Assembly (NCBI GenBank): GCA_902778325.1
Contig: CACYWZ010000021.1
Span: 1 to 36,276 of the forward strand
Source of the DNA: an uncultured Spirochaetaceae bacterium
Lineage (GTDB): Bacteria > Spirochaetota > Spirochaetia > Treponematales > Treponemataceae
DNA: 36,276 bases
Direction: 5' to 3'
A program made the position numbers and the translations under genes. Positions within the stretch are counted from its first letter, which is position 1, and every line of letters starts with the position of its first letter. Below the pieces are notes generated by a model. The model did no database searches, was not told where the DNA came from, and saw only the letters and a program-made list of their open reading frames with translations. Below, piece after piece: positions 1 through 36,276 of the stretch.

Positions 1-348
1 TTCTTTTATAAGGCTAAAGTGCTTATCTCTTGTCCACACACTGCAATTATCTCTAATCGCTAAATATGCAATAACAGCATCTGCAAACGGCACTGCAAGA
101 CCTGATTTTCTGAGCCTTAGTAAAAACAGTCCGATTTCTATCCAATCACAAGCTGATACATCTATATATTTTAAGCCTGTAAACATGTTTTTTATCATTT
201 TTACTTGCTTTTCTGATGTTGCACCATGCAAAAGTTCTGCTTCTACAACACCACATATTGCAACTTCATTTTCTGCAAACACTTTTGCTTGCTCTAAAGA
301 CGGATTATTAAAAAAATCAACAAGAATATTAGTATCAACGAGTATCAT
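1..348 (-). CDS. vapC: VapC-type PIN-domain toxin, C-terminus cut by the window edge
   Basis: The ORF starts at 348 and is still open at base 1, giving 116 residues of a family that is usually about 130 long. PIN-domain toxins are Mg-dependent ribonucleases that cut tRNA or rRNA. The start MILVDTNILVDFF holds the first acidic residue (D5). Glu36 in VVEAELLHG, Asp90 in FADAVIAYLA and Asp108 in WTRDKHF complete the acidic set expected of an active site. The start codon lies one base after the stop of the upstream antitoxin gene, the normal antitoxin-toxin order. All catalytic positions that can be seen are intact, so this is probably a working toxin. The last residues are outside the window. 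Confidence 0.88.
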   Translation of the reverse strand, partial: MILVDTNILVDFFNNPSLEQAKVFAENEVAICGVVEAELLHGATSEKQVKMIKNMFTGLKYIDVSACDWIEIGLFLLRLRKSGLAVPFADAVIAYLAIRDNCSVWTRDKHFSLIKE

Positions 349-349
349 T

Positions 350-577
350 TTACAAAATACTTACATCACGAAGTGAATCAATAGCAGACGAATCAAAAGA
401 GATTTTTCCTACAGCATCAAAAAAAGCTTTTTTAGAAGCTGGTATTTCAAGAGATGAAAAAGGATTCTCTTTTTTTCTTGCAATAAGTTGATTAACACGA
501 TTTCTTATATCTTCCAATTGCGGTAAAGAAAAATCTACCATGATTCTGGTAAAATCATTGAAAGCAGCATCAGACAT
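350..577 (-). CDS. vapB: VapB-like antitoxin of the VapBC module
   Basis: A 75-residue protein starting MSDAAFNDFTRI. I chose this start over the upstream ATG at 625 because a strong ribosome site (AAAGGAG) lies seven bases upstream. The N-terminal half (IMVDFSLPQLEDIRNRVNQL) looks like a short amphipathic dimerisation region. The C-terminal half (FSSLEIPASKKAFFDAVGKI) looks like the extended toxin-wrapping tail of VapB or Phd-type antitoxins. It is assigned by position, one base upstream of a PIN toxin, more than by sequence. As antitoxin it should bind and mask VapC and repress the shared promoter. Confidence 0.75.
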   Translation of the reverse strand: MSDAAFNDFTRIMVDFSLPQLEDIRNRVNQLIARKKENPFSSLEIPASKKAFFDAVGKISFDSSAIDSLRDVSIL

Positions 578-610
578 AAAAAACTCCTTTTGCCTTTGAT
601 ATATTTTTAT

Positions 611-638
611 TTTATAATTGTGCAAAAGATTTCGTCAA
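611..638 (-). promoter_or_regulatory. Promoter of the VapBC operon
   Basis: On the minus strand TTGACG is followed after 16 bases by TATAAA, about 34 bases before the antitoxin start. No second promoter is seen before vapC, so the pair is probably one transcript. Confidence 0.6.
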
Positions 639-672
639 TTAACCAAATAAAAATAAAGCATTTTTCGCAAAC

Positions 673-713
673 AAAAATCCCCCCGCAAGTGCATTTTCTT
701 TGCTTTGCGGGGG
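673..713 (-). terminator. Intrinsic terminator after the Rpn-tail ORF
   Basis: The arms CCCCCGCAA (680-688) and TTGCGGGGG (705-713) form a nine-pair GC-rich stem. Read on the minus strand the stem is followed by ATTTTT, so it ends leftward transcripts coming from 788-1264 before the vapBC promoter. Confidence 0.65.
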
Positions 714-734
714 AGATTTGTGCTAAAAACTGAC

Positions 735-761
735 GTCATGCCGAATTTATTTCGGCATCTG
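735..761. repeat. REP-like hairpin, GTCAT/ATCTG family, copy 1
   Basis: A 27-bp element: GTCAT, a stem GCCGAA/TTCGGC closed by a short AT-rich loop, then ATCTG. The same flanks surround two hairpins at 28.7 kb whose stems have different but still paired sequences. It lies just downstream of the Rpn-tail ORF and may also act as a processing or termination structure. Confidence 0.65.
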
Positions 762-787
762 CGCCATTTTCTAGACGGTTCGGGTGA

Positions 788-1264
788 TTAGAACTGCTTT
801 ATCTCGGCAACAGAAAGCCCTGTTATCTGAGAAATCTGCTCTGGTGTGAAACCTAGTTTCAGCGCATTTTTCGCAGCTTGCGATAATCCTTGTGCAAGAC
901 CTTGCGATAATACTTGCAGTTTTTCAGACTTTTCGTTTGGACACATTCCACCTTTTTGGGTTTTTGAAGAAATTTCTCTTGGACAAGGAAAACCGCGTGC
1001 GGTTTTTACAGAAATTTCGTTTGGACGAGCAAAACCGCGTGCGGTTTTTGAAGAAATTTCATTTGGACAAAGAAAACCGCAAGAGGTTTTTGAAGAAATT
1101 TCACTTGGACGAGCAAAACCGCATGAGGTTTTTGCGGAAATTCTGTTTGGACAAAGAAAACCGCATGAGGTTTTTGAGGAAATTCCGTTTGGACGGAAAA
1201 AATGCAAAACAGACACGAAAAAGAGCCGCTTCCAAAAACGTTTAGAAGCGATTGAATTACACAT
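788..1264 (-). CDS. ORF ending in an Rpn-type C-terminal tail, nuclease domain replaced by a 42-bp repeat array
   Basis: A 158-residue ORF. The last 45 residues (LSQGLAQGLSQAAKNALKLG, then FTPEQISQITGLSVAEIKQF) are the helical tail typical of Rpn recombination-promoting nuclease/putative transposase proteins. The upstream part is a 14-residue repeat (variants of PNEISSKTSCGF) encoded by array A, and no PD-(D/E)XK nuclease domain is present. It may be a remnant. Alternatively, only an internal start is used: ATG at 946 with AAGG four bases upstream gives a 52-residue protein starting MCPNEKSEKL. That would resemble the short C-terminal antitoxins made from internal starts in rpn genes. The start at 1264 has no clear ribosome site. 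A real Rpn tail is likely; the repeat part as protein is doubtful. Confidence 0.45.
   Translation of the reverse strand: MCNSIASKRFWKRLFFVSVLHFFRPNGISSKTSCGFLCPNRISAKTSCGFARPSEISSKTSCGFLCPNEISSKTARGFARPNEISVKTARGFPCPREISSKTQKGGMCPNEKSEKLQVLSQGLAQGLSQAAKNALKLGFTPEQISQITGLSVAEIKQF
937..1204. repeat. Tandem array A: seven 42-bp units
   Basis: TTGGAC recurs at 937, 979, 1021, 1063, 1105, 1147 and 1189, exactly 42 bp apart. Internal units share an AAAACCGC/GCGGTTTT dyad that is perfect in two units and degrades to GAGGT on one side in the others. The spacer after TTGGAC alternates between an AAG type and a GAG type, giving an 84-bp higher-order period. The first and last units are diverged, as at the edges of an old array. 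Several reading frames stay open across it only because 42 is divisible by three. Confidence 0.95.
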
Positions 1265-1280
1265 TATCTTTCGTTAAAAT
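1252..1280 (+). promoter_or_regulatory. Promoter of the PNPOx-like gene
   Basis: TTGAAT (1252-1257), a 17-base spacer, then TAAAAT (1275-1280). The predicted start at about 1287 leaves a leader of about 12 bases that is almost only the ribosome site AGGAGG. The -35 box overlaps the 5' end of the opposing ORF. Confidence 0.55.
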
Positions 1281-1298
1281 TATTTACAGGAGGCTTTT

Positions 1299-2102
1299 AT
1301 GCTCGATAATTTTATTCCAAATAAATCCTATGCGATTGTTTCAGGCTACGATAGAAACGGAAATATCGTCGCTGTTTTGGGAGGAGTCATTTATCACAAG
1401 AACACAATCGAATTGTTCTTTCCGAAGTCGAACCCGTTTACCGTAAACCAAGCAGTAACCTTTCATTTGGACAATCGAACTGGAGTTGAGGAAATCGACC
1501 CAGAAATGCGAGTGTATCGAACATCTGTAAAAGCAAAAGTAATAAAGAGCGAAGGATTGAGCATCTTTGTGGAGCTTATAGAGTATGAATTGAAGTTCTC
1601 AAACACGATTGTAGACAGCTACAAAGCCTCTGATTATCAGTTTCCCACAGACACAAGAAGCGACATTGAACTAGAAGAAGCTGTTTTCTCTAAAGAAATC
1701 GTTTTTAATGACAAAGAAAAGGACAACAAACTCGGTGTTCTAATCACGAAGGCAATCGAGCAACCGCACACAACTGTTATGGCGTTCATATCGTCTATAG
1801 AAGATGATATTTATATTATCAGTCATTCAGGCTCCTTTAAGTCAAAGAACATAAGGAGAGATAAAAACTGTGTTTTTGCCATCGACCACCGAGCCACCTA
1901 TTTGTTCACAAAAGCAATCGATTGGAACTACACCTTAATCAAGGGTACTTTCAAAAAGGTTTCGAAAAACAACGAGATGTTCCCTCTGCTACAAGCAAAA
2001 TTCGTAGAGAAAAATCCGTGGGAGTTTAGTTTTTTCACTGACGATAAAGTGGAAATGTACCAAATAAAAGCAGAAGAAATACTTTGCCCAGAAAAATATT
2101 AG
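1299..2102 (+). CDS. PNPOx-like (FMN-binding split-barrel) protein with an extra N-terminal domain
   Basis: A 267-residue cytoplasmic protein with a perfect AGGAGG six bases before the ATG. Residues of about 145-255 resemble the pyridoxamine-phosphate-oxidase-like split barrel: TTVMAFISSIEDDIYIISHS, then KSKNIRRDKNCVFAID and FTKAIDWNYTLIKGTF. This is the pattern of small flavin-binding PNPOx-like proteins that act on unknown substrates. Residues 1-130 form a beta-rich domain I do not recognise. It is transcribed rightward, convergent with the ABC-F gene. The substrate cannot be deduced, and a heme- or F420-binding role typical of the wider fold is equally possible. Confidence 0.65.
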   Translation: MLDNFIPNKSYAIVSGYDRNGNIVAVLGGVIYHKNTIELFFPKSNPFTVNQAVTFHLDNRTGVEEIDPEMRVYRTSVKAKVIKSEGLSIFVELIEYELKFSNTIVDSYKASDYQFPTDTRSDIELEEAVFSKEIVFNDKEKDNKLGVLITKAIEQPHTTVMAFISSIEDDIYIISHSGSFKSKNIRRDKNCVFAIDHRATYLFTKAIDWNYTLIKGTFKKVSKNNEMFPLLQAKFVEKNPWEFSFFTDDKVEMYQIKAEEILCPEKY

Positions 2103-2171
2103 ACCTGCTCGAGAAACTTCTGTCATTATCGGGGCAATCCCAATAATAACAAATAATTTCAGAACAGGTCT
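2101..2171. repeat. Nested inverted-repeat element between convergent genes
   Basis: The outer arms AGACCTGCTC (2101-2110) and GAACAGGTCT (2162-2171) pair at nine of ten positions. Inside, ATTATCGGG pairs with CCCAATAAT around a short loop. The element begins within the stop codon of the PNPOx-like gene. It may be a two-way terminator, or a small mobile-element remnant; no poly-T tract follows directly. Confidence 0.5.
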
Positions 2172-2176
2172 ACAAC

Positions 2177-2233
2177 AAAAAAGCCTGTGCCTTACAAAAG
2201 AGGCTGTGCCTTACAAAAAAGCCTGTGGCTTAG
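2177..2233. repeat. Three 19-bp units at the 3' end of the ABC-F gene
   Basis: A unit of the form AAAAAGCCTGTGCCTTAC occurs three times, with cores at 2183, 2202 and 2221. The last copy runs into the ABC-F stop codon. On the minus strand the first unit met forms AGCC-ACA-GGCT followed by TTTTTT, which could act as a weak terminator, so the repeats may be duplicated terminators. Confidence 0.6.
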
Positions 2234-3870
2234 AACTTCACCTTGATACCAGTGCCTTCATAATACTTTGCGCGAAGCTCTTTCACCTGCTTGTCCGCAA
2301 GATAATCATCGAAGTTCATCATGCGGTCAATAACGCCGTTCGGAGTGAACTCGATAATGCGGTTCGCAATAGATGAAATGAACTCGTGGTCGTGGCTTGA
2401 GAACATCACAACACCAGGGAACTGCACAAGACCGTCGTTCAAGCTCGTGATTGACTCAAGGTCGAGGTGGTTCGTCGGGTCGTCCATGATGATGACGTTC
2501 GCGCCCGAAAGCATGAGCTTTGACAGCATACAGCGCACCTTTTCGCCTCCAGAGAGAACTTTGACCTTCTTCAAGCTCTCATCTCCACTGAAAAGCATTC
2601 GACCGAGGAAGCCGCGAACATAAGCGTCGTCCTGCTCCTTTGAATACTGCTTGAGCCATTCTGTGATGTTCAAATCGTTGTCAAAATAGCTCGTCGTGTC
2701 GCGCGGAAGATATGTGTGGCTCGTCGTCTGTCCCCAGTTATATTCGCCAGAATCCGCTTTAAGCTCGTCTGCAACAATGCTGAAGAATGCGCTGATTGCG
2801 TTATGCTCCATACCAACGAAAGCAACCTTTTCGCCCGGGTGGATTGTCAAATCGAGCTTCTTGAGCAAATGCACGCCGTCGCGGTCAGTGTAATCCAAGC
2901 CCTTTGCATCAAGAACGAAGTTACCGATGCTGCGGTCTGCCTTGAAGTTTACATAAGGGAACTTGCGGCTTGTAACAGGCATTTCCTCAAGCTCGAGCTT
3001 CTCCAAAACTTTCTTGCGGCTTGTTGCCTGACGGCTCTTTGCGGCATTAGAAGCAAATCGCTGAATGAATGACTTGAGGTCTGCCATCTTCTCTTCGCGC
3101 GCTTTTGCTTGGTCTTTTGCCTGTCTCTGCATAATCTGGCTCATCTGATACCAGAAATCGTAGTTTCCAGCGTACTGCGTGATTTTGCCGTAATCGATAT
3201 CGCAAACATAAGTACAAACAGTGTTCAAGAAGTGGCGGTCGTGGCTGACAACGATAACCGTGTTTTCAAACTCCATCAAGAACTCTTCAAGCCAAGTAAT
3301 CGCTTCAAGGTCAAGACCGTTCGTAGGCTCATCAAGAAGCAAAATATCAGGCTTTCCGAAAAGTGCCTGCGCCAAAAGAACGCGGACTTTCTGGCTTTCG
3401 TCAAGCTCTCTCATCATCTTGTCGTGGAACTCTTCTTCAAGACCAAGCCCCGAAAGCATCTGCTCAATATCGTTCTCGGCTTCATATCCGCCAAGCTCGC
3501 CGAACTCAGCTTCCATCTCGCTCGCCTTGATTCCGTCCTCTTCGCTGAAATCTGGCTTTTCATAAATCGCGTCTTTTGCCTTTTCAAGCTCGTAGAGTTT
3601 CGGGAAGCCCATCTTTACGGTTTCCATAACCGAGTAATCGTCGAAAGCAAAGTGGTTCTGCACCAAAGTCGCCATTCGCTCGCCCGTAGAAATCGAGATT
3701 TCACCAGAATCGTGCTCAATCTCGCCGTTCAAGACCTTGAGGAAAGTAGATTTTCCCGCACCGTTTGCGCCGATAATGCCGTAACAGTTGCCAGGCGTGA
3801 ACTTCAAATTAACATCTTTAAACAAAGGCTTTTCGCCAAACTTCAAACTAACATCGCTAACAGTAATCAT
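2230..3870 (-). CDS. ABC-F ATPase, YbiT-like, with a degenerate second nucleotide site
   Basis: A 546-residue soluble protein with two ABC domains and no membrane segments, the length of YbiT-type ABC-F proteins, which bind the ribosomal E site and regulate translation. Domain 1 has a good Walker A (GANGAGKST, residues 34-42) and Walker B (ILLLDEPTNGLD), but its signature is LDESQ instead of LSGGQ. The linker has the family sequence FASNAAKSRQATSRKK. Domain 2 keeps LSGGE but its Walker A has decayed to GMEHNAIS and its Walker B reads MDDPTNHLD, with Asp in place of the catalytic Glu. Only the composite site from Walker A 1 and signature 2 looks usable. The gene follows the DEAD-box helicase by 18 bases, with GGGGAG upstream, so the two are probably one operon linked to RNA or ribosome work. 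Confidence 0.92.
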   Translation of the reverse strand: MITVSDVSLKFGEKPLFKDVNLKFTPGNCYGIIGANGAGKSTFLKVLNGEIEHDSGEISISTGERMATLVQNHFAFDDYSVMETVKMGFPKLYELEKAKDAIYEKPDFSEEDGIKASEMEAEFGELGGYEAENDIEQMLSGLGLEEEFHDKMMRELDESQKVRVLLAQALFGKPDILLLDEPTNGLDLEAITWLEEFLMEFENTVIVVSHDRHFLNTVCTYVCDIDYGKITQYAGNYDFWYQMSQIMQRQAKDQAKAREEKMADLKSFIQRFASNAAKSRQATSRKKVLEKLELEEMPVTSRKFPYVNFKADRSIGNFVLDAKGLDYTDRDGVHLLKKLDLTIHPGEKVAFVGMEHNAISAFFSIVADELKADSGEYNWGQTTSHTYLPRDTTSYFDNDLNITEWLKQYSKEQDDAYVRGFLGRMLFSGDESLKKVKVLSGGEKVRCMLSKLMLSGANVIIMDDPTNHLDLESITSLNDGLVQFPGVVMFSSHDHEFISSIANRIIEFTPNGVIDRMMNFDDYLADKQVKELRAKYYEGTGIKVKF

Positions 3871-3888
3871 TCTTTTATTATGCTCCCC

Positions 3889-5667
3889 TTACTTGCGTCC
3901 AAAAAACGCCCTGATACGTCCGATAAGGCTTCTGCTCTTCAAGCCACCCTTTTTCTCCGCAGGCATAGCCTGTTTTGCCGTCATCGACGGTTTTGATGGC
4001 ATAGCCTTGTTCTGAACAGGCTTTTGATTCTTCTTTGATTTCTTCTTTGAATCAGACTTAGGCTGCTTTTTAGCAACAGCCTGGGACTGCTGTGCTTGTG
4101 TAGAAACAGCTTTTGACGGTTCAGAAATGGCTGAGCCATACTTTTCTTTGTAGAACTTCATGCGCTCATCGAACGACATCTTTGCCATTCGCTCTTCTTC
4201 TTCGCTGTTTCTCTCGCTCATCACGCTCTTTACGCGGCGGTCTCTCTTGTACTCTTTCGCCTTTTCTCTGTTCTTTTCGCTGTAGCGACCAGCTCCACGC
4301 TTCTTGCGAGATTCAGCTTCAGTCTCGTCGCTTGTGGCAAAAGCACCAGCTGCCGCAGATACGCTTTCGGCAGTCTTTCGCACTCTGTCCATATCCAAGC
4401 CGCGCTCTCGTCGTCTGCCGCCTCTCTCGCCTCTGCGCCCGCGCTTTTCTTCGGCTCTCTTTCTTCCAAAATCGCTCTTGTCGTCGTAATCCTCGCGCCA
4501 ATTCTCTGTGCGAATATACACATCTTTGCTCTTGTCTTCCGCATACATCGACTCATCAGCCACGCGCGACGGAATTGATTTTTCAATATATCGCTCAATA
4601 GCAGGAAGAGAATACACATCTTGCTCAGAGCAGAAAGTATACGCCTTGCCCGTCTTTCCAGCGCGAGCCGTGCGTCCGATGCGGTGAACATAGTTCTCGG
4701 CTTCGTTCGGCAAATCGTAATTGATAACCATCGCCAAATCGTCAACATCGATACCGCGAGCAGCAACATCAGTCGCAACAAGCACATTGACCTTGCCTTC
4801 TTTAAAATCCTTCAACACAGCAAGACGCTTTTTCTGTGGCAAATCACCGATTATAAACGCGCTCTTAATACCATTTATTTCAAGACGCTTAGAAAGCACT
4901 TCGCACATACGCTTTGTGTTGCAGAAAATCATCACGCTTGCAGGCTTTTCACTGTTCAAAAGCCCGATTAAAAGACGGTTCTTTTCATCGCTTGAAACGT
5001 GAAGTAGCTCTTGGTCGATGTCTTCAACAGTGATATTCTCGGCTTCAATCGTGATTTCCTTTGCATCGCGGGTGTACTCCCAAGCCAAGTTTTTCACATA
5101 GCTATTGAGAGTAGCCGAAAAGAGCATTGTCTGTCGTTTTTCAGCCTGTGGCAACACTTTGAGCAATGTTCTCAAGTCAGGATAGAAGCCCATATCAAAC
5201 ATACGGTCAGCTTCGTCCACAACCAAATACATCACGCGGCTCAAATCCATCTGTCCGCCCTGCTGCAAATCGATTACGCGCCCAGGAGTGCCAATGATGA
5301 TGTCCACTCCCTTTTTTAGCGCACTCACCTGCTTGTCGTAGCCAACACCGCCGTAGAAAGAGCGTGCGATGAGTTTAGTAGAGCTGAGCAGAGTTTTAGC
5401 CTCCTCTTCCACCTGCACAGCAAGCTCGCGGGTAGGAACAAGAATCAAAGTTTTCGCTCCATTGTCCGCCTTGGTAAGCATTTCCTGAATGATAGAAACA
5501 AGATATGCCGCTGTTTTTCCAGTGCCAGTCTGAGACTGCACATACAAATCCTCTCCTTCCTGAGAGGCTTTCAAAACCTGTTCCTGAACAGGTGTGCACG
5601 TTACGTATCCTGCTTCTGCTATTCCCTTGAGCAGTTCTTCGTGCAATGCGAATTCGATAAAATCCAT
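3889..5667 (-). CDS. DEAD-box ATP-dependent RNA helicase with a long basic tail
   Basis: About 592 residues. The helicase core shows a Q motif (GYVTCTPVQEQVL), SQTGTGKT, PTRELAVQ, TPGR, DEAD in VVDEADRM, SAT, ATDVAARGID and HRIGRTAR, all intact. It should unwind short RNA duplexes during ribosome assembly or mRNA decay. The last 200 residues are a low-complexity tail rich in Arg, Lys and Glu, ending RIRAFFGRK, likely an RNA-binding arm. I chose the ATG at 5667 (MDFIEFALHEELLKGI) because it matches the usual start of RhlE/DeaD-like proteins. The ATG at 5679 would add MGYR. Neither has a ribosome site; a TATATA box lies 11 bases before 5667. The ABC-F gene follows in the same operon. Confidence 0.93.
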   Translation of the reverse strand: MDFIEFALHEELLKGIAEAGYVTCTPVQEQVLKASQEGEDLYVQSQTGTGKTAAYLVSIIQEMLTKADNGAKTLILVPTRELAVQVEEEAKTLLSSTKLIARSFYGGVGYDKQVSALKKGVDIIIGTPGRVIDLQQGGQMDLSRVMYLVVDEADRMFDMGFYPDLRTLLKVLPQAEKRQTMLFSATLNSYVKNLAWEYTRDAKEITIEAENITVEDIDQELLHVSSDEKNRLLIGLLNSEKPASVMIFCNTKRMCEVLSKRLEINGIKSAFIIGDLPQKKRLAVLKDFKEGKVNVLVATDVAARGIDVDDLAMVINYDLPNEAENYVHRIGRTARAGKTGKAYTFCSEQDVYSLPAIERYIEKSIPSRVADESMYAEDKSKDVYIRTENWREDYDDKSDFGRKRAEEKRGRRGERGGRRRERGLDMDRVRKTAESVSAAAGAFATSDETEAESRKKRGAGRYSEKNREKAKEYKRDRRVKSVMSERNSEEEERMAKMSFDERMKFYKEKYGSAISEPSKAVSTQAQQSQAVAKKQPKSDSKKKSKKNQKPVQNKAMPSKPSMTAKQAMPAEKKGGLKSRSLIGRIRAFFGRK

Positions 5668-5761
5668 TCGATAACCCATATATATAAAAGTCAGATTGCA
5701 AAAGTTAGTAAAAAAGTAAGCAATATATTGATTTGCAGTATATCTCTTTTCAGATAAAGTG

Positions 5762-5767
5762 TATAGT
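5762..5767 (+). promoter_or_regulatory. Possible -10 box directly before the rlmK start
   Basis: TATAGT ends seven bases before the ATG at 5775 and no Shine-Dalgarno sequence is present, which would give a leaderless or nearly leaderless mRNA. A good -35 at the right distance is not seen; an alternative TTGATT (5728) plus GATAAA (5753), 19 bases apart, would give a leader of about ten bases. Confidence 0.35.
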
Positions 5768-5774
5768 GTAATCT

Positions 5775-6944
5775 ATGAACGACATTATTGCTAATCAGGA
5801 CAAAACGGCGTATCAAGCCGAAATCTTCAAGAACAGACTTCAAAAACAATACAAAACCTTGCGAAAATGGGCAAAAAAAGAACATATCACCGCCTATCGC
5901 CTTTATGACCGCGACATTCCCGAAATTCCGCTCGCAGTAGATTACTATGAGCTTTTGCCTTTCGGAATCGAAAGCAAAGTAGAAGCAGTGCAATTTTTAT
6001 CTCGTGAAAGCGAAATGCTTGCTAACGGCGACAGAACAGCCTTTGAAGACGCAATCAGCCGCCGTTATATCCATATCGCCCTTTACGAGCGACCTTATGA
6101 AAAAGACGAAAAAGAAGAAGAGCAATGGCTAGAAGCAATGGCACAAGCGTGCACAGAAGTCTTTTCGATAAATAAATCAAACGTCATCACAAAGACTCGC
6201 AAAAAGCTCGACGGCACAAAAGACGGCAAAGAAAGCGGACACGGCAGAAGCGAGCAATACGAAAAAATCGAATCGAGCCGCAAAATCACAGGCAGCGTCT
6301 TAGAGCAAGGCGAATTATTTGAAGTGAACTTGAGCGAATATCTCGACACAGGGCTATTCTTTGACCATCGCCCTCTTCGCAAAACCGTCCGCGACAAATG
6401 CGCAAAAAAGAGCGTATTAAATCTATTTTGCTACACAGGCAGTTTTTCGGTATACGCCGCAGAGGGAAAAGCAAAGCGAGTTGAAAGCGTGGATATGTCA
6501 AACACATATCTTGATTGGGCAAAGCGCAATTTTCTTCTCAATGGATTTATCGATAGTCTAAAAGACACAGGCACAAAATACATCTTCACAAGAAGCGACG
6601 TTATCAGCTTTTTAAATCAGAAATGCTCAGAAAAAGCGACGGCAGAAAACCGCTATGACATCATCATTCTTGACCCGCCGACTTTCAGCAACAGCAAAAA
6701 GACAGCGCACACGCTCGACATCAACCGCGATTGGAGCGACCTTGTTTCAAAATGCGTCGCACTCTTGACAGAGGGAGGCACATTGTATTTTTCCACAAAC
6801 AGCCGCCGCTTGTCTTTTGACGAATCTCTTATCAAAGTCCCAGAGGGCAAATCACTCACGATAAGCGACATCACAAGTGAAACAATCCCGCAAGACTACC
6901 GCAACGCCAAAATCCACCGCTGCTGGCAGCTCGATGTAAAATAG
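5775..6944 (+). CDS. rlmK: Stand-alone RlmK-type 23S rRNA methyltransferase
   Basis: A 389-residue SAM-dependent methyltransferase that matches the C-terminal (RlmK) half of the enterobacterial RlmKL fusion, which makes m7G2069 in 23S rRNA. Diagnostic stretches are FKNRLQKQYKTLRKWAKKE, YRLYDRDIPE, LDTGLFFDHRPLR, the SAM loop NLFCYTGSFSVYAA, and the catalytic DPPTFSNSKK. There is no separate RlmL (m2G2445) domain here. The stretch at residues 130-175 is charged and longer than usual. It is transcribed alone, divergent from the helicase gene, and ends before a hairpin. Confidence is high for the family and fair for the exact base modified. Confidence 0.85.
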   Translation: MNDIIANQDKTAYQAEIFKNRLQKQYKTLRKWAKKEHITAYRLYDRDIPEIPLAVDYYELLPFGIESKVEAVQFLSRESEMLANGDRTAFEDAISRRYIHIALYERPYEKDEKEEEQWLEAMAQACTEVFSINKSNVITKTRKKLDGTKDGKESGHGRSEQYEKIESSRKITGSVLEQGELFEVNLSEYLDTGLFFDHRPLRKTVRDKCAKKSVLNLFCYTGSFSVYAAEGKAKRVESVDMSNTYLDWAKRNFLLNGFIDSLKDTGTKYIFTRSDVISFLNQKCSEKATAENRYDIIILDPPTFSNSKKTAHTLDINRDWSDLVSKCVALLTEGGTLYFSTNSRRLSFDESLIKVPEGKSLTISDITSETIPQDYRNAKIHRCWQLDVK

Positions 6945-6950
6945 CACTCT

Positions 6951-7008
6951 ATAAGTTAGTAGGCTTTTGCTTGCTAACTTATTAGTCTGATTATATTTTT
7001 CAATCAGA
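6951..7008. terminator. Two hairpins between convergent genes
   Basis: ATAAGTTAG (6951-6959) pairs with CTAACTTAT (6974-6982). A second stem, TCTGATT (6986-6992) with AATCAGA (7002-7008), has a T-rich loop. They sit between rlmK (rightward) and mazF (leftward) and probably end both transcripts. Confidence 0.55.
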
Positions 7009-7023
7009 TTACCACTCTATCCG

Positions 7024-7362
7024 CTATTCTTTCATAACATAATCAATCGCAGCTTCAATCTGCGTCAAAAACTTCTTTGGAAGCCTGGAAATTTTCTCTT
7101 CCAAACGGAATTTATCAACAACAATAGTCTGATGAACCAAAGCAACAGAATCTTTCGTCAACCCCGATTCTGCTTTGGGTATAAAAACATTGCCTAACAA
7201 GTCTGCATTTATAGTATTTGACGTGAGAGGAACAACCAGTTTTGTATTCAGTCCGTTCAAGTTCTCTTTATCCGCTTGAATTATGACAACAGGGCGACGA
7301 TAGCCTGGCTCGCTTCCGTACGGAACACCGAAATCAAGCATATAAACATCACCACGAGTCAT
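7024..7362 (-). CDS. mazF: MazF/PemK-type mRNA interferase toxin
   Basis: A 112-residue protein with the MazF fold markers: GDVYMLDFG, GSEPGYRRPVVIIQ, LVVPLTSNT and DSVALVHQTIVVD. MazF enzymes cut single-stranded RNA at short sequences. The conserved Arg of RRPVVI and the Thr-Ser of PLTSN, both near the active site, are present. The start overlaps the end of the upstream antitoxin gene by 14 bases, so translation is probably coupled. The length is normal and no key residue is missing. Confidence 0.93.
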   Translation of the reverse strand: MTRGDVYMLDFGVPYGSEPGYRRPVVIIQADKENLNGLNTKLVVPLTSNTINADLLGNVFIPKAESGLTKDSVALVHQTIVVDKFRLEEKISRLPKKFLTQIEAAIDYVMKE

Positions 7363-7540
7363 TTTTCACGCTCTCCCAGACTGTTGCAAGACTAGATTCT
7401 CGCATTTTCTGCAAACTCTGTGCTTCCGTCAGCTCGGCAGTTCTCTTATTTACAGCATTTGCAATAAATGTCAAAAGCTGAATCTGCTCTGCCAATGAAA
7501 AAGACAATACCTGATTTTCCACTTGAGCCATAGTCATCAT
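7349..7540 (-). CDS. Antitoxin partner of the MazF toxin
   Basis: A 63-residue protein (MMTMAQVENQVLSFSLAEQI) with GGAGG seven bases before the first ATG. The N-terminal part resembles the short helical antitoxins paired with MazF outside the classic AbrB-fold MazE group: an LSLAEQIQLL-type helix, then a charged tail ending SVKNDSW. No AbrB-type beta fold is recognisable, so it is assigned by its place upstream of, and overlapping, mazF. Confidence 0.75.
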   Translation of the reverse strand: MMTMAQVENQVLSFSLAEQIQLLTFIANAVNKRTAELTEAQSLQKMRESSLATVWESVKNDSW

Positions 7541-7560
7541 ACTCGCACCTCCGCTCTTTC

Positions 7561-7589
7561 ATTATACCACGCTCACAGCCTGCTTACAA
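7561..7589 (-). promoter_or_regulatory. Promoter of the mazEF-type operon
   Basis: On the minus strand TTGTAA is followed after 17 bases by a perfect TATAAT, 20 bases before the antitoxin start. Autoregulation by the toxin-antitoxin complex is usual for such operons but no operator was identified. Confidence 0.75.
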
Positions 7590-7616
7590 TTCAAAGACCT
7601 CTTTACAATGCCACGC

Positions 7617-7649
7617 AAAAAAAGCACGAGGACACACCCCCGTGCTTTT
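7617..7649 (-). terminator. Intrinsic terminator of the esterase gene
   Basis: AAAGCACG (7641-7648 on the minus strand) pairs with CGTGCTTT around a 12-base loop and is followed by a run of seven T on the minus strand. It begins about 12 bases after the esterase stop codon. Confidence 0.85.
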
Positions 7650-7661
7650 CTTTCGGCGAAG

Positions 7662-9017
7662 TTATTTCAAACGATTTGCTGCCCACTGCCAGACAGACAC
7701 ATTGTCAAAAGTCCTCGGATTATTTTTTAGCGTGTAAATCCAAGACCAGTGATTTGAATACTCAACGCTCTCAAAAACGCCGTCAAGATTATAATCCTCT
7801 CTGACGCGGATTTTCCCCTTTGACCTGTCAGAGTCAGTCGTGTCGTAAAGCGAAAGCACATACTTCTTGTCAGTCGTCTCCGTCGTCAAAAAGCCAGAGT
7901 CTCCCTCCTGCTCAAACCTCTTTGAAACACTCTCTTTTCCCTCAGTGAGCGCCTTGAAAAGCCGCTTTGAGCAAAGTTCCGTGTCAACAACACCATCGTT
8001 TTCGCCCTGCACAAGATAAATCGCCGTCCGAGAAGAGCGGATTGACAAAAGCTCCTCGTCCGTCGGCGTCTCACCCCCGCGAGCGCTTGCCACATCGAGC
8101 GCCGGGCAGTTAATCATAGCAGCGCTGAACAAATCAGGATACTTGATAATCATGCGAGTCGACATATAGCCGCCCGCCGAACAGCCAGAAAGGACGATAC
8201 GATTTTTGTCGATGCCGTATTTTTTAACAACGCTCTGTATTTCCTCTTCTGCCTTTTCCAAAAGGGAGTCACGCTGTGCATAATACCATGTGTCAGGTGC
8301 TTGGAACGCCATTACATAAGCGCCACCGAAAATCTTTTGAGCCTCTTTTGTTGCCCACGCAACGCCACCGCGGTTTGCACGAAGTTGCGACACATTGTTT
8401 ACAGAGCCATTCCAGTCACCTTCTCCATTTCCGTGGAACCAGACAATAAGGGTGTTCGCTTTCTTTTCTGGCGCAAAGAACTGATAGTTTATGCCGTCTT
8501 CAACAATGACAGATTTAAAAAGAGCGGTTTCTTCATCGTAAAACTTGCCATCGCATTTGTACTCGGCTGTATAGTTGTCACTTTTATCTTTTCCGCGTTT
8601 CAACGAAATCGGCTTTTTCTGTTCAATCGTGTATGTCAAATCAGCAGGATAATTTCTCGCTGACGAAAGATATGCAAGTGTTGCGCCTTCTGCTTGATTG
8701 AAATAGAGTGTGACGACATTCTTTTTGACTGTGACTTTCTCGATTTTTCGCGTTATCTCATAATCCCCGTAGCTTTCCACATCGCTTCCCTCGCGAGCCT
8801 TTTGAGTCGACGCCACAGCCTTCACCTCAAAAGTGTCCTTGTCCACCGACTTCACGAGCGCGTTTTTTCCAAAATCAATGACCATCTTGTCGACCACCTC
8901 GCCTGCGTCCGTGATAGTCGCAAAAAGCGACGCATCGTAGCTGTCGAGCGCATAAGACGAAAGCGAGAGCAGCAGCGCAGAAAAAACAATCGGCAAGCGA
9001 TTTCCAAAACTTTTCAT
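7662..9017 (-). CDS. Secreted alpha/beta-hydrolase esterase with an Ig-like N-terminal domain
   Basis: A 451-residue protein starting MKSFGNRLPIVF. The start is fixed by GGGAG six bases upstream and by a clear signal peptide with cleavage expected after residue 23 (SSYA). Residues of about 30-150 form a beta-rich domain like that of Thermotoga-type EstA esterases. The hydrolase part has an oxyanion loop (FHGNGEGDW, from residue 194), a nucleophile elbow GCSAGGY (Ser280), a likely acid in GENDGVVD (Asp341) and His423 in YSNHWSW. This fits the feruloyl or acetyl esterase and polyhydroxybutyrate-depolymerase-like group, so a role in removing esters from plant polymers or oligosaccharides is plausible in a gut spirochete. 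The gene is a single transcription unit behind a strong promoter and a leader terminator. The substrate is not known. Confidence 0.85.
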   Translation of the reverse strand: MKSFGNRLPIVFSALLLSLSSYALDSYDASLFATITDAGEVVDKMVIDFGKNALVKSVDKDTFEVKAVASTQKAREGSDVESYGDYEITRKIEKVTVKKNVVTLYFNQAEGATLAYLSSARNYPADLTYTIEQKKPISLKRGKDKSDNYTAEYKCDGKFYDEETALFKSVIVEDGINYQFFAPEKKANTLIVWFHGNGEGDWNGSVNNVSQLRANRGGVAWATKEAQKIFGGAYVMAFQAPDTWYYAQRDSLLEKAEEEIQSVVKKYGIDKNRIVLSGCSAGGYMSTRMIIKYPDLFSAAMINCPALDVASARGGETPTDEELLSIRSSRTAIYLVQGENDGVVDTELCSKRLFKALTEGKESVSKRFEQEGDSGFLTTETTDKKYVLSLYDTTDSDRSKGKIRVREDYNLDGVFESVEYSNHWSWIYTLKNNPRTFDNVSVWQWAANRLK

Positions 9018-9035
9018 AAGAACCTCCCAGTTCAA

Positions 9036-9082
9036 AAATAAAAAAACCTGACTTTCCGCCCTTTGCAAGAAAATCAGGTTTT
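9036..9082 (-). terminator. Terminator-like hairpin in the esterase leader (attenuator)
   Basis: On the minus strand AAAACCTGA (9082-9074) pairs with TCAGGTTTT (9051-9043) and runs into TTTTTTTATTTTT. It ends only eight bases before the GGGAG ribosome site of the esterase gene and lies downstream of that gene's promoter. A CAGG at 9087-9084 can pair with CCTG of the left arm and would block the terminator. Confidence 0.75.
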
Positions 9083-9129
9083 GCCTGTCATAAAAAACAG
9101 TAACAATCCCAAAACTAATTGTTAAAAAA

Positions 9130-9159
9130 ATTGTAGCCGACCCTTTCCACCCCTGTCAA
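9130..9159 (-). promoter_or_regulatory. Strong promoter of the esterase gene
   Basis: On the minus strand a perfect TTGACA, an 18-base spacer, then TACAAT. The predicted transcript starts near 9123 and has a leader of about 105 bases, including a short AACAAT/ATTGTT stem and the terminator at 9036-9082. Confidence 0.8.
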
Positions 9160-9183
9160 TTTTTTCTTTTGTTATATTTTGGT

Positions 9184-9338
9184 TGCTGAGCGAAGTCGAA
9201 GCACCGAAACGAGAGTGAATTTCCCTTTTCAAACATTTGTTTAAAGCCTTGCTGGAGCGAATTTTGCCTTTCTAACATTTGTTTAAAGCGTCGCTGGAGC
9301 GAATTTTGCCTTTTAAACATTTGTTTAAAGCGTCGCTG
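9184..9338. repeat. Tandem array B: three 42-bp units beside a REP-like motif
   Basis: Units start at 9213, 9255 and 9297, each exactly 42 bp, with ACATTTG at 9233, 9275 and 9317. A fourth ACATTTG at 9358 is 41 bp on and its surroundings are degenerate. Complete units hold a TCGCT-GG-AGCGA hairpin and an AAACA-TT-TGTTT dyad. The array adjoins TGAGCGAAGTCGAAGC (9187-9202), a motif seen as an intergenic repeat in many bacteria. The array lies between the esterase promoter and the DUF6261-like gene. A 93-residue minus-strand ORF across it is a by-product of the period. Confidence 0.9.
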
Positions 9339-9534
9339 GCTCGCAGTCTTAAAACGAACATTTGTTATTTTCAACACAATTGTTACAGCGATGAAACGAC
9401 AAAGAAAATTCTGTCGTCTGTATGATTTTTCAATCAATAATTTTACTTTTCGCCTTGCTTTTCGTATTTTTGAGGTATAGCCGATTAGACCTATTCTCTT
9501 TTTGACTAAATCCTAACAACAAAGGGGCATTTTT

Positions 9535-10242
9535 ATGAAGAGATTGTTGTACAACTCCCGCGTCAGCGAAGTTGACGACGTGGCGGACAAAATCGAGCGC
9601 ATCTGCAAAGCCAATCCACTTTACAAAACCGACACTCATCTTTCAAAAATGGTTGACGAGATTTCAGCTCTCTCGCAAAAGCTCACGAGCGCAAACAAGC
9701 GCGACAAGGCGGTTTCGACGCTCGACGAGGCGGACAGCGTCAGGGACGAGGCGCAGACGGCTCTCGGCGGCATGATTTCCGGCTACCTTTATTTTCCCGA
9801 CAGCGAAAAGGTGGAGGCGGCACAGGCAATCAGGGCGATTGTCAAAAAGTACGCAGGAATCACGACTGAAAGCTACGCGCGGCAGTCGGCGCTCACGAAA
9901 AGCGAAATCGAGGAGCTAAAAAGTGCTGCGATTGCGGAAAAAATCGCTCTTCTTCCGGGAGTGCCTGAACTCATTGAGCGGCTCGAGAAGGCGCAGGAGG
10001 ACTTTGACCGCGCGAACGACGAATACAACAAATCGCGCGTGGGCGACAAGGAATCCCCGTCCGCGACATCGCTCAAGAAGCCGCTTTTGAGCGCTATCAA
10101 CGACGACCTTCTAGGCTATCTTTCAACGATGAAAAAGATTGACAGCGAAACGTACTCGCCTTTGTGCGCTCTCATCGAAAGCGAGATTGAGCGAATGAAC
10201 GAGGCTGTAAGCGAAAGAGATAAGATGAGCGCAAAGAAATAA
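9535..10242 (+). CDS. DUF6261-like helical protein
   Basis: A 235-residue protein starting MKRLLYNSRVSEVDDVADKI, with AAAGGGG before the ATG. It resembles the DUF6261 family of gut Treponema and Bacteroidetes: N-terminal RVSEVDD, then THLSKMVDEISALSQKLTSA, an ALGGMISGYLYFPDSEK middle and a long charged helical C-terminus. It is predicted to be all alpha-helical and cytoplasmic; there is no signal peptide. The function is unknown. GC content and third-base GC are visibly higher than in its neighbours, which may indicate a different origin. It is transcribed alone, with array B upstream. Confidence 0.75.
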   Translation: MKRLLYNSRVSEVDDVADKIERICKANPLYKTDTHLSKMVDEISALSQKLTSANKRDKAVSTLDEADSVRDEAQTALGGMISGYLYFPDSEKVEAAQAIRAIVKKYAGITTESYARQSALTKSEIEELKSAAIAEKIALLPGVPELIERLEKAQEDFDRANDEYNKSRVGDKESPSATSLKKPLLSAINDDLLGYLSTMKKIDSETYSPLCALIESEIERMNEAVSERDKMSAKK

Positions 10243-10268
10243 AACGCTGAAACTTTTTCTTTTTGCAG

Positions 10269-10304
10269 CAAAAAAATCCGCCTCTGGTCAACGGCCACAG
10301 GCGG
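10269..10304 (-). terminator. Intrinsic terminator of rpmE
   Basis: CCGCCTGTGG and CCAGAGGCGG on the minus strand pair at nine of ten positions and are followed by a run of seven T. It begins about 34 bases after the L31 stop codon. Confidence 0.85.
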
Positions 10305-10337
10305 TGTTATATCGGTATTAAAGTGTGTGCAAGATGC

Positions 10338-10550
10338 TTATTTCGCTTCTGCTTTTACGCCGTAGCGCTTGTTGAAGCGGTCAATACGTCCAGCTGTATC
10401 GACGAGCTTCTGCTTGCCTGTGTAGAATGGGTGGCAAGCGGAGCAGATTTCAACGTTGATGTTCTCGACTGTTGAGCGAGTCTCGATTACGTTGCCGCAT
10501 ACACAAGTGATTTTAGTCATCTTGTACTCAGGGTGGATTCCCTTCTTCAT
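10338..10550 (-). CDS. rpmE: Ribosomal protein L31, zinc-binding form
   Basis: A 70-residue protein, [10 protein letters not shown] and so on, of normal length. The four zinc ligands of the Zn-containing type are present (Cys16, Cys18, Cys36, Cys39), as is the family sequence [18 protein letters not shown]31 bridges the two ribosomal subunits at the B1 contact. It lies downstream of rho on the same strand, a common order in bacteria, but has its own promoter and a structured leader. AGGAG stands seven bases before the ATG. Confidence 0.98.
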
Positions 10551-10567
10551 ATAAAACTCCTATTTGA

Positions 10568-10621
10568 AGACCTTGCCCTATGGCGTAGACTTTATTTTGT
10601 CAAAACGGCATCACAAGGTCT
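10568..10621 (-). promoter_or_regulatory. Inverted repeat in the rpmE leader
   Basis: AGACCTTG (10621-10614 on the minus strand) pairs perfectly with CAAGGTCT (10575-10568), enclosing 38 bases, and ends ten bases before the ribosome site of rpmE. It may be an mRNA structure through which L31 regulates its own synthesis; this role is an inference. Confidence 0.5.
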
Positions 10622-10647
10622 AAAAATCAATGTAACGTAATTGTGAT

Positions 10648-10674
10648 TTTATACGAATCACGCACTATTATCAA
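10648..10674 (-). promoter_or_regulatory. Probable rpmE promoter
   Basis: On the minus strand TTGATA, a 15-base spacer and TATAAA, about 97 bases before the L31 start and just after the rho stop. The spacer is short. A second TTGACA nearer the gene lacks a fitting -10. Confidence 0.45.
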
Positions 10675-10693
10675 GCCATAAGAAAAGAATTTA

Positions 10694-12499
10694 TCAAGAA
10701 ATTGCAGCGCTTCCTGTGTTCATTGACGCAAGGAAAGCATTGTTGTCTTTGCTCTTCTTCATCTGGCCAAGAAGCATTTCCAAAATCTCGGTGTCGTCCA
10801 TCGGATTGATAACTTTTCTAAGCACCCACAACTTTTGAAGCTCGTTCTCGGTAAGCAAAAGCTCTTCTTTTCTTGTTCCGCTCTTCTTGATGTTGATTGC
10901 AGGGAAAAGACGGCGCTCTGCGAGTTTTCGGTCAAGGTCGATTTCGCTGTTTCCTGTTCCTTTGAACTCTTCAAAGATAACTTCGTCCATTCGGCTTCCT
11001 GTGTCGATGAGCGCTGTCGAGATAATCGTCAATGAGCCGCCCTCCTCGACGTTTCGAGCCGCACCAAAGAATCTTTTTGGCTTGTGGAGTGCGTTCGAGT
11101 CGACACCACCAGAAAGGACTTTTCCAGAGGTCGGAACTGTCTGGTTGTATGCGCGTGCAAGGCGTGTGATTGAGTCAAGGAAGATGACGACATCTCTCTT
11201 GTGCTCAACGAGGCGCTTTGCCTTTTCCAAAACCATCTCGGCGACTTGAACGTGGCGGGAAGCCTGCTCATCGAATGTTGACGAAATGACTTCGGCTTTT
11301 ATCGAGCGCTCCATTTCGGTGACTTCCTCAGGGCGCTCATCAATCAAAAGCACGATTAAATAAACTTCAGGGTGATTTGCTGTGATTGCGTTCGCAATCT
11401 TTTGCATCAAGATTGTTTTTCCCGCTTTTGGAGGAGCGACGATAAGAAGGCGCTGTCCTTTTCCAATCGGCGAGAACAAATCGACGATTCGTGTTGAATA
11501 TTCATCAGAAACTGTTTCAAGGCGAAGTTTGTTGTTCGGATAAAGCGGTGTCAAGTTCTCGAACGGGATTCTTGTCTGAGCGACGCGAGGGTCGTCATAG
11601 TTCACGCTCTCGATTCTCAGAAGCGCAAAATATCGCTCTCCTTCTTTCGGGCTTCGTGTTTGCCCATAAACTGTATCGCCTGTTTTCAGATTGAAAAGCC
11701 TGATTTGGCTTGGTGAAATGTAAATATCATCTGAGCCTGAAAGATAGCTGTTCTGAGGGCTTCGCAAAAAGCCGTAGCCGTCCGGCATGATTTCAAGAGC
11801 GCCTGAGGCAAAAATAATTCCGCCATGCTCTGTGTGTGCCTTCAAGATAACGAAGATAAGTTCTTGCTTTTTCATTGGTGCAAGCTCGTCTTCGCAGACA
11901 CCGTACTGAGTTGCAAGATTTCGCAAATCTGGCATGCTCATCTTTGTCAAATCGTTTATAACAAGGCGCGGCTTTGATTCATAATCCTCAGCGCTTTCCG
12001 CTCTCATTGTCTCAAGTTCGGCTCTTGTCTGGGAAATGCGCTCTGGATTATCGCGTCTTATGTAGCGGCTGTTTCGTTGGAAGCGCTCTCTTCCCCATCT
12101 TTGCTGTCTTGGATTTTCGTAACGCTCTCTTGAACGAGGAACGTATTCTTGAGGTGTACTTTCTTTTTGTTCGTGGCTCTGCTCTTTTGATTCGTCAAAA
12201 GTGCTTTCCGCGCACTCTTCTTTTGTCTCTGATTGTGTTTCAACCGCGCTTTCTTCTGCCGCTACTGCTATCGCGCTTGGATTTTCTTCCGCGTTTACCA
12301 CTGCAGCTACAGGCTGTTCTTCTTCGGCGCTTTTTACAGTTCTTCTTCGGCGGCGAACTGGTTTTACTACTTCTGCTTCTTGTACGCTTGCAGTTTCTTG
12401 AGTTGCGTCTGCGTCTTCTGTGCGCACCTGATTTTCTGAATTAGGCTCTGCCGCCATTTCAGGAGCATCGTCCGTCTGGCGTCTTTTATAGGGTGCCAT
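10694..12499 (-). CDS. rho: Transcription termination factor Rho with a long disordered N-terminal extension
   Basis: A 601-residue Rho, against about 420 in E. coli. Residues 1-180 are a low-complexity extension rich in Glu, Ala, Arg and Gln, with a basic cluster VRRRRRTVK and Arg-rich stretches around 120-155. After it come the Rho N-terminal helical domain ([14 protein letters not shown]), the RNA-binding cold-shock fold ([14 protein letters not shown]), Walker A (APPKAGKT, residues 355-362), Walker B ([16 protein letters not shown]), and the Q- and R-loop regions ([17 protein letters not shown]). All catalytic parts are intact. Such N-terminal insertions in other Rho proteins bind RNA and can aid condensation. 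GGAG stands six bases before the ATG. Its promoter begins right after the bactofilin stop. Confidence 0.98.
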
Positions 12500-12591
12500 T
12501 CAAAACTCCGTTGTAATAGATTTTTGTAGAATTAAAATATATAGAATTGCAAGTAAAGATACTTGTGATGTGCTTTAAAATCGTTATTGTC

Positions 12592-12620
12592 ATTGTAATT
12601 GCAAAAATAGTGCAAGTCAA
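12592..12620 (-). promoter_or_regulatory. rho promoter
   Basis: On the minus strand TTGACT, a 17-base spacer, then TACAAT. The predicted leader of rho is about 86 bases, long enough for the autoregulation known for rho in other bacteria; no specific structure was seen. Confidence 0.75.
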
Positions 12621-12626
12621 GCGTAA

Positions 12627-13040
12627 TTAGCGAGCCTGTGATGTCTTCACGACAAGAGCATTTTTGAACTCAGCAGAAGAATCATTGAAAAGGTCTTTCT
12701 CTGGCTCTTTTTCAAGCATTGTAACTTGACCTTCATATTCCACGTCATCAGCAATCCGCAAATTTGGTGTATCCAAATCACCAGAAACAATGCTTCCAGA
12801 GCAAAACTCCGCTCTTTCTGAAACGTGCATACTTCCTGTCACTTTTCCAGAAACGACAAGCGACTTTACTGTCATATCATCGATTGAGCAAACTCCTGAC
12901 TTGTCAATTTCCAAATCACCAGTTGCTTTTATTGTGCCGTGAAATTTTCCAGCAATGATAAGAGAATCCGAAAACTCAAGAACGCCGTCAAACTCTGTCT
13001 CTTGACCGAAATACGTTTCGTTTGTATTTGTATTTTCCAT
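12627..13040 (-). CDS. Bactofilin
   Basis: A 137-residue protein starting MENTNTNETYFGQETEF. The body is the right-handed beta-helix typical of bactofilins: LEFSDSLIIAGKFHGTIKA, then GDLEIDKSGVC, VKSLVVSGKVTGSMHVSERA and GSIVSGDLDTPNLRI. These polymer-forming proteins assemble without nucleotide and set cell shape or periplasmic-flagella position. The flanking tails are short and polar, as usual. The longer ORF reading to 13136 adds a stretch that overlaps a hairpin and does not look like protein. No ribosome site is seen; a TATAGA box lies nine bases before the ATG. Confidence 0.9.
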   Translation of the reverse strand: MENTNTNETYFGQETEFDGVLEFSDSLIIAGKFHGTIKATGDLEIDKSGVCSIDDMTVKSLVVSGKVTGSMHVSERAEFCSGSIVSGDLDTPNLRIADDVEYEGQVTMLEKEPEKDLFNDSSAEFKNALVVKTSQAR

Positions 13041-13124
13041 AATAGTGAATCTATAAGCGAATTGTCTTTTACAAGAATCGGCAGTTTTAATAAAATGCAA
13101 TAAAAAAATTGATGGGATTTTTAA

Positions 13125-13156
13125 TTTCTGCCCCATTCAAAAAGGTGGGACAGAAA
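13125..13156. terminator. Hairpin after the HU gene
   Basis: TTTCTGCCCCA (13125-13135) pairs with TGGGACAGAAA (13146-13156) with one G-U pair on the minus strand. It begins 17 bases after the HU stop. It lacks a good T run, so it may be a processing site rather than a strict terminator. Confidence 0.45.
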
Positions 13157-13172
13157 TAAAACCAGCACGGTT

Positions 13173-13493
13173 TCAGTCGTCTGATTTAACGGGAAGCTCC
13201 CAAAGAGCCTTTTTCAATTCCTGACCGGAACGAAACGCCGCAACGTAATGAGGTGCAACCGAAAGCTGTTCGCCAGTCTTTGGGTTTCGCGCCTTAGAAC
13301 GCCCTTTTCTCAAGCGTGGTTCAAATGTACCAAAACCTCTCAGCTCGATAGTTGAACCGTCTTTCAAAGAATCCTTGAGCTGGTCAAGCAATTCTTCCAA
13401 TATTACCTGAACAAGGCGCTTTTCACATTTTTCAGCCGTGTTTTGGTAAACTGCCTCTACCAAATCGTACTTCGTGACTTTTTTTTGTGCCAT
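13173..13493 (-). CDS. hup: HU/IHF-family DNA-bending protein
   Basis: A 106-residue protein starting MAQKKVTKYDLVEAVYQNT. The HU fold is clear: helices 1-2, GSTIELRGFGTFEPRLRKGRSKARNPKTGE with the Pro of the DNA-intercalating arm tip, then VAPHYVAAFRSGQELKKAL. HU proteins bend DNA and compact the nucleoid. The C-terminus (LWELPVKSDD) extends somewhat beyond the usual 90 residues. The start at 13493 is preferred over 13514 because it gives the usual N-terminus, with GGGA upstream. It lies downstream of rpsT behind a terminator. Confidence 0.95.
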   Translation of the reverse strand: MAQKKVTKYDLVEAVYQNTAEKCEKRLVQVILEELLDQLKDSLKDGSTIELRGFGTFEPRLRKGRSKARNPKTGEQLSVAPHYVAAFRSGQELKKALWELPVKSDD

Positions 13494-13540
13494 GCTATTT
13501 TCCCATTCCAGCAAAAATTCGAAAATAAATTACAGTTGTT

Positions 13541-13584
13541 AAAAAACAACGAGGGAATCAGTAGCAAAACACGCTGTGACTCCC
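13541..13584 (-). terminator. Intrinsic terminator of rpsT
   Basis: GGGAGTCA (13584-13577) pairs with TGATTCCC (13560-13553), with one G-U pair, on the minus strand. An inner AGC/GCT extends the stem, and a T run follows at 13546-13541. Confidence 0.7.
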
Positions 13585-13596
13585 ATTATTTTCCAA

Positions 13597-13878
13597 TTAT
13601 TTTGCCGCAGTCGCACTGAAAGAGACGTTGTAAAGTCTCATCATGCGTGACTTCTTGCGAGAAACAGCATTACGTGTCAAGATACCCTTGCGTCCTGCTG
13701 AATCAAGCTCAGAAACCAATGTCTTGAGCGCTGACTGAGCTGCTTCAGCGTCTTTTTTCTGAACAGCTGCAACAAATGCCTTAGCATAAGTGCGGCATGA
13801 ACTCTTTACAGCCTTATTGCGCAGACGGCGAACTTCGCTCTGTGCAAAAGCTTTCTCTGCAGATGTCTTCTTTTTCAA
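13597..13878 (-). CDS. rpsT: Ribosomal protein S20, TTG start
   Basis: A 93-residue protein, KKKTSAEKAFAQSEVRRLRNK and so on, of the S20 family (RRLRNKAVKSS, GRKGILTRNAVSRKKSRMM). S20 binds 16S rRNA early in 30S assembly. The frame has no ATG near the conserved N-terminus. TTG at 13878 is eight bases after GGGGG and gives the expected length, so I take it as the start. A longer reading from a TTG at 13917 would include promoter sequence. Rare start codons for S20 (UUG in E. coli) are known and serve autoregulation. Confidence 0.92.
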   Translation of the reverse strand: MKKKTSAEKAFAQSEVRRLRNKAVKSSCRTYAKAFVAAVQKKDAEAAQSALKTLVSELDSAGRKGILTRNAVSRKKSRMMRLYNVSFSATAAK

Positions 13879-13907
13879 AAGAGAACCCCCAAACAAAAAC
13901 TTCGTTA

Positions 13908-13936
13908 ATATTATCAAAGCCTTTTCTGTTAGTCAA
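13908..13936 (-). promoter_or_regulatory. rpsT promoter
   Basis: On the minus strand TTGACT, a 17-base spacer, then TAATAT. The predicted start near 13901 gives a leader of about 23 bases that carries GGGGG, and it excludes the longer S20 reading. Confidence 0.75.
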
Positions 13937-14011
13937 TAGAAAGAGCATGCTAAACTCTTTTTCTATACAACTTTACATTCAAACAATTCTTACAAACTAA
14001 AACGTCAGTTA

Positions 14012-14040
14012 TTGACAACCTAAAATTATTTGTGTATCAT
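14012..14040 (+). promoter_or_regulatory. Promoter of the small zinc-ribbon gene
   Basis: A perfect TTGACA, a 17-base spacer, then TATCAT. The predicted start is near 14047, 31 bases before the ATG. It diverges from the rpsT promoter about 75 bp away. Confidence 0.8.
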
Positions 14041-14077
14041 CGTGGAATATCGCTTATTCAAGAATGGAGGCAATGTT

Positions 14078-14251
14078 ATGGCAGGAGCCAGTAAAAACTC
14101 TCGTACGACAGTTGCAACACAGAAATTCATGTGCCCTGACTGCGGCGGGGAAATCATCATGAAGACGATGATTGAAAACGGCAAGACAAAAAATCTTGCA
14201 GAGTGCCAGAAGTGCAAGCGTGTCGAGCGCAGACCAAAAGATTTTAAATAA
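14078..14251 (+). CDS. Small zinc-ribbon protein
   Basis: A 57-residue basic protein, MAGASKNSRTTVATQKFMCP and so on, with GGAGG seven bases before the ATG. Two cysteine pairs (CPDCGG and CQKCKR), 20 residues apart, form a zinc ribbon. The surface is rich in Lys and Arg (KRVERRPKDFK), which suggests nucleic-acid or ribosome binding. It is not L33, L32 or another ribosomal protein I can name. It has its own strong promoter and terminator and lies back to back with rpsT, in keeping with a housekeeping role in translation. The exact function is unknown. Confidence 0.85.
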   Translation: MAGASKNSRTTVATQKFMCPDCGGEIIMKTMIENGKTKNLAECQKCKRVERRPKDFK

Positions 14252-14260
14252 TATGCGAGA

Positions 14261-14286
14261 AGCTGCCAATTAAGGCGGCTTTTTTT
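14261..14286 (+). terminator. Intrinsic terminator of the zinc-ribbon gene
   Basis: AGCTGCC and GGCGGCT form a seven-pair stem around a six-base loop and are followed by TTTTTTT. Confidence 0.9.
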
Positions 14287-14321
14287 ATGCCATTCCGATT
14301 TTTACACTTTCCACATCATTC

Positions 14322-14342
14322 AGCATAATAGCAAGTTATGCT
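14322..14342. terminator. Hairpin after the lipoprotein gene
   Basis: AGCATAA and TTATGCT form a seven-pair stem around seven bases, 35 bases beyond the lipoprotein stop. There is no T run, so termination there is uncertain. Confidence 0.35.
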
Positions 14343-14376
14343 AAATTACGCTAACAATTTTTCAAAACCAAAAGTG

Positions 14377-15510
14377 TCAGAACTCTCTGATTGCAAATAC
14401 ATTCATATAACCGTTCCAGTGTTTTTTTGAGCTTCTGAAAGTATCATCAGATTGAGTACCAATTGAAAATGCGTTTTCGGACTCTCCACTTACTTGGCTT
14501 GAAGTCCAATACTCTTTTTCAAAGCTAAAACTTCCAATTTTTGCCAATACAGTATTTATTGTCGTTTGAGCCTTTCGGAACGCATAACATTCAGCGACAG
14601 TTGGCATATACCAGCCTTTTTCAAACGCTGTTTTTTCGCAATAAGTTGTGCCGTACGCGTTTACCCATTCCCACGCAGGATAATTTCCCGCAGTATTCTC
14701 GTCGCTGACTGCTTCACAAATCTTTTCCCAGTTGGAAGAACCGTTACTTTCTCCATCAAATGACACATTTTCAGAAATTGATGACTCATTCCCCGATTTT
14801 CCAGAGCTATCTGTTGGAGTGCAGATAATGCTGGATATTTTGCTGTATCCCTCAGCAGAATCAGTAGTCCAAGCAAGTTTAGAGCCGCTTTCGTGAAGTC
14901 CTATGCCAAGCAATCTTTTTCCAAGTCTGTCGCCAGAACTTCCTGCATAGAAAATCACCGCTATTGCCGCTTCTTTTTGTTCATCGCTCAGTTCAAGAGA
15001 TTCGCTATATGCCGTTGCAGAACCATCGCTAAACACAATGTCACCCAAAGAATCAGGACGCTCTTTTTTGCCAATAGGGGGCTGCTCTTCGTAGCGCAAA
15101 AGCACAAGCGAAAGCGCGTTCTCGCCCTCGGCTATAGAGATTTCATCTGTTTCACCCTTATATAAAATCTGCTTTTCATCTCCCAAAACACTGTACGCTG
15201 TGCCCTCCGCCTTGACGACAGCGCCAACGGGAACGTCCTCGAAAACTACAATTTTTCCCCCACTAAGTGCAATTTGCCTGACGTTTTGATAATCGCCTTT
15301 TAGTTCAATGTCCAAAAACAAGCCGTCCCCGTCAGCATTTATTGCGCGAGAAGAGAAAGTCGCGGTCGTCTTGATTTTTTCCACAAGTTCGCCTGAGATT
15401 GCAAAAGAAAGAGAAGCTGTATCATCAGATTGATTATTAAATAGAAAAGAACAGGAGCAAAACAAGAAAGCGCAGAATATCAAAAAAGCAAAATAAATAT
15501 TTTTAATCAT
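14377..15510 (-). CDS. Surface or periplasmic lipoprotein with an Lcl-type C-terminal domain
   Basis: A 377-residue protein with a lipoprotein signal peptide: MIKNIYFAFLIFCAFLFCSC, lipid-modified Cys at about 18-20. AAGGAG precedes the ATG. The middle (residues 30-150) is a beta-rich domain of the kind many Treponema lipoproteins share, with GGKIVVFEDVPVGAVVKAEG. The C-terminal part (WEWVNAYGTTYCEKT, then GWYMPTVAECYAFRKA and EYWTSSQ) resembles the Lcl C-terminal/DUF1566 fold found in surface adhesins and ligand-binding lipoproteins. It is transcribed on its own, downstream of the JAMM-DinG gene. The ligand is unknown. Confidence 0.8.
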   Translation of the reverse strand: MIKNIYFAFLIFCAFLFCSCSFLFNNQSDDTASLSFAISGELVEKIKTTATFSSRAINADGDGLFLDIELKGDYQNVRQIALSGGKIVVFEDVPVGAVVKAEGTAYSVLGDEKQILYKGETDEISIAEGENALSLVLLRYEEQPPIGKKERPDSLGDIVFSDGSATAYSESLELSDEQKEAAIAVIFYAGSSGDRLGKRLLGIGLHESGSKLAWTTDSAEGYSKISSIICTPTDSSGKSGNESSISENVSFDGESNGSSNWEKICEAVSDENTAGNYPAWEWVNAYGTTYCEKTAFEKGWYMPTVAECYAFRKAQTTINTVLAKIGSFSFEKEYWTSSQVSGESENAFSIGTQSDDTFRSSKKHWNGYMNVFAIREF

Positions 15511-15610
15511 TTTTCACTTCTCCTTTTTTTATTCAGTAATTCAAATTATAACGCGCCAAACCGCAAATCCAGCACTTTCTCTTGAAGGCTGCTCGAAGAC
15601 ACTTAGAAGG

Positions 15611-18073
15611 CTATTGACTAGAGCCAAGAGCAGTCAGAAAGCGCTCGGTTACTTCTTTGATTTCGGCGATGGGCGAGTAAAGTCGATATGTTTTTGGAAC
15701 ACTGTCGCAAAAAATCGCGCCATAGCGTTTTTCAACGATTCGCTTGTCCAAGACGACAATCGTTCCAAAATCATCTCCCCGCCGCATGAGCCGCCCGAAG
15801 CCTTGTCTGAACTTTATGACTGCCTGCGGAACACTGAGACTCATAAAAGAAGAGCCGCCTTCCTTTTCGATTTTCTCGGCGCGGGAAGCAAAAACAGGGT
15901 CATTCGGAACAGCGAACGGCAGTTTTACGATAATAACTTGCGAAAGCGACTCGCCTGGAACATCGACGCCTTCCCAGAAAGAATCTGTTGCAAAAAGGAC
16001 GCTCGAAGAATCCGATTTGAACGCTTCAAGAAGGCGGAATCTGTCGTCGTCGCCCTGTTTCAAAAGCGTGATTTCGCTTTGTGCAAGAGAGTCAGAAATA
16101 GAGAGCGCAGTACGGCGAAGAGCGTCGTATGAAGTGAAAAGAACGAGAGCGCGCCCTTTTGACGCGATACACAAATCAAGCACAGCCTTTTCAGTAAAAG
16201 ACTGAAAGCCCTCATCATCAACAAGAGGCGCATCATAAGGAACAGAAAAAAGAACCCGGTTTTCATAAGCGAAAGGAGATGCGAACTCGCCGAAAAGAAC
16301 GCGTCCCTCATCAACAAGAGAAACACCCGTGCGAGACGCCCAGTAATCAAAAGAGCCGCCGATTTTCAGCGTCGCCGACACGCAGACAGCGCTTGATAAT
16401 TGCTCAAAAACGTGCTGGCTCATAACAGGCGCAATATCAAGAGGCGTCATTGCAAAAATAACAAAACTGCTGTCTGAAGCTGAATCCGAACCTGAAGAAA
16501 GCGCTTTTTGAATCCAAAAAACATAATTATCATTTTCTTGCCAGTCAGCAAAACCCTTGAGCAAATCCACGAACTCGTTAAAACGAGCGATAATGTTTCT
16601 TGTCTCCCAAACCGCCTGAAGTTCCTTGTCGTCGTCCTTTACGCCGTCAAGAAGCGATTTCACGACAGCGATAAAATGCAAGAGCGCCTTTGAGAGAAAC
16701 TGCGTCTTTTCGATAACGCCAAGAAAATCTGAGGCTGTATCTTTGCAAAGCCGAAGCGTCTGCTCCTTTTCCAAAAGCGGCAATGAAGCCTCGTCGAGAG
16801 CGTTCAGCGCGTTTTTCACAGCTTCTATCGAGTCAGCGACTTCTTCCTTGCTGTTGTTCTCGCTCGAAAGCGCCATCACGGTGAACAAAAAGCCGCCCGC
16901 ACTCTTTCGCCCTTCGCGATAGAGCAAATTGAGCTGCTTCAGCACAGAAAATCTGTTTAATCGACGGCTGAAAAAACTCGTCGCGCTCTCCTCAATGCCG
17001 TGCGCCTCATCAAAAACGACGCGGCTATATGGTGGAAGGACGGCGGTTTCGTCAAAGTCCTCGTTGTTCATTCTTGCCGCAATGTCCGCAAAAAAAAGAT
17101 GATTGTTGACAATGAGAATATCTGCGTCAGCGGCCTCTTTTCGCACTTTTGCAACAAAACAATCATCGCGGAAAGGACATTTCAAGCCCATGCAAGCGTC
17201 GGATTCAGAGCAGACTCTGCTCCAAGTGCCTTCCGAAATATCATCTGCAAAGTCGCTTCTGTCGCCCGTCTGAGTTGTTTTTGACCATTTGTAGACGGCT
17301 TCGACTTCCGCAATTTCGTCATCAAAAAAATCCCTGTCGTCAACAGCGTCCGAAAGACGGCGAAGGCAAACATAATTCTGCCGCCCCTTCAGCAGCACGG
17401 CTTTCGTCGCGTGACCTGCGATAATGGAAGCGGCAGGCACATCTTTTTTGGAAAGTTGCTGCTGCAAGTTTATCGTGCCTGTTGAAATCACCACGCGCTC
17501 GTTGTTTTGAGATGCCCACAAAATAGAAGGAATGAGATACGCGAAACTTTTTCCGACGCCCGTTCCCGCCTCAAAAACACCGATTTTGTTCTCGTTGAAA
17601 GCCTTGCAGATGTTTTTCAAAAGCTCAATCTGGCTTTTTCGCTCTTCAAAATGTTTTTGCTTTTTTGCAAACGCGCCGTCTTTGGAAAGCAGCTTTGCAG
17701 CGGCATTTTCGTCAAGAGGAACGATTTTTTTCTTTTTCGGGATTTCAAGAACAGCGTAGACCTCGCTCACAGCATTATCGACAATAAAAAAGCCCTTCGC
17801 GCTTGTGTTCGCCTTTTGTGCGACAGCGAGGTCTGCCGAAGAAGGCTTCAGGACACCGCTCGGGTGATTGTGAATAAGAGCGTCGCACTCATTGAAAGCC
17901 TCGCATTGAACAAGAACTTCCTCATCATTTCCGCGGGAAGCGGCAACGACGCTTTCAACAATGCCCTCGTCATTCGAAAAGCCTGCGAAAAATACTTCAG
18001 CGCCGTCAGCGCCTGCAATTTCGCGCCTCATTTTTTTTATCGCTTTTTCACTGAATCTCTTTTTTATGTCCAT
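15611..18073 (-). CDS. dinG: DinG-type Fe-S helicase fused to an N-terminal JAMM (RadC-like) domain
   Basis: An 820-residue protein. Residues 1-115 form a RadC-like JAB/JAMM domain with a complete metal site: Glu26, then His68-x-His70 in IHNHPSGVLKPSSAD and Asp81. Residues 130-820 are an XPD/DinG-type superfamily 2 helicase: FEAGTGVGKS (about 167-176), a cysteine set (Cys236, Cys288, Cys294, Cys299, Cys305) that fits the 4Fe-4S domain, DEAH in VVFDEAHG, ATDSFWEGVDVPG, and QGFGRLMRRGDD. DinG proteins unwind 5'-3' and resolve R-loops or structured DNA. RadC-type JAMM domains are thought to act on DNA or on proteins. It follows array C and precedes the lipoprotein gene. The fusion is seen directly; what the JAMM part cuts is not known. 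Confidence 0.93.
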   Translation of the reverse strand: MDIKKRFSEKAIKKMRREIAGADGAEVFFAGFSNDEGIVESVVAASRGNDEEVLVQCEAFNECDALIHNHPSGVLKPSSADLAVAQKANTSAKGFFIVDNAVSEVYAVLEIPKKKKIVPLDENAAAKLLSKDGAFAKKQKHFEERKSQIELLKNICKAFNENKIGVFEAGTGVGKSFAYLIPSILWASQNNERVVISTGTINLQQQLSKKDVPAASIIAGHATKAVLLKGRQNYVCLRRLSDAVDDRDFFDDEIAEVEAVYKWSKTTQTGDRSDFADDISEGTWSRVCSESDACMGLKCPFRDDCFVAKVRKEAADADILIVNNHLFFADIAARMNNEDFDETAVLPPYSRVVFDEAHGIEESATSFFSRRLNRFSVLKQLNLLYREGRKSAGGFLFTVMALSSENNSKEEVADSIEAVKNALNALDEASLPLLEKEQTLRLCKDTASDFLGVIEKTQFLSKALLHFIAVVKSLLDGVKDDDKELQAVWETRNIIARFNEFVDLLKGFADWQENDNYVFWIQKALSSGSDSASDSSFVIFAMTPLDIAPVMSQHVFEQLSSAVCVSATLKIGGSFDYWASRTGVSLVDEGRVLFGEFASPFAYENRVLFSVPYDAPLVDDEGFQSFTEKAVLDLCIASKGRALVLFTSYDALRRTALSISDSLAQSEITLLKQGDDDRFRLLEAFKSDSSSVLFATDSFWEGVDVPGESLSQVIIVKLPFAVPNDPVFASRAEKIEKEGGSSFMSLSVPQAVIKFRQGFGRLMRRGDDFGTIVVLDKRIVEKRYGAIFCDSVPKTYRLYSPIAEIKEVTERFLTALGSSQ

Positions 18074-18121
18074 AACCGCTACATTCTAGCGTTTTGCCTT
18101 TCGTGTGTCGAGATTTTTTTT

Positions 18122-18449
18122 CCCAATTGCTCGTCGGAGCGTTCGGGGAGGCTTTTGGGATTTGGAAATTGCCCGTCGGAGCGTTCGGACAGCCTTTTGG
18201 GATTTGGAAAATGCCCGTCGGGACGTTCGGTGAGCCTTTTGGGATTTTGAAATTGCTTGTCGGAACGTTCGGACAGCCTTTTGGGATTTGGAAATTGCTT
18301 GTCGGAACGTTCGGACAGCCTTTTGGGATTTGGAAATTGCTCGTCGGAACGTTCGGTGAGCATTTTTCCGTTTGGAAAATGGCGTCGGGAGTTCCTTTTT
18401 GGCTTTTTCCGTTTGGAAAAGACTTGTCGGAGCGCTCGGTGAGCATTTT
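18122..18449. repeat. Tandem array C: eight 42-bp units between spoIIE-type and dinG genes
   Basis: GTCGG recurs at 18133, 18175, 18217, 18259, 18301, 18343, 18384 and 18426: all steps are 42 bp except one of 41. Several central units (18259, 18301, 18343) carry the palindrome GAACGTTC within an imperfect 16-bp dyad; other units have GACGTTC or GAGCGTTC. The last unit ends at the stop codon of the phosphatase gene, so the array fills the 376-bp gap upstream of dinG. The seventh unit is the most diverged. ORFs of 130-140 codons on both strands result from the period. Confidence 0.95.
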
Positions 18450-21400
18450 TCAAGAACGCTTCATGCACAAAAGCGTGAGGTCGTCGAGCTGCTCGTCTTC
18501 GCAAAGGTAGGTGTATTCGATGTACACGGGATTTTCAAACGCCTCGTTCTTTCTTGAGCAGTAATAATCGTAGCGGTTGAAATGCTTTTGAAGAAAGTCG
18601 TCGATTTTTTTGTCGCAGCGGACGACATCGCTTTCGCTGACGTCGGAAGGCTTGTAGAAGCGGAAGACTTTTTCGACGGAGGCAAGGGCGATGATGATTT
18701 CGTCAACGCTTCCTGTGCAAGTTGAAAAGTCGAACTCAAGGCGCTCGTCGCCAAGCGGGTTGTGCTTTTTTTCGAGGACGTAAACGGAATTGGAAAGCAC
18801 GGCTTCGATGATGTCGTGGATTCGCTCGTTTTCCATTTGCTCGTGGTCGACGCTCTCAGTGTGCTCTCGCGGTGTTCCTTCGTCCATAACTTCGTCGACG
18901 CTCATCTCGCTGAAATCGGCTTCGCGGTATTTTCGTGTCGACTCTTCGATTCCGTCAGTGTAAAGGAAAAGAACGTCGTTCTTCTTGAGCTTGATTTTTT
19001 CTACTTTGAACTCCAGCTCCTGCATCAAAACGTCGCGCACAAAAGATGCGGACATATTGCCGGCGGCGGGGTTCGGGAACATTTGGCGAATGACCATTTT
19101 TTTTGCGTCTCCGTCGTAAATATGCACGATATTGTCTCCCGCGTTGCAAGTGTAAACGTCTCCGCTTTCCATATTGACCAAGCACAAGCAGATTGCCGCA
19201 AATTTTCCCTGAAGTCCCAAGGTCGCAAGGAATTCGTTGATTTGCAAGACTGCTTCTCCGATTCTTGTGCCGTTTTTTGCGAAAGACCAGTTTTCAAAAT
19301 ACTTTCGGAAGAACGTGGCGACGACGGTTACGATAAGAGCTGCAGGAACTCCGTGTCCCGAAGCGTCGCATTTTATGACCGCAAACCATTTTTTGTCCAA
19401 GACTTTGTAATCAAAATAATCTCCCGAAACGAGTGACGCGCCTTCGTAATAACCGAAAAAGTGCAGTTTCTCGCCTTTGTATTCCGAGACGGACATTTTG
19501 CCTTTTCCAAGCGGAAGGAGAGGCAAAAACGCCTGCTGAACGACTTTTCCGTCCATCATCAGCTGCTCTTCTTCTGCGGCTTTTACTAGCCCGTGCGTCA
19601 TTTCGTTTATTTTCTCGCCGAGCGATGCGATTTCATCGTTAGTCTTTACGCTGATGTCTTTTCCAGCAAGTTTCATTTTGTCTTTTGTCGAAGAAATCAT
19701 CGCGACGTGCTGCTCCAACTTTTTCACAGGGTTTACGATGACGGAAGCGACGATGAGAGCGCCCAAGCCTCCGATTATGACGGCGACGAGTGTGATTGAG
19801 AGCGCTGTCAGGATGACTGTGCGGCGCGCTGAGGAGACGGATTTTATGAGGTTTGTCGTGTCAACAGTGATGTAGATTATGCCGCGGATATAATTTTGCT
19901 CCGCGCCTTGTCGGTACAAAACGGGCTTGTAGAAAATGTAGCGGTTCTGGCTCGCGTCGATTGCCTCATCGTCGTAAGGCGGATAAGAGCCTGTCGTGTT
20001 TCCAGAAATATCGTTCAGGAGTTTCGTGAGTCTTGAGGAAAGCTGCGTTGTTATCGTGGAAAGCTCATCGAGCCGCTTTTCGCTCTCTTCATCATCTTTC
20101 AGCGCAAGTTCCGCGCCTTCTGCGTTCAATTCGGCAATGCTTTCGGCGATTGCGCCCGCTCTTTCTGTGACGATTGAATTTAGTTCGACAAACTCAAGCG
20201 AAATCTTTTCCATTGTTTCATCGCTGAATCTAGAAACGCCATATTGCAGTTCAGAGTCGATTTTGTCTGAAATATCTTCGTCGTTCGTTGCCCAAACATA
20301 ATCAAGGTTCGTGTTTCCGCCTCCTGAAGGAATGCCGGAAATCGTTGCGCAAATCGCTTCGGGGAGAGCCGATGTTTGAGCGGGAAGATTTGAAAGCTCA
20401 AGGATATTCTCAAGAGGAAGATACGCTTTTACGCCAGAGGCAAGGCTTTCAAGAAGAACATTGACCCGCTCTTCAAGGCCAGAGGCAAGGGTTCGCTCTT
20501 GGGATTTTATCATTATGACGCCAAGCGGAAGGGCAACAAGAGAAACGACCATAACGACGAGGATTGCCGTAAAGAGAACGAGTTTCACTCGCAAACTGAA
20601 CTTTTTGTGAATGTCTCTGCTACGCTTTTTTTGAACCATATTTCTGCCCTCTTCTAGTGCAATTATATCAGAATTGACCGCAATCATTTCAATAACGGTC
20701 TGGTGAACGCCCCGAAGCGCAAAGGCTGAGGCGAAGAACGCAAGAACCATTATCATCGTCAAAAGCAAAATCGGCATATCAAGCGCGATTTTCCCAGACG
20801 GCTCATAGTTTTTCCAAATCGGTTTGTAATCGTATTCGTTTGCAAACTTCACGGTTCCGTTTATTTCGACTTTGAAAACATTTCCCGTGAAATAAACGCC
20901 GCGCTCCGTGTGGAAAAGTCCGACTTTGTATTCGCCTGAATCCAAGTCGCGCACTTTTATTCCGGAGATGCGATTCGTGCTGTTGACTTCATAATCGCCA
21001 TCGCCAAGATGCAGCACTTTGTCATAAGGCGCTTTTCCGTCGCGGTCAAGATAGATTTCGCTTATCGTTCCGTGATATGTAAAATCATTTCCAAGAATCG
21101 ACATCAAAAGCTCGTTTGTCTCGCTCATTTCTGTGTCGACTGCCGTCACGGAAGTTTCGGCGCTGTATTTGTTGAGCGCGACGAACACATTTGAAGCCGC
21201 TCCGATGTTTCCGACTTGGTCAATGGCGGCAACGGAGAATATATACAATCCGTTTCTGAGATTTGAATAACTTTGCTTTTGCTTTTTCCCCAGCAAAGTG
21301 CGCGGAGGTCGATGATTTTTTAGCTTTTGCGCGTGTTTTTTGACTAGCGCAGAAAGGGCGCTTTCGTCTTTTGGCTCACTTGCAATGTAATCAAGGCTCC

Positions 21401-23072
21401 AAGTGTAGCCCGCCACATCGATGTCCTGAGGGTTTTGCTTCCAGCCGACAGAGAACGTGTTTGAAGCGGCAAAACCTGCGCTGTCTTTTTTTGGTGCATT
21501 GACAATCGGCTTTAGCGGTGGCGTTGTGTCTCTGTAGTATGAAATGGTGGCTTCATCTGACCAGTTTCCCGCAAAATCCTGCGCCCGAACTTTGAAATAC
21601 CAAATTCCGTCAGTATTGGCGTTTGCTTTCATTTCAGCGGCAGATGTCTTCTGAGAGCGCACGGTCGGGACTTCGTCGTCTTTGTTTTGCGTGAAAATCC
21701 AAGAAAATCCCGCAATGCCAGAAGAATCATCGGGCGCGACAAACTTTGCCGAAACACGTTTTGCTGTAGAGCGCTTTCCCAGTGAAAACGAAGACGGTTT
21801 TATGGACGGAAGCGGGACGGAATGGTCAGCCTCAAGGATAAAAATATTCGAGCGCGCGCTTTTTTCTTTTTCGCTTTGCTGCCAAACAAACGAAAGAAAA
21901 TCACAATCGCCCAATGTCACAGGATAGGCAAACGAGGATGCAATGTTATTGCGCGAAATGACATCGCCGTCAAGAACGCCGTCGGTGAACTCGCCGAAAA
22001 AAACGCTGTCGAAACCGCGCCTATTATCAAACCAGACGATAGAGAGTTTTTGCGCTCCTGACTCTTCCCGAAGCGGAAAAAGAATCGGGCGATGAGCGCT
22101 TCCGCTTGAAGTGAGTTCTTGTATCGTGGAGCGGACAAAAGTTTCACCGTCAAACTCCGAAAACCAAATATGCGGCTGGTCTGACGACGAATAAGAGCGC
22201 TCCCACGCGATGTATGTCTTTCCGTCAAAAATCAAAACAGACGGGCGCTGATTGTTGTAAGAATCGTAGCGGGAGCGGTCTTTTGCATAAACGAAAGATG
22301 TTTCATCAGTGATTATTTTTGCAGGAGACCATTTGTTTGATTCGCTGTCGTAATCCGTTTTGAAAAGTTGATAATAAAGCCTTGAGCCATTATTGTATTG
22401 CGCCTGAAAAATAACTTTGTCCACTAATGTTCCGTTTTCGTCAGTGACGGAATAAAGCACTGGCAAAAATGGGTTCATCATATCTTCTGATGGCGCGAAA
22501 GGCTCAAAGCCGCTCCAATTTTTTCCGTCAGCAGAATACGCCATCATCATCGAAAACGAGTTTTCTTGTCCTTGAGAAGAAAACAGCGTAAAGCCACCGT
22601 CGCAGTTTTTGTAGATTCTCGGAGCAAGAAGGGGATTTTCGATTGCGCCAAGTGGCGTTTCAGAGAACACAATATTCTCTTCCCCCATATCAGCGCTAAA
22701 AACAGAAAGAGTTCCGATTCCGGTTATAACTGCAACGCAAAGACTCTCGCCATTAGAAGAGGCGGCATATTGGTCAGGAACAGCGCCAACATAGGAATAA
22801 GGACCTGCAAAGCGTGAAAGAGTCTTCCAATTTTTCCCGTCATAAGTGATTTTCGCCGACAAATACAAAAGCGATTTTGCCTCATCAACATCTTCAAAAA
22901 TCAGCACGGAATAATCTTTTGAGCCCGCACTTCCAGAAACAACAGACGGAAAGCGGCTGTCGCTTTCGGTAAATCTTGCAGGATATTCCCAAAAGCGCTC
23001 GGACGCAAAAAGTGGCAAAGCGGCAAGAGAAAACAAAATAACAAATGCAACGATATATTTACAAAAGCGCAT
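18450..23072 (-). CDS. Giant membrane sensor with a SpoIIE/PP2C-type phosphatase output
   Basis: A 1540-residue protein. A signal peptide (1-23, ending LPLFA) is followed by a beta-propeller-like region (about 25-415, with repeats of the AYSADGKNWSGF type), Ig/FN3-like domains (about 420-745), a membrane helix (764-786), another (829-855), an extracytoplasmic helical domain, a third helix (1085-1113), a HAMP domain and a PP2C phosphatase (about 1200-1540). Metal-binding acidic residues are present: SGDYFDY (Asp1218), KCDASGHG (Asp1236), LYTDGIEE (Asp1373) and EQLDDLTLL. SpoIIE-type enzymes dephosphorylate anti-sigma-factor antagonists, so this protein should convert an envelope or extracellular signal into gene control. 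It overlaps the upstream TPR-like gene by 14 bases. No anti-sigma partner lies in the window. Confidence 0.93.
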   Translation of the reverse strand: MRFCKYIVAFVILFSLAALPLFASERFWEYPARFTESDSRFPSVVSGSAGSKDYSVLIFEDVDEAKSLLYLSAKITYDGKNWKTLSRFAGPYSYVGAVPDQYAASSNGESLCVAVITGIGTLSVFSADMGEENIVFSETPLGAIENPLLAPRIYKNCDGGFTLFSSQGQENSFSMMMAYSADGKNWSGFEPFAPSEDMMNPFLPVLYSVTDENGTLVDKVIFQAQYNNGSRLYYQLFKTDYDSESNKWSPAKIITDETSFVYAKDRSRYDSYNNQRPSVLIFDGKTYIAWERSYSSSDQPHIWFSEFDGETFVRSTIQELTSSGSAHRPILFPLREESGAQKLSIVWFDNRRGFDSVFFGEFTDGVLDGDVISRNNIASSFAYPVTLGDCDFLSFVWQQSEKEKSARSNIFILEADHSVPLPSIKPSSFSLGKRSTAKRVSAKFVAPDDSSGIAGFSWIFTQNKDDEVPTVRSQKTSAAEMKANANTDGIWYFKVRAQDFAGNWSDEATISYYRDTTPPLKPIVNAPKKDSAGFAASNTFSVGWKQNPQDIDVAGYTWSLDYIASEPKDESALSALVKKHAQKLKNHRPPRTLLGKKQKQSYSNLRNGLYIFSVAAIDQVGNIGAASNVFVALNKYSAETSVTAVDTEMSETNELLMSILGNDFTYHGTISEIYLDRDGKAPYDKVLHLGDGDYEVNSTNRISGIKVRDLDSGEYKVGLFHTERGVYFTGNVFKVEINGTVKFANEYDYKPIWKNYEPSGKIALDMPILLLTMIMVLAFFASAFALRGVHQTVIEMIAVNSDIIALEEGRNMVQKKRSRDIHKKFSLRVKLVLFTAILVVMVVSLVALPLGVIMIKSQERTLASGLEERVNVLLESLASGVKAYLPLENILELSNLPAQTSALPEAICATISGIPSGGGNTNLDYVWATNDEDISDKIDSELQYGVSRFSDETMEKISLEFVELNSIVTERAGAIAESIAELNAEGAELALKDDEESEKRLDELSTITTQLSSRLTKLLNDISGNTTGSYPPYDDEAIDASQNRYIFYKPVLYRQGAEQNYIRGIIYITVDTTNLIKSVSSARRTVILTALSITLVAVIIGGLGALIVASVIVNPVKKLEQHVAMISSTKDKMKLAGKDISVKTNDEIASLGEKINEMTHGLVKAAEEEQLMMDGKVVQQAFLPLLPLGKGKMSVSEYKGEKLHFFGYYEGASLVSGDYFDYKVLDKKWFAVIKCDASGHGVPAALIVTVVATFFRKYFENWSFAKNGTRIGEAVLQINEFLATLGLQGKFAAICLCLVNMESGDVYTCNAGDNIVHIYDGDAKKMVIRQMFPNPAAGNMSASFVRDVLMQELEFKVEKIKLKKNDVLFLYTDGIEESTRKYREADFSEMSVDEVMDEGTPREHTESVDHEQMENERIHDIIEAVLSNSVYVLEKKHNPLGDERLEFDFSTCTGSVDEIIIALASVEKVFRFYKPSDVSESDVVRCDKKIDDFLQKHFNRYDYYCSRKNEAFENPVYIEYTYLCEDEQLDDLTLLCMKRS

Positions 23073-26004
23073 TTACCCTCTTTTGCAATTCCAAAATCTT
23101 CGCTGAATTGCGGTTTGAATCTTTTTTTAGCAACTGTTCAACAAGAGCCTTCGCCATAATGACATTGTTTTTCTGCAAGGCTTGAACAGCTTTCTGGTAT
23201 TTTGCCTCATCTTCGCCTGAAAGCACAAGAACTGCATTTCCGCCAACACGAGTCTGAACGCTGTCAATCAATTTTGCAGTTTCAGCACTATCTGCATTAA
23301 GGCTAGAGGCTTCATTCAACAAACTAAGAGCGCTTTTTAGTTTTTCAGCATCAGAGCCTGCGCTGTCAATCAACTTCCTTGCTCTTTCAGTCATTGCGCT
23401 CGCCCTTGCTTTTTCCTCTCGGCTGACAGGCTTTTGTCTTATTCCGATTTCGATTTCAACATTGAAAATCAAATCTTTCAATCCCGGATACGACGGGTTT
23501 ATCTCATACAAATCTTGCAAATCCGCATACGCTTGCTGTCGCATTTCCTTTTGCTTTATTTGGACTTTCGCAGTATCAATGCGACTTGCAAAAAGTTTCT
23601 CAAACTCCGCAGGGTCTGAAATCTGGGCAATCCGAAGCGTCAAAACACTAGCCTCTCGGTTGAGCGGATAAACAAGTTGTAGCTCATGAAGTTTTTGAAG
23701 CGCCTTTTCAAAGTATTGCAAAGCCTTATCGCGCTTGTTCTTCTTGAGATTTTTCTGTCCTTCAGCAAAATGCTTTTTCGCAATGTTCAAAATCTGGGAC
23801 ATTTCAGGATAAAGAGGCGCAGAAACACGAAGTTCTCGTCCGTTTTTCAACTCAAGAGCATTGTTCACCAACGAAAGCATACTGTGAATTTCAGGGTGTT
23901 CTTCGATGTTTGTAATCGCCCAACGGTCCCGAGCGCGAATCAAAAGACTTTCCGCACTCTCAAACTCGCCATTGTAATATTCGCGACGTGCCTTAGTGAT
24001 AAGCTCTCGCACCTCACGAACGATAAACACATTTTCCGCCCTTGCAATCTCAAGCGAAAGAGCGCAAAGAATATCGTCGCTTCGCTTTCTTAGCGCAGGG
24101 TCTTCTTGATATGAAAGCGATTCATTAAACTTTGCCCTCGCCCTTGCTATGCTGTTTCGGGCGCTTTCAAAATCGTTTTTGGAAAAAGATGCCGAAGCCT
24201 GCTGATAACGGCGCTCAGCTTCATCTTTTGCCTTTTCGCTCAAGACAACATTGTTTTTCGCCGTGCCAAGATTTTCTGACGCCTTGAAAAGAAGACTTGA
24301 AAGATAATCGATATTAGCGCTTATCGTATTCTTGTATTCAAGGACATTTTCTTCCGCTCCATTTTCCAAAACGCCAAGTTCAGAGCGCAAAACACCAATA
24401 TCAGCGCTAATTCTTTTTTGAGCCTCCTCAAATTTCGGAACAGACTCACGAGAGTAATGCAAATCATCTTCTGTAGCGCCAAGAAGCGAAATCGCACCTT
24501 CGACTCTTTCGCCATCATCTTTGGCAATGTCATTGCTCGCAACAACAAAATAGTTTCCAAGTTTGTGCCACAACTTCACCGTTGACTGAGCATAACGCTC
24601 ACCAACAGCCTTCATCAAAGAATCGTGATAAGGAATGGCATCGTTCCATTCAAGAGCGCAATTTTCAACTTTCAAATCCTCAAGATACGGCGCATCATCA
24701 GAAAACCTGTCGCGATAATTCTTGTAGACATCAAGAGAGTCAATCATCTTTGAAACAGCGTCTCTCTTATTTTCCCTTTCGTTCTTAGCCGCGTTCGAAG
24801 TATCAGAAAGACGCTCAATAGCAAGGTCTTCGTCCTCAAAAGCACGCTTGGCAGACGAAAGACCTTCACACCTTGACGCCCATTTTTCTGCCGCCAAAAG
24901 AGAGCGCGAATATTTTTCATTGTCGTCAAAGAATGTTCCGCCAGAACCCTTTTTCATTTTTTTGTTCAAATCGTTTGTGCTAACAGAAAGGCGGGAAAAC
25001 AATCTGACATTTTCGCATTGAGATTTTATCGCTTCAAAACTCTCATTCTCGCTTTTGCACATTTCATCGCTGTTCTTGAGAGTGGCAAGATACGCCTCGC
25101 TGTCCATCAACGAAACAAGCGCTTTCCATTGCGTTTCAATAACACGAACAATTCCGCTTTCAGCCACACCCTCGCTTCCGAGCGCAAGCCTTGAGACAAA
25201 AGCGATATACGCCGAGTCAGTCAAATCAGGAAAATCTTTAACAAACGTCGAATAGCAGTTTTTCATCTCATCAGCGCAGCTCAAAATGTCATTGTGGATA
25301 ACAGCAGCGCGTGAAAAAGCGCTATCCACAGCCTTGAAAGCCTTTTCGCTCTCTGAATACTTTCCTGACTTGAGGGCAGCAATATATCGCTCATAAGCGC
25401 TTTTCAAATCAACTTGAACAAGCGAAAAAAGAGTGCAATCGTCCTCAACTTTTTTCAGCAATGCCGAAAGAGTTTCGCTAATATCACCGTTTTCGTCGTT
25501 GGCAAAAAACTCATTTCGGTAAATGTCAAAGCCTTTCTCAAACACATTTGCCGCGCTGTCATATTTCCCGTCATCCATAAAAGCGCGAGATTCACGCTGC
25601 ATTCTTGCATACTGAGAGCGAAAATAAGCAAATTGAGCCGCCTTTTTCGCCTCAGCGACAAACTCTTTTTCAGCCTTTCCGGGATTTTTTTCTGTTTCCT
25701 CAAGGTCTTTTATCATATCAAGTTTTTTCTTGTCGTTTTCAGGCTCGTCCAACAGAACTTCGATAAAATCGTCCGCCTTCCTAGAATATTGCTTTCGGGC
25801 AGAGAAAATTTCCTGAACCCTTTTTTCCGCCTCGTCAAACTTTTTTGGATTTTCACGCATATACTTCGTGATAAGAGAGAGCGCTAGATTATATTCGCGC
25901 ATTTCGATAAGAGCATCGATTTCTTTCAGCGCATCGTCTGCGAAAACAGGACAAAAAAAGAGAGATGAGATGACAATCGAAAAAAATATTTTTTTGAATA
26001 TCAT
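23059..26004 (-). CDS. Large periplasmic helical-repeat (TPR-like) protein
   Basis: A 981-residue protein with a signal peptide (MIFKKIFFSIVISSLFFCPVFA, split after about residue 22). GAGGAG precedes this start, which I chose over 26046. The mature protein is almost all helical. It has TPR-like repeats near the N-terminus (EMREYNLALSLITKYMRENP), at 145-180, in the 600-700 region (ASFSKNDFESARNSIARARA; YYNGEFESAESLLIRARDRW) and near 770-800 (KNKRDKALQYFEKALQKL). The middle is coiled-coil-like. It is co-transcribed with the phosphatase gene and probably scaffolds its periplasmic sensor or envelope assembly. The specific partner is unknown. Confidence 0.85.
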   Translation of the reverse strand: MIFKKIFFSIVISSLFFCPVFADDALKEIDALIEMREYNLALSLITKYMRENPKKFDEAEKRVQEIFSARKQYSRKADDFIEVLLDEPENDKKKLDMIKDLEETEKNPGKAEKEFVAEAKKAAQFAYFRSQYARMQRESRAFMDDGKYDSAANVFEKGFDIYRNEFFANDENGDISETLSALLKKVEDDCTLFSLVQVDLKSAYERYIAALKSGKYSESEKAFKAVDSAFSRAAVIHNDILSCADEMKNCYSTFVKDFPDLTDSAYIAFVSRLALGSEGVAESGIVRVIETQWKALVSLMDSEAYLATLKNSDEMCKSENESFEAIKSQCENVRLFSRLSVSTNDLNKKMKKGSGGTFFDDNEKYSRSLLAAEKWASRCEGLSSAKRAFEDEDLAIERLSDTSNAAKNERENKRDAVSKMIDSLDVYKNYRDRFSDDAPYLEDLKVENCALEWNDAIPYHDSLMKAVGERYAQSTVKLWHKLGNYFVVASNDIAKDDGERVEGAISLLGATEDDLHYSRESVPKFEEAQKRISADIGVLRSELGVLENGAEENVLEYKNTISANIDYLSSLLFKASENLGTAKNNVVLSEKAKDEAERRYQQASASFSKNDFESARNSIARARAKFNESLSYQEDPALRKRSDDILCALSLEIARAENVFIVREVRELITKARREYYNGEFESAESLLIRARDRWAITNIEEHPEIHSMLSLVNNALELKNGRELRVSAPLYPEMSQILNIAKKHFAEGQKNLKKNKRDKALQYFEKALQKLHELQLVYPLNREASVLTLRIAQISDPAEFEKLFASRIDTAKVQIKQKEMRQQAYADLQDLYEINPSYPGLKDLIFNVEIEIGIRQKPVSREEKARASAMTERARKLIDSAGSDAEKLKSALSLLNEASSLNADSAETAKLIDSVQTRVGGNAVLVLSGEDEAKYQKAVQALQKNNVIMAKALVEQLLKKDSNRNSAKILELQKRVNALL

Positions 26005-26108
26005 TTCACTCTCCTCAAAAACACTGCTATTAAAGATTTTCGACAATAAAACGCGCCTTTTGCACTTTCAAAACTCCCGAAAAACAGCGGTTTTGCGCTT
26101 TTGGCACA

Positions 26109-26138
26109 ATGACAAAAAAAGATAAATCAGATTATAAT
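26109..26138 (+). promoter_or_regulatory. Promoter at the FadL-like gene start, probably leaderless
   Basis: ATGACA (26109-26114), an 18-base spacer, then TATAAT (26133-26138). The ATG at 26147 is eight bases past the -10, about where transcription should begin, and no ribosome site is present. Confidence 0.6.
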
Positions 26139-26146
26139 GAAAATCA

Positions 26147-27439
26147 ATGATGAAGACGACTGCAAGAATTATAGCATTATTTTTCTTTCTCGTGCAAAGC
26201 GCTCTCATTTTTGCGCTGAACATCACACAAGCGCCCACAAGCGTCTCGGACGTGTTCGACACGTTCGCACAAGACGAAAACGCAGGCTCTTCAACATTTC
26301 TTTCGCTCAATATCCCGACAGGAGCAAGGGCAGAAAGCCTCGGAGGCGCATACACAGGGCTTTCAGATGACATCAGTTTTTTCGATTACAATCCAGCAGG
26401 CTCAGCTCTTCTAAGCGAAACAGAAGCCGCCGTTTTTCATAACTCCTGGATTTCAGACAGCGCCATCGAAACAATAGCCGCCACAACAAGATACGGCGAC
26501 TTTGGAATGGCGGCTGCGGCAAAATGCTTCTACGTTCCTTTCACGCAATACGATTATTACGGCGAAAAGCAAACTGACGGCTATTACAGCGAAACAACCG
26601 CCATTTTTAATATGTCATACAACTTTTTTCACGGCTATTATTTCAAAGGCATTGCGCTCGGAATGAACATAAAAGGCGCATGGAGAAGCGTTCCTGATTA
26701 CGCTGACAGCGAAACAAGTGAAATCAAAAAAGGCATTTCGCAGTCAGCCGCCGCAGTTATGGCGGACTTTGGCGCATTGACGCGCTTTAACTTCTTGAAG
26801 TTTTACTCATCACGAGAGCCGAATTTCAGCATCGGACTTTGCCTGAAAAACGCAGGCGTGGCGTTCACAGGATTTTCAAAACAAATCGAGCGCGACGACC
26901 CAATCGCAACACAGGCAAGCATCGGCTTTTCATACAAAATGCTGGAAGCGTTCACGCTCAGCGCAGATTTTTCACAGCCCATAAATCTCTTTTCGCCCTC
27001 CGAAAGCGAAAAATTCTCAGCGGGCGCGGGAATGATTTTTCAAATCACAAACAAAACAGCCATTCTCGCAGGCTTTCTCCTAAAAGGAGGAAATCCGCGC
27101 ATGAGCCTTGGCGGAGAAGCAGTCTACAGAGGCGTCCAGTTCAACATAAACTACACGCTCGACCTTACCTCATCGCTAAACCCCGTGAACCACATCTCGC
27201 TTTCAGCAAAAATCCGCCTAGGCGACCGTGGAAGAGCGAAGAAAGCCGCAACCGTGGACGAAAAATACATCGAAGGACTGCAAAAATACAGCGAGGGCGA
27301 TTATACAGAGGCAATCCGATTGTGGAAAGAAGCGCTCGAAATCGACTCAGGCTTTGACCCCGCCAAAAAAGGCATCACAATCGCCCAAAAGCAGCAGCAG
27401 CTCATCGAAAAGATAAAAGAAATGCAGTCGCTCGACTGA
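26147..27439 (+). CDS. FadL-like/UPF0164 outer-membrane protein with a C-terminal TPR
   Basis: A 430-residue protein with a signal peptide (1-24, MMKTTARIIALFFFLVQSAL then IFA). It has the start typical of spirochete UPF0164/FadL-like and PorV-type barrels: IPTGARAESLGGAYTGLSDD, ISFFDYNPAGSALL. Alternating beta-strand segments follow to about residue 365 (FSIGLCLKNAGVAFTGF; NPVNHISLSAKIRLGD). The last 60 residues are a TPR (KYIEGLQKYSEGDYTEAIRL). Related T. pallidum proteins are proposed long-chain fatty-acid transporters. The gene is divergent from the TPR-like/phosphatase operon, which is likely part of one envelope system. Confidence 0.88.
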   Translation: MMKTTARIIALFFFLVQSALIFALNITQAPTSVSDVFDTFAQDENAGSSTFLSLNIPTGARAESLGGAYTGLSDDISFFDYNPAGSALLSETEAAVFHNSWISDSAIETIAATTRYGDFGMAAAAKCFYVPFTQYDYYGEKQTDGYYSETTAIFNMSYNFFHGYYFKGIALGMNIKGAWRSVPDYADSETSEIKKGISQSAAAVMADFGALTRFNFLKFYSSREPNFSIGLCLKNAGVAFTGFSKQIERDDPIATQASIGFSYKMLEAFTLSADFSQPINLFSPSESEKFSAGAGMIFQITNKTAILAGFLLKGGNPRMSLGGEAVYRGVQFNINYTLDLTSSLNPVNHISLSAKIRLGDRGRAKKAATVDEKYIEGLQKYSEGDYTEAIRLWKEALEIDSGFDPAKKGITIAQKQQQLIEKIKEMQSLD

Positions 27440-27446
27440 TTTTTTA
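27425..27446 (+). terminator. Intrinsic terminator overlapping the end of the FadL-like gene
   Basis: CAGTC (27425-27429) and GACTG (27434-27438) form a five-pair stem with a GCTC loop, then ATTTTTT. The stop codon lies in the stem's right end. The opposing gene ends only 18 bases further on. Confidence 0.65.
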
Positions 27447-27457
27447 GACCGTTTCGC

Positions 27458-28228
27458 CTAAGAGCAGAATTTTGAAAGATAATTATAGACCGCTCGCACT
27501 TGAGATTCGCCTTTAACGTATTTTTGAAGAATGCGCAAGTTCTCGCTTGAAAAAGTGAACGTGATTTTTATCTTTGCCTCGCTGTTTTTTTCGCGAAGCA
27601 TATCGCAAAACGCAATAAGTTCCTCTGTCGTCGGGCTTCCAAGCCCAAAGCCGTTCCACAAATCAATGCTGTCGCCTCCAGAGCTGACGATGAACTGAGG
27701 AGTTGCAGAGCCGCCTTTGTAATCAGTTATCTTGAGATTGAACGAAAGACTTTCGATTTCGCTCCAGCGTATAACGTCGCTATGAAGACTGAAAAACTTT
27801 TTGTGGATAATCCCCTCATCGCGCACCCTGATGTTATAAAAAAACGTGAACGGAAAGACAAGAAGCGCAATCACTTCGACGATTATGCAAAAAGTAACGT
27901 CGCGCTTGTACGAGCCAAGACTGTAGCGCCCTCCCGAATAGTTTTCTTTTGAGTTCATTTTCTTGAAATAATCGCCCATCCCGAAAAGAGCCGAGAAAAG
28001 CCATTCAAGAGCGACATACGAAACAAAAATCCAGATGAAAAAGCCGCAAAGTGCAAAAATCGAAGGACCAACGCCAGCAAAAAACAACTCGCCTTCTTTT
28101 ATTTTGAACAAAAAGCGCATAAGAGGCGCATAACATTGGTGCAAAAATATCATTGAATACACCATCTGAGCGATGTAGAGCGCCAAAAACAAAAAGAAAA
28201 GCGCTGTTTGTGTGTGCTTTTTAGACAT
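27458..28228 (-). CDS. Three-helix membrane protein with a PH-like cytoplasmic domain
   Basis: About 256 residues from MSKKHTQTALFFLFLALYIA. I chose the ATG at 28228 because GGAG lies upstream and the first membrane helix then starts near residue 9. ATGs at 28255 and 28297 are alternatives. Helices are expected at about 9-29, 50-76 and 110-132. After them comes a soluble beta-rich domain (YNIRVRDEGIIHKKFFSLHSDV, split here for length, then RWSEIESLSFN) that resembles the bacterial PH-like domain seen in YdbT-type and other membrane proteins. The function is unknown. Array D and REP-like hairpins lie upstream. Confidence 0.65.
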   Translation of the reverse strand: MSKKHTQTALFFLFLALYIAQMVYSMIFLHQCYAPLMRFLFKIKEGELFFAGVGPSIFALCGFFIWIFVSYVALEWLFSALFGMGDYFKKMNSKENYSGGRYSLGSYKRDVTFCIIVEVIALLVFPFTFFYNIRVRDEGIIHKKFFSLHSDVIRWSEIESLSFNLKITDYKGGSATPQFIVSSGGDSIDLWNGFGLGSPTTEELIAFCDMLREKNSEAKIKITFTFSSENLRILQKYVKGESQVRAVYNYLSKFCS

Positions 28229-28297
28229 TTTTCTATTCTTCTCCTTTCTTTCCATCACAAAGTATACAAAAAATATCGCGTACATTGCAAGAAGCAT

Positions 28298-28591
28298 TCA
28301 AAAGCAATGCCTCATCACAAGCATAATGAGCATAATCAAATGCTTTTGCTTTATAATCAATTGCTTCTGTTCCATAATCATTTGCTTTTGCTCAATAATC
28401 ACTTGCTTTTACTTTATAATCACATGCTTTTGCTTCATAATCAATTGCTTCTGTTCCATAATCATTTGCTTTTGCTCAATAATCAAATGCTTTTGCTCCA
28501 TAATCATTTGCTTTTGCTTCATAATCACTTGCTTTTGTTCCATAATCAATTGCTTTTGCTTTTCATCGCGGGAATAAATCTTGCAGACGTC
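28298..28591 (-). pseudogene. Heptad-repeat coding remnant (minus strand of array D)
   Basis: In one minus-strand frame between stops at 28592 and 28298, ten or more seven-codon units read (M/I)(E/K)QK(Q/H)(L/V/M)I. Hydrophobic positions stay hydrophobic (codons NTG and ATN) and charged positions stay charged, as expected of a coiled coil under selection. One unit has a nonsense change, CAA to TAA (28409-28411), splitting the frame. No ribosome site is seen. It looks like a degraded coiled-coil gene, or a peptide starting at an internal ATG. Confidence 0.45.
28332..28562. repeat. Tandem array D: eleven 21-bp units
   Basis: ATAATCA recurs at 28332, 28353, 28374, 28395, 28416, 28437, 28458, 28479, 28500, 28521 and 28542, always 21 bp apart. 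Units 2-3 and 6-7 are identical 42-bp blocks 84 bp apart, a sign of block duplication. The two bases after ATAATCA vary (AA, AT, TT, CT, CA) while TGCTT is mostly fixed. The 586-bp gap between genes at 28229-28814 holds this array, a terminator and REP-like hairpins. Confidence 0.95.
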
Positions 28592-28659
28592 CTAAAATAC
28601 ACAGGAAGAGAAGAAATCCTCTTTCAGACAATGCGGGAGTTTGCATACGCGATTGACCC

Positions 28660-28697
28660 AAAAAAAGAGCATCGTTTTTTTGCGACGCTCTTTTTTA
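28660..28697. terminator. Two-way terminator-like hairpin
   Basis: AAAAAGAGC (28662-28670) pairs with GCTCTTTTT (28687-28695), with A runs on one side and T runs on the other, so it can work in both directions. No intact rightward gene ends here. It may be left from a gene now lost, of which array D is another remnant. Confidence 0.65.
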
Positions 28698-28705
28698 TAG
28701 ATTTT

Positions 28706-28810
28706 GTCATTCCGAACTTGTTTTCGGAATCTGTTTTATTCAAGGCAGATGCTAAAACGAGTTCAGCATGACACTAGAAATCATGTATCCACCGAAAAGT
28801 TCAGCATGAC
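28706..28810. repeat. REP-like hairpins, GTCAT/ATCTG family, copies 2, 3 and a partial copy
   Basis: Copy 2 (28706-28733, plus strand) has the stem TCCGAA/TTCGGA. Copy 3 (28746-28772, minus strand) has GCTGAA/TTTAGC, with a G-U pair. Both have GTCAT before and ATCTG after the stem and face each other as an inverted pair. A third, partial copy (28797-28810, minus strand) keeps only GTCATGCTGAACTT. They lie downstream of pflA. Confidence 0.7.
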
Positions 28811-28814
28811 AATT

Positions 28815-29561
28815 TTATTTTCGCCAGCCTTCGTATTTTTCGCACTCCAAGATTTTTCGTGCATTCTCAACGCGCTCTGCTGTCGGGCTTTCGGTTTTCT
28901 CAAGCGCGTACGGGATACCGAGCGTTTTGTATTTCGCCGCTCCAAGTCCGTGATACGGCAAGATTTCAACGCGCTGAACATTTGAGAGCGTGCGGATAAA
29001 ATCGCGTGTCTTCAAAAGATACTCGTCGTTGTCGGTTATGCCGGGAACAAGAACGTGTCGAATCCAAATCGGCTTTTTGATTTCGTCGAGATAGCGGAAC
29101 ATATCGATGATGTTCTTTCCTGATTTTCCCGTGAGTTTTATGTGCTCGTCCTCGTCGATGTGCTTTATGTCGACAAGAAGCGTGTCGGTAACAGCCATCA
29201 GAGATTCAAACTTCTTGAACCACTCGCCTTCTCGTGTGAACGGCTCTCCTGCTGTGTCGATGCAAGTGTTGATACCGAGTTCCTTTGCTTTCGTGAACAA
29301 TTCGAGCAAGAAATCAATCTGAACAAGAGGCTCACCGCCAGAAACCGTGATTCCGCCCTTCTTTCCCCAATATGAGCGGCATGCAAGCGCCTCTTTCAAA
29401 AGTTCGTCAACTTCCATCTGCTTGCCTTTCATCAAATCCCATGTGTCAGGATTGTGGCAATACTTGCATCTCAAATGACAACCTGTCGTAAAAATAATGA
29501 AACGCACTCCAGGCCCGTCAACAGAGCCAAAAGATTCCAACTGATGTATATATCCCTTCAT
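28815..29561 (-). CDS. pflA: Pyruvate formate-lyase activating enzyme
   Basis: A 248-residue radical-SAM protein. The 4Fe-4S cysteines are Cys28, Cys32 and Cys35 in TGCHLRCKYCHN. Also present are TVSGGEPLVQ and the PflA-like DIKHIDEDEHIKLTG and WIRHVLVPGITDN. It makes the glycyl radical on pyruvate formate-lyase, for anaerobic conversion of pyruvate to acetyl-CoA and formate. GAGG stands seven bases before the ATG. PflB, its usual neighbour, is not in this window: the genes on both sides are unrelated. Another glycyl-radical enzyme as partner is possible, but the sequence favours PflA. Confidence 0.93.
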   Translation of the reverse strand: MKGYIHQLESFGSVDGPGVRFIIFTTGCHLRCKYCHNPDTWDLMKGKQMEVDELLKEALACRSYWGKKGGITVSGGEPLVQIDFLLELFTKAKELGINTCIDTAGEPFTREGEWFKKFESLMAVTDTLLVDIKHIDEDEHIKLTGKSGKNIIDMFRYLDEIKKPIWIRHVLVPGITDNDEYLLKTRDFIRTLSNVQRVEILPYHGLGAAKYKTLGIPYALEKTESPTAERVENARKILECEKYEGWRK

Positions 29562-29649
29562 AGTTAACCTCGCTCAAAAGTGTATCACATAAAGAAAATA
29601 GTTATAAGATGGCAACAAAGGCAATTGTCTTTTTGCCAGAACGAAAATC

Positions 29650-31554
29650 TCAGACCAAAAATAAGCATTTGCAAAGGTCTCTGATTTGCCGCCACGCAAC
29701 ACCGCTGTCGCTTGGAGTGCTTGGGAACGTCATCTGATATTTTTCGTCGTGAAAATAATACTTCGGGTGATTGTGCGCGCCTTCCACTTTGCCAAATCCC
29801 TCCGCCAAAAGCGAATCGAGCGGGAACTTGGCGTCGCTTCTCAAAATCGCGGCAATTCGCTCAATTTTCTTCTGACTTTCGCAGTTTTCTTTTTTGAATG
29901 TGCGGCAAGAAAGCAAATCACTCACAACATCGCGCTTTCGGCTCACTTCGTCGGCTCTGTTTTCGGGGAGCGCTTCTTTCTCGCTTTCCAAAGCGCCATA
30001 AAGAAGAGCGTAAAGATAATCGCTGAGTTCTGTTTTGAAAAGAGGCGACAGTTTGGAAGGCACACAAAGCGTTATAGCCTCTCCTTCGCTATCGTTTTCT
30101 CTCGTGTCGAGCAACTTTTCAAGCGCTGAAACGCTCTCTTTCAGCTGATTTTTTTCAACTTCGCTTGCTTTCAATGCCTGCTTTAACTCTGCAACGTCTT
30201 TTTCAAAAGCGTCGTTTCTCTCAGACAGCGTCGGAAGCGGAAGAGAGGCGTTTCGGAGTTTTTTCTCAAGGGAAGAAACTTCTTCGCCATACTTTTTCTT
30301 CATTGCATCGTTTTCCTTTTTGAGCGCTTCGTTTTCTTTTTTGAGCGACTCGTAATCGCTTCTGAGCGCGCTTATGGAAGCAACATCGATTTTGTGCTCA
30401 GCGAGGAAATAGTCGACATTCTGACGGACGGAATTTGAAATCTTTTCTTCTGTTTCAACGATTTCTTCGTTCTCAAACCGCGTGTTTATGTGCTTCAAAA
30501 ACTGCTCTTCGGTCATTTCGATTGCGCCGACGAGTGTGTCGCGAAATGATTCGTAAGAAGAAAAATCAGTGTCGTCTTTTGTGAAATACACTTCTTTGCC
30601 GTCAGGGTATCGCAGCGTGATGTGCGCTTCTCGCCGCCACGTTTTCGGCTGGTCGCGCATAAGGTCTTTGGCGCTGTCAGCAAATGCCTTTTCTTTTATC
30701 TCCAAAAGTTCAGGCGACAAATGATGGCGCTCAAACATTTTTCTGAATGAAGGGCTCATCGCAGGAAGCAAATGCTTGATATAAGTGTTGACGCCCGCAA
30801 AGCGATTGAAATGCGCATTCAAAAACCACATCTCGCTGCAAAATCGCAAAATCCACGATTCATCAAACCAAAATCTGTCGTTCTCGTCTGCATAGAAAAG
30901 TATGTTTTTGACGATGTAAAGGCTTTTTTCCAATTCGCTTTTCGATTTGTTTTTAGGCGACTTATTTTGCATGTATGAGTTTCGAAAGTCCTCAATAGTA
31001 TCGAAAGCACCAAATTTTCCAAAGGTATTGAACGACTGCTTTGCGCTTTGCTCGCCAATTTTGGCAAGCAAATCTTCGGGATTAAAAAAACTTTGCTCCT
31101 TTTCAATATTCATCTGGCTTGCCGCTTTGTGAAGATACCAAGTTTCGTCCACGACGTCGTCCAGCAACAGCTTTTTTGGAACGAACGGCTTTACAAACGG
31201 CATAAACGAATAACAAATCGGAAGCCCCGAACCTTTATAGATTTCGCGAACCACAATGTGCCGAAGAACGTGTTTTTTCAGCGTTGAGGTCGAGTTTTTC
31301 TCAAATATAAGGTGGAAATACTCTTCGTTGCCGTTCAAAGTCCCTGTGAAATCAAAATTAGTGAACCGAAGAGAATCTTCTTCCGTGTTGTTCCACGAAA
31401 AAGCAAAGTTGCTGTTCTTGAAAAACAGGTTTTCGCTCACTTCTTCAGGAAGCGAAAACGGCACTATATCCCTAAAAGTTTTGACAATAAACGTCCAAAT
31501 GTCTTGGGCGCAAACCTTTGCATCAACAAAATATACACTGCCCCATTGTGCCAT
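29650..31554 (-). CDS. Coiled-coil protein with a possible HicA-like C-terminal domain
   Basis: A 634-residue soluble protein starting MAQWGSVYFVDAKV, with AGGTG upstream. I do not recognise the N-terminal 380 residues, a mixed alpha/beta region. Residues of about 400-480 are a coiled coil with Lys/Glu heptads (SLKKENEALKKENDAMKKKY). The last 60 residues (LLAEGFGKVEGAHNHPKYYF, then MTFPSTPSD) resemble the HicA mRNA-interferase fold, with a conserved-looking His pair (AHNHPKYYF). If so, a toxin-like RNA-binding domain is joined to a long sensor or scaffold. It is transcribed alone between the chemoreceptor and pflA. The HicA idea is an inference from pattern only. Confidence 0.6.
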   Translation of the reverse strand: MAQWGSVYFVDAKVCAQDIWTFIVKTFRDIVPFSLPEEVSENLFFKNSNFAFSWNNTEEDSLRFTNFDFTGTLNGNEEYFHLIFEKNSTSTLKKHVLRHIVVREIYKGSGLPICYSFMPFVKPFVPKKLLLDDVVDETWYLHKAASQMNIEKEQSFFNPEDLLAKIGEQSAKQSFNTFGKFGAFDTIEDFRNSYMQNKSPKNKSKSELEKSLYIVKNILFYADENDRFWFDESWILRFCSEMWFLNAHFNRFAGVNTYIKHLLPAMSPSFRKMFERHHLSPELLEIKEKAFADSAKDLMRDQPKTWRREAHITLRYPDGKEVYFTKDDTDFSSYESFRDTLVGAIEMTEEQFLKHINTRFENEEIVETEEKISNSVRQNVDYFLAEHKIDVASISALRSDYESLKKENEALKKENDAMKKKYGEEVSSLEKKLRNASLPLPTLSERNDAFEKDVAELKQALKASEVEKNQLKESVSALEKLLDTRENDSEGEAITLCVPSKLSPLFKTELSDYLYALLYGALESEKEALPENRADEVSRKRDVVSDLLSCRTFKKENCESQKKIERIAAILRSDAKFPLDSLLAEGFGKVEGAHNHPKYYFHDEKYQMTFPSTPSDSGVAWRQIRDLCKCLFLV

Positions 31555-31637
31555 TTTTTCACCTAGCCTCATATTAAAGGTAGACAGTCAGAGCGCTTTT
31601 TTCAATAGTTTTTTGCTTTTTCTTTTTGATTAAGCAC

Positions 31638-31671
31638 AAAAAAACGGCAAAGCAAACGCCCTGCCGTTTTT
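31638..31671 (-). terminator. Intrinsic terminator of the chemoreceptor gene
   Basis: AAAACGGCA and TGCCGTTTT form a nine-pair stem and are followed by a T run on the minus strand. It begins about 19 bases after the chemoreceptor stop. Confidence 0.85.
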
Positions 31672-31689
31672 GTTCACTCAAAAGATTTC

Positions 31690-33786
31690 TTAGAGCTTGA
31701 AAAGGTTGATTTGCGCATCAACAGCACTTATCGCCTCACGAAGTCCGCCTGAAATTGACTGAAGCTGCGTTCCTGTCGCAGCAATTCTCTCTGCGCCTGT
31801 CGTCATTTCACCCATATTGTTGACCATGACCTTTGACGAGTTCTCAAGTGCGTGCATTTCTTCAATAATGCGCTCGCTCTTTTCGTGCATTTCGCCTGAA
31901 GCGTTTCGGACATCTGCCGCAGTGTCATTCATAACTTTGAGCGCTTCTCCGATAAGTTTGCTTCCAGAATCCTGCTCGGTCAAAGCATTGTGCATTTGCT
32001 GAACAAGAGTGTTCGTTTCTTTTATGCGCTCAGCAACATCGCGGAATGTGTCGCTTGAAACATTCGATGTTTCAACCATTTCCTCGATTGAAGACTGAAT
32101 CGTCTGAAGTCTTGAACCAATTGTCGCTGATTGTTCGCTCGAAGTTTCGCTAAGTTTTCTGATTTCGTCCGCAACAACAGAAAATCCCTTTCCAGCGTCT
32201 CCCGCATGTGCCGCCTCAATAGCAGCATTCATCGCAAGCAAGTTCGTCTGAGACGCGATTGCCGCAATCGAAGTATTTGCTTCCTGAAGCATTTGACTCT
32301 GCTCAACAATTTTTTGAATTCGCTCGTTCATTGCGTTCTGTTCCATTGAGCCAGAAGAAGCACGCGAAATCAAGTCTTCAAAAGATGTGCTCATTCTGTC
32401 CATAGACCTGTTAACAGAAGAAATGCTTGAAATGATTTGCTCAACAGCCGCACTCGCCTCTGTTACGCCAGTCGCCTGCGAAACAATCATTCCATCAAGC
32501 GCTGTAATCTCGTCTGAAATCGAAAGAACCGCATTCACAGCCTTTTCAACACTGTGAGCCTGCTCTTCAATGTGATTGTTCATCGTGCGGATATTTCCCT
32601 GAATCTGAGTAATCGCACTCACAGTTTCCTCTGAACTTCCGTTCATCGTATCGCCCATATTGTTAAGGTCATCCTTTGCATCGTGAATACGGTCAAATGC
32701 GTCCTGAAGCCTGTCCATAAACTTGTTGAAATTAGAAGAAAGGTCGCCAATTTCATCCTTCGTTGTAATCGAAAGACGATGCCGCAAATCAGCGCTACCA
32801 GAATCAAGCTCATTTGAAAGGAGAGTAAAGAACGATGATGTTTTTCTCAGCGGTGAAAGAACTTTATGGAAATAAAGCACATAAATAAGCGTGAAAACAA
32901 AGACAATGCAAACAATTGCAATCAGCAATTTTCGAAGAAGAGCCACCTCGATGCCCTTTCCAGCCACAAGCGGCATCGAAATAATCATATACCAATCATA
33001 AGCAGGAATATACGAAACAACTACGCGCCCTTTTTCGATTTTGTCTGTCGCATAAGAGCCATTTTTGCTCTCGCGCATAAGAGTGTCCAAATTAAGACCG
33101 CTATAAATATCCGTAAGATTTGTGTGCCCGCCAAGAAGCGAAGTATCGCGCGCTCCTGTAACAACCTTGTTACCGTCAAAAAGATAAAGACTCACTCCAT
33201 CAGGCAACCCATCAAACGCACGGTTCACAAAATCATCAAGCGTAATACCAGTTCCGGCAATTCCAACAGGATTTCCGTTTTCACCAAAAACAAGAGTGTT
33301 CACCCAAAGTTTTGTTTCGTTAATTCCGACATCATAATTTACATTGAAAGAAAGTGGAACCCGACTTTTAAGAGTTGCACCATACCAAGCGCTGTCAGGG
33401 TTATTCGGGTCAAGCGTGTAACTATAATCTCCGTTGAAATAATACTTTTTGTCAGCATCTCCAATCCAGAATATCGTATTAGACGAAAAAGCCCCTTGAA
33501 AATCCCTCATTTCGTCAAAAGCAAGTTCCGAAAGGAGTTCATCATCGGGGTTTTGAAAAAAACGGGAAACCAGCGGAGAGCCAGCCATCTTTTTTGCAAG
33601 TGCCAAATCGCCCTTTAGCGAATTCTCAAGCTGTATTGTTCTGGATTCTGACATCGCCTTAAGCTCGCTCAGAACAGAAGTTTCCAAAAAACGAGCCGAC
33701 AAAAATACATAAGCAGCAATAGCCTCAAGCACAACGAAAAGAACAACGCACATTGAGAAGGTTAAAACTTTCTTCTGAATTGTCAT
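31690..33786 (-). CDS. Methyl-accepting chemotaxis protein with a dCache sensor domain
   Basis: A 698-residue receptor: membrane helix 1 (about 9-31), a periplasmic dCache-type sensor (about 35-275, with [40 protein letters not shown] and [13 protein letters not shown]), membrane helix 2 (about 286-308), HAMP, and a long cytoplasmic coiled coil. The hairpin tip that binds CheA and CheW is typical: [20 protein letters not shown]. dCache domains usually bind amino acids or other small molecules. AGGA lies upstream of the ATG. No other chemotaxis gene lies in the window. The ligand cannot be told from sequence. Confidence 0.95.
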
Positions 33787-33809
33787 TTTGATTCCTCACT
33801 TGCTTTAAA

Positions 33810-33837
33810 ATTATAACTTAACTTTTTTGAAAGTAAA
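33810..33837 (-). promoter_or_regulatory. Chemoreceptor promoter
   Basis: On the minus strand TTTACT, a 16-base spacer, then a perfect TATAAT. The transcript should begin near 33803, 17 bases before the ATG. An inverted repeat TACCC-GTTT-GGGTA lies just upstream of the -35 (33839-33852) and could be an operator. The known sigma-28 pattern was not found. Confidence 0.6.
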
Positions 33838-33930
33838 CTACCCAAACGGGTAAAATTTAATACTTTTTTGTTGAAAAATCGTTCTTTTTAAAATAAAATA
33901 AACTAAAAATTAAATCGAAACGGTAAATAA

Positions 33931-36276
33931 ATGGTAACTTTTTCAGCGTCTAATATTGATTATATAAAGCCAAAAAACGCCTTTTCAATCCTTACAGACG
34001 CCAGACGCACAGGAAAAACAGTTTTTATCTCTGGAATGACAGGATTCGGAAAAACAGAACTTACAAGGCAATTTTTCGGCGAAAAAGGCGCTCTTTATTA
34101 TTCGCCATTAAATAACGACATTGACGAGAGAACTTCAATAGATTTTTCATCAATCCCCCAAAGCACAAAGCGAAAAACACCGCTTCCAGTCGTTGTCGAC
34201 GACCTTCAGTTCCTATTGAACGAAGATTCCCGCACAGCACTTTGCAAGTTGCTCGACAGAACGGATTTGTTTTTGATTTTAATCGCGCGCCCGACCGTGC
34301 TTGAATGGCTGAACGTCCGCCTTTGCACAAAACCATACAGCGCAATCGGAGAGGAGGATTTGGCAATCGACAAAGAAGGCGCAAAAGAGATTTTCGACAG
34401 CGAAAAAATTGCGCTGAGCGACGAGCAGCTCCAAAAAGTCGTGTTTTTGACAAAAGGAAACGCATACGGCATAAAAGCCTCTGCGGCACTTTTGAAAACC
34501 ACTCCGTTCGGAAGTGATTTCAAAGAGCGGCTCATACGATTTTATTCGCAATACTGCATGAACGCAATCCTTTCCGAGTGGAGCGACGAGCCAAAAATAT
34601 TTATGGCAAAAATGAGCGTCGCGGAAAGTTTCAGCGCAGAAAGCGCCAAAGCGATAACAGACAATCCCGACATCGAAAACATGATTGACACAGTGAGAAA
34701 TCTGGGGAACATATTTTTCGAAAAAGACGGCGTTTACACAATCCGCCCGATTCCGCTACGCTGCTTTCAGAAGTTTGCCGCAATAAAACTCGGAGAGCAA
34801 AAAATAAAAGAGATTGCCTTCAAAGCCGCCGAGTTCGCAGAAAACAACGGAGAGACAGAAAAAGCGATAGCGCTGTTCAAAAAAGCCGAAAGAAGAGACC
34901 GCGTGTTCTCGCTCTTGGAAAAAAATGCGCACAACAACCCGGCACACGGGCATTTTCATGCGCTAAAACCTTATTACTTCGCCCTTTCAGAAGAAGAAGT
35001 CTTATCGAGCGTTGACCTCATTTCTTGCTTGAGCATGATTTATTCAATGAACTTCCAAAAGGAAAAAAGCGAATATTACTACAACAAACTCTGCGAAAAA
35101 GCAAAAAGCGGTGCGAACGCACTTGAGAAAAAAAGAGCAAAAGTCCTCGTCTCATACCTCGACATCGCGCTTCCGCATCGAGGCTCAACAGGCGTTCTCC
35201 GCACAATAAAAAACATCGCGAACCTCCTTCTTTCAGGCGACATCACGCTTCCTGAGTTCAGCATGACAAGCAACCTCCCGTCAATAATGAACGGCGGAAA
35301 AGATTTTTGCCGCTGGAGCCAGAAAGACAAAGAAATCGCCAAAAACTACGGTTCTCTCGTCAGTTTCGCGCTCGGAAAAAACGGAAAAGGACTCGTTCAC
35401 CTAGCCCTTGGCGAAAGTTTTTTTGAAAAGGCCCAAGACGACGCTGCCGTGCAAAATCACCTCACACAGGGGCTTATGGAAGCCTATGCCGCCGAAAACC
35501 TTGAGACGGCATTTTCAGCGACAGGCGTTTTGTCCCGATTTTACGCCGCAACAGGACAACTAGAGCTTGCAAGAAATCAAATCGCAATTTTTGAAAACCG
35601 CCTCGGCGACAAGAACAGCGAAATAAAAGAAAATCTCCTTGCCGTAAAAGCGCGCCTTTCGCTTCTTGAAAACGACATGACAGCCGTAAACCATTGGCTC
35701 ATCTTTGCGCCTGACGAAGGGCAAAACACATCGGCAATGCTTCGCTATCAGTATCTGACGAAAATCCGCGCCTACATCGCAAAAGGCGAAAACGCGAAAG
35801 CCTCCGCGCTGAACGAGCGAATGACGTGGTACGCCGAAAACTACGAGCGCATTTACATCAAAATCGAATGCGGAATTTTGAGCGCAATCTTGCAAGAGAA
35901 AAATGGCGATGAAATTTGGAAAGACACACTTTTAAAAGCGCTCTGTGAGGCAAAAGACTTTAATTTCGTCCGCGTCTTCAGCGAAGAAGGAGCGGCGATT
36001 TATCCGCTTTTGCGCCATTTTGCAAAAGATTCCGCCGCGCAAAAAACAATCGGCTCGCCCTATTTTTCGCGCATTCTTGAAGAAAGCGAAAAGCAGGCGC
36101 ACTTATATCCGAACTATCTTGGAAGCGCTCCTATTGCCGAAACAAAGTTCTCTCCGCTTTCGATAAAAATCTTGTCGCTTCAGGCGCAGGGACTTTCGGC
36201 AAAAGAAATCGCGAGCGCGCTCAATATGAAAACCGAGACTGCTCACTCAGTTGCCTGCCGTTTCTCAGGCAGGAAA
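33931..36276 (+). CDS. STAND/MalT-like LuxR-family regulator, C-terminus cut by the window edge
   Basis: The frame is open from the ATG at 33931 to the last base, 782 codons, with no stop. The N-terminal ATPase has Walker A (GMTGFGKT, residues 35-42) and Walker B (LPVVVDD, Asp90-Asp91). A long helical TPR-like region follows, as in MalT-type regulators that bind an inducer. Near the end, SPLSIKILSLQAQGLSAKEI then ASALNMKTET matches the first helices of a LuxR DNA-binding domain. After residue 770 the sequence departs from that consensus (AHSVACRFSGRK instead of the usual VKYH-type helix). There is no ribosome site. The target genes and inducer are unknown. Confidence 0.85.
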   Translation, partial: MVTFSASNIDYIKPKNAFSILTDARRTGKTVFISGMTGFGKTELTRQFFGEKGALYYSPLNNDIDERTSIDFSSIPQSTKRKTPLPVVVDDLQFLLNEDSRTALCKLLDRTDLFLILIARPTVLEWLNVRLCTKPYSAIGEEDLAIDKEGAKEIFDSEKIALSDEQLQKVVFLTKGNAYGIKASAALLKTTPFGSDFKERLIRFYSQYCMNAILSEWSDEPKIFMAKMSVAESFSAESAKAITDNPDIENMIDTVRNLGNIFFEKDGVYTIRPIPLRCFQKFAAIKLGEQKIKEIAFKAAEFAENNGETEKAIALFKKAERRDRVFSLLEKNAHNNPAHGHFHALKPYYFALSEEEVLSSVDLISCLSMIYSMNFQKEKSEYYYNKLCEKAKSGANALEKKRAKVLVSYLDIALPHRGSTGVLRTIKNIANLLLSGDITLPEFSMTSNLPSIMNGGKDFCRWSQKDKEIAKNYGSLVSFALGKNGKGLVHLALGESFFEKAQDDAAVQNHLTQGLMEAYAAENLETAFSATGVLSRFYAATGQLELARNQIAIFENRLGDKNSEIKENLLAVKARLSLLENDMTAVNHWLIFAPDEGQNTSAMLRYQYLTKIRAYIAKGENAKASALNERMTWYAENYERIYIKIECGILSAILQEKNGDEIWKDTLLKALCEAKDFNFVRVFSEEGAAIYPLLRHFAKDSAAQKTIGSPYFSRILEESEKQAHLYPNYLGSAPIAETKFSPLSIKILSLQAQGLSAKEIASALNMKTETAHSVACRFSGRK
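36241..36276 (+). other. Abrupt divergence within the LuxR helix-turn-helix at the window edge
   Basis: The DNA-binding helix expected after KTET is replaced by unrelated residues. This DNA holds an inverted repeat, CCTGCC/GGCAGG. It could be a mobile-element end, an assembly artefact at a contig end, or real divergence. Confidence 0.4.

What the first reader, a model, noticed from the sequence alone, without database searches (positions are those of the whole stretch)
937..28562. Four sequence-unrelated tandem arrays share a 42/21-bp period
Arrays A (937-1204), B (9213-9338), C (18122-18449) and D (28332-28562) differ in sequence, yet units are spaced 42, 42, 42 and 21 bp. Nearly every spacing I measured is exact; the only exceptions are one 41-bp step in C and one 41-bp step at the edge of B. 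42 and 21 bp are 4 and 2 turns of B-DNA and also 14 and 7 codons. Period is therefore conserved while sequence is not. This suggests a common generating mechanism, such as block duplication guided by DNA geometry, or selection for protein sites on one face of the helix. Units of A, B and C also carry short dyads. Three arrays are in gaps between genes and the fourth is in a remnant-like ORF.
Basis: partly seen in the sequence, partly recalled or inferred. Interest (0 to 1): 0.78.

Follow-up and report, generated by a model that had tools for sequence, protein, structure and literature searches.

The report
Genome-wide helically phased palindrome arrays
This gut Treponema chromosome seems to carry hundreds of short repeat arrays between genes whose letters differ from place to place but whose repeat length (21 or 41-42 letters) and built-in palindromes stay the same, as if the shape of the DNA rather than its sequence were what is kept.

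Summary
All four arrays are real. In 480 kb of the same genome not chosen by array hits, 55 arrays have periods 20-23, 40-43 or 81-85 bp and 3 have another period; about 385 genome-wide by extrapolation. Fifty-three congeners gave 9 such arrays in 1.63 Mb. The commonest long step is 41 bp (128 of 252; 42: 107), so codons are not the cause; steps fit 2 or 4 helical turns. Ninety-seven collected arrays form 35 sequence groups; 89 lie between genes. Dyads are three to four times commoner than in column-shuffled controls and are replaced by other dyads in phase. A, B and C have relatives dispersed over the genome. Mixed orientation and mismatch type speak against RNA hairpins; no Y1 transposase or reverse transcriptase match. 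Best reading: MITE-like dispersed elements built of helically phased dyad modules, acting or persisting at the DNA level. Closest known: BrickBuilt in anatomy, F-plasmid sopC in geometry. New variant of a known kind; maker and function are inferred, not shown.

The parts
959..1195 (.). Array A, family 1, 42-bp units x5.6; each unit has a dyad of the type AAAACCGC-NN-GCGGTTTT (first copy 989-1006) and a GAAATTTC-like dyad
   Evidence: 17 further matches at 11 other places of the genome; diverged period-41 relatives in G020 and G099
9213..9339 (.). Array B, family 11, 42-bp units x3, dyad AAACATTTGTTT (first copy 9231-9242)
9213..9430 (.). Longer dispersed element that contains array B; its right part (about 9340-9430) is a tail without clear tandem units, shared with other copies
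   Evidence: alignment A1; 13 other places, 7 of them starting at query base 40-44 and 13 of 13 ending at 246-268
18125..18451 (.). Array C, family 0, 42-bp units; dyad TCGGAACGTTCGGA (e.g. 18260-18273) and a second dyad that differs between units and copies; degenerate to the right
   Evidence: relatives at 11 other places of the genome
28331..28560 (.). Array D, family 15, 21-bp units x11, 84-bp higher order; no variation at one position of three in either member of this family

Best explanation
A, B, C and D are members of a large class of small dispersed intergenic elements in this Treponema lineage. An element is a head-to-tail string of modules with one dyad (short inverted repeat) per about 21 bp, or one strong and often one weaker dyad per 41-42 bp, so that dyads recur on one face of the helix every 2 or 4 turns. 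Elements of some families spread through the genome as units of roughly 220-280 bp, MITE-like, probably by an enzyme supplied in trans. Modules are exchanged between elements in phase. Geometry and dyad symmetry are kept while the letters drift, with both arms changing together. I think it most likely that they act at the DNA level: multi-site docking or supercoil-responsive arrays read by shape and spacing (a dimeric or filament-forming protein, or cruciform extrusion), not by one sequence. Shown: the genome-wide class, the period, the dyads, the intergenic place, dispersal and in-phase swaps. Inferred: mobility by a transposase, selection on phase, protein docking.
For: Excess: 55 phased and 3 other arrays in 480 kb of own genome, 9 and 18 in 1.63 Mb of congeners. 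Thirty-five sequence groups among 97 arrays sharing one metric. Dyads 2.30 per 100 bp against 0.58-0.76 in column-shuffled arrays, with 50 second-dyad spacings at 19.5-21 bp. Over 24 family consensus units the inner arms match 6.83 of 9 against 5.79 +/- 0.15, the outer half 0.364 against 0.256 +/- 0.025 (maximum 0.326 in 100 shuffles): a weaker dyad half a period away. Both-arm changes 127 against 70.9 +/- 6.1 (maximum 91 of 200 shuffles) in 88 arrays. Dyads swapped in phase inside arrays at L069:12700, L044:15361, L034:14524, L042:7685. Dispersal: family 12 has 11 of 28 non-self matches beginning at exactly query base 40, at the letters TTTTTCATTG; family 11 has 13 other places. Mixed elements of the two families at L263 (unread letters in between) and L261. 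Inward T-runs at 191 array edges: TTTTT 45.5% against 27.3% of background, TTTTTC 18.8% against 8.6%, on gene 5' sides as well as 3' sides. Eighty-nine of 97 intergenic, in all gene contexts; orientation to genes mixed, and no excess of G.T over A.C in transcript orientation, 147 and 163. Family A in G020 and G099 has period 41 and AAAACGC..GCGTTTT where G000 has AAAACCGC..GCGGTTTT.
Against: No transposase was tied to the elements. Terminal inverted repeats amount only to T-runs, and target duplications were not tested. In families 0 and 1 ends are not sharp. The shuffle test does not remove relatedness among units; in variable dyad columns only 1166 of 2394 cells pair (shuffled 1043 +/- 11), and in an earlier cruder count broken pairs outnumber both-arm changes, 339 to 137. 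Hairpin-templated mutation could make both-arm changes without selection. Neighbouring units differ by 374 indel events to 1985 substitutions, so strong constraint on spacing is not proven; part of this may be alignment noise at fixed cuts. No empty-site comparison was possible: the genes beside C are not adjacent in the congeners searched. Family D shows a codon-like pattern. Dyad, step and covariation counts include 37 arrays from stretches partly chosen by hits.
Confidence: 0.5

Rival explanations
1. Purely mutational: a lineage-specific replication or repair habit makes and homogenises arrays. Hairpins stall replication, slippage duplicates about 41 bp, and template switching on quasi-palindromes copies one arm into the other (mechanisms recalled). 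Nothing is selected; the arrays collect where there are no genes or promoters.
For: Arrays sit nearer gene ends than gene starts (median 59 and 106.5 bp), as tolerated junk would. Both-arm changes are what template switching gives. Scarcity in congeners fits a lineage habit. Indel to substitution ratio 0.19 between neighbouring units.
Against: It does not by itself set one length for 35 sequence groups or leave periods of 24-35 and 49-81 bp empty in the unbiased samples. Sharp family ends and dispersal need a copying step beyond slippage. SbcD, the hairpin nuclease, is present, so its loss is not the cause.
Confidence: 0.27
2. Ordinary MITEs that happen to hold a minisatellite, like BrickBuilt of Porphyromonas gingivalis; the common period is inherited from one ancestral element whose letters have since diverged beyond recognition.
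For: Shared flanks with sharp ends in families 11 and 12, mixed elements of the two, intergenic place, inward T-runs at edges. BrickBuilt has a leader, 23-nt repeats and a tail, and is always intergenic (abstract and passages of PMC4596501).
Against: Common descent does not explain why 21-bp and 41-42-bp versions, and periods 41 and 42 within one family (A in G020 and G000), all keep dyads in helical phase. No shared terminal repeat beyond T-runs was found. BrickBuilt is one family; here there are about 35 groups.
Confidence: 0.15
3. RNA-level elements: transcribed strings of hairpins acting as terminators, mRNA stabilisers, sponges or small RNAs.
For: One hairpin per unit could form in RNA as well.
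Against: Orientation to neighbouring genes is mixed and G.T mismatches do not exceed A.C. Arrays also lie between divergent genes (16 of 97). Edges tend to read T-run, array, A-run, the reverse of a two-way terminator. No Rfam match at gathering score in the window.
Confidence: 0.06
4. Coding minisatellites: 14- and 7-residue protein repeats.
For: The 42-bp arrays are open in several frames. In family D one position of three never varies in either member: D 12, 0, 11 and L066 14, 0, 8.
Against: 41 bp is the commonest long step and is not a multiple of three. Variation in A, B and C is spread over all three positions. No Pfam match above cut-off for the five array ORFs tested. The L066 relative has stops in the frame that matches the open one of D.
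Confidence: 0.02

Closest known systems
BrickBuilt, a minisatellite inside a MITE of Porphyromonas gingivalis (PMC4596501; abstract, passages and section 8 seen)
   Same: Short tandem repeats of about two helical turns (23 nt), always intergenic, leader and tail flanks, predicted stem loops, no match found by its authors outside the species apart from terminal regions and some translated hits
   Different: One sequence family with 19 copies in strain ATCC 33277; here about 35 groups and an extrapolated 385 arrays sharing a metric but not letters; shared flanks seen in only a few families here; IS-like terminal repeats there, only T-runs here
F-plasmid centromere parS_F (sopC): twelve 43-bp tandem repeats with ten 16-bp inverted repeats bound by ParB_F (passage of PMC6238139)
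   Same: Tandem repeats of about four helical turns with a dyad in the unit
   Different: One site, one dyad sequence and one known binding protein; here hundreds of places and many dyad sequences; no partner known
REP/BIME elements with RAYT transposases (PMC3733652 seen in search listings only; the rest recalled)
   Same: Intergenic palindromic repeats in many copies, sometimes clustered
   Different: REPs share a sequence tag and are linked to a Y1 transposase; no Y1_Tnp match in this genome and no common sequence among groups
MIRU/VNTR-type bacterial minisatellites (recalled)
   Same: Intergenic tandem arrays of some 40-60 bp units
   Different: One or few sequence families, no shared dyad architecture that I know of

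Membership tests
MITE | terminal inverted repeats | tested here: inconclusive
   Inward T-run enrichment at edges and a sharp TTTTTC end in family 12, but no longer shared repeat
MITE | target-site duplication | not tested
   Right ends vary between copies, so no paired ends were compared
MITE | short, intergenic, many copies, no transposase gene inside | tested here: met
   Arrays 81-433 bp, 89 of 97 intergenic, families at a dozen or so places
MITE | mobilised by a resident transposase with matching ends | not tested
   No DDE transposase search was made; Y1_Tnp had no match
BrickBuilt | 23-nt repeats framed by leader and tail | tested here: inconclusive
   Shared non-tandem flanks in families 11 and 12 and some in family 8; repeat length differs; letters were not compared with P. 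gingivalis
REP/BIME with RAYT | Y1 (REP-associated) transposase in the genome | tested here: not met
   PF01797: no match in G000, assembly 94% complete; control rang in 5 of 14 genomes
Reverse-transcriptase-made repeats (retron, DGR, telomerase-like) | reverse transcriptase gene | tested here: not met
   PF00078: no match in G000, assembly 94% complete; control rang in 3 of 14 genomes
CRISPR array | near-identical repeats separated by unique spacers | tested here: not met
   The whole unit repeats; units differ throughout
ParB/SopB-type centromere | one dyad sequence bound by a dedicated centromere protein | tested here: not met
   Dyads differ between and within families; a binding protein was not tested
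Structured RNA | strand-specific pairing with G-U tolerance | tested here: not met
   G.T 147 and A.C 163 in transcript orientation, codirectional contexts
Protein-coding minisatellite | unit length a multiple of three | tested here: not met
   128 of 252 long steps are 41 bp; family D stays open

The most novel reading that the evidence does not exclude
A chromosome-wide set of roughly 385 sequence-blind docking arrays: an architectural protein (or torsion itself) reads dyads spaced at 2 and 4 helical turns, selection acts on geometry alone, and the letters are free to drift with paired changes. That would be a genomic code in DNA shape and phase, not sequence, carried by dispersing elements in one Treponema lineage and rarer in its congeners.
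Probability: 0.22. Interest if true: 0.88.

Novelty: new variant of a known kind. Interest (0 to 1): 0.66.

Why it matters
Minisatellites and MITEs are normally families defined by sequence. Here about 35 sequence groups in one genome share a repeat length and a dyad layout instead. If phase is selected, it offers a natural, many-times replicated experiment on what reads DNA geometry in bacteria; if it is mutational, it exposes a duplication process with a built-in ruler of about 41 bp. Either answer can be tested with long-read strains of one species and ordinary DNA-protein assays.

Tried and rejected
Codon explanation: rejected for most arrays because 41 bp is the commonest long step; kept open for D. 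RAYT/REP: no Y1_Tnp match. Reverse transcription: no RVT_1 match. Loss of the hairpin nuclease SbcD: it is present in G000; of 12 genomes 4 have no match, two with a few arrays or one array-like palindrome array (G103, G011) and two without any in the sample (G015, G092); no link. RNA hairpins: no strand or G.U bias; no Rfam family at gathering score and no tRNA in the window. Terminators: T-runs point inward and are as frequent at gene 5' sides. A single sequence motif across families: only short words such as TTTGC exceed column shuffles (16 of 35 groups against 3.0), and I did not correct for the genome's own word bias. Phage or plasmid origin: C alone was searched, no match. Orthologous empty sites: genes beside C are not adjacent in the congeners searched, and the few syntenic stretches near rho hold none of the array gaps. 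The genome-contig scan with Rho gave mostly distant phyla and was of little use beyond Treponema being among the best hits. Literature: no paper on such arrays in the listings, which cover only the held open library; searches listed nothing at all, so the absence is weak evidence.

Doubts about my own counts: gene calls come from a crude longest-ORF caller. The list of 97 arrays includes 37 from 13 stretches partly chosen because BLAST hits lay there; this tilts the step counts towards 42; densities use only the 480 kb not so chosen. One search was not weighted by family. Two overlapping neighbours (L043:10198 with 10428; L046:8009 with 8090) were counted apart. Arrays of other periods, such as the 69-bp coding arrays of L039, were dropped before the 97. 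Groups are single-linkage BLAST groups, so some may be split or joined wrongly. Alignment A4 holds 28 of the 38 units and was used for no count.
Full report
What was checked. The four arrays exist at the stated places: A 959-1195, B 9213-9339, C 18125-18451 with 42-bp units and D 28331-28560 with 21-bp units. The window is the whole of contig C21 of a 3.35-Mb draft genome of 173 contigs, 94% complete, in a large genus; the best named hit of its Rho protein is a Treponema from a goat abomasum (74% amino-acid identity). In 146 other genomes of the genus the best long match to rho has 78% DNA identity (shorter pieces reach 80%), so no close strain was at hand.

Genome-wide test. In 480 kb not chosen by array hits, 55 arrays of at least 80 bp have periods 20-23, 40-43 or 81-85 bp and 3 have any other period of 15 bp or more; that is 11.5 per 100 kb, or about 385 in the genome by extrapolation. 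The same settings on congeners (53 genomes with readable letters, 1.63 Mb) gave 9 phased and 18 other arrays, and 120 kb of a genome from another family gave none. Five of the 9 are in one congener, G103, and at least four of those carry dyads by eye. Of the other four, those of G147 (L190) and G055 (L234) may be coding repeats by eye, and those of G011 (L172) and G093 (L245) have 22-bp periods with palindromes by eye. In 80 loci of named, mostly distant genomes (1.3 Mb) 2 of 13 arrays had such a period. Two later 12-kb stretches, of G020 and G099, held no array of 80 bp or more.

Period. Over the 97 collected arrays the unit steps are 39:1, 40:12, 41:128, 42:107, 43:4 and 20:2, 21:92, 22:3, 23:6; the means 41.40 and 21.13 are 4 x 10.35 and 2 x 10.56. 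Several arrays alternate 41 and 42, giving an 83-bp order. In the unbiased samples no array had a period of 24-35 or 49-81 bp (single arrays had 36 and 48). Since 41 is the commonest long step, the codon reading fails for most arrays. Family D is an exception that I cannot explain: in D and in its relative L066:12513-12719 one position of every three never varies (0 of 23 and 0 of 22 differences).

Sequence groups and anatomy. BLAST joins the 97 arrays into 35 groups. A, B, C and D are in four of them (families 1, 11, 0 and 15). Dyads with arms of 5 bp or more occur at 2.30 per 100 bp in the 80 long-period arrays, against 0.58-0.76 in five column-shuffled sets. In 24 family consensus units the best axis has 6.83 of 9 inner pairs against 5.79 +/- 0.15 in 100 shuffles, and the outer half is also raised (0.364 against 0.256 +/- 0.025): a weaker second dyad half a period away. 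A half-period axis follows from full symmetry in a periodic sequence, so only the raised outer matches count as evidence; second dyads also occur at other spacings.

The letters change, the dyad stays. Inside arrays one dyad gives way to another in the same place: CGGAATTTTACCG-like to GATTATTTTAATC at L069:12700, TTTTCCGTTTGGAAAA-like to TTGGGATTTCCCAA-like at L044:15361, CTCACA..TGTGAG to CTCGCTA..TAGCGGG at L034:14524. Between members of family 4, TTAAGTGCACTTAA and TGGGAGCACTCCCA occupy the same frame of flanking letters. Over 88 arrays, both-arm changes number 127 against 70.9 +/- 6.1 in 200 shuffles (maximum 91); in the same variable columns 1166 of 2394 cells pair against 1043 +/- 11. 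This control does not remove relatedness, and in a cruder count broken pairs outnumber both-arm changes, 339 to 137. Family A gives a cross-species case: units share GTCCAAACGGAATTTC, but the dyad is AAAACCGC..GCGGTTTT with period 42 here and AAAACGC..GCGTTTT with period 41 in G020 (4.9 copies) and G099 (2.4 copies). Seven of 143 congeners have a match to A, most of them short. For family 12 only the short dispersed repeat at its right edge was found elsewhere (3 of 143). For C, 6 of 38 relatives had weak matches, none inside the array except 24-25 bp at its right edge in G017.

Dispersal. Families spread as more than single units. Family 12 (L038:9739 onward) has 11 of 28 non-self matches that start at exactly the same base, at the letters TTTTTCATTG, with different right parts; the rest start inside, 11 bases earlier (one), or match only the short repeat at the right edge or inner pieces. 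Two of the copies aligned share flanking letters because another dispersed repeat abuts. Family 11, to which B belongs, is at 13 other places: 7 start at query base 40-44 (window about 9209-9213) and all 13 end at 246-268 (window about 9415-9437), so the element at B is longer than the visible array and has a tail. L263 carries the left end of family 12 and the units and right end of family 11, with unread letters in between; L261 carries an inverted family 11 end before family 12 units. Families 0 and 1 show no sharp ends. Array edges carry inward T-runs more often than other intergenic DNA (191 edges: TTTTT 45.5% against 27.3%; TTTTTC 18.8% against 8.6%; A-runs 31.9% against 27.3%), also next to gene starts, so they are not simply gene terminators.

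Place and level of action. Eighty-nine of 97 arrays lie between called genes; contexts are convergent 22, divergent 16, codirectional 50, and 9 at stretch ends. They stay further from gene starts than from gene ends (medians 106.5 and 59 bp). Orientation relative to genes is mixed within families, and mismatches inside dyads are as often A.C as G.T in transcript orientation (163 and 147). This speaks for DNA and against RNA. The genome has no match to Y1 transposase or reverse transcriptase, and it has SbcD.

Verdict. Shown: a genome-wide class of intergenic, dyad-bearing tandem arrays with about 35 sequence groups and one metric of 2 or 4 helical turns, some of them dispersed as elements with sharp ends. 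Inferred: movement by an unidentified transposase and selection on phase at the DNA level. The main rival is a mutational habit of this lineage; the indel to substitution ratio between neighbouring units (0.19) does not exclude it. The closest published thing I found is BrickBuilt, a MITE with a 23-nt minisatellite (PMC4596501); the closest in geometry is the F centromere with twelve 43-bp repeats and 16-bp inverted repeats (PMC6238139). As far as seen, neither has many sequence families sharing one metric.

Noticed in passing
window 28331-28560 and L066:12513-12719: In this 21-bp family one position of each triplet never varies in either array (0 of 23 and 0 of 22 differences), a codon-like pattern without a clean reading frame in L066.
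   Followed up: partly
window 9181-9213 and about 28704-28772; also L049:2354-2436 and 2796-2876: Other dispersed short repeats (TGAGCGAAGTCGAA type and the MLKRVQHD-type palindrome) abut or flank several arrays, on both sides of one (L049); a repeat of the first kind also matches G043, G062 and G083.
   Followed up: no
L195:19626-19943 and L193:11766-11936 (congener G103): A dyad TCGGGAG..CTCCCGA alternates with a version that lacks it every 41-42 bp, and a 46-bp unit has GTACATT..AATGTAC changed to GTACGTT..AACGTAC on both arms.
   Followed up: partly
L037:5217-5399 and 7415-7597; L061:13453-13642 and 15082-15212: Pairs of arrays 1.6-2.2 kb apart are 97% and 92% alike over 331 and 441 bp, flanks included: recent local duplications.
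   Followed up: no
L039:7029-11591: Long 69-bp repeats, coding leucine-rich type by recall of the motif, unrelated to the phased arrays.
   Followed up: no
window 1-625 and 7024-7540: Two toxin-antitoxin-like gene pairs: a PIN-domain protein (PF01850) with a small partner, and a MazF-like protein (recalled, not searched) with a small partner.
   Followed up: no
starts of contigs C2, C7, C11 and C12 of G000 (L035:193, L054:109, L060:92, L062:11): Several contigs begin within about 200 bp of an array, so arrays may break the assembly and longer ones may be missing from it.
   Followed up: no
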